Origin: Cellulosimicrobium composti
GTDB lineage: Bacteria; Actinomycetota; Actinomycetes; Actinomycetales; Cellulomonadaceae
Assembly (NCBI RefSeq): GCF_009711085.1
Contig: NZ_WMKA01000032.1
Location: forward strand, 1-44,938
DNA length: 44,938 nucleotides
Reading direction: 5' to 3'
The first letter of the stretch is position 1. Each line of letters starts with the position of its first letter. Shown in pieces: positions 1-44,938 of this stretch. Both the position numbers and the translations under genes were made by a program. The notes beneath the pieces were generated by a model. The model saw nothing but the letters and a program-made list of their open reading frames with translations. It had not been told where the DNA came from and ran no database searches.

Positions 1-127
1 CCTCGCCCGTCCCGTCGCGCGACTCGTCGAACTCCGGCTCGACGTGCACGGGGTTCTGCATCGCGTACAGCACCTCGTCACGAGTGACGCCGTGCTTGAA
101 CGCGCTGTCCCGCCACGTGATCGCCAT
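1..127 (-). CDS. Partial small protein, BrnT-like toxin candidate
   Basis: The reading frame starts at an ATG at 127 on the minus strand and runs off the left edge, so only the first 42 residues are visible. It begins MAITWRDSAFKHGVTRDEV and continues with YAMQNP and a run rich in acidic residues. A KHG followed by an acidic helix near the N terminus resembles BrnT-type or DUF4258-type small RNase toxins, but too little is present to assign a family. A perfect 17-bp palindrome lies about 27 bp upstream, as expected for an autoregulated toxin-antitoxin operon in which the toxin gene comes first. The antitoxin, if there is one, would lie outside the window. Family is inference; the reading frame itself is fairly secure. 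Confidence 0.5.
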   Translation of the reverse strand, partial: MAITWRDSAFKHGVTRDEVLYAMQNPVHVEPEFDESRDGTGE

Positions 128-153
128 GACAGAAGTGTAAAACAAAACCCCTA

Positions 154-170
154 GTTCTGTCAAACAGAAC
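154..170. promoter_or_regulatory. Perfect palindrome, candidate operator
   Basis: GTTCTGT and ACAGAAC arms (7 bp each) are separated by CAA. It sits just upstream of the partial minus-strand gene starting at 127, in a short AT-richer patch (AAACAAAACCCC nearby) that stands out from the GC-rich surroundings. It fits an operator for that gene. The same GTTCTG core recurs at 4193, 4224, 4279, 16638, 18469 and 18495, so it could instead be a recombination-site half. Confidence 0.5.
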
Positions 171-317
171 CAGGGCGATCCATCGCGGTAGCGCCATCCC
201 GAGTGGCGCGAGTAGCACTCACCGCGTCCACGGGAGCGGCGGCGTTACGCCCAGCCCGGCGCGAGGAGACCCGCGCCCGGCTCGTGCGCTCCCACCGGTC
301 AGACACAGGTGATCCCG

Positions 318-677
318 ATGTGTTTGGGTGGGCCCGTGAGCACCTACGGGGAGCAGAAGAAGGCGTGGGCGCGTGAGTGGGCCCAGCTCCGGGCGCAGTA
401 TCTCGATGGGCGGCTCCCCGAAGTTCTGGCCAGCCCGGTCCCAGGTGATCCCGGCCTGTGGTGGTGGGAGTGTCCGGCCTGCCTCACCTACGGCCAGCCG
501 ACCATGTCTGAGGCGCAAGCGGCCAACGCGGGGCGAGGCCACGCGCAGACCCACGTCACCGACGAGGACTCCGAGTACCTGGAGGATCTGAAGGTCACAC
601 GCATGCCGCCCCAGCTGCTCACCGCCCACCAACGGCGACGTCGAGAACAGCTCGAACCCGGGCCCCCGGGGCGATGA
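318..677 (+). CDS. Hypothetical protein with possible zinc knuckle
   Basis: A 119-aa frame from ATG 318, preceded by AGGTGA five to six bases upstream; a GTG at 309 would add three residues. The protein is charged and soluble, with no signal peptide or membrane segment. Near the middle it has WWWECPACLTYG followed about 20 residues later by GHAQTH, so C-x2-C and H-x3-H could bind a zinc ion. The C terminus is arginine-rich (HQRRRREQ). Codon use looks genuine and no overlapping frame is as plausible. I do not recognise a named family. It stands alone between the partial minus-strand gene and a gene-free stretch. Confidence 0.5.
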   Translation: MCLGGPVSTYGEQKKAWAREWAQLRAQYLDGRLPEVLASPVPGDPGLWWWECPACLTYGQPTMSEAQAANAGRGHAQTHVTDEDSEYLEDLKVTRMPPQLLTAHQRRRREQLEPGPPGR

Positions 678-1321
678 GCTCCGCCACGCTACGTGGGCGC
701 GCTTCCCGTTCTTGCAGGTCGGTGCGCCAGCCGACGCCGACACGCCGAGCAATGCGACACGCCGACGTGTTTGAGCCAACCCATGTCCGGTTTGGACTAG
801 TTCTTGTGTGCGATGACGCTCGGCGCACCCGAGCTTTCGGCGTGGAATGACCCTGTCCGATCGTTCTCACAGGCTGTGGACTGACGTCCTACACACCCTG
901 TGGACGACGGATTAAGTGTCGCGGAATTCCCGATTTGATCGGTGGGTATCCCTGTGGGCGGCACATTGGGGACGACGATTCTTGAGGGCTCGAACTTGCA
1001 GGTCTCGGGCCGATCGCTGGGTTGCTACCACGTGCGCACGGGTGAAGCTCGACCACGACATCTAGTGCGGTGGCACTGTGTCGACCACTAGGTACAGTGT
1101 GGTCACAGGAAAGGGCCGGAGGACTTCTGCCGCCGGTCCGATTCCTGTCACGGACGACGAAGGGCCGGCCAGGTTGCAGCCTGGTCCGACCCTGTCGTCC
1201 GCGATTCACGTCAACATCGAGACTCGTCGTTCACGGTTTCACGCGGTCATGCGTACAACGTCACCGTAGCAAACTTGCTCAGTGAACCGCGCGACGAGAC
1301 TCCAAACAGATTGGAGCCCTC
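678..1321. other. Gene-poor 644-bp stretch
   Basis: No convincing gene is seen; open frames here have skewed composition and lack ribosome binding sites. A 63-codon frame at 1078-1269 is the least bad. Two TGTGGAC-containing sites (875-883 and 899-907) match the actinobacterial DnaA box at 7 and 8 of 9 positions on the minus strand, which is suggestive but not enough to call an origin. CTAGTG and CACTAG form a loose inverted repeat around 1062-1091. The right end holds the promoter area of the small membrane gene at 1322. Confidence 0.4.
1300..1316 (+). promoter_or_regulatory. Hairpin covering a ribosome binding site
   Basis: CTCCAA (1300-1305) and TTGGAG (1311-1316) are perfect 6-bp arms around ACAGA. 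The GGAG in the right arm is the Shine-Dalgarno sequence of the small gene starting at 1322, so the hairpin would hide it. This could be translational control of the peptide; a short hairpin arising by chance cannot be excluded. Confidence 0.4.
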
Positions 1322-1483
1322 GTGGCCAAGACACCTACGGGCGAGAGCCGTCGCTCCCGCCCGGAGACTCCTCAGTCGAGTCTCCTGATCGTCCTGCTCG
1401 TGCTACTCATGTCGGGCGGGGTCCCCGCCGACGTCGCTGCCTGCGTGAGCGACACGCTCCCGCTGCTCGTCGCGAGCACCTAG
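1322..1483 (+). CDS. Small single-span membrane peptide, 53 aa
   Basis: A short gene starting at GTG 1322 with GGAG five bases upstream and ending at TAG 1481-1483. The product has a basic N terminus (residues 1-20, with SRRSRP), one hydrophobic segment (about residues 21-34, LLIVLLVLLMSGG) and a short outer tail with one cysteine. The positive-inside rule puts the N terminus in the cytoplasm. It could be a membrane-anchored regulatory peptide, a type I toxin-like peptide, or a short secreted protein. Support comes from the ribosome binding site, the membrane segment and an 11-bp perfect hairpin 13 bases after the stop. It faces the DNA ligase gene tail to tail. No family recognised. Confidence 0.5.
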   Translation: MAKTPTGESRRSRPETPQSSLLIVLLVLLMSGGVPADVAACVSDTLPLLVAST

Positions 1484-1495
1484 CCGAACCGGCGA

Positions 1496-1524
1496 GCTGG
1501 GCACCGACTGAGGCGGTGCCCAGC
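1496..1524. terminator. Strong hairpin between convergent genes
   Basis: GCTGGGCACCG and CGGTGCCCAGC are perfect 11-bp arms around a 7-base loop. There is no T-tract, which is common for actinobacterial terminators. It lies between the small peptide gene (ends 1483) and the ligase gene (ends 1538), so it could stop transcription from both sides. Confidence 0.7.
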
Positions 1525-1537
1525 AAGCCGGCTTGTC

Positions 1538-2539
1538 TCACACCGGTCTCGCCGCGGGCGGTAGGGCTTCCTCGAGCGGGACTTCGGGCCGGGCGCGCAC
1601 GAAGCGGAGCGGGTGGCGCCACGACTTCCCGGACCAGGCGACGTCGGCGGAGACCTCGACGACGAACGGCTCGACGAGCGTCAGATCGATCGGCGCCGAC
1701 CGCGCGTTGAACCTGCCGAACGTGCCGGGCGAGATTCGCGACGGCCACGGATGTTCCCCCGTCGGCCGGTGCAACAGTGGGACGAGCCGGCGCCGTGCGC
1801 CGGGGGTGAGCGGGGTCGTCCGCCCGACGATGCGCAGGTCACCATCGATCGGCAGGCCGGCGACGATCTCCTGAGGCTGGGACAGGGTGCCGGTCACCGC
1901 GGCGCACACGACGTCGACGGTCGCGCGGTGCTTCACCTTCAACCAGGACCGCTCTCCCCCGCGGTAGGGCTCGGCGCCGCCCTTGACGACCAGGCCCTCG
2001 ACCCCGACCGCGGTGTACGTCTCGAACCACTCGCGCGCTTCGTCGACGTCGTCGGTCACGGGCGACAGGTTCAGCGGCGGCCGCCACGTCGCCGCGAGCT
2101 CGACGAGCAACGTCCGTCGGGCGTCGAACGGCTCGGCCCGCACGTCGCGGCCGTCGAGCTCGAGGACGTCGAACGCGACCAGGGACGCCGGCCGGGCACG
2201 GGCGGCGGCCGCGGCCGCGCGCGGGCCGCGTCCCATGCGCTCTTGCAGTACCTCGAACGCGAGCCGGCCGTCCTGCCAGACGACGAGCTCGCTGTCGAGG
2301 ACGACGCCAGGGTCGAGCTGGGCTTCGAGTGCGGCGACGATCTCGGGGAACAGCGTGCTCAGGTCGGTCCCGCGTCGGGACCAGATGCGCGCGCCGTCGT
2401 CCCGGACCGCCGCGGTTGCGCGATAGCCGTCCCATTTCGGTTCGTAGCGGCAGCCGCCCTCGAGCGCGCTCGGCGCGGGGATCTGCTCGACGGCGCGCGC
2501 GAGGGCGACGTCGTACGGCATCGCCCTCGCGTCGGCCAC
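1538..2539 (-). CDS. ATP-dependent DNA ligase (LigC-like)
   Basis: A 333-aa ATP-dependent DNA ligase, probably cytoplasmic and used in repair of breaks or gaps rather than replication. The adenylation domain has the catalytic lysine motif EPKWDGYR (Lys about residue 35), motif III VLDSELVVW, motif IV VEGLVVKG and motif V WLKVKHR; an OB-fold-like domain follows. Length fits the stand-alone LigC family and not the multi-domain LigD. The assigned start is GTG 2539; an in-frame ATG at 2521 with GAGG just upstream is a good alternative. The gene lies 3 bp downstream of a DUF2188 gene, so both are probably one transcript. No polymerase or Ku partner is present in the window. Family assignment is secure; the exact repair role is inference. 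Confidence 0.9.
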   Translation of the reverse strand: MADARAMPYDVALARAVEQIPAPSALEGGCRYEPKWDGYRATAAVRDDGARIWSRRGTDLSTLFPEIVAALEAQLDPGVVLDSELVVWQDGRLAFEVLQERMGRGPRAAAAAARARPASLVAFDVLELDGRDVRAEPFDARRTLLVELAATWRPPLNLSPVTDDVDEAREWFETYTAVGVEGLVVKGGAEPYRGGERSWLKVKHRATVDVVCAAVTGTLSQPQEIVAGLPIDGDLRIVGRTTPLTPGARRRLVPLLHRPTGEHPWPSRISPGTFGRFNARSAPIDLTLVEPFVVEVSADVAWSGKSWRHPLRFVRARPEVPLEEALPPAARPV

Positions 2540-2542
2540 GGC

Positions 2543-2764
2543 TCAGCCCGGGACGTTGCGCGGGTCGTGCCCGTGGGAGTCCTTCTGCGCGATCGTCCCG
2601 TCCAGGTTCTTGATCACGAGCTCAGCGCTCTCACGCTCGGCTGCCGCGCGCCCGGCGGCCACGGCATCGTCCTTCTTCGCGTGGTTCGACAACGGCTCAC
2701 GCTCGCCCTGCCGGCGCACGTGCCACTGCTCGTCCTGGTGGTAGACCTCGATCGTCACGGCCAC
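2543..2764 (-). CDS. DUF2188 family small protein
   Basis: A 73-aa protein from GTG 2764, with AGGAG six to seven bases upstream on the minus strand. The sequence (VYHQDEQWHVRRQGE, then a lysine-rich DDAVAAGRAAAERE helix and a DGTIAQKDSHGHDPR tail) matches the DUF2188 pattern of a small alpha-beta fold, with Trp-His in the first half and a conserved G-x-I-x-x-K-x-S-x-G at the end. The function of the family is unknown. It precedes the DNA ligase gene by 3 bp, so the two are likely co-transcribed and translationally coupled. A role linked to nucleic acid repair is only suggested by this position. Confidence 0.8.
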   Translation of the reverse strand: MAVTIEVYHQDEQWHVRRQGEREPLSNHAKKDDAVAAGRAAAERESAELVIKNLDGTIAQKDSHGHDPRNVPG

Positions 2765-2899
2765 GGGGTACTCCTTCCGCTGGTGGTCAGACCACCGTGG
2801 AACGACCCCCCGGTTCTCGCACGTTCGCTGGCCGCCGCGTGAGTGCGAGACGCCGCGCCGTGCCGCCTATGGAGCCGTCGTTCCGGAAAGATCGGGCCC

Positions 2900-3557
2900 A
2901 TGAACTGGACTGTCGTACCCCTGGACGCCCCCAACGGCACGACGAGGGCCGCGGGACTTTTCGCAAAACAGATCGACCACGTCGTGCGTTCCCGCATCGG
3001 GGTGCCGAGCCATCCCGCCCATCGCGAGCTCGCGGCCCACGTTCGAGGCGGAGCGGGAACGCCACCCGCACATCGAGTGGGTGTTGCCCGCGGACGTCTG
3101 GCTTGGCGTCGAGGACGGCGGCGCCCTCGTCGGCGCCGTGCACCTCGCCGTCCCGGTGGGACAGGCACTCGATATCGCCAGCAAGCCGGGTCACCCCATG
3201 GGCGCCGACCCCGCACGCTTCGCCAAGTACCTACGGCGCTGCGCCTTCGTTGACGAAATCGCCGTGCGAGAGACCCACCGGCGACAGGGCATAGCACTGG
3301 CACTCCTCGAGGCAGCCGAACGAAGAGGCGTCGAGGACACGGACCGTGAGCTGCACTCGATCGCGGCCTACGCCGGAAGTGAAGCCGCCGTCGCGCTGTT
3401 TCGCCGCGCGGGCTACAGCTGCGCACCTCCCGGCGCCCCCGTGCCCCGGGAGTATGCGAACGGGCTCATCACCTACTTTGACCCCCGCTACCAGGCGCTC
3501 GGGGGCTCCTACGTCTACAAGCATACCGAGAAGTTCCCCGGGGACTGGCGGCTCTAG
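2900..3557 (+). pseudogene. GNAT acetyltransferase with internal frameshift
   Basis: The 3' part (3081-3557 as an open frame) is a GNAT N-acetyltransferase: VDEIAVRETHRRQGIALALLE is the acetyl-CoA motif A, with RRQGIA as the pyrophosphate-binding loop, and AVALFRRAGY is the last conserved helix. The N terminus is in another frame: MNWTVVPLDAPNGTTR from ATG 2900 through RELAAHV near 3043. The second frame becomes protein-like just there (FEAERERHPHIEW, from 3042), so one extra base near 3035-3050 explains the break. Either the gene is inactive or the base is a sequencing error. The substrate is unknown. The gene faces the serine recombinase tail to tail across an 18-bp palindrome. Confidence 0.7.
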
Positions 3558-3571
3558 CCGAGCGGTCCTGA

Positions 3572-3589
3572 CGCGGGCCGCGGCCCGCG
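3572..3589. terminator. Bidirectional terminator-like palindrome
   Basis: CGCGGGCCG is followed directly by its exact reverse complement, giving a perfect 18-bp GC palindrome. It sits in the 33 bp between the convergent acetyltransferase (ends 3557) and recombinase (ends 3591) genes. Confidence 0.6.
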
Positions 3590-3590
3590 C

Positions 3591-4160
3591 TCACCCCTCG
3601 AGCGTCGCCAAGTGCCGATAGAGCGTGTCTCGCGAGACACCGAGCGCCCGGGCGACAGCAGCGCGGGACTGACCGCCGGCGAGGGCAACACGGGCGGCTT
3701 CGATGCGGTCGGGGGTCATGACGGTTGGCCGGCCGCCGACGCGGCCCCGGGCACGGGCGGCCGCGAGGCCGTCGAGGGTGCGTTCGCGCGCGAGGTCGGC
3801 CTCCATCTGCGCGACGGCGGCGAGCACGTGCACCATGAGTCGCCCGGCCGCGCTCGAGGTATCGAGCGTCTCCGACAGTGACCGGAGCGTGACGCCGCGC
3901 TCGTCGAGGTCGGCCACGAGGCGGGCGACGTGCGCGGCGGACCGGCCGAGCCGGTCGAGCTTCGTCACGACGAGGGCGTCCCCCTCGCGCAGCTGCGCGA
4001 GGACGCGGGCGAGCTCGGGACGGTCCTCGCGGCGCCCGGAGGCCTTCTCCACGACGACGTCGCGCACGTCGACCCCGCCGGGCCCGGTGAGCGCGTCGAC
4101 CTGGGCGGTGAGGTTCTGCGCGGTGGTGGAGACCCGGGCGTACCCGTAGGTGTGTGCCAT
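3591..4160 (-). CDS. Serine recombinase (resolvase/invertase family)
   Basis: A 189-aa small serine recombinase. The catalytic domain begins YGYARVSTTAQNL with the nucleophile Ser11; VVTKLDRLGRS carries the conserved arginine-bearing motif, and MEADLARERTLDGLAAARARGR is the long E helix leading to the DNA-binding part. The C terminus (SRAAVARALGVSRDTLYRHL) is a Hin-type helix-turn-helix. It differs clearly from the two later recombinases in the window (9928 and 12865), so it belongs to a separate element. The upstream region carries two 11-bp direct repeats and a 9-bp inverted repeat that may be its own site. Whether it acts as a resolvase or invertase cannot be told from the sequence. No transposase gene accompanies it. 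Confidence 0.9.
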   Translation of the reverse strand: MAHTYGYARVSTTAQNLTAQVDALTGPGGVDVRDVVVEKASGRREDRPELARVLAQLREGDALVVTKLDRLGRSAAHVARLVADLDERGVTLRSLSETLDTSSAAGRLMVHVLAAVAQMEADLARERTLDGLAAARARGRVGGRPTVMTPDRIEAARVALAGGQSRAAVARALGVSRDTLYRHLATLEG

Positions 4161-4177
4161 GGCGGTGACGGTAGCGA

Positions 4178-4234
4178 AAACCCCCGGGTCGCGTTCTGCG
4201 ACAGCGGGGGTTTCCGGACACTAGTTCTGCGACA
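4178..4234. repeat. Candidate recombination site next to recombinase
   Basis: AAACCCCCG (4178-4186) and CGGGGGTTT (4205-4213) are perfect inverted arms. GTTCTGCGACA occurs twice in direct orientation (4193-4203 and 4224-4234), with starts 31 bp apart, about three helical turns. This sits 18 to 74 bp upstream of the recombinase start, the normal place for a res-type site or an autoregulatory operator. A third GTTCTG copy (GGGGTTCTGTCGG) lies at 4277-4289. Confidence 0.5.
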
Positions 4235-4565
4235 TGTTCTCTCGGCGTGTCGCTGTGGCTTGCGCCGCTATATGGCGGGGTTCTGTCGGAGCTCAGTGGC
4301 GGCCTCCAAGCACGCGGGCAAGAGGACGCTGCGAGTGAGGCTCACGTTCCGCAAGCCGGTCCTTGAACGGGACACGTCTTTAAGCGCTGGACCGCGAAGC
4401 TCGAGGTTCGGTCTGAAGGGCCGGAGGGGCCACCTGTTAATTACGCCACTCAGTGGGGCGTCACCCGGCGAGCTCCGGTCGAGATGCGTGCTGCGGGGCG
4501 GTCGTGGTGCCATGGATGTCCGGCCGGGACTGTCCTGGCACCGGCACAGAGAGGTGATGATTGCG
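4235..4565. other. Gene-free leader upstream of hsp20
   Basis: No gene is seen in this 331-bp stretch; the long open frame crossing it is the hsp20 frame extended backwards. It should hold the hsp20-clp promoter. Short palindromes occur: GTGAG-G-CTCAC (4335-4345) and CCACT-C-AGTGG (4447-4457). CTTGAAC at 4362 with TTTAAG at 4379 only loosely resembles the HspR-type HAIR element (CTTGAGT-N7-ACTCAAG), so HspR control is not supported with confidence. The patch GTTAATTACG near 4436 is unusually AT-rich for this DNA and could be part of a promoter. Confidence 0.4.
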
Positions 4566-5027
4566 ATGACCGTTCTCGATCCGTTCCGTGAGGTCGAGCG
4601 TCTGCTCGGCTCGGCGTTGCGTCAGAGCCCGTCCGCTGCGCTGATCCCGCTGGACCTGTACCGCTCCGGTGAGGAGTTTGTGGTCAAGATCGACCTGCCG
4701 GGCGTGGACCCGGGCTCGATCGACATCGACGTCGAGGACCGCACGCTGACGGTGCGTGCCGAGCGGCGCCCGCAGCAGGAGGGCGAGGCGCAGTGGCTGG
4801 TGCGGGAGCGCCCCGCGGGGACGTTCGCTCGCCAGCTGACGCTGGGTCAGGGCTTGGCGGTGGACCGCATCCAGGCCGACTACGCCGACGGTGTCCTGAC
4901 GTTGACCATCCCGCTGGCGGAGGAGTCCAAGCCCCGCAAGATCCAGGTCTCCGCCTCCGGCGGGCAGAAGAGCATCGAGCAGGGCGGTCAGCAGGGTTCT
5001 GGTGAGGGGTCCGGCCATGCACAGTGA
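4566..5027 (+). CDS. hsp20: Hsp20 / alpha-crystallin small heat-shock protein
   Basis: A 153-aa small heat-shock protein. Residues about 1-30 (VLDPFREVERLLGSAL) are the variable N-terminal arm. The alpha-crystallin domain spans about 32-125: DLYRSGEEFVVKIDLPGVD, the VRAERRP strand, then GTFARQLTLGQGL and the hallmark DGVLTLTIPLAEE. The tail has an RKIQVS stretch (I-x-V type docking motif) and a Gln/Gly/Ser-rich end. Family members form large oligomers that hold unfolding proteins for refolding. The start may instead be ATG 4557, three codons upstream, since GAGAGG is 12 bases from 4566 but only 3 from 4557. The AAA+ unfoldase gene follows after 57 bp, so holdase and disaggregase are probably made together. 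Confidence 0.93.
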   Translation: MTVLDPFREVERLLGSALRQSPSAALIPLDLYRSGEEFVVKIDLPGVDPGSIDIDVEDRTLTVRAERRPQQEGEAQWLVRERPAGTFARQLTLGQGLAVDRIQADYADGVLTLTIPLAEESKPRKIQVSASGGQKSIEQGGQQGSGEGSGHAQ

Positions 5028-5084
5028 CGTCGTCGTGGGCGCCGGTGCTGACCGGCGGCGCCCGTGGCAGGTTCGGAGGTAGCC

Positions 5085-7682
<2,598 letters not shown>

Positions 7683-7837
7683 GAAACCGCGGGCTGACGT
7701 CCCGCTGCGGGGCGACAAGAGGCGCCCGGAAGGGCAGCTCCGCGGTGACTCGTACGAGAGGGACAGGCGCTCGGCGAGGGGCGAGAGCCGTTACCGGGCC
7801 CAGGGGAGGATCGCCGGGCCCAAGCGAGGAACGCCGC

Positions 7838-8305
7838 TCAGACGAGGTTCCCGAGTCGCTGCGCCTCCGCGAACTGCGTGCTCGCGACCTCGACGTGGTA
7901 GGTGCTCGCCTGGAGTGTGCTCACGCTGGTGAAGTCGCGCCGTCCACCGGTGGCCGCGTGGTCGATGAACCCGAAGATCGCGCCGAAGACGGCACCGATC
8001 AGGGCGCTGAGGAGGAGCATCCACAGCCAGAACCAGCCGCCGATGACGAAGATCGAGAACAGCAGACCGATGAGCAGGCCGAACCAGGCGCCTCCGGCGG
8101 CACCCCGCAGAGCCGCCTGAGCGTTCGTCTGCCGGCCGGTGACCTGTTCCACCGACCGCATGCCGGTCCCGACGATGCGGACGTTCTCCACAGGGAAACC
8201 GCGATCGGAGAGGAGATCGACAAGGCGCTGGGCGCCCGCGTAGTCGGGGAACTCCGCCAGTGTGCGGTAGTCCGCCTGGCCACTGGTCGCTGGGTTCTGG
8301 GTCAT
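7838..8305 (-). CDS. General stress membrane protein (YflT/GSP17M-like)
   Basis: A 155-aa protein starting at ATG 8305 with GGAG seven bases upstream. Residues 12-60 (YRTLAEFPDYAGAQRLVDLL, then ENVRIVGTGMRSVEQVTG) form the YflT-type alpha-beta domain of general stress protein 17M. A glycine-rich hydrophobic stretch follows (about 70-115: AAGGAWFGLLIGLLFSIFVIG and LLLSALIGAVFGAIFGFID), giving two or more membrane segments. The last part (TYHVEVASTQFAEAQRL) is a short soluble tail. The family has no firm biochemical role; Bacillus members are induced under general stress. It is convergent with the clp gene (155 bp apart) and divergent from the next membrane gene, extending the stress theme of this segment. 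Confidence 0.85.
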   Translation of the reverse strand: MTQNPATSGQADYRTLAEFPDYAGAQRLVDLLSDRGFPVENVRIVGTGMRSVEQVTGRQTNAQAALRGAAGGAWFGLLIGLLFSIFVIGGWFWLWMLLLSALIGAVFGAIFGFIDHAATGGRRDFTSVSTLQASTYHVEVASTQFAEAQRLGNLV

Positions 8306-8498
8306 GGCGATCTCCAGGGAGCGGTCCGGCGCTGAGCCCGACCGATCGTACGCCCTTGGCCCGCGTCGTGCACCTCGTCAACAGGCCCACTGATCGCGTG
8401 CAGGGGCTACGGCACCGGCCCTCGGTGCTGGATGACCCTGATCGCACCTCGCCGCATCGATCTCCCCCGCGGTCATCGCGATCCCCGAGACTTGACCC

Positions 8499-9611
8499 GT
8501 GCCACATCCCGCTCAGCCGCCCGCCGCCCGCCCGCTCACGCTGCACCTCGGTGTCGTGCTCGAACCCCGCGCGGCCGAGCTCGTGCGCTCAGCACTCGAG
8601 ACAACCCTGTCCGAGCGCCTGGCCGCCCGCTTTCCCGGGACCCGGTGGACGGTGTCCGTGGTCCACGAGGTCCTCACCCGGCCACCGGCCGGCCGCACCG
8701 AGCTCCTCGAGGAGACCCGGGACCGGATGCTCGACGCGGACTGGGACCTCGCCGTCGTCCTGACCGACTCCCCACTACGCGACGGGCACCGCACCCTCGC
8801 CGTCGTCACCAGCCCGGTGCACGGTGTCGGCCTGGTCTCCGTCCCGGCGCTAGGACCAGTGCGAGTGCAGCGGCGCGCGGAGGAGACCGTCGTCGGTGTC
8901 GTGACCACGCTGCTCGGCGCGGAGGCCGAAGGGCGCTCGCTAGATCGGCGGCTGCGTCAGCTTGCGGCCGACACCAAGGACCATCCGGGGGACAACGCGG
9001 TGGAGTTCGCGGCCCGCGTGCTCGGCGGGAACCTCTGGGTTCTGCTTGGGATGGTGCGAGCGAACCGGCCATGGCGCCTCGCCCTCCGACTGTCGCGCTC
9101 GCTCACGGTCGCCGCCGCCAGCGGCGTCGCGGCGCTCGTCACCTCCGACCTGTGGTCGCTGTCCGCCTCCTACGGGTCGCTCAGACTCACCGGCCTCGGG
9201 GTGCTGTCGGTCGGCGCCCTCACCCTCGCGCTCGTCCTCGGCGGCGGCCTGTGGGAACGCGCGCGGCACCGCCAGGAACGCGAGCAGGTGGTCCTCTTCA
9301 ACCTCGCCACCCTCGCGACCGTCGTCATCGGCGTGCTGGTCTACTACCTCGCGCTGTTCGTCCTGGCATGGCTCGGCGCGCTGCTCCTCGTCTCGGAATC
9401 GGTGTATGCCACCTCGGTGGGCACGGCACTTGGCGCAGCGGAGTACGGGCGCCTTGCCTGGCTCACGGCGACGATCGCCACGGTCGGCGGCGCCCTCGGC
9501 GCGGGCCTGGAAGACTACGACGACGTGCGCGACGCCGCCTACACCCGCACCAGCGAGGCGGTCCAGCCGGTGGGCCGCGACACCAACCAGGACGGACCAA
9601 CACACACCTGA
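8499..9611 (+). CDS. Membrane protein of unknown function, 370 aa
   Basis: The N-terminal half (about 1-180) is soluble. It starts with a strand-helix pattern (LTLHLGVVLEPRAAELVRSALETTL), followed by WTVSVVHEVLTR and DWDLAVVLTDSPL. It looks like an alpha-beta domain that binds something between two conserved strands. The C-terminal half has four to five hydrophobic segments: about 198-216, 224-245, 268-300 (probably two spans around VVIGVLVYYLALFVLAWLG) and 318-338. A polar tail follows. The start is GTG 8499 with a poor ribosome binding site, so an internal start is possible. It is divergent from the YflT-type gene across 193 bp that must contain both promoters. No known family recognised; a place in the stress cassette is inference from position. 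Confidence 0.7.
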   Translation: MPHPAQPPAARPLTLHLGVVLEPRAAELVRSALETTLSERLAARFPGTRWTVSVVHEVLTRPPAGRTELLEETRDRMLDADWDLAVVLTDSPLRDGHRTLAVVTSPVHGVGLVSVPALGPVRVQRRAEETVVGVVTTLLGAEAEGRSLDRRLRQLAADTKDHPGDNAVEFAARVLGGNLWVLLGMVRANRPWRLALRLSRSLTVAAASGVAALVTSDLWSLSASYGSLRLTGLGVLSVGALTLALVLGGGLWERARHRQEREQVVLFNLATLATVVIGVLVYYLALFVLAWLGALLLVSESVYATSVGTALGAAEYGRLAWLTATIATVGGALGAGLEDYDDVRDAAYTRTSEAVQPVGRDTNQDGPTHT

Positions 9612-9927
9612 CCACGGCGGCTGAGCCCAGATTGGAGCCGTGCCCAGCCCGTCGCGACTCCCAACTCGCACCAGCCCCCTGCCCGATACCGCGCCAACGC
9701 GCCCTTTTCGCCGCGCGACGGCCCACATGCAATACCCGCTGGTCCGACCCTCACCCGGCTCTGAAGCGCGCGCCGTGCCATCCCGCAGCGATCGTCCCGT
9801 AAGACCAACCCCTACCGAGACACCCCGCGCCGTCACGACGCGTGAGCCGGCGCCTCGGATTCTCTGTCTCGCTAGACCCGCCCGCAAATATGCCCGATGA
9901 GGGCAGCTCATCTGCGACACTCCTGCC
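9612..9927. other. Gene-free stretch holding left recombination site
   Basis: No gene seen. The right third (9809-9927) is the upstream part of the recombinase repeat described separately. It contains CCCCTACCGAGACACC (9809-9824), GTCTCGCTAGACCCG (9866-9880) and GCTCATCTGCGACACTC (9906-9922). The first two contain CTACCGAGAC and its near reverse complement GTCTCGCTAG, consistent with paired binding sites for the recombinase. Confidence 0.5.
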
Positions 9928-10482
9928 ATGACTGCGACGCTCGTCGGCTACGCCCGGTGCTCGACCGCCGAGCAAGACCTCACCGCCCAACGGCAGGCCC
10001 TCGAGTCGATGGGCGTCGACCCGCGCCGCGTCTACGTCGACCAGGGCGTGACCGGCACCCACCGCGACCGCCCCGGCTTGCGCGAGGCCTTGGCCGCGAC
10101 GCGGGCCGGGGACACACTCGTGGTAACCAAGCTCGACCGCCTCGCCCGCTCGATCCGCGACGCACGCGACATCGTCGACGAGCTCACCACCCACGGCGTC
10201 CGCCTCCAGATCGGAGGCACCGTCCACGACCCGAACGACCCCGTCGGCCGACTGCTGCTCAACGTCCTCGCGATGGTCGCCGAGTTCGAGGCCGACCTGA
10301 TCCGTGCCCGCACCCGCGAAGGCATGGCCATCGCGAAGGCCAAGGGCAAGCTCAGGGGCCGTAGGCCCAAGCTCACCCCCGCCCAGGAGCGTCACCTCGT
10401 CGACCTTCACCGGGCCGGCAGCCATACCTCCGCCGAGATCGCCGAGCTCTTCGGCATCTCCCGGGCAACCGTCTATCGCGCA
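9809..10482 (+). repeat. Left arm of recombinase inverted repeat
   Basis: This 674-bp arm holds a putative recombination site and the recombinase gene up to codon 185. It matches 12311-12985 in inverted orientation. The encoded proteins differ at 10 of 185 positions, and blocks of the upstream DNA are identical, including CTACCGAGACACC and GCTCATCTGCGACACTC. Outside the arms the sequences differ. The two arms enclose the ImmA/IrrE-DUF4411 pair. Confidence 0.75.
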
Positions 10483-10527
10483 GTTGAGCGTCACGGTCGA
10501 CTCACACAGCCCACTAGCGGCCGCTAA
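9928..10527 (+). CDS. Serine recombinase, copy 1 (resolvase/invertase)
   Basis: A 199-aa recombinase. MTATLVGYARCSTAEQDL gives the catalytic Ser12; GVTGTHRDRPGL, VVTKLDRLARS and the FEADLIRARTREGM helix complete the catalytic domain. The C-terminal LTPAQERHLVDLHRAG and SAEIAELFGISRATVYRAV form a Hin/Tn3-type helix-turn-helix. It ends normally with a basic tail. A copy with 10 changes in the first 185 residues lies in the opposite direction at 12865-12197. The site-like repeats upstream suggest it acts on sites flanking the segment 9809-12985. With inverted sites the expected product is inversion; excision would need direct sites. No transposase is linked. Confidence 0.9.
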   Translation: MTATLVGYARCSTAEQDLTAQRQALESMGVDPRRVYVDQGVTGTHRDRPGLREALAATRAGDTLVVTKLDRLARSIRDARDIVDELTTHGVRLQIGGTVHDPNDPVGRLLLNVLAMVAEFEADLIRARTREGMAIAKAKGKLRGRRPKLTPAQERHLVDLHRAGSHTSAEIAELFGISRATVYRAVERHGRLTQPTSGR

Positions 10528-10556
10528 CTCACCAACACATACGGGAGGATTCGCAG

Positions 10557-11753
10557 ATGGCCAAGTCGATCCCCGCGCTCGTCGAGCCCTCCGTGCTGCG
10601 CTGGGCGCGAGAAACGATCGACCTGACGCCGGTGGCCGCTGCACGAAAACTCGGGATCCCCGAGGACCGCGTGGCAGCATGGGAATCCGGTGACGCGCAG
10701 CCGACGGTCGCACAACTGCGCAATGCGGCAAAGCTCTACCGACGGTCGCTGGGCGTCTTCTACCTCCCCGCCCCTCCGGAGGGCTTCGACACGCTCAGAG
10801 ACTTCCGCCGACTCGACGGCGCAGCGGCAGGCCCATGGTCTCCTGCGCTTCACGCCGACTACAGGCGGGCTCACCTACAGCGGGAATACCTCCTTGAGCT
10901 CGCCGAGATTGACGACGTCGCACCGCCTTCAGCGTGGAGACTCTCGGCGCTACCTACCAACGACGAGCAGATCGCAGCAGTGGCGCGCGAGAACCTCCTT
11001 GCGCGCTCACCCCTTCCCCTCCCCCGCGGCGCAGGGACGACATACGAGCATCTCAATGCCTGGATCGCCGCTCTCGAGACAGCTGGCGTGCTCGTCATGG
11101 CCACGGCCGGTGGAAACGTAGCGACGACAGAGATGCGCGGCTTCTCGCTGTACTTCGATGAGGTCCCCGTCATCGTCGTCAACGGTGCCGACGCCGCCCG
11201 CGGACGTCTCTTCAGCCTCATCCACGAGTACGCACACCTGCTCCTTCACACAGAGGGCCTCTGCGACACCATCACGGACACTCGAGCCACCTCGCCAGAT
11301 CGACAGCTTGAGGCGCGCTGCAACGCGATCGCGGCCGCCATCCTGATGCCGTCCGCGCTCGTCCTCGCCCGACCCGAAGTGATAGCTCGACAGGGCGACC
11401 CCGCCGGTTGGGACTACGACGCACTCGCTTCGGCCGCCCGACCCTTCGGCACCAGCGCAGAAGCGTTCCTTCGTCGACTGGTCACCCTGGGTCGCGTGGA
11501 CCGCTCGTTCTACCGCGCACAGCGCGAGGCGTTCCTTGCCAGATACGAAGAGGAAGAAGCTCGATCGCGGCCCAAGGGCGGCAACTGGTACCGGAACACG
11601 GTTCGTGACCTCGGCAAGGGATACGTCCGGATCGTGGCTGATGCACACCGGCGCCGAGTCATCGACAGCTACACCGCCGCGACGTACCTGAACGCCAAGG
11701 TCGGCCAGATCCCACGGCTGGCCAACACCGCCGCACTGAGCGAAGCGGTCTAG
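10557..11753 (+). CDS. XRE HTH plus ImmA/IrrE metallopeptidase, antitoxin-like
   Basis: A 398-aa protein with GGAGGA about eight bases before ATG 10557. Residues 9-60 are an XRE helix-turn-helix (LTPVAAARKLGIPEDRVAAWESGDAQPTV). Residues about 165-300 are an ImmA/IrrE-type zinc peptidase with HEYAH (His223, Glu224, His227) inside LFSLIHEYAHLLLH and a following RCNAIAAAILMP helix. The last 60 residues are a basic tail. ImmA proteins cleave repressors; proteins joining this domain to XRE are also found next to DUF4411/PIN-like genes as proposed toxin-antitoxin pairs, where this member would be the antitoxin and repressor. The DUF4411 gene starts 4 bp downstream. Activity of the peptidase in this role is unproven. 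Confidence 0.85.
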   Translation: MAKSIPALVEPSVLRWARETIDLTPVAAARKLGIPEDRVAAWESGDAQPTVAQLRNAAKLYRRSLGVFYLPAPPEGFDTLRDFRRLDGAAAGPWSPALHADYRRAHLQREYLLELAEIDDVAPPSAWRLSALPTNDEQIAAVARENLLARSPLPLPRGAGTTYEHLNAWIAALETAGVLVMATAGGNVATTEMRGFSLYFDEVPVIVVNGADAARGRLFSLIHEYAHLLLHTEGLCDTITDTRATSPDRQLEARCNAIAAAILMPSALVLARPEVIARQGDPAGWDYDALASAARPFGTSAEAFLRRLVTLGRVDRSFYRAQREAFLARYEEEEARSRPKGGNWYRNTVRDLGKGYVRIVADAHRRRVIDSYTAATYLNAKVGQIPRLANTAALSEAV

Positions 11754-11757
11754 AACC

Positions 11758-12228
11758 ATGACTGGCTTCTACTCGTTCGACACCAGCACCCTCCTCAACG
11801 GGCAACGCGACTTGCTGCCGCCAACCACCTTCCCCGCTGTCTGGGAACGCATCGAGCAGATGATCGGGGCAGGCCGGATCCGAGCGATTGACCTCGTACG
11901 CGAAGAGCTCGCGGCACGAGAAGACGAGGTCCACGCGTGGTCCCGCGCGCAGCCCGACCTCTTCGTTGAGCTCACACACGAGGTGCAGCTCGCTGTGCGA
12001 AGCGTCCTGGCCCAACATCAGCGCCTCATCGGTATCGGTAGCGGGCGTAGCGGCGCAGACCCCTTCGTCATCGCCTTGGCGCTCGTACACGACGGTGTCG
12101 TCGTGACGGAGGAGAACCCGAGTCGCAATCTCGCCCGACCCAAGATCCCTGACGTCTGCCAAGCGATGGGAGTCCGGCAACTCAACCTCCTCGGTTTCAT
12201 CCAGGAGCAAGGCTGGGTGTTTCGCTGA
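11758..12228 (+). CDS. DUF4411 PIN-like toxin candidate
   Basis: A 156-aa protein starting 4 bp after the ImmA/IrrE gene. It begins FYSFDTSTLLNG, with the first conserved PIN-like aspartate at residue 8; RAIDLVREELA gives the conserved glutamates near residues 46-47; SGADPFVIALAL gives the second aspartate, and VVTEENPS the last strand. These match DUF4411, a PIN-fold family of predicted RNases. Pairing with an upstream XRE-ImmA/IrrE gene is a known arrangement, predicted as a toxin-antitoxin module. Its 3' end overlaps the oppositely oriented recombinase copy 2 by 32 bp, so convergent transcription may affect both. RNase activity is inferred from the fold. Confidence 0.8.
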   Translation: MTGFYSFDTSTLLNGQRDLLPPTTFPAVWERIEQMIGAGRIRAIDLVREELAAREDEVHAWSRAQPDLFVELTHEVQLAVRSVLAQHQRLIGIGSGRSGADPFVIALALVHDGVVVTEENPSRNLARPKIPDVCQAMGVRQLNLLGFIQEQGWVFR

Positions 12229-12865
12229 TCGATGACGCGACCCGGTACCTTGCCCGTGGTGCGTTGACGGGTTGAGACCGCCTACTGGCCGGCCGCGAGG
12301 AACGCCCCATCGCGCGGTAGACGGTGGCGCGAGAGACGCCGAAGAGTTCGGCAATCTCGGCGGAGGTGTGGTTGCCGGCACGGTGGAGGTCGACGAGGTG
12401 TCGCTCCTGGGCGGGGGTGAGCTTGGGCTTGCGGCCCTTGAGCTTGCCCTTGGCCTTGGCAATGGCCATGCCTTCGCGGGTGCGGGCTCGGATGAGGTCG
12501 GCCTCGAACTCCGCGACCATCGCAAGCACGTTGAGCAGGAGTCGGCCGACGGGGTCGCTTGGGTCGTGCACCGTGGCGCCGATCTGGAGCCGGACGTCGT
12601 GGGTGGTGAGCTCGTCGACGATGTCGCGTGCGTCGCGGATCGAGCGGGCGAGGCGGTCGAGCTTGGTAACCACGAGCGTGTCCCCGGCCCTGGTCGCGGC
12701 GAGGGCCTCGCGGAGCCCCGGACGGTCGCGGTGGGTGCCGGTCACGCCCTGGTCCACGTAGACGCGGCGCGGGTCGACGCCCATCGTCTCGAGCGCTTGG
12801 CGTTGGGCGTTGAGGTCTTGTTCGGCGGTCGAGCAGCGTGCGTACCCGATGAGCGTCGCGGTCAT
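12197..12865 (-). CDS. Serine recombinase, copy 2, altered C terminus
   Basis: A 222-aa frame. Residues 1-185 match copy 1 at 9928 except for 10 changes and keep the catalytic Ser12, VVTKLDRLARS and the helix-turn-helix SAEIAELFGVSRATVYRA. After residue 185 the sequence departs completely from copy 1: a Ser/Arg/Pro-rich tail is encoded partly by an IS30-like end (12255-12282) and partly by DNA overlapping the DUF4411 gene. So the native tail (about 14 residues in copy 1) has been replaced by about 37 unrelated residues. The catalytic core looks intact; DNA binding might be changed. It sits in inverted orientation to copy 1, closing a 3.2-kb segment. Confidence 0.85.
   Translation of the reverse strand: MTATLIGYARCSTAEQDLNAQRQALETMGVDPRRVYVDQGVTGTHRDRPGLREALAATRAGDTLVVTKLDRLARSIRDARDIVDELTTHDVRLQIGATVHDPSDPVGRLLLNVLAMVAEFEADLIRARTREGMAIAKAKGKLKGRKPKLTPAQERHLVDLHRAGNHTSAEIAELFGVSRATVYRAMGRSSRPASRRSQPVNAPRARYRVASSISETPSLAPG
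12255..12282. repeat. Isolated IS30-like end
   Basis: This 28-bp stretch matches 16103-16130, the end next to the IS30 transposase start, at 26 of 28 positions and in the same orientation. Flanking DNA is unlike on both sides, except that GGTACCTTGCC just left of it resembles the reverse complement of GGCAAGTACC just right of the other copy. No IS body accompanies it. It interrupts the tail of recombinase copy 2, so it is best explained as the remnant of an earlier IS30-family insertion. Confidence 0.65.
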
Positions 12866-12985
12866 GTTGTGAGTGTCGCAGATGAGCGGCCTTCACCGGG
12901 CACAATTCCGGGCGGGTCTACCGAGACGGCCTGGATCGCGGTGCCACCTCGGAGGGCGGCGGCGTGCAAGGTGTCTCGGTAGGGG
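12311..12985 (-). repeat. Right arm of recombinase inverted repeat
   Basis: Inverted partner of 9809-10482. Outside the gene it keeps GAGTGTCGCAGATGAGC (12871-12887), GGGTCTACCGAGAC (12914-12927) and, as outer edge, GGTGTCTCGGTAGGGG (12970-12985). In this arm the two 10-bp site halves CTACCGAGAC and GTCTCGGTAG are exact reverse complements, while the left arm has one mismatch. Similarity ends at 12985 on the outer side and near 12311 on the inner side. Confidence 0.75.
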
Positions 12986-13046
12986 ATCCGTATGCGGACA
13001 CCCGTTCGCGGGCAGAATGGCGACATGTCGAGCGCGGGGAGTGGCG

Positions 13047-13929
13047 ATGGGTGAGCTGGCGGAACATGAGGAGCGTGCGATACGCGACTATGTGAACAGC
13101 CAGTCGCCGAAGGACGACCAGGCTGGCCTCGTTCAGCGGGTCGATTCCCGGCGAGTGCTTGGGCGGACCCACGAGATCTTCGACGTCCACTGCGCGAAGA
13201 CGCGCTGGTGGGTGATCACGGATCCGACGAATCTCTACTTGCAGACCGACTTTCCGCAGGCAGAGCAGGCTCATCTTCCACGTCGGCCTCGGAGCGGTCA
13301 TCGCCGAGCGCAGTCGCGGCGACGCTGAGGACGAACCGGTCTCTCCGCCGTGGCGTCGATACCGTGACGCGCTCAAGGTGATGGACAACGTCTCGGAAGC
13401 CGAGGACTTCCAGGCGGTGGGGATTAAGTGTCGCGACGCGCTCATCGCTCTGGGCAAGCAGTACCGAGACGCTGATTGGGTCGGCCAGATCGCGGAGCCC
13501 CCGAAGGCGGCGGACTTCAAGGGTTGGGGCGGGATCTACGCCGAGAGGCTCTCTGAAGGCCGACAGCGCAGCTACCTCAAGGCCATCGTCGACAAGACGT
13601 GGGACCTCACTGTCGGGCTGCAGCACGACTCAAATGCCACTCCTGACGATGCGGATCTGGTTCTCGAAGCAACGGGACACCTCATCTCGACACTGACCAG
13701 GCTCGTGAGGCGACACGACCAGGACCAGCCTGCTCGGTGCCCGCAGTGCGAGTCTTACCGGCTCGTCGACGACATCCAGGACGACGATGAAGGCGAAGGC
13801 TTCTACGAGTCGGTCGTGTGCTCTGCATGCGGCTGGCGCTCCGAGCGGGCTTTTACCTCGTGGAAGGAGCACTTCACCCCCGAGCGCGTAGAACGGATTG
13901 CCAACTACCTAGCGGGACCGGGGCTATAA
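13047..13929 (+). pseudogene. Frameshifted zinc-ribbon protein, unknown family
   Basis: GGGGAG five bases before ATG 13047 starts a frame coding MGELAEHEERAIRDYVNSQ through DPTNLYLQTDFPQAEQA. Near 13262-13275 the protein-like signal moves to the next frame (LIFHVGLGAVIAERSR), which continues to 13929. One extra base in GAGCAGGCTCATC explains the change. Joined, the protein would be about 290 aa. Its last third has a zinc ribbon: CPQC (about 13738) and CSAC (about 13822) spaced by about 24 residues, with a Trp-rich end. No signal peptide or membrane segment. I do not recognise the family. The break is either a real mutation or a sequencing error; nothing else in the gene looks decayed. Confidence 0.65.
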
Positions 13930-13990
13930 GGGCGCGGGCGAGGGTCAGCCGCGCTCCGACCAGGGCCGATCTCGCTCTGCGCGTCGGCGC

Positions 13991-14308
13991 TCAATCCACC
14001 GCTTCAGCAGCGAGCCCAGCGTGGCGCCGACCACGGGCCCCGAGAATCCACGTCCACGTCTGCCCGGAGAGGGCTCGCATGGTCATCCAGCCGAGCAGGG
14101 CGCCTATCAGAGCGACCCATCCGACCATGAACGCGACCTCGCGACGGCTGCGAGCCATGCCGTCGAGCGTGACACAGGGCGTCGCACCTTGCCCCAGAAG
14201 CGTGAAACGGATGGGCCACCCCAGGGCCAGCATCCTCGCCCGCTCGCGCCAGACCTCGGTTGTGTGCACGCTCGGACGAGGTAGTCGACCAACGACGGGG
14301 GCGCCCAT
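13991..14308 (-). CDS. Possible small membrane protein, 105 aa
   Basis: The minus-strand frame from ATG 14308 has one clear hydrophobic segment (VAFMVGWVALIGALLGWM, about residues 58-75) after a basic stretch (ARSRREV), so a single-span protein is plausible. No Shine-Dalgarno sequence is seen before 14308, and that ATG overlaps the ATG of the plus-strand gene at 14307 by two bases, so the true start is probably internal: GTG near 14266 (VHTTEVW) or a later ATG. No family recognised. The call depends mainly on the membrane segment and on the otherwise empty space after 13929. Confidence 0.45.
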   Translation of the reverse strand: MGAPVVGRLPRPSVHTTEVWRERARMLALGWPIRFTLLGQGATPCVTLDGMARSRREVAFMVGWVALIGALLGWMTMRALSGQTWTWILGARGRRHAGLAAEAVD

Positions 14309-14747
14309 GCGGGAGGTGATCGCGCAGGAACAGCCGCGCTCACGCTGGTACTGGATCGGCCCCGTCTGCGGGTTCGCCGGGCTCGCCGGTGCGACTCACA
14401 GCCTGGCGGGCGGACGCACTGCGATGGTGCTCTTCATCGGGTTCTTCGCGGTGCTGCTCACTCTCATGCTCGTCGAGTTGTTCGCGCCAGTCGACCGGAG
14501 GCAGGTCATCGCGACTGACGAACGGCTCTTCGTCGGACGCTGGTGGCGGGTCGTGTCGATCGCGCGGCAGGACGTTCGAGCGGTTCGCGGCGACGTGCCT
14601 AATCGCCCGACGTGGTCCGACAGGGTCATCGTCGAGCATGTCGGCGGCGAACTGACGCTGGGCCGGTACGAGCAGCCGCCCGCGGTCGTGATCCAACGGT
14701 TGCAGGAATGGGCCGGGGTCGGTGAACGCCCCAACGGCCCAGCGTGA
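14307..14747 (+). CDS. Small membrane protein with PH-like tail, 146 aa
   Basis: ATG 14307 follows a GACGGGGGC run that can act as ribosome binding site. Residues 14-30 (YWIGPVCGFAGLAGATH) and 36-60 (TAMVLFIGFFAVLLTLMLVELFA) are two membrane segments. The rest (ATDERLFVGRWWRVVSIARQDVRAVRGD, then IVEHVGGELTLGRYEQPPAVVIQRL) reads as a small beta barrel resembling the bacterial PH domains found in two-span actinobacterial membrane proteins. The function is unknown. It ends 30 bp before the IS30 transposase stop codon, which faces it, so the insertion borders the gene closely. Confidence 0.7.
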   Translation: MREVIAQEQPRSRWYWIGPVCGFAGLAGATHSLAGGRTAMVLFIGFFAVLLTLMLVELFAPVDRRQVIATDERLFVGRWWRVVSIARQDVRAVRGDVPNRPTWSDRVIVEHVGGELTLGRYEQPPAVVIQRLQEWAGVGERPNGPA

Positions 14748-14777
14748 TTGATCGACTCCAGACTTGGGAGACGTGCC

Positions 14778-16070
14778 CTAGGCATCTTCGATCGGCTCGG
14801 CCGGAGCGCAACCGAGTTCGACTGACTCAAGACTGAGATGCGGTGAGCTGCGAGCACCAGCGCCGATGACCTCCGACGTGTGGAGAGACCGAACGCTACC
14901 CAGCGGCGATCTCTGCGGCCTTAGCCGTCGAGCCGTCGCCACGAACAGTTCAGTTGGCGAGACCCAGTCCAGGACCCTGCGCGGTCGCTCGTTGAGAAGC
15001 TTCTGGATCCGCTCGAGCTCGTGGTCGGTCGTCTCGGCGAGGTTGGTGCGTCGTGGGAGGTACTGGCGTAGGAGGCGGTTGGTGTTCTCGTTGGTGCCGC
15101 GCTGCCACGGGCTGCGGGGGTCGCAGAAGTAGACCGGGGCGTCGATGAGCGCGCTGAGGAAGGCGTGGTCGGCCATCTCGCGTCCGCGGTCCCAGGTCAG
15201 GGACTTGCACATGCCGGGTGGCACGTTGAACAGCGCGCGGGCGACGGCGATGCTGACGTCCTTGGCCTTGATCCCGTCCGGCAGCGGAACGATCTTCAGG
15301 TAGCGGGTTGTGCGCTCGACGAGGGTCGCGACCGCGCTCGGTCGCTTGCCCATCACGAGGTCACCCTCCCAGTGGCCGGGCTCGAGCCGGTCCGTCACGG
15401 TGGCGGGGCGGTGATGGATCGAGACCATGTCGCGCAGGTGCCCGCGACCGTGCGAACGCTTCACGAGCCGGGATCGGCGCATCGTGCGACCAGACCGCAG
15501 CCGCCGGTGGGTGGCCTTCGGGAGGTTCCGCGACGCCGGCAGATAGACGGCGCGGTAGATCGTCTCGTGCGAGACCCACATGCCGGGCTCGTCGGGATGT
15601 TCGCGGCGCAGCCACGCCGCGATCTGCTGCGGGGACCAGTCCAGCTCGAGCCGCGAGAGCACTATCGCCCGCAGCCGCTCGTCGATCGCGAGACGCGGCG
15701 CCCGTGGCCGCCTGGCTTCGACGCGGGCGCGCTCGTCGGCGACCGTAGCGCGGTAGGCGGCGCGGCCGCCGTTGCGGGCGATCTCGCGCGAGATCGTCGA
15801 CGCTGAACGGCCCAGCCCTTCGGCGACCCTCCGGGCAGAGAGACCAGCGGCGATCCCGCGCGAGATCTCTTCCCGCTCACCTGGGCTCAGGTGCCGCGGC
15901 GACCGTCTCGGCAGCACGGGTCGCACCCCGCCGTGACGGAGCAGGTACCGGCGCACGTGATGCTCCTGGAGGCCGGCGCGATCGGCGATCCGCCGTAGCG
16001 AATCGCCCTCGCCCCATGCTTGCCACACGACCTCCTGCACCGCTGCAGGCAGCGACGTCACGACACCCAT
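14778..16070 (-). CDS. IS30-family transposase
   Basis: A 430-aa transposase from ATG 16070, with GGAGGT four bases upstream. The N-terminal part has two helix-turn-helix regions (GDSLRRIADRAGL; LSARRVAEGLGRSASTISREIARNGG, typical of IS30). The DDE catalytic core shows HWEGDLVMGK (first Asp), LTWDRGREM (second Asp) and QRGTNENTNRLLRQYLPR (Glu), all in IS30 style. The usual C-terminal NERPRRVLDW...PTELF motif follows, and the frame then runs about 40 residues further than is usual, possibly into flanking DNA. A 28-bp end-like sequence is visible upstream (16103-16130), but no matching end was found after the stop. The element may therefore lack its left end and be immobile, although the transposase gene looks intact. 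Confidence 0.93.
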   Translation of the reverse strand: MGVVTSLPAAVQEVVWQAWGEGDSLRRIADRAGLQEHHVRRYLLRHGGVRPVLPRRSPRHLSPGEREEISRGIAAGLSARRVAEGLGRSASTISREIARNGGRAAYRATVADERARVEARRPRAPRLAIDERLRAIVLSRLELDWSPQQIAAWLRREHPDEPGMWVSHETIYRAVYLPASRNLPKATHRRLRSGRTMRRSRLVKRSHGRGHLRDMVSIHHRPATVTDRLEPGHWEGDLVMGKRPSAVATLVERTTRYLKIVPLPDGIKAKDVSIAVARALFNVPPGMCKSLTWDRGREMADHAFLSALIDAPVYFCDPRSPWQRGTNENTNRLLRQYLPRRTNLAETTDHELERIQKLLNERPRRVLDWVSPTELFVATARRLRPQRSPLGSVRSLHTSEVIGAGARSSPHLSLESVELGCAPAEPIEDA

Positions 16071-16102
16071 CCCGACCTCCACGACCACGCATCATCCACC
16101 CT

Positions 16103-16130
16103 CGTGGTGCGTTGGTGGGTTGAGACCGCC
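16103..16130. repeat. IS30 right end (inverted-repeat candidate)
   Basis: It lies 33 bp upstream of the transposase start, where an IS30 terminal repeat is expected. The core GGGTTGAGACCGCC reads outwards. It recurs at 12255-12282 with two changes (26 of 28 identical). Confidence 0.6.
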
Positions 16131-16232
16131 AGGTGGCAAGTACCCCGTGTGCGCACCGGCGAGCACGCATCGTGGGCGGTTGCTACGTCAACCCATCCAC
16201 AGGCGCGTACGCCTGCTACTCAGAAGGCAACG

Positions 16233-16493
16233 ATGGAGATCGGGATTGGCATTGCCCTCGGACTGCTCCTTGGCGCGCTCGCCGGCACGCTGCAACCGCG
16301 CAAGCTCTCCTACTGGCAGACCCTGCTCTTCACTCTGCCGGGAGTGATCGTCGCGCTCGCGCTCTACTGGGCATTCGATGATGATCGGTATGCCTACGCG
16401 ATCGCGTTCGCGGTGACGTTCGTCGCCGCAGCCGCCGCAGCGTACGCGGTAGCCCGGTCGCGTCAGAGGACCCGCCCAGACACGCGGTCCTGA
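16233..16493 (+). CDS. Small integral membrane protein, 86 aa
   Basis: ATG 16233 has AGAAGG five to six bases upstream. The product is mostly hydrophobic: segments at about 3-20 (IGIGIALGLLLGALAGTL), 31-46 (LLFTLPGVIVALALYW) and 56-74 (AIAFAVTFVAAAAAAYAVA), with a basic C-terminal tail (RSRQRTRPDTR). Three membrane spans are likely. No family recognised. It stands alone just outside the IS30 right end and may have been separated from its original neighbours by that insertion. Confidence 0.6.
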   Translation: MEIGIGIALGLLLGALAGTLQPRKLSYWQTLLFTLPGVIVALALYWAFDDDRYAYAIAFAVTFVAAAAAAYAVARSRQRTRPDTRS

Positions 16494-16627
16494 GCTGACC
16501 CGCGACGAAGCGATGTGACCACGGCTCCGTCGCGTGGGCCTCTAGATCGCGCGGACAACGTCCCAACAGACTGTCGACTCCCTACAAGGTTGTCGGACAC
16601 CGCAGAACCGACCGATTTTGAGGCGCA

Positions 16628-16644
16628 CCAGAACCGGGTTCTGG
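16628..16644. promoter_or_regulatory. Perfect 17-bp palindrome with GTTCTGG core
   Basis: CCAGAACC and GGTTCTGG are exact arms around one G. It lies in the 215-bp gene-free space between the small membrane gene and the convergent TetR gene. The CAGAAC/GTTCTG arms resemble the palindrome at 154-170. It could be a recombination half-site or a weak terminator hairpin. Confidence 0.4.
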
Positions 16645-16708
16645 AAGTTTCGAAACATCGTTCCTGTGCGTCGAATCAGCGCGCCCGCGCTGCGTCTGAC
16701 TCAGGTCT

Positions 16709-17302
16709 TCAGCGGAGAGCCTGGAACGCGTCGTCGAGCAGCTCGGAGAGCGTGCGGGCCCGTTCCAGGGCCACCCACTCGCCGAACGCGGCGTCGAGAC
16801 AGGCGAATGCCGCGTGGATCAGCGCGTGGGCGCGTAGCCGCCGAGTGGCTGCCAGGCCGCCGATCCGTTTGAGGACCTCCGGTTCGAACATCTGCCCCCA
16901 GGCCAGGTGCTTCTCCAGGTGGCGCGCCCGCAGCGAGGGCGAGCTCATCACGACCCGCATGGTGAGCATTCCGCGGTCGTTCTCGGCGTCGTCGACGAGC
17001 CGTTGCAGGGCTGCGCGCAGAGAGTCCCACGGCTGCTCGTCGGCCGGGCGGGCGGCGAGGTCGTCGGTGACCAGGCGCCCGTAGGGCATGGGGTCGCCGA
17101 CGACGGCGTCCTCCTTGCTGGTGAAGTACCGGAAGAAGCTGCGGGGCGAGATGCCGACGGCCCTGGCGACGTCGTCCACGGTCGTCGCGTCGAACCCGTG
17201 CTCGTCGAACAGCCGAAGCGCGCTCTCGGCCACCTGGTCGCGCACCGCGTCCCGGGCCGCACCCCGCAGGTCCAGGCGCGGGGATCGCGTGGCTTCACTC
17301 AT
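16709..17302 (-). CDS. TetR-family regulator
   Basis: A 197-aa TetR regulator from ATG 17302. Residues about 18-64 are the helix-turn-helix domain: ALRLFDEHGFDATTVDDVARAVGISPRSFFRYFTSKEDAV. The rest is the all-helical ligand domain; AATRRLRAHALIHAAFACLDAAFGEWV resembles the C-terminal part of actinobacterial TetR proteins acting beside oxidoreductases. It is divergent from the aldo-keto reductase gene with 84 bp between, and a perfect 21-bp palindrome lies in that gap, so it very likely represses both itself and the reductase. The ligand is unknown. Confidence 0.9.
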   Translation of the reverse strand: MSEATRSPRLDLRGAARDAVRDQVAESALRLFDEHGFDATTVDDVARAVGISPRSFFRYFTSKEDAVVGDPMPYGRLVTDDLAARPADEQPWDSLRAALQRLVDDAENDRGMLTMRVVMSSPSLRARHLEKHLAWGQMFEPEVLKRIGGLAATRRLRAHALIHAAFACLDAAFGEWVALERARTLSELLDDAFQALR

Positions 17303-17324
17303 GTGTCCGAGCATACTGCGCCGC

Positions 17325-17345
17325 TTGTGGCAGTGGCTGCCACAA
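17325..17345. promoter_or_regulatory. Perfect palindrome, TetR operator candidate
   Basis: TTGTGGCAG and CTGCCACAA are exact 9-bp arms around TGG. It is centred between the divergent TetR (start 17302) and aldo-keto reductase (start 17387) genes. GCATACTG occurs on both sides of it (17311-17318 and 17349-17356), and CATACT there resembles a -10 element, so binding would block promoter access. Confidence 0.75.
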
Positions 17346-17386
17346 CAGGCATACTGTGACGACAAGCGCTCGAGAGAGGACACGAC

Positions 17387-18337
17387 ATGCAGCAGCGCAC
17401 ACTCGGACGGCAGGGCCTGGCAGTCGGGCAGATCGGTTACGGCTCGATGGGGACCGCCATCGGCTATGGCCCGTCGGACGACCAGGAGTCGATCGCGGCC
17501 ATCCGGCGGGCCCATGACCTCGGCGTCACCCACTTCGACACCGCCCGCATGTACGGCTGGGGCGAGGGCGAGAAGCTCCTCGGCACCGCGATCGCACCGT
17601 TCCGCGACGAGATCACCATCGCGACGAAGTTCGGCATCGAGACCGACACGACCGGCGCTTTCCTTCCCGACTCGCGGCCGGAGCACATCCGCAAGGTCGT
17701 CGATGACAGCCTGCGCAACCTCGGCGTCGACTCGATCGACCTGCTCTACCAGCACCTGCACGACCCTGACGTCCCCGTCGAAGAGGTCGTCGGGGTCATG
17801 CAGGAGTTCGTCGACGCCGGCAAGGTGAAGTACCTCGGCCTGTCCAACACCACGCCCGAGAACGTGCGCCGCGCGCACGCCGTGCACCCGATCACCGCCC
17901 TGCAGACGGAGTACTCGATCTTTGAACGCGGGGCCGAGGCGTTCTTCCCGGTTCTCGAAGAGCTCGGGATCGGCCTGGTCTCCTACTCACCCCTTGCCCG
18001 CGGCTTCCTCAGCGGCGTGGTCAAGCCCCGCGACCAGCACGCGGCCGACGACTTCCGCCAGTTCATCCCCTGGTGGGCGCCCGAGAACTTCGACGCCAAC
18101 GTCGAGATCACCCACCGGCTCACCGAGCTCGCAGAGTCCAAGGGCGCCTCGCTGTCCCAACTGGCGCTCGCCTGGCTGCTCGCCCGCAAGGACTACATCG
18201 TGCCCATCCCCGGCTCGCGCAACCCCGACCGCGTCGCGCAGAACATCGCCGCGGCCGAGCTCGACCTCACCGCCGACGACCTCGCACGCATCGACCAGAT
18301 CGCCCCGAACGGCGGCATCACCGGACCGACCGCCTGA
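17387..18337 (+). CDS. Aldo/keto reductase
   Basis: A 316-aa NADPH-dependent aldo-keto reductase with GAGAGAGGA upstream of ATG 17387. The TIM-barrel family signatures are present: GYGSMG near the start, HFDTARMYGWGEGEKLLG carrying the catalytic Asp and Tyr, ATKFGI carrying the catalytic Lys, and LLYQHLHDPDVPVEEVV carrying the active-site His. KVKYLGLSN and the end motif YIVPIPGSRNPDRVAQN contribute to cofactor binding. It belongs to the group that reduces aldehydes and ketones of wide variety; the substrate cannot be named. The divergent TetR gene and the palindrome between them suggest induction by a carbonyl or related compound. A very strong hairpin follows 50 bp after the stop. Confidence 0.93.
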   Translation: MQQRTLGRQGLAVGQIGYGSMGTAIGYGPSDDQESIAAIRRAHDLGVTHFDTARMYGWGEGEKLLGTAIAPFRDEITIATKFGIETDTTGAFLPDSRPEHIRKVVDDSLRNLGVDSIDLLYQHLHDPDVPVEEVVGVMQEFVDAGKVKYLGLSNTTPENVRRAHAVHPITALQTEYSIFERGAEAFFPVLEELGIGLVSYSPLARGFLSGVVKPRDQHAADDFRQFIPWWAPENFDANVEITHRLTELAESKGASLSQLALAWLLARKDYIVPIPGSRNPDRVAQNIAAAELDLTADDLARIDQIAPNGGITGPTA

Positions 18338-18387
18338 GCGAGAGGCGGCCCGGCCCCAGCTACCCCGCATGGCGGCCCGGGGTCGTC

Positions 18388-18432
18388 CACGGTGGTGGTG
18401 CTTGTAGATCCACGACAAGCACCACCACCGTG
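18388..18432. terminator. Perfect 17-bp-arm hairpin
   Basis: CACGGTGGTGGTGCTTG (18388-18404) and CAAGCACCACCACCGTG (18416-18432) are exact reverse complements around an 11-base loop. It lies 50 bp after the aldo-keto reductase stop. No T-tract follows. It can end transcription; the arm length is unusual for a plain terminator, so a structured RNA or mobile-element relic is also possible. Confidence 0.7.
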
Positions 18433-18441
18433 TCAGAACTG

Positions 18442-18502
18442 ACCGTTTGTCGGGCGTCCGAAAAGAGGGTTCTGCGACGTACGGCAAACGGTGGGTTCTG
18501 CG
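18442..18502. repeat. Nested inverted and direct repeats
   Basis: ACCGTTTG (18442-18449) and CAAACGGT (18485-18492) are exact inverted arms. GGGTTCTGCG occurs at 18467-18476 and 18493-18502. The same GTTCTGCG core appears twice beside the recombinase at 3591-4160. No gene overlaps. It may mark the right limit of the mobile region. Confidence 0.45.
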
Positions 18503-18606
18503 CACGGCCGCTCCGTAGGGGCGCGGCGCACAGGGACGCGGCGTGCTCGCGAGCCGCGCTGACGGCGTGCTGCGGCAACCCAGCGCGTTGATCGTCAGCG
18601 ACCGGT

Positions 18607-18630
18607 TATTATCGCCCTGTGTCGATCATA
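18607..18630. promoter_or_regulatory. Operator/promoter overlapping ArsR-type start
   Basis: TATTATCG and CGATCATA are inverted arms (7 of 8 match) around CCCTGTGT. The left arm contains TATTAT, a good -10 element, only 6 bp before the GTG start at 18619. So the mRNA is probably leaderless, and the regulator would repress by covering the start site. Confidence 0.55.
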
Positions 18631-18990
18631 GAACCTGAGGTGTGTGCCGCGACCACGGCCGATGTTGAGCCAGCGGTCGCGTTGTTTCGGTCGTTGGGTG
18701 ACCCGGCGCGGTTGGCGATCGTGCGCCGGCTCGCGGTCGGGGAGGCGCGCGTCGCGGAGCTGACGGCTGATCTGGGGTTGGCGCAGTCGACGGTGTCCTC
18801 GCACGTGGCGTGCTTGAAGGACTGCGGCCTGGTGGCCGGGCGCATGGAGGGCCGGCGGGTGTTCTACTCGCTGGCCCGCCCGGAGCTGCTGGACATGCTC
18901 GCGGCCGCGGAGACGTTGCTCGCGGCGACGGGCAGCGCGGTCGCGCTGTGCCCGACGTACGGCGTGGACGGGCAGGTGTCGGCGTGCTGA
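18619..18990 (+). CDS. ArsR/SmtB metal sensor, CmtR-like
   Basis: A 123-aa winged-helix repressor. The helix-turn-helix is VAELTADLGLAQSTVSSHVACLKDCGLV. Cys65 and Cys69 within ACLKDCG match the two thiolates of the mycobacterial Cd/Pb sensor CmtR (C-x3-C before GLV), and Cys111 near the C terminus (ALCPTYG) can be the third ligand. EGRRVFYSL is the wing. Binding of Cd(II) or Pb(II) would release DNA. It starts at GTG 18619 with a -10 element 6 bp upstream and no ribosome binding site. It overlaps the cadmium exporter gene by 7 bp, so sensor and exporter are translated as a pair. Metal identity comes from the CmtR comparison. Confidence 0.9.
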   Translation: MSIIEPEVCAATTADVEPAVALFRSLGDPARLAIVRRLAVGEARVAELTADLGLAQSTVSSHVACLKDCGLVAGRMEGRRVFYSLARPELLDMLAAAETLLAATGSAVALCPTYGVDGQVSAC

Positions 18991-19595
18991 GCACGATCGC
19001 GGCCGCAGTCGGGTTGTTCGTCGCGACCAACCTCGACGACATCGTGGTCCTGACGGTGTTGTTCGCGGTCGCTGCCCGGGGGACCTCGCGCCTGCGCGGA
19101 TGGCAGATCGTGGCCGGTCAGTACCTCGGGCTGGTGACATTGATCGCGGTCAGCTTCCTCGCGGCCCTGGGGCTGACGATCGTGCCGGACGAGTGGGTGG
19201 GGCTGCTGGGTCTGATCCCGCTGGCGATCGGTGTCATGGCCCTGGTGCGCACCCTGCGGGGGCAAGACGACGATGACGAGGCCGAGTCCGCGCTCAAGGC
19301 CGTGGGGCTGTTCGGCGTCGCGGGCATCACGATCGCCAACGGTGGGGACAACATCGCGATCTACACCCCGGTGTTCCGCACCATCTCGACCACGGACGCC
19401 GTGGTCACGATCGTGGTGTTCCTCGTCCTGCTCGCGCTGTGGTGCCTGCTCGCGCGCGCGATCGGCACGAACGAGAAGGTGACCGAAGGGCTGGAGAAGG
19501 TCGAGCACTGGCTCGTGCCGGTGGTGTTCATCGGCCTCGGCGTGTTCATCCTCATCGAGTCCGGCACCCTGGCCCACATCGCCTCGCTGCTGTGA
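18984..19595 (+). CDS. cadD: Cadmium resistance transporter CadD
   Basis: A 203-aa membrane protein of the CadD family. GTG 18984 overlaps the end of the sensor gene by 7 bp. Five or six hydrophobic segments are visible: TIAAAVGLFVATNLDDIVVLTVLF, IVAGQYLGLVTLIAVSFLAALG, LLGLIPLAIGVMAL, VAGITIANGGDNIAIYTPVF, VVTIVVFLVLLALWCLLA and LVPVVFIGLGVFILIE. ATNLDD and NGGDNIAIY carry the conserved acidic residues of the family. CadD lowers cellular cadmium, and this agrees with the CmtR-like sensor in front. A charged loop (QDDDDEAES) lies between the third and fourth segments. Confidence 0.9.
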   Translation: MLSTIAAAVGLFVATNLDDIVVLTVLFAVAARGTSRLRGWQIVAGQYLGLVTLIAVSFLAALGLTIVPDEWVGLLGLIPLAIGVMALVRTLRGQDDDDEAESALKAVGLFGVAGITIANGGDNIAIYTPVFRTISTTDAVVTIVVFLVLLALWCLLARAIGTNEKVTEGLEKVEHWLVPVVFIGLGVFILIESGTLAHIASLL

Positions 19596-19633
19596 GCGCG
19601 GCAGCAACGGCGCCGGCGAGAGATGATGGACCG

Positions 19634-19945
19634 GTGAAGGTTGAGCTCCTGGTCGTCGACGCGTGTCCGAATGAGGCACCCGCCCGGGACGTGCTGCGCC
19701 GGGTCCTGGACCGGGTCGGGGTGAACGTGCCGATCGCGACCGTGGTCATCGCGGACGACGACCAGGCCCAGAGGTATGGCTTCCACGGGTCGCCGTCGTT
19801 CCACGTCGACGGGCAGGACGTGTTCCCCGTGCCCGGGGCTCGTCCTGGTGTGGCGTGCCGCGTCTATCCCACGAGCGCAGGTTTGCGCGGTGTTCCTGAC
19901 GACGAGGCGCTTGCCGCGGCTGTCGCGGCCCGGGCCGCGCGCTGA
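19634..19945 (+). CDS. Thioredoxin-like protein of metal-resistance loci
   Basis: A 103-aa thioredoxin-fold protein from GTG 19634. It opens VELLVVDACPNEAPARDVL, where only one cysteine stands at the usual active-site position. Its second half (GFHGSPSFHVDGQDVFPVPG, then ACRVYPTSAGLRGVP) matches small proteins often found beside mercury or organomercury genes. The cis-proline is probably in GSPSF. With a single N-terminal Cys and one more in ACRVYP it may pass a metal ion or thiol rather than act as a classic disulfide reductase. It is 38 bp downstream of cadD, so it likely belongs to the same transcript. The role in metal handling is inferred from context. Confidence 0.75.
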   Translation: MKVELLVVDACPNEAPARDVLRRVLDRVGVNVPIATVVIADDDQAQRYGFHGSPSFHVDGQDVFPVPGARPGVACRVYPTSAGLRGVPDDEALAAAVAARAAR

Positions 19946-19960
19946 CTGAGCTCGACCGAC

Positions 19961-22030
19961 CTACGGTGTCGGTGCGGGTTCGCGCGAGGCTGTCGGGTGG
20001 TGTGGGCGGTGTCGTCGCATCGCCCAGATCGTGAGCGGTGTCCCGATCGCCGCGGGCAGGAACCAGAACGACCAGGCGGGCAGCCGTTCCCACACCGGCA
20101 GGTGTGGTCCGTTGTCGACGTAGAACGCGGTCAGCATCGCGATGTACGCCAGACCCATCCACGCGATGTGCGCACCGTCGCTGCCGCCACGGCGCCGGTT
20201 GCGCCAGCCAAGCAGCACGGCGGCCAGGGCGACACCTCCGAGCACGGCCAGATGGACCGTGGCGGGCCAGCGGATCACCACCATGACGACCATCGACCCG
20301 AAGAGGGCGACGATCCCGCCGAGGAAGACTCGCCCTGCCGCGACGTGCCACCGCCCGCCCTTGCGCGCGAGCATCGCGACCAACCCCGCAAGGACCGACG
20401 TCACCCCCGCGGCGACGTGCACCAGCAGCGCAAGGTCGAACACCGGGCCCGCCTGCCAGAACGTGACGAACGGGTACCAGCGCACGTCGCCCAGGACGTC
20501 GGGCCCGCGCGGCTCGCGCAGCCAGTCGGGCTCCGACCACAGGGTCTCGGGACCCCACCACGTGACGCCGTCGGACGCGTGCTGGAGGTAGACGACGCGC
20601 GGCTCGTCCCACCGGGGCCCGGGACCCCACAGGTCGGCGACGCCGGGCGCGACCGGGTCGCCCCAGCGGACCTGGCGGCCGTCGTCCAGCACGGGGGCGT
20701 ACTCGAGCGACCCGGGGTCGCGCGCGTCGGTGAGCCCGCGCCACAGGGGGGTGAAGCCGGGGGTCCCGGTGAACAGCGCGCCGTCGGAGCGGGCCTCGAC
20801 GTCCTGCACGCCGCTGAACGCACCCTGCATGCCGAACGACCCGAGCGAGATGCCGAACGCGAGCAGGCGCGGGCGGTCGTCCTCGGGCAGCTCCGACCAC
20901 CGGTCGTAGACGGCCTCGAACAGCGCCTTGCCCGCCGCGGGTGGCGTCGTGCGGTCTCCGACGAAGCTGATCCAGCTCGGCAGGTACGAGTACTGCATGC
21001 TCGCGATCGCCGTGTCGCCGCCGTGCATGAGCTCGACCGCCTCGACCATGCCGGGATCGACCCAGCCGGTGCCGGTGGTCGTCGCGACGACGAGGACGGA
21101 CCGGTCCCACGCGTCGGTGCGGTCGAGCTCGTCGACGACGCGCGCGGCCGTCGCGTCGAGGTCGCCGTCGGGGTCGAGGCCCGCGTACGCGTGGATCGGC
21201 TCGCGCACGTCCGCGGGGTCGACGACGTCGCCCACCTGGGCGAACGCGCGCAGCTCGTCGAGGGTCGGCCCGGACACGACGAACTTCCGGCCCTCGGCGC
21301 CGAGCGACTCCCACGTCTCGGGCGACGCGGCCGAGCCGGACCGCTCGGGCTGCTGCGGCGGGGACAGCCGCGGGTCCATCTCGGCGTTCGCCGCGACGTA
21401 GATCGCGTTCAGCGCGTTCATCGCGCCCGACCAGACGACGCCGTTGAGCACGAGCACGACGACCACGGCGACGAGCACGCCGCTCACGAACCGCGCGAGC
21501 GGCGCGGGCACGACGTGCCCGACCAGCCGGGCCACCCAGCGCGCGACCCGGCGCAGCCCGCGCGCGGTCTGGAGCACGAGCAGGGCGACGGCCACGGCGA
21601 CGGCCAGCGTGACGACCTCGCGGCCGGGGACGTCCTCGGACATGCCGAACAGGTGCCGCAGCTCGATCTGGCGCCGCGCCCCGAGCACGAGCGACAGCGG
21701 GACGAGCACGGCCGTCGCCCCGGCGAGCACCCACCACGCGACCCGGCTCGCGCGGGCCGTCCACCGGACCCGCAGACCGACCTTCACGGCGAACCACTCG
21801 ACGAACGCGCCGACCGCGTACCCGCCGACGGCGCTCACGCCCGAGATCACGGCCTGGTAGTACCAGGCGCGCGGGATGAGCGACGGCGTGAGCGACAGGC
21901 AGAACCACAGCAGCGCGAGCACGAGCCCCGTGGCGGAGAACCGCCGCACCCACCGCCCCCACACGCCGTGCCGCGGGCGCTCGTCGTCGACGGGCTCGGA
22001 GGCTCGGGTCTCCGTCACGGTGGGCTGCAT
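19961..22030 (-). CDS. Membrane alpha/beta hydrolase fused to DUF2306-like domain
   Basis: A 689-aa protein. Residues about 30-215 contain five hydrophobic spans (ATGLVLALLWFCLSL, ISGVSAVGGYAVGAF, VAWWVLAGATAVLVPL and others), matching the N-terminal membrane part of the Abhydrolase_9 family. Residues about 250-515 are its hydrolase domain: VVSGPTLDELRAFA, YAGLDPDGDLDATAARVVDELDR, and the nucleophile loop RLLAFGISLGSFG, ending in DVRWYPFVTFWQ. Where members of this family normally stop, another membrane domain is joined (about 520-675: LLVHVAAGVTSVLAGLVAML, WHVAAGRVFLGG, HIAWMGLAYIAML). It resembles DUF2306. The substrate is unknown; lipid or cell-envelope ester hydrolysis is a guess. It ends 15 bp from the convergent thioredoxin-like gene. 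Confidence 0.8.
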   Translation of the reverse strand: MQPTVTETRASEPVDDERPRHGVWGRWVRRFSATGLVLALLWFCLSLTPSLIPRAWYYQAVISGVSAVGGYAVGAFVEWFAVKVGLRVRWTARASRVAWWVLAGATAVLVPLSLVLGARRQIELRHLFGMSEDVPGREVVTLAVAVAVALLVLQTARGLRRVARWVARLVGHVVPAPLARFVSGVLVAVVVVLVLNGVVWSGAMNALNAIYVAANAEMDPRLSPPQQPERSGSAASPETWESLGAEGRKFVVSGPTLDELRAFAQVGDVVDPADVREPIHAYAGLDPDGDLDATAARVVDELDRTDAWDRSVLVVATTTGTGWVDPGMVEAVELMHGGDTAIASMQYSYLPSWISFVGDRTTPPAAGKALFEAVYDRWSELPEDDRPRLLAFGISLGSFGMQGAFSGVQDVEARSDGALFTGTPGFTPLWRGLTDARDPGSLEYAPVLDDGRQVRWGDPVAPGVADLWGPGPRWDEPRVVYLQHASDGVTWWGPETLWSEPDWLREPRGPDVLGDVRWYPFVTFWQAGPVFDLALLVHVAAGVTSVLAGLVAMLARKGGRWHVAAGRVFLGGIVALFGSMVVMVVIRWPATVHLAVLGGVALAAVLLGWRNRRRGGSDGAHIAWMGLAYIAMLTAFYVDNGPHLPVWERLPAWSFWFLPAAIGTPLTIWAMRRHRPHHPTASREPAPTP

Positions 22031-22111
22031 CTCGCGATCGTAGGTGGGTCCTCCCGAACCGTCCCGTCGAACGTCCGGGGCGCCGCCGGCCCACCCCGTC
22101 GCGGACGAGCC

Positions 22112-23323
22112 CTAGGCCTCCAGCAGCAGCGCCTCTCCCTGCCCGCCGCCCCCGCACAGCCCGACCGCGACGCGCCCGCCGCCGCGACGGGCGAGCTCGT
22201 GCGCGGCGTGGACGGCGAGGCGGGCGCCGGAGGCGCCGATGGGGTGGCCGAGCGAGATGCCGCCGCCGTGGACGTTGACGACGTCGGGCGAGACGCCGAG
22301 CACGCGCGTGGACACGGCGACGACGGTCGCGAAGGCTTCGTTGATCTCGACGAGGTCGAGGTCGTCGACCGTCCACCCGGCCCGGTCGAGGGCCTGGCGG
22401 ATCGCACGTGCGGGCTGGGAGTGCAGCGACGTGTCCGGGCCGGCGACCTGGCCCCACGTGCGGACGGTCGCGAGCACGGGGGCGCCCGCGGACTCGGCGC
22501 GGGCGCGCGTGGTGAGCACGAGCGCGGCGGCGCCGTCGGAGATCTGCGACGCGTTGCCCGCGGTGATGGTGCCCTCGGGGTCGAACGCCGGACGCAGGCG
22601 CGCGAGGCCCTCGACGGTCGTGTCGGGGCGCACGCCCTCGTCGTCGCGGACCTCGTCGGGCTCGCCGCGGCGCTGCGGGACGCTCACGGGCGCGAGCTCG
22701 GCGTCGAACAGCCCGTCCTTCCACGCGGCGGCGGCGCGCTGGTGGGACGCGGCCGCGACGGCGTCCTGCTCCTCGCGCGAGACGAATACGTCGCCGACGT
22801 TGGTGCGCTCCGTCGAGACCCCCATGGAGGCGCGGTCGAACGCGTCGGTGAGCCCGTCGCTCGCGACGGCGTCGACGAGCGTCACGTCGCCGAACGTGAA
22901 CCCGGCGCGCGAGCCGGGCAGGAGGTGCGGCGCGTTCGTCATGGACTCCTGGCCGCCGACGAGCACGACCTCGGCCTCACCGGAGCGGATCATGCGCGTG
23001 CCGTCGATGACGGCGGTGAGCCCGGACAGGCACACCTTGTTCACCGTCACGGCGGGCACGTCCCAGCCGACGCCGGCGCCCGCGGCGGTCTGTCGCGCGG
23101 GGTTCTGCCCGGCCCCGGCCTGGAGCACCTGGCCGAGCACGACCGCGTCGACGGCGTCCGCGCCGAGGCCGGAGCGCTCGATCGCGGCGCGCGCGGCGAC
23201 GGCGCCGAGCTCGACGGCGGTCAGCGCGGCGAGCGAGCCCTTGAGCCGCCCCTGGGGCGTGCGGGCGGCGGCGACGACCACGACGTCGTCGGGGCGTGCG
23301 GGGGAGACGGGGGTGGTGCTCAC
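22112..23323 (-). CDS. Thiolase (acetyl-CoA acetyltransferase)
   Basis: A 403-aa thiolase, last gene of the catabolic operon. The nucleophile Cys98 is in TVNKVCLSG; GGGISLGHPIGASGAR carries the catalytic His, and VAVGLCGGGGQGEAL the second Cys. EINEAFA is also conserved. In this setting it should split acetoacetyl-CoA with CoA into two acetyl-CoA, the final step of 3-hydroxybutyrate breakdown. The GTG start overlaps the stop of the upstream hydrolase (GTGA), so translation is coupled. Length is normal. The reaction can run in reverse for polymer synthesis, but no synthase gene is present here. Confidence 0.93.
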   Translation of the reverse strand: MSTTPVSPARPDDVVVVAAARTPQGRLKGSLAALTAVELGAVAARAAIERSGLGADAVDAVVLGQVLQAGAGQNPARQTAAGAGVGWDVPAVTVNKVCLSGLTAVIDGTRMIRSGEAEVVLVGGQESMTNAPHLLPGSRAGFTFGDVTLVDAVASDGLTDAFDRASMGVSTERTNVGDVFVSREEQDAVAAASHQRAAAAWKDGLFDAELAPVSVPQRRGEPDEVRDDEGVRPDTTVEGLARLRPAFDPEGTITAGNASQISDGAAALVLTTRARAESAGAPVLATVRTWGQVAGPDTSLHSQPARAIRQALDRAGWTVDDLDLVEINEAFATVVAVSTRVLGVSPDVVNVHGGGISLGHPIGASGARLAVHAAHELARRGGGRVAVGLCGGGGQGEALLLEA

Positions 23324-24471
23324 GGCTGGACCTCCAGGGGTGCGGACGGCTCTGTCTGCGCGGGCGCCGGGGGTGTGGCGTCCGCTCGTGCGGTGGTCGT
23401 GCGGGCGACGGCGTCGTCCACGAGCCCGAGCAGGAGATCGAGGAACACGTCCGGCTCCTCGAGGTGGGGGCTGTGCCCGACGCCGGGCCGCACCTCCTCA
23501 CGGTACCTGCCGCCCGCGGCGGCGTAGGCGTCGAGGACGGCGCGGGTCTGGGCGACCATCGGCTGCGGCGGGTGCGTCTCGTCGCCCGGCCACCCGGGGA
23601 CGGCGCCGAGCGCGCCGAGCTGCGCGAGGTCGAACAGCGACGTGTCGGAGACGATCGCGTCGGCGTCGCCGCGCACCCACAGCACGGGCGCCGTCGCGCC
23701 GGACGTCGCGAACCCCGAGAGGTCGCAGTACTTCGCGCTGATCGCGTTGTTCATGCCGCGCGTGCCGGGCGCGACGCCGGGCCACGTGTCCGACGTCGTC
23801 CGGTCGCCCGGGTAGTTGTCGTCGCCGGTGCGGGTGGACAGGACGGAGTCGAGCAGCAGCTCTTCCAGGGCACCCAGCGGCTCGCCGAGCGAGGCCGGGT
23901 CGGCGACGTAGAACCGGCGCAGCACGTCGCGCGGCGACCCGGGGTCCTCGCTCCGGTCGCCCGCGGCGAGCGCCGCGACGAACGCCGGGTTGGCGGTCCC
24001 GCCGCCGGATCCCGCGACGTCGGGGGACAGCGGCGTGCCGTCGACGTCGCGCGTGCCGCCGAACCCGTACGGCGACATGGGCGCTTCGAGCAGGATCGCG
24101 TCGAACAGGTCGGGCCGGTCGGTCGCGAGCTGGAGCACGACGCCCGCCCCGGCGGAGTGCGCGACGGCGACGAGCGGGCGCGCGAGGTCGAGCGCGTCGA
24201 GCACGGCCGCGACGTCGTCGGCGAAGTCCCGCACGCCGCGCGTCGCGTCGACGGGCCGCACCTCGGCGTCGCCGTACCCGCGCAGGTCGACAGCGACGCC
24301 GCGCACGTCGGCGGGCAGCGCGCGCAGCAGCGGGTCGAAGAACGCCGACGACGAGCAGTTGCCGTGCACGAGGAGCACGGTCGCGCGCGCCGCGCCGTCG
24401 GGGGCGACCTCGCGCACGTGCTCGCGCCCGCGCGACGTCGTCACGTCGTGGCGCAGGACGTCGCGCGTCAC
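23320..24471 (-). CDS. Alpha/beta hydrolase, PHB-oligomer hydrolase candidate
   Basis: A 383-aa alpha/beta hydrolase. GTG 24471 overlaps the CoA-transferase B stop by 4 bp (GTGA). The oxyanion strand is [14 protein letters not shown], the nucleophile elbow [13 protein letters not shown] (A-x-S-x-G instead of the usual G-x-S-x-G), and the acid is in [30 protein letters not shown] carries the catalytic His. There is no signal peptide, so it acts in the cytoplasm. Because it lies between the CoA-transferase and thiolase genes, hydrolysis of 3-hydroxybutyrate dimers or oligomers is the most likely task, but a CoA-ester or lactone substrate is possible. The long insertion after [10 protein letters not shown] probably forms the lid. 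Confidence 0.85.
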
Positions 24472-25166
24472 GACGGCGTCCCGGCGGCTCGCGTGGACGG
24501 GCGGGCGTCGGCCACGTCGAGCGGCGCGTCGTCGAGCGCGACGGTGAGGTCGGGCTCGGTCGCGGCGCGCACGTCGTCGACGCTCACGCCGGGCGCGGTC
24601 TCGCGCAGCACGAGGCCGTCGGGCGTCACGTCGATCACCGCGAGGTCGGTGATGATCCGGTGCACGACCCCGCGTCCGGTGAGGGGCAGCGAGCACGAGC
24701 GCAGGATCTTGGGCGACCCGTCGCGCGCGACGTGCTCCATGAGGACGATCACGCGGCCCGCCCCGTGCACGAGGTCCATCGCGCCGCCGGGGCCCTTGAC
24801 CATCTTGCCGGGGATCATCCAGTTGGCGAGGTCGCCCGTCTCGGAGACCTGCATGCCGCCGAGGATGGCGGCGTCGATCTTGCCGCCGCGGATCATGCCG
24901 AAGCTCAGCGCGGAGTCGAAGAACGCGGCGCCCGGCAGGACGGTGACGGTCTCCTTGCCGGCGTTGATGAGGTCGGGGTCCACGGCGTCCTCGGTCGGGT
25001 ACGGCCCGACGCCGAGGATCCCGTTCTCCGACTGGAGCACGAGGTGCTTGTCCGCGGGCACGTAGTTGGGCACGAGCGTCGGCAGGCCGATGCCGAGGTT
25101 GACGTACCAGCCGTCCTGGAGCTCGCGTGCGGCGCGGGCGGCCATCTCGTCGCGGGTGAGCGCCAT
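24468..25166 (-). CDS. scoB: 3-oxoacid CoA-transferase subunit B
   Basis: A 232-aa family I CoA-transferase B subunit. [14 protein letters not shown] holds the catalytic glutamate (Glu47), which forms the CoA thioester; [29 protein letters not shown] and [30 protein letters not shown] are the other signatures. With subunit A it would move CoA from succinyl-CoA to acetoacetate. The start lies 3 bp after the subunit A stop, the usual arrangement. It supplies acetoacetyl-CoA to the thiolase in the same operon. Confidence 0.93.
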
Positions 25167-25169
25167 GTC

Positions 25170-26054
25170 TCAGCCCTCCTTCGTGCTGGTCGCGGTGCCC
25201 GACGACGCGGGCGCGGGCTGGTCGGTCGCGGCGGCGGGGCGCACGGTGCGGCGCTCGATGCGCTTGGGCGCGTCGGGGCCGACCTCGACGACGCGGTGCA
25301 CGAACACGCCGGGCAGGTGCACCTCGTCGGGGTCGATCTCGCCGGGCTCGACGAGCTCCTCGACCTGCGCGACGCACACGCGGCCCGCCATCGCGGCGAG
25401 GGGCGAGAAGTTGCGGGCCGAGCGGTGGAACACGAGGTTGCCGTGCCGGTCGCCGCGCAGCGCGTGCACGAGCGCGAAGTCCGTCGTGATGGCGTCCTCG
25501 AGCACGAACTCGGCCTCCTCCGCGTAGGACCCGTCGCGGCCGCGCGGCCCGACGCCGAACGTGCGCACCTCCTTGGGCGCGCTCGCCTGCGCGACGCCGC
25601 CCGCGCCGTCGTACCGCTGGGGCAGGCCGCCCTCGGCGACCTGCGTGCCGACGCCCGTGCGGGTCCAGAACCCGGCGATGCCCGCGCCGCCGGCGCGCAG
25701 CTTCTCGGCGAGCGTGCCCTGGGGCGTGAGCTCGAGCTCGAGCTCGCCCGAGAGGAACTGGCGCTCGAACTCCTTGTTCTCCCCGACGTACGAGCTCGTC
25801 ATCCTCCGGATGCGCCCCGCGCCCAGCAGGACCCCGAGACCCCAGTCGTCGACGCCGCAGTTGTTGCTCACCACCCACAGGTCGCGCGTGCCCTGGGCGA
25901 GCAGCGCCTCGATGAGGGCGATCGGGTTGCCGCACAGGCCGAACCCGCCGACGGCGAGCGACGCGCCGTCGGGCACGTCCGCCACCGCCTCGGCCGCGGA
26001 CGCGACCACCTTGTCCAGCCCGGTCCCTCGTGGGGACGCGATCGTGGGGCTCAT
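25170..26054 (-). CDS. scoA: 3-oxoacid CoA-transferase subunit A
   Basis: A 294-aa A subunit. Family signatures are SLAVGGFGLCGNPIALIEAL, VVSNNCGVDDWGLG and SYVGENKEFERQFLSGELE, followed by LTPQGTLAEKLRAGGAGI and FYTR-like FWTRTGVGT. The DGSYAEEAEFVLEDAI and HGNLVF motifs also fit. About 45 residues after the conserved core (TVRPAAATDQPAPASSGT) look disordered, making it longer than many members (usually about 230-250 aa). ATG 26054 overlaps the preceding hydrolase stop (ATGA). Confidence 0.93.
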   Translation of the reverse strand: MSPTIASPRGTGLDKVVASAAEAVADVPDGASLAVGGFGLCGNPIALIEALLAQGTRDLWVVSNNCGVDDWGLGVLLGAGRIRRMTSSYVGENKEFERQFLSGELELELTPQGTLAEKLRAGGAGIAGFWTRTGVGTQVAEGGLPQRYDGAGGVAQASAPKEVRTFGVGPRGRDGSYAEEAEFVLEDAITTDFALVHALRGDRHGNLVFHRSARNFSPLAAMAGRVCVAQVEELVEPGEIDPDEVHLPGVFVHRVVEVGPDAPKRIERRTVRPAAATDQPAPASSGTATSTKEG

Positions 26055-27112
26055 GCCGTGACCTCCTCGTCACTCGCGGGTCCCGGTGCGCCGCTCGTGA
26101 CGGCGTCCAGGGCTCGCAGGGTCTCGCCCGCGACGGCCTCGACGCCGGGCGGGCTCATGATGATCGTGTAGTGATTGATACCCGCTACGTCGCGGGTGCG
26201 CAGCCCCGGCAGCCGCTCGCGCCACGCGGCGAGGTGCTCGGGGGAGTAGAGCGCCTCGGGCTCGTCGAGCAGGCCGCGCGGCGCGCGCAGCAGGACGAGC
26301 GGCACGTCGAGCGGGTGCTCGCCCGTGAGCGCCTCGGCGAGCGGGCCGCCCTCGTAGAGCTCGAGCGAGTCGGCGGACACCGCCGCCGCGGACGACGCCG
26401 GGCGCAGGGCCGGGGCCTCGCCGACGAGGTCGTAGTCGACGTAGCCCGCGACGACGTCGCCCCACGGCTCGTCCCACGCGCTCGCGAACGCGGGGTGCGC
26501 GCGCCAGAACGCGCGGTACTCCTCGCGGTCGGCGAACGTGCGCGCGAGGCGCTCGACCGCGGGGCCGAGCAGCGCGCGCAGCACCTCGTCGTGCGTCGCG
26601 TCGGGCGCGAGCCCGGTGGGCGGCGGGAGCGGGACGCCGCCGTCGACGAGCACGAGCCGCGCCACGCGGCCCGGGTGGCGGTGCGCGAGCACGACGGACA
26701 CGAACGCGCCCATCGAGTGCCCGAGCGCGACGACGCTCTCGATCCCCAGCGCGTCGAGCACCGCCGCGAGGTCGTCGGCGTGCGCGCCCATGCCGTACGG
26801 GCCGGGCAGCGCGTTGCTCCGCCCGCGGCCGCGCAGGTCGGGTGCGACGACGCGCACGCCCGGCAGCGCCGCGACGACGGCCGGCCACGCGCGGTGCGAC
26901 GCCGTGATGCCGTGCACGGCCAGGACGGTGGGGACGGCACCCGGCGCCGGGCGTGCGCCGCCGGGCCGGGCGGCCGGCTCGGGGGCGTGCGGGCCGACCG
27001 GGTCCCACACGCCGACGCGCAGCCTCCCGCCCGCGACGGGCACGTCGAGCGTCGCGTACGTGTGGGTCGCGGCGGTGACGTCGCGCGCGGTCGCCGTCGT
27101 GCCCGCGCTCAC
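26051..27112 (-). CDS. Alpha/beta hydrolase, oligomer hydrolase candidate
   Basis: A 353-aa hydrolase. GTG 27112 overlaps the dehydrogenase stop (GTGA). Residues 62-68 (TVLAVHG) give the oxyanion strand; Ser133 in LGHSMGAFVSV is the nucleophile; GINHYTIIMSPP carries the catalytic His. The core resembles carboxylesterases and hydrolases acting on small esters. About 15 residues of Pro/Ala/Gly spacer precede the fold. It is cytoplasmic, without signal peptide. As it follows the 3-hydroxybutyrate dehydrogenase gene it may release monomers from imported 3-hydroxybutyrate oligomers. It is not closely similar to the second hydrolase of the operon (23320-24471), so the two may act on different chain lengths. 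Confidence 0.88.
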   Translation of the reverse strand: MSAGTTATARDVTAATHTYATLDVPVAGGRLRVGVWDPVGPHAPEPAARPGGARPAPGAVPTVLAVHGITASHRAWPAVVAALPGVRVVAPDLRGRGRSNALPGPYGMGAHADDLAAVLDALGIESVVALGHSMGAFVSVVLAHRHPGRVARLVLVDGGVPLPPPTGLAPDATHDEVLRALLGPAVERLARTFADREEYRAFWRAHPAFASAWDEPWGDVVAGYVDYDLVGEAPALRPASSAAAVSADSLELYEGGPLAEALTGEHPLDVPLVLLRAPRGLLDEPEALYSPEHLAAWRERLPGLRTRDVAGINHYTIIMSPPGVEAVAGETLRALDAVTSGAPGPASDEEVTA

Positions 27113-27867
27113 CGCGCGCTCCAGCCGCCGTCGATCGTCCACGACGCCCCGGAGACCATCGACGCGTCCGGGCCGGTGAGCCAGCCGACGAGCGACGCGA
27201 CCTCCTCGGGCTCGACGAGCCGCTTGACCGCGGACTCGGCGAGGAGCACGGTCGCGAGCACCTCCGACTCGGGGATGCCGTGCACGCGCGCCTGGTCCGC
27301 GATCTGCTTCTCGACCAGGGGCGTGCGCACGTACCCGGGGTTGACGCACACGCTCGTCACGCCGTGCGGGCCGCCCTCGAGCGCCGTCACCTTGGACAGG
27401 CCCTCCAGCCCGTGCTTCGCGGACACGTACGCCGACTTGAACGGGGACGCGACGAGCCCGTGCACCGACGAGACGTTGACGACGCGACCGAAGCCCCGCG
27501 CGTACATGCCCGGCAGCGCGGCGCGCACGAGCAGGAACGGCGCCTCGAGCATGATCGCGTGCAGCAGGCGGAAGTCGTCGGGCCGGAACTCCTCGATGGG
27601 GCTCACGCGCTGCACGCCCGCGTTGTTGACGAGCACGTCCACGTCGAGCGTGAGGTCGTCGAGCGCGCGCGTGTCGGCGAGGTCGACGACCCACGCCTCG
27701 CCGCCGAGCTCGTCGGCGAGGCGCTTCGCGCCGTCCGGGTCGACGTCGGCGACCGTGACGTGCGCGCCGCGCGCGGCGAGCTCGCGCGCGCACGCGGCGC
27801 CGATGCCGCTCGCGCCGCCCGTGACGAGCGCGCGGCGCCCGGCGAGGGTGGGGGTGGGGGCGGTCAT
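27109..27867 (-). CDS. 3-hydroxybutyrate dehydrogenase (SDR)
   Basis: A 252-aa short-chain dehydrogenase. The NAD-binding motif is ALVTGGASGIGAACA; DVLVNNAGVQRVSPIEEF is characteristic of 3-hydroxybutyrate dehydrogenases, as are VVNVSSVHGLVASPFKSAYVSAKHGLEGL (catalytic Ser, Tyr, Lys) and VCVNPGYVRTPLVEKQI. It would oxidise (R)-3-hydroxybutyrate to acetoacetate with NAD+. ATG 27867 overlaps the TetR stop (ATGA). The closely matching signature makes this gene the best guide to the operon substrate. Confidence 0.93.
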   Translation of the reverse strand: MTAPTPTLAGRRALVTGGASGIGAACARELAARGAHVTVADVDPDGAKRLADELGGEAWVVDLADTRALDDLTLDVDVLVNNAGVQRVSPIEEFRPDDFRLLHAIMLEAPFLLVRAALPGMYARGFGRVVNVSSVHGLVASPFKSAYVSAKHGLEGLSKVTALEGGPHGVTSVCVNPGYVRTPLVEKQIADQARVHGIPESEVLATVLLAESAVKRLVEPEEVASLVGWLTGPDASMVSGASWTIDGGWSAR

Positions 27868-28544
27868 CGCTCGTCTCCTTCGGTCGGGGACGCGGGCACG
27901 GGCCCGGTCCGGGGCGCGGCGAGCGCGCGCTCGATGAACTGCATGGTCTGCTCGAAGACGTGGGGCGGGACCTCGGCGGCCGCGGTGTCGTACGACGGCG
28001 GCTCGGCGCCCTCGTCCCACCGCCCGCCCCACAGGACCCAGCGCATGCCGACGATCTCGCCGATGCCCATGAGCGCCCACGCGGCGACCTCCGGGTCGAC
28101 GTCGGGACCCACCTCGCCGTTCGCGCGCGCCTTGTCGAGCCCCGTCATGTACCCCTCGACGATGCGCGAGTAGTGGCGGCGCAGCGCGCCGGGCGAGACG
28201 AACTCGGCCTGGCGCACGATCCGGTACAGCGCCGGGTGCTCGGCGGTGAAGCGGAAGAACGCCTCGAAGCCCGCGCGCTCGGCGTCCAGGCGCGTCGTGG
28301 CCTGCGAGCTCGCCTCGATCATCGCGTGCCGCACGCGCCGGTTGAGGTCGTCGACGAGCTCGTCGAACACGTCGATCTTCGACTCGAAGTACAGGTAGAA
28401 CGTGCCCTGGCCGACGCCCGCGGACTCCGTGATCTTCACGATCGACGCCTCGTGGTACCCGACCTCGGCGAACACCTGCTCGGCAGCGGCGAGGATCTTC
28501 GCGCGCGTGCGGTTGCCGCGGGCGGTGCGGGGCTGGGTGCTCAT
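27864..28544 (-). CDS. TetR-family regulator inside the operon
   Basis: A 226-aa TetR protein. Residues about 12-58 are the helix-turn-helix (AAEQVFAEVGYHEASIVKITESAGVGQGTFYLYFESKIDVFDELV). The C-terminal domain has ALYRIVRQAEFVSPGALRRHYSRIVEGY, similar to regulators of fatty-acid or acyl-CoA genes in actinobacteria. A disordered tail closes it. ATG 28544 overlaps the synthetase stop (ATGA). Being encoded inside the operon it likely represses its own transcript; the two 13-bp elements at 35014 and 35123 are the candidate sites. The effector could be 3-hydroxybutyrate, acetoacetate or a CoA ester. Confidence 0.9.
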   Translation of the reverse strand: MSTQPRTARGNRTRAKILAAAEQVFAEVGYHEASIVKITESAGVGQGTFYLYFESKIDVFDELVDDLNRRVRHAMIEASSQATTRLDAERAGFEAFFRFTAEHPALYRIVRQAEFVSPGALRRHYSRIVEGYMTGLDKARANGEVGPDVDPEVAAWALMGIGEIVGMRWVLWGGRWDEGAEPPSYDTAAAEVPPHVFEQTMQFIERALAAPRTGPVPASPTEGDER

Positions 28545-30163
28545 GAGTCCTCCGGGACGGTCACGCGCTCGACGAGCGAGCGGCGCGACACCTTGTGCAG
28601 CGACGTGCGGGGCAGGGACGGGACGAGGTCGAAGCGGCGCGGGACCTTGAAGTGCGCGAGCTCGCGGCGGCAGAACGCCTCGAGGTCCTCGGCGTCGGTG
28701 GGGAAGCCCGGGCGCGGCACGACGAACGCCGCGCCGACCTCGCCCCACCGGTCGTCGGGGACGCCCACGACCGCGACGTCCGCGACGACCGGGTGGCGGC
28801 GCAGCACGGCCTCGACCTCCGACGGCGTGACGTTCTCGCCGCCGACGATGAACACGTCCTTGAGACGGTCGACCACGCGGTAGTAGCCGTCCGCGTCGCG
28901 CTCGACGAGGTCGCCCGTGCGCAGCCAGCCGTCGTGCAGGACGGCAGCCGTCGCGGCCGCGTCGCGGAAGTACCCGGCGAACACGCCCGGCCCGCGGACC
29001 AGGAGCTCGCCCGCCGCGGGACCGTCGAGGTGCCGCCCCGTCACGGGGTCGGCGACCGCGACCTCGACGTGCGGGTACGGCGTGCCGGCCGACCCGATGC
29101 GCTCGCGTGCCTGGTCGTCGGGCAGGCACAGCACGTTGGGGCCCGCCTCGGTGAGCCCGTACCCCTGCGAGAGGGCGACGCCGCGCCGGTGCCACGTGCG
29201 CAGCAGCGGCTCGGGCATCGGCGCGCCCCCGACCACCGCGTGCCGCAGCGACGACAGGTCGGCGTCCGCGAAGCCGGGGTGCTCGGCGAGGAGCAGGTAG
29301 TTCGTCGGGACGCCCATCATCGTCGTCACGCGGCGCTCCGCGACGAGCTGGAGCACGCGCTCGGGCTCGAACGTGCGCTCCAGGACGACCGTCGCGCCGG
29401 TCCACCACGCGAGCAGGGGCTGGATGTTCCAGCCGCCCGCGTGGAACTGCGGCAGCACGCTCAGCACGACGTCGTGGCTCGTGAGCTCGACGGTGCGCGA
29501 GAGGGACAGGTTGGTCCAGAAGCAGTTGGCGTGCGTGAGCAGCGCGCCCTTGGCCGCGCCCTGCGTGCCGGACGTGAACACGAGCAGCAGCGGGTCGTCG
29601 TCGCGCACGGGCCGGCGCTCGGGCACGGGCGCCGTCCCCGTCCCCGTCCCCGTCCCCGTGACCGCCGTGCCGGCGGTGCCGTGCGTGACCCGCGGCCGAC
29701 GCGAGGGCGGCGGCACGTGCGCCTCGACGCCGCTGCGCCCGAGCTCGGTCCGCCGGGGCGGCAGCACGAGGCGGTCCAGCGCCGCGTCGGCGAGCGCCGA
29801 GAACTCCTGCTCGACGAGGACGAGCGCCGGGTCGGCCTGCTCGAGCTGCGCCGCGAGCTCCCCGGGCGACAGGCGCCAGGACAGCGGCGCGAGCACGAGC
29901 CCGGCCTGCGCGCACGCGAAGAACAGCACGACCTGGTCGGCGCTGTTGCCCGTCACCGTGGCCACGCGGTCGCCGACGCCGTACCCCGCGTCCCGGAACG
30001 CCGCCGCCAGGGCGCTCGCGCGCTCGTGCAGGTCGCGGTAGCGCAGGGTCACGCCGCGGTCGTCGACCGCGACGCGCTCGGGCGTCGCGAGCGCGCGGTC
30101 GCGCGTCCAGCGCCCGAGCGTGTGCAGGCCGTCGTGCGCGCCGGTGAGGTGCGTCGTCGTCAT
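28541..30163 (-). CDS. Acyl-CoA synthetase (AMP-forming)
   Basis: A 540-aa ANL-family enzyme. Phosphate-binding motif LLLVFTSGTQGAAKGALLTH, GYGLTEAGPNV, GWLRTGDLVERD and DRLKDVFIVGGENVTPSEVE are all present, and the C-terminal lysine is in TSLHKVSRRSLVER. It activates a carboxylic acid to its CoA ester with ATP. Here it could activate 3-hydroxybutyrate or acetoacetate directly, next to the CoA-transferase route. An unusual insertion of about 55 residues, low in complexity (VTGTGTGTGTAPVPERRP), lies between the N-terminal part and the ATP-binding motif. ATG 30163 overlaps the permease stop (ATGA). Confidence 0.92.
   Translation of the reverse strand: MTTTHLTGAHDGLHTLGRWTRDRALATPERVAVDDRGVTLRYRDLHERASALAAAFRDAGYGVGDRVATVTGNSADQVVLFFACAQAGLVLAPLSWRLSPGELAAQLEQADPALVLVEQEFSALADAALDRLVLPPRRTELGRSGVEAHVPPPSRRPRVTHGTAGTAVTGTGTGTGTAPVPERRPVRDDDPLLLVFTSGTQGAAKGALLTHANCFWTNLSLSRTVELTSHDVVLSVLPQFHAGGWNIQPLLAWWTGATVVLERTFEPERVLQLVAERRVTTMMGVPTNYLLLAEHPGFADADLSSLRHAVVGGAPMPEPLLRTWHRRGVALSQGYGLTEAGPNVLCLPDDQARERIGSAGTPYPHVEVAVADPVTGRHLDGPAAGELLVRGPGVFAGYFRDAAATAAVLHDGWLRTGDLVERDADGYYRVVDRLKDVFIVGGENVTPSEVEAVLRRHPVVADVAVVGVPDDRWGEVGAAFVVPRPGFPTDAEDLEAFCRRELAHFKVPRRFDLVPSLPRTSLHKVSRRSLVERVTVPEDS
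29634..29657 (-). repeat. Hexanucleotide repeat, four GTCCCC units
   Basis: Four exact GTCCCC units on the plus strand encode alternating Gly-Thr in the acyl-CoA synthetase linker. Units of 6 bp change length without shifting frame, so the linker can vary between strains. Confidence 0.85.
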
Positions 30164-31317
30164 GCCACCTCCTCGAGGCGCTCGCGGGCTCCCTCCCGAT
30201 CCTCCCGCGGGCGGCGGCGCGCGGCGAGGCGCGACGCGGCGCCCGCGATGCCCCCGGGCAGGAACATCACGACGAGGACGAACAGGGTCCCGAGCAGGAA
30301 CAGCGGCTCGCTGAGCGGCACGCGGAGCACCGCGGGCAGGTCCGCGACGGCCGCGGAGCTCGCGAGCGTCCCGAGCCGCTGGTCGAGGATCGTGTAGAGC
30401 ACGCCGCCGACGATCGCGCCCCACCGGGACCCGACGCCGCCGAGCACGACCATGACGAGCAGCGTGAGCGTGAAGTCGGCCGACGTCGCGCGCGGCACGG
30501 CCCCGGACTGGAGCAGGAGGTACGCCATGCCGACGACCGTCGCGAGGGTCGCGGCGAGGACGAACACGAGGAGCTTGACGAGGTACGGGCGCCCGCCGAT
30601 CACGCGCACGCGGACCTCGTTCTCGCGCGTCGCCGCGGCGACGTGGCCGGCGCGCGAGCGCTCGACCCACAGCACGACGAGGTAGACGACGACGAGCACG
30701 CCGAGCGCGAGCCAGTAGAGGTTGCGCGTGTTGAGCACGCCCACGAGCGCGTCGGGGACGTTCGCAGTCGCGAGCGCGAGTCCCTCCTCGCCGCCCGTGG
30801 CGCCGCCGGGGTTGCGGCGCACGAGCACGTTGCCCGCCTGCGCGAACGCGAGCGTGACCATCGCGAACGAGATCCCCGTGACCCGCAGCGAGATCGCGCC
30901 GACGACGTGCGCGAGCACGATCCCGCCGACGAGCACGAGCGCCGCAGCGGGCAGCAGCGGGATCTCGGTCGTGTCGAGCACGATCGCGAGCCCGTAGACG
31001 CCTGCCGCGAAGTAGAGCGCGTGGCCGAAGCTCAGCAGCCCCGCGACGCCGAACAGCAGGTGGTAGCTCAGCGCGAGCGCGCCGATGAGCCAGCACAGCG
31101 CCATCATCTGCAGCGCCCCGGGCGTGTACGTGGGGCCGGGCAGGACGCCCGGCACGTGGATCGCGAGCAGGGGGAGGCACGCGAGGAGCACGACGAGCGC
31201 GAGGCCGGCGACCGTGCGGACGATCGTGCCCGACGGCGCCCGGCGGACGGTGCGCTCGGCGCGCGGCGCGTCGTCGGCCGGGGTGGCCGGGGCCGGGGGA
31301 GCGGTCTGGGTGGTCAT
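30160..31317 (-). CDS. livM: Liv-type ABC permease (LivM family)
   Basis: A 385-aa permease of the hydrophobic amino acid uptake family. After a polar 30-residue start come about nine hydrophobic segments, among them TVAGLALVVLLACLPLLAI, LLSFGHALYFAAGVYGLAI and VLALVGGIVLAHVV-like spans. The family motifs GVAGLLSFGHA, ISFAMVTLAFAQ and LLVMVVLGGVGSRWGAIVGG are clear. It forms the membrane channel with the neighbouring LivH-type permease. The Pro-Ala-rich N-terminal extension is unusual but fits actinobacteria. ATG 31317 overlaps the LivH stop (ATGA). The substrate cannot be read from the permease. Confidence 0.92.
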   Translation of the reverse strand: MTTQTAPPAPATPADDAPRAERTVRRAPSGTIVRTVAGLALVVLLACLPLLAIHVPGVLPGPTYTPGALQMMALCWLIGALALSYHLLFGVAGLLSFGHALYFAAGVYGLAIVLDTTEIPLLPAAALVLVGGIVLAHVVGAISLRVTGISFAMVTLAFAQAGNVLVRRNPGGATGGEEGLALATANVPDALVGVLNTRNLYWLALGVLVVVYLVVLWVERSRAGHVAAATRENEVRVRVIGGRPYLVKLLVFVLAATLATVVGMAYLLLQSGAVPRATSADFTLTLLVMVVLGGVGSRWGAIVGGVLYTILDQRLGTLASSAAVADLPAVLRVPLSEPLFLLGTLFVLVVMFLPGGIAGAASRLAARRRPREDREGARERLEEVA

Positions 31318-32189
31318 GCGGCTGCCCTCCCGAGGAGGCCGGTGGGACGGACGAGGAGCACGAGCGCGAGCAGGAGCACGACGATGAGGTCGCCGTAGCC
31401 GAGGTAGTAGTTCGCGAACTGCTGCAGGACCGCGACGAGCACGGACGCCACGGCCGCGCCGGTCAGCGAGCCGAGCCCGCCGATGACGGTGACGATGAAC
31501 GCGAAGATGAGGAGCGACCCGCCGAGGTGCGGCGAGACGTACCCGAAGTACTGCGACGCGAGCACGCCGCCGAGGCCCGCGGCGGCGCCGCCGACGGCGA
31601 ACACGAGCGTGAACGCCTTGCGCACGTCGATGCCGAGCGCGGTGACCATCGACCGGTTCTCGACGCCCGCGCGGATGATGAGCCCGTAGCGCGTGCGCCG
31701 GAGGAACAGCACGATCGCGCCGAGCACGAGCGCGGCCGCCGCGATCGCGACGAACCGGTCGTTGGGCACGGGCGCGCCCGCGAGGTCGGTCGTGCCCTTG
31801 AGCCACGCGGGCCCGGAGATGAACTCCGGGTCGGAGCCCCACATGCCCTCGAACAGCGCGACGGACGCGAGCGAGAGGCCGACGGTGACGAGCACCTGCT
31901 CGATGTGCCGCTCGTACAGCGGGCGGATGAGCAGGAGCTCGGTGAGCGCGGCCGCGGCCGCGCCGACCACCGCCCCGGCGAGCAGCGAGAGCGCGAAGAC
32001 GCCCCACGAGTCCGCGCCGAGCGTGCGCGCGACGAACCAGCCGCCGAACGCGCCGAGCGTGAGGAACGAGCCGTGCGCGAAGTTCAGCACGCCCATGAGC
32101 CCGTAGATGAGCGACAGCCCGGACGCGACGAGGAAGTACAGCGCCCCGAGGCCGAGCCCCGTGACGAGGAGGAGGACGATCGTGCTCAC
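31314..32189 (-). CDS. livH: Liv-type ABC permease (LivH family)
   Basis: A 291-aa permease with about eight membrane spans. It begins LLLVTGLGLGALYFLVASGLSLIYGLMGVLNFAHG, the hallmark of LivH proteins. RRTRYGLIIRAGVENRSMVTALGIDVRKAF is the cytoplasmic coupling helix that contacts the ATPases, followed by VIGGLGSLTGA. Start GTG 32189 overlaps the LivF stop (GTGA). It pairs with the LivM-type permease. Confidence 0.93.
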   Translation of the reverse strand: MSTIVLLLVTGLGLGALYFLVASGLSLIYGLMGVLNFAHGSFLTLGAFGGWFVARTLGADSWGVFALSLLAGAVVGAAAAALTELLLIRPLYERHIEQVLVTVGLSLASVALFEGMWGSDPEFISGPAWLKGTTDLAGAPVPNDRFVAIAAAALVLGAIVLFLRRTRYGLIIRAGVENRSMVTALGIDVRKAFTLVFAVGGAAAGLGGVLASQYFGYVSPHLGGSLLIFAFIVTVIGGLGSLTGAAVASVLVAVLQQFANYYLGYGDLIVVLLLALVLLVRPTGLLGRAAA

Positions 32190-32965
32190 CGGGACACCGC
32201 CCCTTCGGCCGTTCGGTGGTCGACCTCGGCGTGCACGCCGAGCAGCTGCTGGACGCGGTCCTGGTCGTCGAGGAGCGCGCGCGCAGGGCCGGTGTGCACG
32301 ACGCGGCCCGCGTCGACGACGACGACGCGCTCCGCGAGCCGCTCGACGACCTCGAGGTTCTGCTCGACGAGCAGGATCGGGACCGTGCGCGCCGCCTCCG
32401 CGAGCGCGTCGGCCACCTCGCCGACGATGCGCGGCGCGAGGCCCTTGGTGGGCTCGTCGACGAGGAGGAGCCGGTTGGCGTTGAGCAGGGCGCGCGCGAG
32501 CGACACCATCTGCTGCTGCCCGCCCGAGAGCGTGCCGGCCCTCTGCGCCGCGCGCTGCACGAGGTCCGGGAACAGCTCCGCGACGAGCTCGCGCCGCGGG
32601 TGGGCGTCGCGCTCCGCGAGCCGCAGGTTCTCCGCGACCGTGAGCCCGGCGAACACCTCCCGGTCCTCGGGCACGTACCCGACGCCGCGGCGCACGATCC
32701 GGTCCGTGCGCTCGCCGTCGACGCGCTCGCCCGCGAGCAGCACCTCGCCGCGGCGCTCGATCAGGCCGAGCACGGCCTTGAGCGTCGACGTCTTGCCGAC
32801 GCCGTTGCGCCCCAGGACGGCCGTGACGCCGGTGGCCGGGACCGAGAAGGTGACGTCCTCGACGACCTGCTGACCCGCGATGCGCGCGGACAGCCCGCGC
32901 ACGTCGAGGACGGGCACGTCGGGCGTCGCCCCGGTGCGGTCGGTGTCGTTCCTCCCGGCGCTCAT
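32186..32965 (-). CDS. livF: Liv-type ABC ATPase (LivF family)
   Basis: A 259-aa ABC ATPase. Walker A GRNGVGKT, Q-loop region VGYVPEDREVFAGLTV, signature LSGGQQQMVSLARAL, Walker B LLLVDEPTKGLAP and H-loop region ILLVEQN are present. GYVPEDR and the short length are typical for LivF. It drives import together with the LivG-type ATPase. ATG 32965 overlaps the LivG stop (ATGA). The acidic C terminus (HAEVDHRTAEG) is not conserved. Confidence 0.93.
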   Translation of the reverse strand: MSAGRNDTDRTGATPDVPVLDVRGLSARIAGQQVVEDVTFSVPATGVTAVLGRNGVGKTSTLKAVLGLIERRGEVLLAGERVDGERTDRIVRRGVGYVPEDREVFAGLTVAENLRLAERDAHPRRELVAELFPDLVQRAAQRAGTLSGGQQQMVSLARALLNANRLLLVDEPTKGLAPRIVGEVADALAEAARTVPILLVEQNLEVVERLAERVVVVDAGRVVHTGPARALLDDQDRVQQLLGVHAEVDHRTAEGAVSR

Positions 32966-33738
32966 GCCGCCTCTCCTGCCGTGATGCCGAGGTACGCGCT
33001 CTGCACCGTCGGGTCCGCCATGACCGCGTCGGGGGTGTCGCACGCGAGCAGCTCGCCGTGGTGCATGACGGCGACGCGGTCGGCGAGCCCCAGCACGACG
33101 TGCATGTGGTGCTCGACCATGAGGACCGTGCACCCCGTGGCGTGCAGGTCCCGGATGACCTCGACGAGGCCCGGGACGTCGGCCGACGACACGCCCGCCA
33201 TGGGCTCGTCGAGCAGCACGACGCTCGGTTCCGTCGCGAGGAGCACCGCGATCTCGAGCTTGCGCTTGTCCCCGTGGGACAGGTCGCCCGCGGCGGCCTC
33301 CGCGCGGTGCGTGAGGCCCACGGTCTCCAGGTGCCGGTCGGCCTCCCGCGTCGCGGCGTCGCCGCGACGCGGGAAGCGCAGCACGGACAGGGCGCCGCCG
33401 AGGCGGCCCTGCGCGGCGAGCCGCACGTTCTCCCGGACGCTCAGGCGCGGGAACAGGCTCGACGTCTGGAAGGTGCGGCCGAGTCCGGCGCGGGCGCGCG
33501 CGGCCACCGAGGTAGTCGTGACGTCCGCGCCCTCGAGGAGCACCGACCCGCTCGTCGGGCGGTGGATCCCCGAGACCAGGTTGAAGAGCGTCGTCTTGCC
33601 CGCGCCGTTGGGACCGATCACCCCGAGCATCTCGCCCCGCCCGACGGCGAGGCTCACGCCCTGGAGGATGCGCGCCCCGCCGATCTGCAGGCCGAGGTCG
33701 CGGACCTCGAGCGCGGGGGTGGTGTGCGGCTCGCCCAC
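32962..33738 (-). CDS. livG: Liv-type ABC ATPase (LivG family)
   Basis: A 258-aa ABC ATPase. Walker A is GPNGAGKT; GLGRTFQTSSLFPRLSVRENV is the LivG-specific Q-loop region; the signature is LSHGDKRKLEIAVLLA, in which His replaces the usual second Gly, a form common in LivG. Walker B is VVLLDEPMAGV, and VLMVEHHMHVV is the H-loop. GTG 33738 follows the binding protein stop by 1 bp. It works as a heterodimer with the LivF-type ATPase. Confidence 0.93.
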   Translation of the reverse strand: MGEPHTTPALEVRDLGLQIGGARILQGVSLAVGRGEMLGVIGPNGAGKTTLFNLVSGIHRPTSGSVLLEGADVTTTSVAARARAGLGRTFQTSSLFPRLSVRENVRLAAQGRLGGALSVLRFPRRGDAATREADRHLETVGLTHRAEAAAGDLSHGDKRKLEIAVLLATEPSVVLLDEPMAGVSSADVPGLVEVIRDLHATGCTVLMVEHHMHVVLGLADRVAVMHHGELLACDTPDAVMADPTVQSAYLGITAGEAA

Positions 33739-33739
33739 G

Positions 33740-34963
33740 TCAGCCCGCCTCGGCCGGCGCGACGTCCTCGCCCGGCACCTCGGCGACGAGCTCCGGCACC
33801 CACGCGTCGCCGTCGGCCACGAGCCTGACCTGGTACATGGGCTGGACGAGCGCGTGGTCGGACGCGCGGACGGTCGTGGTGCCCTTGGGGCCTTCGAAGG
33901 TCCAGCCCTCGAGCGCGTCGACCATGGCGTCGACGTCGTCGCCGCCCTCCTCGATCGCGTGGACGATCATCTGCGCCGCGACGAACCCGTCGGGCGTGAA
34001 CAGGTCCGCCTGCTTGCCCGCTGCCTCGACGGACGCGAGCATCGCGGCCTCGACCTCGGTGCCGGCCGCGCCCGGGAAGTAGTGGTTGAGGAAGTCGACC
34101 TTGCTCGCGGCGGCGCCGTACGCGCCGTACGTCGCGACGTCGCCGAGCCCGGTGACGACCGTCGTCGAGTCGAGCACGCCCTGCTGGTCGAGGCCCTGCC
34201 ACATCGCGCCGGACGTGGCGCCCGCCCACGCGACGAACACGAGGTCCGGAGCGGCGTCGACGATCTGGTGCGCGAACGGCGTGAACTCCGTCGCGTCCTC
34301 GGGCACGAGCACGCTGCTGACGTTCGCGCCCTGCGCGCCGAGGACCGCCTCGACGGCCGCGAGGTTGCCCTGCCCGAACGCGTTGTCCTGCGCGAACACG
34401 ACGACCTCGGCGCCCTGCGGGTCGAGGAACGTGCCCGCTGTCGCGACGTCCTGGAGGGACTGGCGGCCCGAGCGGAACGTGTAGTCGTTGATGCCGGTCA
34501 GCGCGTCGACCGCGGCCGGGCCGGAGATGTAGAGGACCTTGTTCTGCTCGGCCTGCTCGGCCAGCTTGAGCGCGACGCCCGAGACGACGGTGCCGCCGAG
34601 GATCTGGTAGCCCTTGCCGATGAGGTCCTTCGCCTGGCCCACGGCCTTGTCGGGGTCGCCGCCGTCGTCGTGGAAGGTGACGTTGATCGGGCGGCCGTCG
34701 ACCTCGCCGGTGCCGCCCGTCGCGTGGTCGAGGCCGGCCTGGAAGCCCTCGTAGTAGGCCTCGCCGTACGCGGCGAGGGGGCCGGTCTTGGAGTAGATGA
34801 TGCCGACGTCGACCGGCTCGGCGCTGGCGCTCGACGCGCCGTCGGTCGCCTGGCTCGCGTCGCCGCCCGTCGCGTCGGTCGGCGCGCACGCGGCGAGCAC
34901 GAGGCTCGCCACCGCGAGCGTGGCGACGGCGAGTGCCGGCCGGTGGGACTTCTTCGTCCGCAT
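33740..34963 (-). CDS. livK: Liv-type substrate-binding lipoprotein
   Basis: A 407-aa extracellular binding protein, first gene of the operon. The signal peptide (MRTKKSHRPALAVATLAV) ends in the lipobox LAAC with Cys26 as lipid anchor, then a Ser/Thr/Asp-rich linker. The periplasmic-binding fold type I starts at VDVGIIYSKTGPLAAYGE; GRPINVTFHDDGGDPDKAV, ILGGTVVSG and VFAQDNAFGQGNLAAVEAVL are standard for this family. The family binds branched-chain amino acids, amides, urea or aromatic acids in known cases. Because all downstream catabolic genes act on 3-hydroxybutyrate, the likely ligand here is 3-hydroxybutyrate or a short oligomer. That is inference. Confidence 0.92.
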   Translation of the reverse strand: MRTKKSHRPALAVATLAVASLVLAACAPTDATGGDASQATDGASSASAEPVDVGIIYSKTGPLAAYGEAYYEGFQAGLDHATGGTGEVDGRPINVTFHDDGGDPDKAVGQAKDLIGKGYQILGGTVVSGVALKLAEQAEQNKVLYISGPAAVDALTGINDYTFRSGRQSLQDVATAGTFLDPQGAEVVVFAQDNAFGQGNLAAVEAVLGAQGANVSSVLVPEDATEFTPFAHQIVDAAPDLVFVAWAGATSGAMWQGLDQQGVLDSTTVVTGLGDVATYGAYGAAASKVDFLNHYFPGAAGTEVEAAMLASVEAAGKQADLFTPDGFVAAQMIVHAIEEGGDDVDAMVDALEGWTFEGPKGTTTVRASDHALVQPMYQVRLVADGDAWVPELVAEVPGEDVAPAEAG

Positions 34964-35013
34964 GACTTCGCCCTTCGTTGGGTGGTCCTGGGGGAGCGCC
35001 GCTCAAACATGAG

Positions 35014-35026
35014 AGGCGATTCAGGT
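35014..35026. promoter_or_regulatory. Operator candidate, copy 1 (livK side)
   Basis: AGGCGATTCAGGT lies just downstream of the predicted -10 element for the minus-strand operon, covering the expected transcription start. It matches the copy at 35123-35135 at 12 of 13 positions, in the same orientation. Confidence 0.55.
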
Positions 35027-35033
35027 TGCGGGA

Positions 35034-35063
35034 ATCATGGACGCGCGGCGGTCGCGGTGTCAA
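35034..35063 (-). promoter_or_regulatory. Promoter of the livK operon
   Basis: On the minus strand TTGACA (35063-35058) is followed after 18 bp by CATGAT (35039-35034). These fit a vegetative sigma factor promoter. The predicted start near 35027 leaves a leader of about 63 nt before ATG 34963. Confidence 0.6.
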
Positions 35064-35117
35064 CCCGGTGCCGCGTCGGCGGGGTCGCGACGCGAGGACC
35101 GTGCGCGGCACGAGATG

Positions 35118-35147
35118 TTGACAGGTGATTCAGGTCACACGTAACGT
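35118..35147 (+). promoter_or_regulatory. Promoter of the PHB depolymerase gene
   Basis: TTGACA (35118-35123) and TAACGT (35142-35147) are separated by 18 bp. The second 13-bp element (35123-35135) overlaps the -35 hexamer at its last base and fills the spacer. The leader to ATG 35233 is about 80 nt. Confidence 0.6.
35123..35135. promoter_or_regulatory. Operator candidate, copy 2 (depolymerase side)
   Basis: AGGTGATTCAGGT, one base different from copy 1 and 109 bp away from it. It lies between the -35 and -10 of the depolymerase promoter, a position where a bound repressor blocks RNA polymerase. GTGA-N6-TCAC forms a small inverted repeat across it. Confidence 0.55.
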
Positions 35148-35232
35148 CCGGTCCGCCCGGGTCCGGCGCGCGACGGAGCGCGCGGGCCGCGCTCCGCGCG
35201 GCCGGTGACCCGACCGCGACGTGGAGGTACAG

Positions 35233-36711
35233 ATGGTCCGGCACTCCCTCGCGCGGCGCGCCCGCCGCGCCGCCCTCGCCCTCGGCACCGCGGCCGCCGT
35301 CCTGCTCGCCCCGCTCGTGACGGCGCCCGCGGCCTCGGCCGCCGGCGCGTGGTCCCAGCGGACGGCGGGCGGCATGACGGTCGAGCTCTACCGCCCGACG
35401 ACGGCTCCCGCCCTGCCCGGCGGACGCGCGCTCATGGTCTCGCTGCACGGCTGCGTCCAGACGTCGCAGGTGCTGAAGAACGCGGGGAACTGGGCCGCGA
35501 CCGCGGACGAGCACGGGATGGTCGTCGCGATCCCCGCCGCGCCGAACGGCGGCGTCCTGCTCGGGTGCTGGGACTACTACGACACGAACCACAGCCGCAC
35601 GAACCCCGCGCGGCACGACGACAACCTGCTCGACCTCGTCTCGGCGCTGCTCGCGGACCCGTCCCTCGGCATCGACCCGGACCAGGTGTACGTGAGCGGG
35701 CTGTCGTCGGGCGGCGGCCAGGCCATGGTCATGGGGTGCCTCGCACCCGACGTGTTCGCCGGCGTCGGGATCGCCGCGGGGCCCACGGTCGGCACGACGT
35801 CGGGCCAGATCGGGAGCGTCGCGACGTCGCTCGCCCAGGCGCGCTCGACGTGCCGCACCTTCGCCGGGTCCCACGCCGCGGGCTTCGACACGCAGGTGAC
35901 GTCCGTCGTGTTCGGCAGCGCCGACACGACCGTCGCGACCGGGTACGGGACGCTCAACGCCCAGGTCATGGCGGACCTCTACGGCGCCACGACGACGTCG
36001 TCGTTCTCGCTCGCCGGGCTCGCGGGGACCAACACCGCCGGCTCGGGCTCGCTCTGGTCCGACGCCGACGGCCCGCGCGTCTCGCTGATCCGGAACACGG
36101 GGCTCGCGCACGCGTGGCCCGCGGGCGGCGGCCCCGGCGGGTCGTACGTCTCGACGAACAGCGTCGACTACCCGGCGTACCTCACCGACTTCCTCTTCGA
36201 GAACAACCGGCGCGTCGACCGCGACCCGGACCCCGACCCGGACGTCACGGCGCCGTCGGTCACGATCACGTCGCCGGCGGACGGCGCGACGGTCGCCGGG
36301 ACCGCGCGCGTCGAGGTCGCGGCGTCCGACGACCGCGGCGTGGACCGCGTCGAGCTCAGCGTCGACGGCGCCGCGCTCGCCACGCTGCGGACCGCGCCGT
36401 ACGCGCACGACTGGGACACGACGGCGCTGCCCGCCGGCTCGCACGTGCTCGCGGCGCGCGCGGTCGACGCGGCGGGCAACGCGGCCACGACGCAGGTCAC
36501 GGTGACGGTCGAGTCGCCGACCGGGCCGTGGTGCGGGACGGCGACCAACGCGCAGCACCAGGCGGCCGGCCGCGCGGTCTCCTACGGCGTGAACCCGTAC
36601 AACCCGTACTACGCCGTGGGCTCGCTCGCGTACCTCGGGCTCGGCGACGCGACGGTCACGACGCTGCGCGAGGTCGTGCCGGGACGGTTCGAGGTCGCCG
36701 CCGCCTGCTGA
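35233..36711 (+). CDS. Secreted poly(3-hydroxybutyrate) depolymerase
   Basis: A 492-aa exported esterase; ATG 35233 has GGAGGT four bases upstream. The signal peptide (about 1-36) has an Arg-rich start and AASA cleavage region. The Esterase_phb catalytic domain (about 40-325) shows VSLHGCVQTSQV near residue 70, the nucleophile Ser158 in YVSGLSSGGGQAM, Asp231 in GSADTTV, and His293 in TGLAHAWPAGG. After an Asp-Pro linker comes an Ig-like domain (about 340-427) and a C-terminal module (about 433-492: HQAAGRAVSYG, LGLGDATVTTLRE, with a Cys at each end) of the type found at the end of PHB depolymerases, probably binding polymer. It would release 3-hydroxybutyrate and oligomers outside the cell. 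It is divergent from the importer operon. Confidence 0.9.
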   Translation: MVRHSLARRARRAALALGTAAAVLLAPLVTAPAASAAGAWSQRTAGGMTVELYRPTTAPALPGGRALMVSLHGCVQTSQVLKNAGNWAATADEHGMVVAIPAAPNGGVLLGCWDYYDTNHSRTNPARHDDNLLDLVSALLADPSLGIDPDQVYVSGLSSGGGQAMVMGCLAPDVFAGVGIAAGPTVGTTSGQIGSVATSLAQARSTCRTFAGSHAAGFDTQVTSVVFGSADTTVATGYGTLNAQVMADLYGATTTSSFSLAGLAGTNTAGSGSLWSDADGPRVSLIRNTGLAHAWPAGGGPGGSYVSTNSVDYPAYLTDFLFENNRRVDRDPDPDPDVTAPSVTITSPADGATVAGTARVEVAASDDRGVDRVELSVDGAALATLRTAPYAHDWDTTALPAGSHVLAARAVDAAGNAATTQVTVTVESPTGPWCGTATNAQHQAAGRAVSYGVNPYNPYYAVGSLAYLGLGDATVTTLREVVPGRFEVAAAC

Positions 36712-36723
36712 CGCGGGCGGCGG

Positions 36724-38046
36724 TCAGTGCTCGAGGCGGTCCTTCTCGTCGCCGATGAGGTCGGTCACGTCGTCGGGCAGGTCGTCGAGGTTCATGTCGT
36801 TCGTGCGTGCGCGCCGGGCGTCCCAGCGCAGCGCGACGCCGGCGAGCGCGGCGGCGATCGTCGACGCGGCGAGGACGGCGATCTTCGCGCCGTCGGTGTG
36901 CGTCGAGTCGGGGAAGGACAGCTCCGTGATGAGGAGGGACACGGTGAACCCGATGCCGCCGAGGAGGCCGACGGGGAAGAGGTCGCGCACCCCGATGCCC
37001 GGCGCGAGCCGCAGCGGCGTGAGCCGCGTGACGAGCGCCGTCGTGCCGAGCACGCCGGCGAGCTTGCCCACGACGAGGCCGAGCACGATCGCGAGGACGA
37101 CGGGCTGGCCGAGCACCTCGGTCCCGCCGCCCACGAACGTGACGCCCGCGGCGAAGAACGCGAAGACGGGCAGGGCCACGCCCTGCGAGAAGGGGCGCAG
37201 GGTGTGCTCGAAGCGGTGCGTGCGCGACTCCGCCTCGCCGTGCACCGCGATCGCCGGGACGGTGAAGCCGAGCAGGACGCCCGCGATGGTCGCGTGCACG
37301 CCGGACTCGTGCACGAGCACCCACGCGACGACGGCGACGGGGAGCAGGAGCCACCACCGCGTGCGGCGCGCGCGCACGAGGACCGCGAACAGCGCGACCG
37401 CGACGAGCGCGAGGCCGAGCAGGCCCACGCGCAGGTCGGCGGTGTAGAAGACGGCGATGACGACGATCGCGAGCAGGTCGTCCACGACGGCGAGCGTGAG
37501 GAGGAACGTGCGGATCGCGACGGGCAGGCCGCGGCCGAACACGGCGAGCACGGCGAGCGCGAACGCGATGTCCGTGGCCGTGGGGATCGCCCAGCCGTGC
37601 AGCGCGCCGTCGTCGCCGGCGAGCAGGACGACGGCCGCGAAGATCAGCGCCGGGACCGCCATGCCGCCGACGGCGGCGAGCATCGGCACCCCGGCCTGCC
37701 GCGGGCTGCGCAGGCTGCCCGCGACGAACTCCTGCTTGAGCTCGACGCCGACGACGAAGAAGAAGATCGCGAGCAGGCCGTCGGCCGCCCACGCCCCGAG
37801 GGTGAGGTCCAGGTGCAGCGGCAGCGGGCCGAGCGAGGCCGGCCCGACGACCGTCTCGGACAGCGCGGTGTACGCGTCGCGCCACGGCGAGTTCGCCCAG
37901 AGGAGCGCGAGCGCGGCCGCGCCGATGAGCAGCGCGCCGCCCGTGGTCTCACGGCTCACCCATCGGCGCAGCCTGGCGCGCCACGAGGACGCGGGCGCGG
38001 CGGACGGGGCGGCCGACGGGCCGGAGGGCAGGGGGGCGTGGGTCAT
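36724..38046 (-). CDS. nhaA: Na+/H+ antiporter NhaA
   Basis: A 440-aa NhaA antiporter, exchanging sodium for protons at the inner membrane. ATG 38046 has AGGAG five bases upstream. About 11-12 membrane segments are visible. LLAIFFFVVGVELKQEF, ALHGWAIPTATDIAFALAVL and LAVVDDLLAIVVIAVFY (the two essential aspartates) are the family hallmarks; FAFFAAGVTF and LLGGIGFTVSLLITEL follow. The N-terminal 25 residues are Pro/Ala/Ser-rich and the C terminus is long and acidic (NLDDLPDDVTDLIGDEKD). It is convergent with the depolymerase gene, 12 bp apart. Confidence 0.95.
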   Translation of the reverse strand: MTHAPLPSGPSAAPSAAPASSWRARLRRWVSRETTGGALLIGAAALALLWANSPWRDAYTALSETVVGPASLGPLPLHLDLTLGAWAADGLLAIFFFVVGVELKQEFVAGSLRSPRQAGVPMLAAVGGMAVPALIFAAVVLLAGDDGALHGWAIPTATDIAFALAVLAVFGRGLPVAIRTFLLTLAVVDDLLAIVVIAVFYTADLRVGLLGLALVAVALFAVLVRARRTRWWLLLPVAVVAWVLVHESGVHATIAGVLLGFTVPAIAVHGEAESRTHRFEHTLRPFSQGVALPVFAFFAAGVTFVGGGTEVLGQPVVLAIVLGLVVGKLAGVLGTTALVTRLTPLRLAPGIGVRDLFPVGLLGGIGFTVSLLITELSFPDSTHTDGAKIAVLAASTIAAALAGVALRWDARRARTNDMNLDDLPDDVTDLIGDEKDRLEH

Positions 38047-38252
38047 CGTGCTCCTGGGGTCGCGGACGTGTCGCACGGTCCGCGCACGCGAGCCGTGGCC
38101 GACCAGACTTCCCGGCACACCGTCCTCGATCCTACGCGGTGGGTACCTCTCGCGACCGACGTGCCCGGATGACGATCCTCCGCGCGGACGGCGTCACCCG
38201 CATCGCGCACGCGGCAGGTGCAGGGCGTGCGGCGCGTCACGCCTCCGGTCGG

Positions 38253-38807
38253 TCAGTCGGGCGTCTCCTCCGCGAGGGCGAGGAGGCGGGTGACGGTGTT
38301 CCAGTTGCGTCCGGTCACCGGGGTCCCGGCGGCCTTCGACAGGACCGGCGTCGTGAGCCTCGAGCGGCCGATGCCGTCGGGGTAGGCGACGTACAGGACG
38401 CCGTTCGCGACCGCCGCGCGCTCCGTGCCGTCGCGACCCTCGAGCGCGGCGGCGGCGTCCGGGGCGACCGGGTGCTCGCCGACGAGCACCTGGAGGGCCG
38501 CGGGACGCTCCTCGGCGTCGTCGGGGAGGGGGTTGCCGCGCACGATCTTGCGCAGGCGCTCGGCCGTGAGCACGGCGACCGCCGTGTCGACGTCGAAGCG
38601 CTCGGCGACGCCCCGGCGCACGAGGCGCGCGACGTCGTCGGGCGACGACGCCCCCGACGTCCCCGGCGCGACGACGAGGTTCCCGCTGTTGACGACCGTG
38701 CGGGCGCGCGCGAGGCCGAGGTCGCCCGCGAGGTCGCGGAGCGCGGTCGACGGGACCTTGCGCCCGCCGACGTTCACCGCGAACAGCAGCGCGACGTACG
38801 CGGTCAC
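38253..38807 (-). CDS. DUF1697 family protein
   Basis: A 184-aa protein from GTG 38807, which overlaps the amidase stop (GTGA). VALLFAVNVGGRKVPSTALRDLAGDLGL and RTVVNSGNLVVA are the DUF1697 start, LPDDAEERPAALQVLV the centre, and NGVLYVAYPDGIGRSRLTTPVLSKAAGTPVTGRNWNTVTRLLAL the typical end. The family is small, cytoplasmic and without known function. It may be co-transcribed with the amidase. Confidence 0.88.
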   Translation of the reverse strand: MTAYVALLFAVNVGGRKVPSTALRDLAGDLGLARARTVVNSGNLVVAPGTSGASSPDDVARLVRRGVAERFDVDTAVAVLTAERLRKIVRGNPLPDDAEERPAALQVLVGEHPVAPDAAAALEGRDGTERAAVANGVLYVAYPDGIGRSRLTTPVLSKAAGTPVTGRNWNTVTRLLALAEETPD

Positions 38808-40255
38808 GGGAGCACCGGCCGGCGGTCGGACCAGGGTGCGGCCTCCTCGAGGCGCGCCGCGAGGTCGAGGAGCAGCGCGTCGTCGCCGTGGTCGGCGCCG
38901 AGCATGACGCCGACGGGGACGGTGCGCTGCGCGTGCCCGGGGTCGGCGACGCGCGCCTCGCCGAGCGGCAGCGAGATCGCCGGCCGGCCGGTGAGGTTCC
39001 ACACGCTCGTCCAGGGCGTGAAGGCGGTCTGCGCCGCGAAGTCGCCCGCCGGGTCGTCGTCGAGGCGCTGGCTCCCGACGAGCGCGGGCGGCTGGGCGAG
39101 CGTGGGGGACAGCACGACGTCGACGCCCTCCCACGCGACGGCGACGTCGCGCGCGAGCCGCTGGACCTCGGCCAGCGCCGTCGCGTACGCGAGCCCGCTC
39201 ACGGCGCGGCCCCGCTCGCGCAGCCAGCGGGTGAGGGGGACGAGCAGGTGCTCGCGGTCGGGCGGGACCGGCGCCTGGAGCGCGCCGACCGACCACAGGG
39301 CCGCGAACGCGTCCCACCGCTCGGCCGCGAAGGGCGGCGGGATCTCGACGACGTCGTGCCCGAGCTCGCCCAGCAGGGCCGCGGTGGCGCGCGCGACGCC
39401 GGCGCACGCGGGGTGGACGGGCGCGTCCGCGGCGATCACCGGGTCGAGCAGCAGCCCGACGCGCAGCGGTCGCCCCGACGGTGCCGCACGCCGGCGTGCG
39501 GTGAACGTGTCGCCCGGCCAGGGGTGCGCGAGCACGTCGAGGAACGCCGCGGCGTCGCGCACCGTGCGCGTGAGGACGCCGTGCGTCGCGAGGCCTGCGC
39601 CGTCGACCCCGTACGGACCGGGGCTCACGAGGCCGCGCGAGGGCTTGAGCCCCACGAGCCCGCACGCGCTCGCCGGGATCCGCAGGGACCCGCCGCCGTC
39701 GCTGCCGTGGGCCACGGGCACGACGCGCGCCGCGACCGCGGCGGCCGCGCCGCCGCTCGACCCGCCCGCGGACCGCGCGAGGTCCCACGGCGTGCGGGCG
39801 GTCGGCCCGACGTCGGGCTCGGTGTAGCACGGCAGGCCGAGCTCCGGCGTCGAGGTCTTGCCGACCATGACCGTGCCCGCGGTGCGCAGGAGCGTGACGA
39901 CCCCGTCGTCGTCCGGCGGGAGGAACGGGTCGATCGCGGCGGACCCGGCGCGCATCGGCACGCCCGCGACCGTCGTGAGGTCCTTGACCGGGCACGGGAC
40001 GCCGAGGAACGGGGGCAGGGCGCCGGGCTCGTCGACGGTCCCGTCGCGGCGCGCGGCGACGAGGGCGGCCTCCGCGGCGAGGGCCTGCGTCCGCGCGAGG
40101 TCCGGCGCCAGCGTGGTGAACGCGCCGACCGCCGCGCCGGCGTGCTCGGCGGCGTCGAGCGTGGCGTCGAGGACGTCGGCGGGGGACGCGTCGCCCGCGC
40201 GCAGCGAGCGCGCCAGGGCCGTCGCGTCGAGGTCGAGGAGCTCGGAGACGCTCAT
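38804..40255 (-). CDS. Amidase signature family hydrolase
   Basis: A 483-aa amidase. The Ser-cis-Ser-Lys triad is visible: Lys in GVPCPVKDLTTVAG, the two serines in RSAGGSSGGAAAAVAA and GSDGGGSLRIPAS. ACGLVGLKPSRGLVSPGP and NLTGRPAISLPLG are the remaining family motifs. It hydrolyses an amide bond of a small molecule; which one cannot be told. Start ATG 40255. Transcription begins in the 208-bp space shared with the divergent PadR gene, so the palindrome there could also affect it. Confidence 0.93.
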   Translation of the reverse strand: MSVSELLDLDATALARSLRAGDASPADVLDATLDAAEHAGAAVGAFTTLAPDLARTQALAAEAALVAARRDGTVDEPGALPPFLGVPCPVKDLTTVAGVPMRAGSAAIDPFLPPDDDGVVTLLRTAGTVMVGKTSTPELGLPCYTEPDVGPTARTPWDLARSAGGSSGGAAAAVAARVVPVAHGSDGGGSLRIPASACGLVGLKPSRGLVSPGPYGVDGAGLATHGVLTRTVRDAAAFLDVLAHPWPGDTFTARRRAAPSGRPLRVGLLLDPVIAADAPVHPACAGVARATAALLGELGHDVVEIPPPFAAERWDAFAALWSVGALQAPVPPDREHLLVPLTRWLRERGRAVSGLAYATALAEVQRLARDVAVAWEGVDVVLSPTLAQPPALVGSQRLDDDPAGDFAAQTAFTPWTSVWNLTGRPAISLPLGEARVADPGHAQRTVPVGVMLGADHGDDALLLDLAARLEEAAPWSDRRPVLP

Positions 40256-40345
40256 GGGCGACGACGCTACGCCCGCCCGCCGCTCGTGTCCCGTCCGCCG
40301 TCGGGCTGGACGCCCGGGACGTCGACACGGCGCAGCCGCGCGCGT

Positions 40346-40363
40346 ATATTCCGATCGGAATAT
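40346..40363. promoter_or_regulatory. Perfect 18-bp palindrome, PadR operator candidate
   Basis: ATATTCCGATCGGAATAT is self-complementary and stands out as AT-rich in this DNA. It is 100 bp upstream of the PadR gene and 91 bp from the amidase start. TATATT within it may be part of a promoter. A second TATTCC occurs at its right edge (40361-40366). Confidence 0.7.
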
Positions 40364-40463
40364 TCCGTGCGGGCCGATCGCGACCCGTCTCCCCGGACCG
40401 CCATGACCGGGCCGCCGACGCGGCCCCGGCGGCGCCGGGCACCCGAGCCCGGAGAGGAGGACC

Positions 40464-41081
40464 GTGCCCGCACCACGACTGAGCCCCGCGGCCACCCTCG
40501 TGCTCGCCGTGCTCCGCGAGGAGCCGATGCACCCCTACGAGATCCTCGTGCGGCTGCGCAAGCGGCGCGACGACCGGCTCGTGCGGCTCAACCCCGGCGC
40601 CGTCTACCACGCGGTCGACCGCCTCGAGCGCGACGGGCTCGTCGAGCGCGCGGGCGTCGACCGCGACGGCAACCGCCCCGAGCGCACCGTCTACGCGATC
40701 ACCCCCGCGGGGGTCGCGGCGCACGAGGCGCGCACGCGCGAGCTCGTGCGCGACACCCCGCCCGAGCACCCGTCGTTCCCCGTCGGCCTCGCGCTCGTGC
40801 ACGACCTCCCGCTCGACGACGCGCTCGCCCTGCTGCGCGAGCGCCGGGCCGCGCTCGCCGCGGCCGTCGCCGGGCAGCGCGAGCGCCTCGACGCCGTGGT
40901 CGCGCGCGGTCTCCCGCGTCGTCTCGTGCTCGACGCGTACTACGAGCTCCACCAGACCGACGCCGAGATCGCCTGGCTCGACGCGACGATCGCCGACCTC
41001 GGGTCGGGCGCGCTGAGCTGGACCGACGAGCCTGCGCCCGCCTTCCGCCACCGCACGACCCCACCTCAGGAGACCTCGTGA
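40464..41081 (+). CDS. PadR-family regulator
   Basis: A 205-aa PadR regulator; GTG 40464 with GGAGAGGAGGA upstream. The winged helix is LVLAVLREEPMHPYEILVRLRKRR, RLNPGAVYHAVDRLERDGLVE and RTVYAITPAG. The C-terminal half has the long dimerisation helices (LRERRAALAAAVAGQRERLDAVV; ELHQTDAEIAWLDATIADL). It overlaps the MFS exporter gene by 4 bp (GTGA), the usual arrangement in which PadR represses the drug exporter next to it. The palindrome at 40346 is the natural operator. Confidence 0.92.
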   Translation: MPAPRLSPAATLVLAVLREEPMHPYEILVRLRKRRDDRLVRLNPGAVYHAVDRLERDGLVERAGVDRDGNRPERTVYAITPAGVAAHEARTRELVRDTPPEHPSFPVGLALVHDLPLDDALALLRERRAALAAAVAGQRERLDAVVARGLPRRLVLDAYYELHQTDAEIAWLDATIADLGSGALSWTDEPAPAFRHRTTPPQETS

Positions 41082-42720
41082 CCACTCCCGCCCCGGGCGG
41101 CGCCGCCGCGGCACCGGCCACCGCGAGCTCGGGCTCGCGCGTCGTGCCCCTCGTCGACCTCCACGGCCGCAGCGCCTGGAGCATCCTGCCGCCGCTGATC
41201 CTCGGCTTCTTCATGATCATGGTCGACACCACGATCGTGAACATCGCCGTCCCCACGCTCCAGACCGAGCTCGACGCGTCGCTCGTCGCGGTGGGCTGGG
41301 TGAACAGCGCGTACCTGCTGTCCTACGCCGTGCTGCTCCTGCTCGCGGGCCGCCTGGGCGACCGGTACGGCCCCAAGCCGGTGTTCGTCGTCGGGCTCGC
41401 GGTGTTCACGCTCGCGTCCGCGTGGTGCGGCCTCTCCGGCTCGATCGGCATGCTCGTCGCGGCCCGCGTCGTGCAGGGCGTCGGCGCCGCGCTCATGACG
41501 CCGCAGACGATGGCGATGATCACGCGCGTCTTCCCGCCCCGGCAGCGCGGCGCGGCGATGGGCCTGTGGGGCGCCACGGCGGGCGTCGCGACCATCGCCG
41601 GGCCGCTGCTCGGCGGCCTGTTCGTCGAGTCGTGGGGCTGGGAGTGGATCTTCTTCGTCAACGTCCCGGTCGGGGTCGTCGCGCTCTGGCTCGCGCTCGT
41701 GCGGCTCCCGCGCCTCGCGACGAACAAGCGCACGTTCGACGTCGTCGGGGTCGTCCTGTCGGTCGTCGGTCTCTTCGCGCTCGTGTTCGGTCTGCAGGAG
41801 GGCGAGACGTACGCGTGGGGGACCATCGCGGGGCCCGTCACGGTGTGGGGCGTGATCGGCGCGGGCGTGCTCGTCCTCGTGGGCTTCGTGCTGTGGCAGC
41901 GCCGGCTCGGCGACGGCGCGCTGCTGCCGCTGCGGCTGTTCCGCTCGCGCAACTTCTCGCTCGCGAACGTCGCGGGCATGTCCGTGTCGTTCGCGATGAT
42001 CGGCATCTTCTCCCGCTGACGATCTTCCTGCAGTCCATCCTCGGCCTGTCACCCCTGCACGCCGCGCTCGTCAACCTGCCGGGGTCGCTCGTGTCCGGGA
42101 TCGTCGCGCCGCTCGCCGGCCGCCTGTCCGACCGCGTGCCCGCCAAGTGGGTCGTGGCGACCGGGTTCGGCGTCCTCGCGGTCGCGATCGGCTGGCTGGC
42201 CGCGGTCGTCCGCCCCGAGGTGCCGGTCGTCACGGTCGTGCTCCCCATGACGCTCTTCGGCATCGGCACGGGCTGCGTGTTCTCGCCGCTCGCGAACCTC
42301 GCGACCTCCGGGCTCGACCAGCGCACCGCGGGCGCGGGCGCCGGCGCGTTCAACACCACGCGCCAGGTGGGCGGCGTGATCGGGTCGGCCGCGATCGTCG
42401 CGACGCTCACCGCGCGGCTCGCGGTCGAGCTCCCCGCGGCCGCGCGGCAGGCCGCCGCGTCGCTCCCCGAGCAGGTGCGCGGGCCGTTCGTCGAGGGCTT
42501 CTCCGGGGCGGGCTCGCTCCAGGCCGGCGCGGGCGGGTCGTTCGACCTCCCGGCCGGCGTGCCCGACGACGTCGCGCGCCAGGTGGGCGAGGCCGCGACG
42601 GCCGCGTTCCACCAGGGGTTCGCGACCGCCGTCGGGCAGACCCTCGCCGTGACCGCGGCCGTGCTCGTCCTCGGGTTCGTGTGCGCGGTCGCGATGTCGG
42701 CGCGGCACGTCGAGCACTGA
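41078..42720 (+). pseudogene. DHA2-type MFS multidrug exporter with frameshift
   Basis: A 14-span drug exporter of the DHA2 group. The first part (41078-42019) runs from LPPLILGFFMIMVDTTIVNIAVPTL through GRLGDRYGPK (motif A) and VVQGVGAALMTPQTMAM to NVAGMSVSFAMIGIF, then hits TGA at 42017. In the next frame the family sequence continues without loss: LPLTIFLQSILGLSPLHAAL to AMSARHVEH at 42718. One missing base near 42008-42013, in the codon between TTC and CCG, explains the break. Joined, the protein would be about 547 aa, normal for the family. No other damage is visible, so this may be a sequencing error. It is co-transcribed with the PadR gene. Confidence 0.8.
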
Positions 42721-42740
42721 CCGCGGGACGGGGACGTGAA

Positions 42741-42764
42741 CGCCGGGTTAAACCTCGCCCGGCG
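42741..42764. terminator. Hairpin after the MFS gene
   Basis: CGCCGGG and CCCGGCG are exact 7-bp arms around a 10-base loop, 20 bp after the exporter stop. Confidence 0.55.
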
Positions 42765-42979
42765 GGCGTGTCTGGGCTGGTGACCCGAATCACACGGGCG
42801 TAGTTTCGAGGGGACGGACGGCACCACCGCCGTCCTCCGGGAGGCCAGCCGATGGGGTTCACGCTCCGCTCAGGAGGGCCGGCACCGGCGCTGCTGAGCC
42901 GTGGCACCCACGGCCCGACGGCCGGTCGCCCGCCTCGCCCAGAGAGAGAACGGCGCCCGCGCGCCGGAGGGGAGCCCTC
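42765..42979 (+). promoter_or_regulatory. Promoter and structured leader of the PhoH gene
   Basis: GGTGAC (42779-42784) and TAGTTT (42801-42806) with 16 bp between are the best promoter. It would give a leader of about 165 nt. This begins with a hairpin, GGACGGC and GCCGTCC (42816-42835). No riboswitch class could be assigned. A short frame from ATG 42852 overlaps the PhoH start and looks like chance. Confidence 0.4.
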
Positions 42980-44341
42980 GTGGTCCGCACCTCACCCACC
43001 CCCACCCCGCACGACGGCGGGGGCGACGCCCGCCGGACGTTCGTCGTCGACACCTCGGTCCTGCTGAGCGACCCGCGCGCCATCGGGCGGTTCGCCGAGC
43101 ACGACGTCGTCCTCCCGGTCGTCGTCATCACCGAGCTGGAGGCGAAGCGTCACCACGCGGAGCTCGGGTACTTCGCCCGCAGCGCGCTGCGGATGCTCGA
43201 CGACCTGCGCGTCAGGCACGGCCGCCTCGACGCGCCCATCCCGGTGGGCGACGCCGGCGGGACCCTGCGCGTCGAGCTCAACCACTCGGACCCGAGCGTC
43301 CTCCCGGCGGGGTTCCGCCTCGGCGACGACGACTCCCGGATCCTGTCCGTCGCGGCGAACCTCGCCGCGGAGGGCCACGACGTGACCGTGGTCTCCAAGG
43401 ACCTGCCGATGCGGGTCAAGGCGTCGGCGGTCGGGCTGCGCGCGGAGGAGTACCGGCACGAGCTCGCGGTGGACTCGGGGTGGACGGGGATGGGCGAGAT
43501 CTCGTTCACCGACGCCGAGGCCGCGGCGCTGTGGGAGCACGAGTCGGTCGAGCTCGCGAGCCTCGACCCCGCCGTCGTCGAGGCCGCGGGACCGCTGCAC
43601 TGCCACACGGGGCTCGTCGTGCACTCGCCGCGCGGGTCCGCGCTGGGCCGCGTCACGGCGGACAAGCACGTGCAGCTCGTGCGGGGGGACCGCGAGCTGT
43701 TCGGGCTGCACGGCCGCTCCGCCGAGCAGCGCGTCGCGATCGACCTCCTGCTCGACGAGAGCGTCGGGATCGTCTCGCTCGGCGGCCGCGCGGGCACCGG
43801 CAAGTCGGCGCTCGCGCTGTGCGCGGGCCTCGAGGCCGTCATGGAGCGCCGCCAGCACCGCAAGGTCGTCGTGTTCCGGCCGCTGTACGCGGTGGGCGGG
43901 CAGGAGCTCGGCTACCTGCCCGGCTCGGAGTCCGAGAAGATGAACCCGTGGGCGCAGGCGGTCTACGACACGCTCGGCGCGCTCGTCTCGCCCCAGGTGC
44001 TCGACGAGGTGATCGACCGCGAGATGCTCGAGGTGCTGCCCCTGACCCACATCCGGGGGCGCTCGCTGCACGACGCGTTCGTCATCGTCGACGAGGCGCA
44101 GTCGCTCGAGCGCAACGTGCTGCTCACCGTGCTGTCGCGCATCGGGCAGTCGTCGCGCGTGGTCCTCACGCACGACGTCGCGCAGCGCGACAACCTCCGC
44201 GTGGGGCGGCACGACGGCGTCGCCGCGGTCATCGAGGCGCTCAAGGGCCACCCGCTCTTCGCGCACGTGACGCTCACGCGCTCCGAGCGCTCGCCCGTCG
44301 CGGCGCTCGTCACGGAGATGCTGGAGTCGATCGAGGTCTAG
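42980..44341 (+). CDS. PIN-PhoH fusion protein (PhoH2-type ATPase/RNase)
   Basis: A 453-aa protein starting at GTG 42980, with GGGGAG six bases upstream. Residues about 19-150 are a PIN domain: [12 protein letters not shown] (first Asp), [10 protein letters not shown] (Glu), and [14 protein letters not shown] and [12 protein letters not shown] (further Asp). From about 240 the PhoH ATPase domain follows: [17 protein letters not shown], Walker [13 protein letters not shown], and Walker [13 protein letters not shown], ending [12 protein letters not shown]. Such fusions unwind and cut RNA; mycobacterial PhoH2 is the studied example. It overlaps the following gene, which faces it, by stop codons only (CTAG). 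Confidence 0.93.
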
Positions 44342-44938
44342 CCGAGCGGCGCGGCGGCCGGGGCGTCCGGCCGCCGCGCGCGCGGGTGGACGAGGACGAC
44401 GGCGAGGACGCCGACGACGGCGCCCAGGACGGTGTCCAGCGCGCGGTCGAGCGCGAGCGCCGACGGGTCGGCGGGGTGCGCGAGCGACGTCATGAGCAGC
44501 GCCATCGGCGCGATGGTGAGCATCGCGACCCCGTAGTGGCGCCCCACGATCGTCTCCGTCACGGTCTGGAGCACGACGACGACGGCGGCCGTCCCCCAGA
44601 AGCCGAGCGGCGCGGCGAGCAGCGGCCAGGCGACGAGCGCGCCCGCGACCGTCCCGGCGCCGCGCTGGAGCGCGCGCACGACGGCGTGGCGCGCCGAGTC
44701 GCCCTGGAGCACGGCGGTCGAGCCCATGGTCGCCCACGCGGCGTGCCCGAGCCCCGCGACGGCGGCGACCGCACCCGCGACCACCCCGGCCACGCCCACG
44801 CGCGCCGTGGGGAGCCGCCAGGGGCCCGACGCCCCCGACCGCGCGTGCGCGCGCAGGGTCGTGCGGGCCGCGGGCGCGGCGTCCGTGCGTGGCGCACCCG
44901 TCGCGTCGAGCGCGCGCTCGACCGCGTCGAGCTCCCGG
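44338..44938 (-). CDS. FUSC-family membrane protein, partial
   Basis: The frame is open to the right window edge, so the N terminus is missing; about 199 residues are seen. After a polar stretch ([14 protein letters not shown], then [11 protein letters not shown]) come five to six hydrophobic segments, including [40 protein letters not shown] and [38 protein letters not shown] and [16 protein letters not shown] fit the FUSC (fusaric acid resistance/aromatic acid exporter) family. Its stop codon overlaps that of the PhoH gene on the other strand. The substrate is unknown. A true start near 44799 (GTG) would make a shorter protein but would cut into the conserved TARVGVAG part. Confidence 0.75.

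Follow-up and report, generated by a model that had tools for sequence, protein, structure and literature searches.

Little is known of how bacteria take up 3-hydroxybutyrate (3HB) and its oligomers once PHB has been digested extracellularly. Cellulosimicrobium composti, described as a soil bacterium, carries a secreted esterase of the PHB depolymerase family next to an ABC importer of the Liv type, whose usual cargo assignment is amino acids. Does this importer serve 3HB compounds instead? The window, meaning the whole stretch of DNA analysed here, comprises 44,938 nucleotides. A preliminary description of it had proposed a PHB/3HB utilisation locus that includes the Liv-type importer, and this proposal is now well supported by a link to 3HB genes and by a common operator.

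A secreted depolymerase-family esterase is divergent from a 13-gene operon

A GC3-based gene call on the window placed 13 genes on the minus strand (22112-34963), divergent from a plus-strand gene starting at 35221 (GTG) (Table 1). The operon is tightly packed, with overlaps of 4 bp at nine of its 12 junctions and gaps of 1, 3 and 41 bp at the other three. Pfam and NCBIfam profile matches back the function of each member, which confirms both the divergent arrangement and the families in the earlier gene list: Liv-type importer, CoA ligase, TetR, (R)-3-hydroxybutyrate dehydrogenase (HBDH), two hydrolases, CoA-transferase A/B and thiolase. An Abhydrolase_9 gene (19961-22030) lies 81 bp past the thiolase gene and is not a conserved member of the operon.

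Table 1. Genes and predicted regulatory sites of the locus (window positions).
Feature	Position	Strand	Remarks
Acetyl-CoA acetyltransferase (thiolase)	22112..23323	-	Pfam/NCBIfam
Alpha/beta-hydrolase hyd2	23320..24471	-	weak similarity to intracellular PHA depolymerases
3-oxoacid CoA-transferase subunit B	24468..25166	-	Pfam/NCBIfam
3-oxoacid CoA-transferase subunit A	25170..26009	-	Pfam/NCBIfam
Alpha/beta-hydrolase hyd1	26051..27112	-	predicted oligomer/ester hydrolase; conserved core member
HBDH	27109..27867	-	SDR, 3-hydroxybutyrate dehydrogenase subfamily
TetR-family regulator	27864..28544	-	TetR_N; predicted to bind O1 and O2
AMP-forming acyl-CoA ligase	28541..30163	-	AMP-binding
Importer permease, LivM-like	30160..31317	-	BPD_transp_2
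Importer permease, LivH-like	31314..32189	-	BPD_transp_2
Importer ATPase, LivF-like	32186..32965	-	ABC_tran
Importer ATPase, LivG-like	32962..33738	-	ABC_tran
Substrate-binding protein, LivK-like	33740..34963	-	Peripla_BP_6; lipoprotein by LAAC motif
Operator O1	35007..35026	.	immediately downstream of operon -10
Operon promoter, predicted	35034..35063	-	TTGACA, 18-bp spacer, CATGAT
Operator O2	35116..35135	.	covers depolymerase -35 and spacer
Depolymerase promoter, predicted	35118..35147	+	TTGACA 35118-35123, 18-bp spacer, TAACGT 35142-35147
Secreted PHB depolymerase-family esterase	35221..36711	+	likelier start ATG 35233; Pfam/NCBIfam matches

The secreted enzyme exceeded the cut-offs of NF050058, the model for type-1 extracellular short-chain PHA depolymerases (167.3 bits vs 150), and of TIGR01840 (172.4 vs 107.85), and no other protein of the genome matched Esterase_PHB (PF10503) at E 0.001. 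Its architecture consists of a signal-like N-terminus, a type-1 catalytic domain, a Big_7 domain and a C-terminal domain with a Cys at either end. Inspection by eye revealed a lipase box (GLSSG) besides the signal-like N-terminus, and the likelier start codon was likewise judged by eye from its preceding GGAGG. The motifs GSADT and GLAHAW, with the downstream Asp and His, aligned with 8daj. Model cut-offs, signal and lipase box together classify the enzyme as a putative extracellular PHA(scl) depolymerase with a catalytic domain of type 1.

For HBDH, the model scores were divided, over the cut-off of NF009093 (264.6 vs 258) and 6 bits under that of TIGR01963 (301.1 vs 307.05). Its alignment with D-3-hydroxybutyrate dehydrogenases spans the substrate site, and the residues that we take to form this site (Q94, S142, H144, K152, Y155 and Q196 in 2yz7 chain numbering) were identical by eye. 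The CoA-transferase subunits, which belong to the SCOT/PcaIJ families, were well over their cut-offs (TIGR02429, 228.3 vs 128.5; TIGR02428, 329.6 vs 243.55). In hyd1 no signal peptide was seen by eye; the protein's fold is that of a generic alpha/beta-hydrolase, and no PHB enzyme is among its best structural neighbours. An intracellular PHB storage cycle was considered and rejected, as the genome has no match to PHA synthase (PhaC_N, PF07167).

The 3HB link is kept in homologous loci

We counted genes within a set range of the operon in 60 full-length homologous loci, each of at least 19 kb. Gene order is conserved among the homologues. The importer genes and hyd1 were present in all 60, the ligase and tetR in 59 each, and HBDH in 52. 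Among the loci without a counted HBDH, L045 has the gene just outside the counting range, and the genomes of the other seven all carry an HBDH-type gene elsewhere (six over the curated cut-off, one under). The association of such operons with 3HB genes, on which the preliminary description had staked its proposal, is thus kept.

The proposed tie to PHB itself was borne out in part: the link to 3HB genes recurs in the homologues, but in 46 of the 60 full-length loci such a depolymerase is missing from the neighbourhood. In general, therefore, the operon is not linked to PHB digestion by the same cell, and its general trait is probably the scavenging of 3HB compounds. Where a depolymerase does occur in the genomes sampled, the importer accompanies it. 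All 18 depolymerase genomes in a family sample had the importer (base rate 27/200, kinship ignored), as did all four in a second sample (against 45/396, kinship again ignored), of which only G484 was new. Within the genomes sampled, depolymerase genomes are thus a subset of importer genomes.

In Mariluticola, an HBDH gene (369.8 bits, over the cut-off) lies directly upstream of genes for a homologous binding protein, importer and hydrolase. The wider importer family is not specific to 3HB, since eight of the nine plasmid stretches examined carry related importers with other genes and no annotated HBDH.

One operator is common to importer and depolymerase

We examined the region upstream of the importer in the window and in 65 homologous loci. 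The operator ACCTGA-N8-TCAGGT was present at no more than four mismatches in 65 of these 66 regions, against two matches of the reversed pattern, which served as control, across the same set. The sole region without it, L053, is also without tetR and the ligase. A divergent depolymerase is present in the window and in 13 loci, and all 14 of these regions hold two perfect copies, the second of them inside the depolymerase promoter, where O2 overlies the TTGACA facing the depolymerase in every case. Across these 14 aligned regions this TTGACA is invariant, and by eye TANNNT follows at the same spacing in 13. The predicted operon promoter had 10/12 matches, whereas shuffles gave a mean of 0.0. 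Both the operator and its second copy in the depolymerase promoter are new in this analysis.

A scan of the 4.3-Mb genome at up to two mismatches found the operator only at O1 and O2, and the reversed control gave no match under the same settings. Upstream of depolymerases unlinked to the operon, operator-like palindromes occur with one mismatch (G005) or two (G484), against a background of 17 two-mismatch matches and none better in 1.30 Mb; a 17-base pattern had no match upstream in G484 at three mismatches. No operator of its own was found for the Nocardioides depolymerase (L089), nor for HBDH genes away from the locus.

The full-length locus that lacks tetR also lacks the operator. As for the identity of the regulator, the known types FadR, FasR, ScbR and MftR were rejected, all being below equivalog cut-offs (best, ScbR type, 76.4 vs 150). 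Since the operator stands at both promoters and, at up to two mismatches, nowhere else in the genome, and none of the genomes sampled has the depolymerase without the importer, the two very likely form one TetR regulon, with TetR predicted to bind both sites.

Cargo of the importer

The Liv/HAAT-type set is complete, with Peripla_BP_6, two BPD_transp_2 and two ABC_tran proteins together. The binding protein scored only 50.4 bits on the LivK/J-type model NF011933 (cut-off 477). In this protein, Thr stands opposite LivK E226 and Ala opposite T102, and the E226 position (numbering checked on E. coli LivK/LivJ) holds Thr in 43 and Ser in two of 45 binding proteins, in an alignment at 18-19% identity. 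We take E226 to be the glutamate that holds the amino group of the ligand; with this ammonium-binding residue gone from the alignment, a preference for leucine is unlikely. The closest solved relatives are 3n0x and 3nnd (3n0x, E 1.7e-41), presumably from R. palustris, and both are also closely related, over their full length, to the Mariluticola protein encoded next to HBDH (567 bits). An importer for 3HB compounds, be it for monomer or oligomers, is the best reading of these data, its cargo being predicted.

Our favoured explanation, which we consider probable, is a TetR-controlled system for using extracellular PHB, in which we infer TetR binding, cargo, hydrolase substrates and inducer. The depolymerase would release 3HB and short 3HB esters from PHB, and these would be captured by the lipoprotein binding protein and taken in by the importer. 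Imported esters would be split by hyd1 (with hyd2), and HBDH would convert 3HB to acetoacetate, which the CoA-transferase or the CoA ligase would activate for conversion by the thiolase to acetyl-CoA. TetR would repress both divergent promoters at O1 and O2 until an intermediate releases it; the likeliest such inducer would be an acyl-CoA from the ligase encoded beside tetR.

The same regulon might differ in cargo only, the importer carrying 3HB monomer, perhaps also acetoacetate, and the hydrolases acting on other intracellular esters or thioesters. Among the catabolic enzymes that flank the core, HBDH indeed recurs most consistently, and in Mariluticola it immediately precedes the binding protein; for Ruegeria pomeroyi hbtABC, the reported substrate is the monomer (PMC10130141). 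However, hyd1 is more constant in the full-length loci than HBDH, and five Promicromonospora loci have HBDH behind an MFS carrier, separated from the importer, ligase, TetR, hyd1 and depolymerase genes (a LysR gene was called in four of the five; families were tested on L036). This carrier and an extra short-chain fatty acid carrier in one Georgenia locus suggest other routes for the monomer. We regard a monomer-only importer as the less likely reading.

It is doubtful that the importer serves different carboxylic acids or esters, be they short or branched acyl esters, hydroxy acids or lactones, with the 3HB genes as a general ketone-body module and the esterase acting on another polyester. 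The near-constant CoA ligase would fit such a role, as would the enoyl-CoA hydratase, MaoC, AMP ligase and acyl-CoA dehydrogenase genes beside the plasmid importers and the fatty and dicarboxylic acids bound by R. palustris HAAT-type binding proteins (PMC3223731). Against it stand the operator held in common with an enzyme over the curated PHA-depolymerase cut-off and the finding of an HBDH-type gene, within the locus or beyond it, for all full-length loci checked.

A ferulate or aromatic system would make the secreted enzyme a feruloyl esterase and the ligase a feruloyl-CoA synthetase, with hydrolase, CoA-transferase and thiolase of the beta-ketoadipate pathway. Solved relatives of the esterase do include feruloyl esterases, the ligase's best solved relatives include feruloyl-CoA synthetase, and hyd1 matches PcaD models, albeit far under their cut-off. 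The genome, however, has no match to intradiol ring-cleavage dioxygenase (PF00775), the operon has no enoyl-CoA hydratase, the esterase exceeds the PHA-depolymerase cut-off, and we know of no role for HBDH in that pathway, which makes the proposal very improbable. A branched-chain amino acid importer beside PHB genes by chance is scarcely credible, for its Liv-type subunits are outweighed by the low LivK/J-model score, the replaced LivK residues and the operator common to importer and depolymerase.

Comparison with known systems

Polysaccharide utilisation loci unite a secreted depolymerase, an importer, an intracellular hydrolase and a regulator in one controlled unit. The PHB locus would work likewise, with the same four component types under joint control, but with a polyester substrate, a Liv-type ABC importer and TetR control. 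The 3n0x/3nnd proteins are the closest solved relatives of its binding protein.

A presumed 3HB transporter is Bacillus subtilis HbuT (cited in PMC8000602); by its title, a 2015 work cited there found HbuT required for 3HB uptake during early sporulation. HbuT and the present importer are alike in 3HB uptake, as presumed there and predicted here. HbuT is not known to have a binding protein or ABC subunits. A 2023 study names R. pomeroyi hbtABC (SPO2571-2573), which takes up 3-hydroxybutyrate, as the sole confirmed bacterial 3HB uptake system (PMC10130141). The likeness is uptake of exogenous 3HB by a bacterium, predicted here; hbtABC has three genes against the five of the Liv type, and its account, as far as we draw on it, mentions no depolymerase or TetR regulon. 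R. palustris HAAT-type importers for aromatic and fatty/dicarboxylic acids share binding proteins near CoA-ligase genes and carboxylic-acid ligands, measured there and predicted here, in an account that, in the part used, includes no 3HB or depolymerase genes (PMC3223731).

Tentatively, an undescribed Liv-type family dedicated to 3HB oligomers may, with hydrolase, ligase and an acyl-CoA-sensing TetR, form a polyester utilisation locus across many actinobacteria; most carriers would feed on pieces that other organisms set free, and a smaller number would have recruited a depolymerase via an operator in its promoter. If true, the locus would add another importer type for 3HB compounds, apparently unrelated to hbtABC, for a class of substrates that matters in the decay of bioplastics, and would offer a ready-made sensor-operator pair and a relative of solved structure (3n0x). 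In many actinobacteria, importers now annotated as 'branched-chain amino acid' transporters would then need correction as well.

A conserved importer and 3-hydroxybutyrate operon

The preliminary description, which placed a secreted polyhydroxybutyrate (PHB) depolymerase divergent from a 13-gene importer and 3-hydroxybutyrate (3HB) operon, agrees with our gene call and family assignments. Nine of the 12 operon junctions are 4-bp overlaps and the other three are gaps of 1, 3 and 41 bp. By family assignment, five operon genes encode a Liv/HAAT-type importer (one binding protein plus paired ATPases and permeases). The remaining eight encode an AMP-forming acyl-CoA ligase, a TetR regulator, 3HB dehydrogenase (HBDH), two alpha/beta-hydrolases (hyd1 and hyd2), 3-oxoacid CoA-transferase A and B, and a thiolase. 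In Cellulosimicrobium-type genomes, the thiolase gene is followed by one for an Abhydrolase_9 protein whose N-terminus includes a hydrophobic stretch. The window has 66-72% G+C in positions 1-20000 versus 74-78% in 20000-44938, and it carries a CadD-type cadmium transporter; its left part is possibly a genomic island.

Coordinates of the operon, depolymerase, predicted operators and other features
Sequence	Feature	Position	Strand	Remark
Window	Operon, 13 predicted genes	34963 down to 22112	-	Gene call on the window
Window	Secreted type-1 PHA depolymerase	Start 35221	+	Divergent from operon; likelier ATG 35233 behind GGAGG; start by eye
Window	Predicted operator O1	35007-35026		Perfect match to pattern
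Window	Predicted operator O2	35116-35135		Perfect match to pattern
Window	CadD-type transporter	18984-19595		
Window	Abhydrolase_9 protein	19961-22030		
Window	nhaA and DUF1697 gene	36724-38807		
L125, Mariluticola halotolerans plasmid	Importer stretch	9391-17720		
L036, Promicromonospora	HBDH region	16849-21191		Families tested on L036
L051, Georgenia sp. EYE_87	Short-chain fatty acid carrier	18880-20274		PF02667
L062, Microbacterium	IclR-family regulator	18685-19479	Opposite	Family tested on L062

The 4.3-Mb genome contains a single Esterase_PHB match and a single SDR at HBDH level (300 bits; second-best SDR, 149 bits). Since it has no match to PhaC_N, there seems to be no internal PHB store for HBDH to serve. 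Nor does a beta-ketoadipate pathway account for the CoA-transferase and thiolase, because PF00775 (intradiol ring-cleavage dioxygenase) has no match in the genome.

A scan with the window binding protein found 66 named actinobacterial loci. Gene presence (tblastn; for operon genes, at least 40% identity) was counted in 60 of these, excluding six loci shorter than 19 kb. The ATPases livG and livF, the permeases livH and livM, and hyd1 were each present in 60/60, and the ligase and tetR each in 59/60. HBDH lay within counting range in 52; the CoA-transferase subunits did so in 43 (A) and 41 (B), the CoA-transferase and thiolase counts being bounded by the 10-kb flank. Of the eight loci where HBDH was not counted, L045 carries it slightly outside the range. 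The other seven genomes all have an HBDH-type gene elsewhere: six of these score above the curated cut-off, and that of Tessaracoccus (L061), at 293.6 bits, scores below it. The counts thus define a near-invariant unit of importer, ligase, TetR and hyd1, which HBDH usually adjoins. The depolymerase was found at 14 of the 60 loci, divergent in 13; in Nocardioides bruguierae (L089) it lies downstream of hyd1 in the same orientation and lacks an operator of its own.

Several side observations concern the surroundings of these loci. The nhaA and DUF1697 genes stay close to the locus in several genera at differing ends (window, L040, L042, L094, L159, L160). In Cellulosimicrobium and Isoptericola they sit next to the depolymerase or the binding protein; in L159 and L160, Promicromonospora-type and Antribacter genomes judging from coordinate matches, they lie beyond the thiolase. 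L062 and 12 other Microbacterium loci have an IclR-family regulator (family tested on L062) in opposite orientation between hyd1 and CoA-transferase A, perhaps as a second control level. The loci titled Sphaerisporangium cinnabarinum (L033) and Sphaerimonospora mesophila (L043) are close to Cellulosimicrobium and Promicromonospora (binding proteins 92% and 78% identical), and are perhaps from mislabelled strains.

Predicted cargo of the importer

That the importer carries 3HB compounds is a prediction. We aligned the binding protein to E. coli LivK/LivJ (18-19% identity) and compared 45 binding proteins. LivK Ser79 is retained in all 45 (S128), and the Thr102 position is Ala in 38 and never Thr. 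The position of Glu226, which we take to be the ammonium ligand of LivK, is Thr in 43 and Ser in two. Arg164, Arg167 and Gln171 are invariant, and our guess is that they could hold a carboxylate. The closest solved structures, 3n0x/3nnd, presumably from R. palustris, are closely related to the binding protein of a Mariluticola halotolerans plasmid. That plasmid carries, in this order, a sigma-54 regulator, an HBDH scoring above its curated cut-off, the binding protein, two ATPases, two permeases and an alpha/beta-hydrolase.

We inspected nine plasmid stretches in total (eight of the ten matches of one search and one match from another). An alpha/beta-type hydrolase is annotated beside the importer in six of the nine and HBDH in none of the other eight, both in incomplete gene tables. 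Several of these eight importers adjoin other acyl-CoA genes, so the importer family, taken together, extends beyond 3HB. Four stretches (L122, L123, L124 and L126) form a conserved plasmid-borne alphaproteobacterial set, in which a homologous importer and alpha/beta-hydrolase occur alongside TetR, enoyl-CoA hydratase, AMP ligase and MaoC genes.

R. pomeroyi hbtABC is described as the sole confirmed system for 3HB uptake in bacteria (PMC10130141), and B. subtilis HbuT is mentioned in PMC8000602. In R. palustris, few of the binding proteins with a branched-chain amino acid annotation are reported to have responded to such amino acids (PMC3223731). A Liv-type 3HB importer was not found among the matches listed for the open-access literature.

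Import of oligomers is favoured because hyd1, whose fold is not diagnostic, occurs in every full-length locus (60/60) and lacks a signal peptide by eye. It is also favoured by five Promicromonospora loci (L036-L039, L041), where HBDH is set apart behind an MHS-type MFS carrier while importer, ligase, TetR and hyd1 remain grouped with the depolymerase. A LysR gene, called in four of the five, also precedes HBDH; the MFS protein is a candidate carrier for the monomer under separate regulation. In Georgenia sp. EYE_87, a short-chain fatty acid carrier is located between hyd1 and CoA-transferase A. The two carriers suggest that the 3HB monomer has its own uptake routes.

A shared predicted operator links depolymerase and importer

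The regions compared, 66 in all, comprised the 330-450 bp preceding the binding-protein gene in the window and in 65 loci; the 66th locus, L093, contains only the end of that gene. The exact palindrome ACCTGA-N8-TCAGGT occurs in 34 regions, and a site with at most four mismatches to ACCTGAATCRCCTSTCA in 65; the reversed pattern gave two matches across all 66. Wherever the depolymerase is divergent (the window and 13 loci), two perfect sites are present, in 14 of 14 regions. The 52 regions lacking a divergent depolymerase have a single site in 48, none in one, and one site plus a weak 4-mismatch match in three (L054, L056, L086). The sole region without a site, L053, is also the sole full-length locus without tetR and ligase. 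From this joint loss and the gene order, we predict that TetR binds O1 and O2.

O1 and O2 are the only genomic sites with at most two mismatches (reversed control, 0). At up to three mismatches, the window yielded two matches, both perfect, versus 0.21 expected; two of 100 shuffled windows also gave two. O1 directly follows the predicted TTGACA/CATGAT promoter of the operon, and O2 overlaps a TTGACA oriented toward the depolymerase in 14/14 regions, with TANNNT 18 bp further on in 13 (exception L045; counted by eye). Both are ordinary positions for a repressor.

The depolymerase co-occurs with the importer in the sampled genomes. Among 200 genomes of the family, 27 encode the binding protein; the depolymerase occurs in 18 genomes, each of which belongs to those 27 (hypergeometric 2.5e-19, a statistic that ignores kinship). 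Among 17 genomes of the same genus, including our own and one only 75% complete, the importer was present in 8/8 with the depolymerase versus 3/9 others (Fisher 0.007). In 396 genomes of the order, 45 had the binding protein and four the depolymerase, all four among the 45 and three already counted in the family sample. Among 198 genomes of the phylum, the depolymerase occurred in our own only.

The two are adjacent in 17 of the 18 family-sample genomes and lie on separate contigs in G005 (family sample) and G484 (order sample). Both of these carry an operator-like palindrome upstream of the depolymerase, with one mismatch at ~200-260 bp in G005 and two at ~120-230 bp in G484, the distances varying with the chosen start; the background in 1.30 Mb was 17 matches at two mismatches and none at 0-1. 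A 17-base pattern had one match in G005, with two mismatches, and none in G484 at three. The functional link between depolymerase and importer is stronger than could be seen in the preliminary description, and polymer digestion and uptake appear, judging from these putative operators, to be under one regulator.
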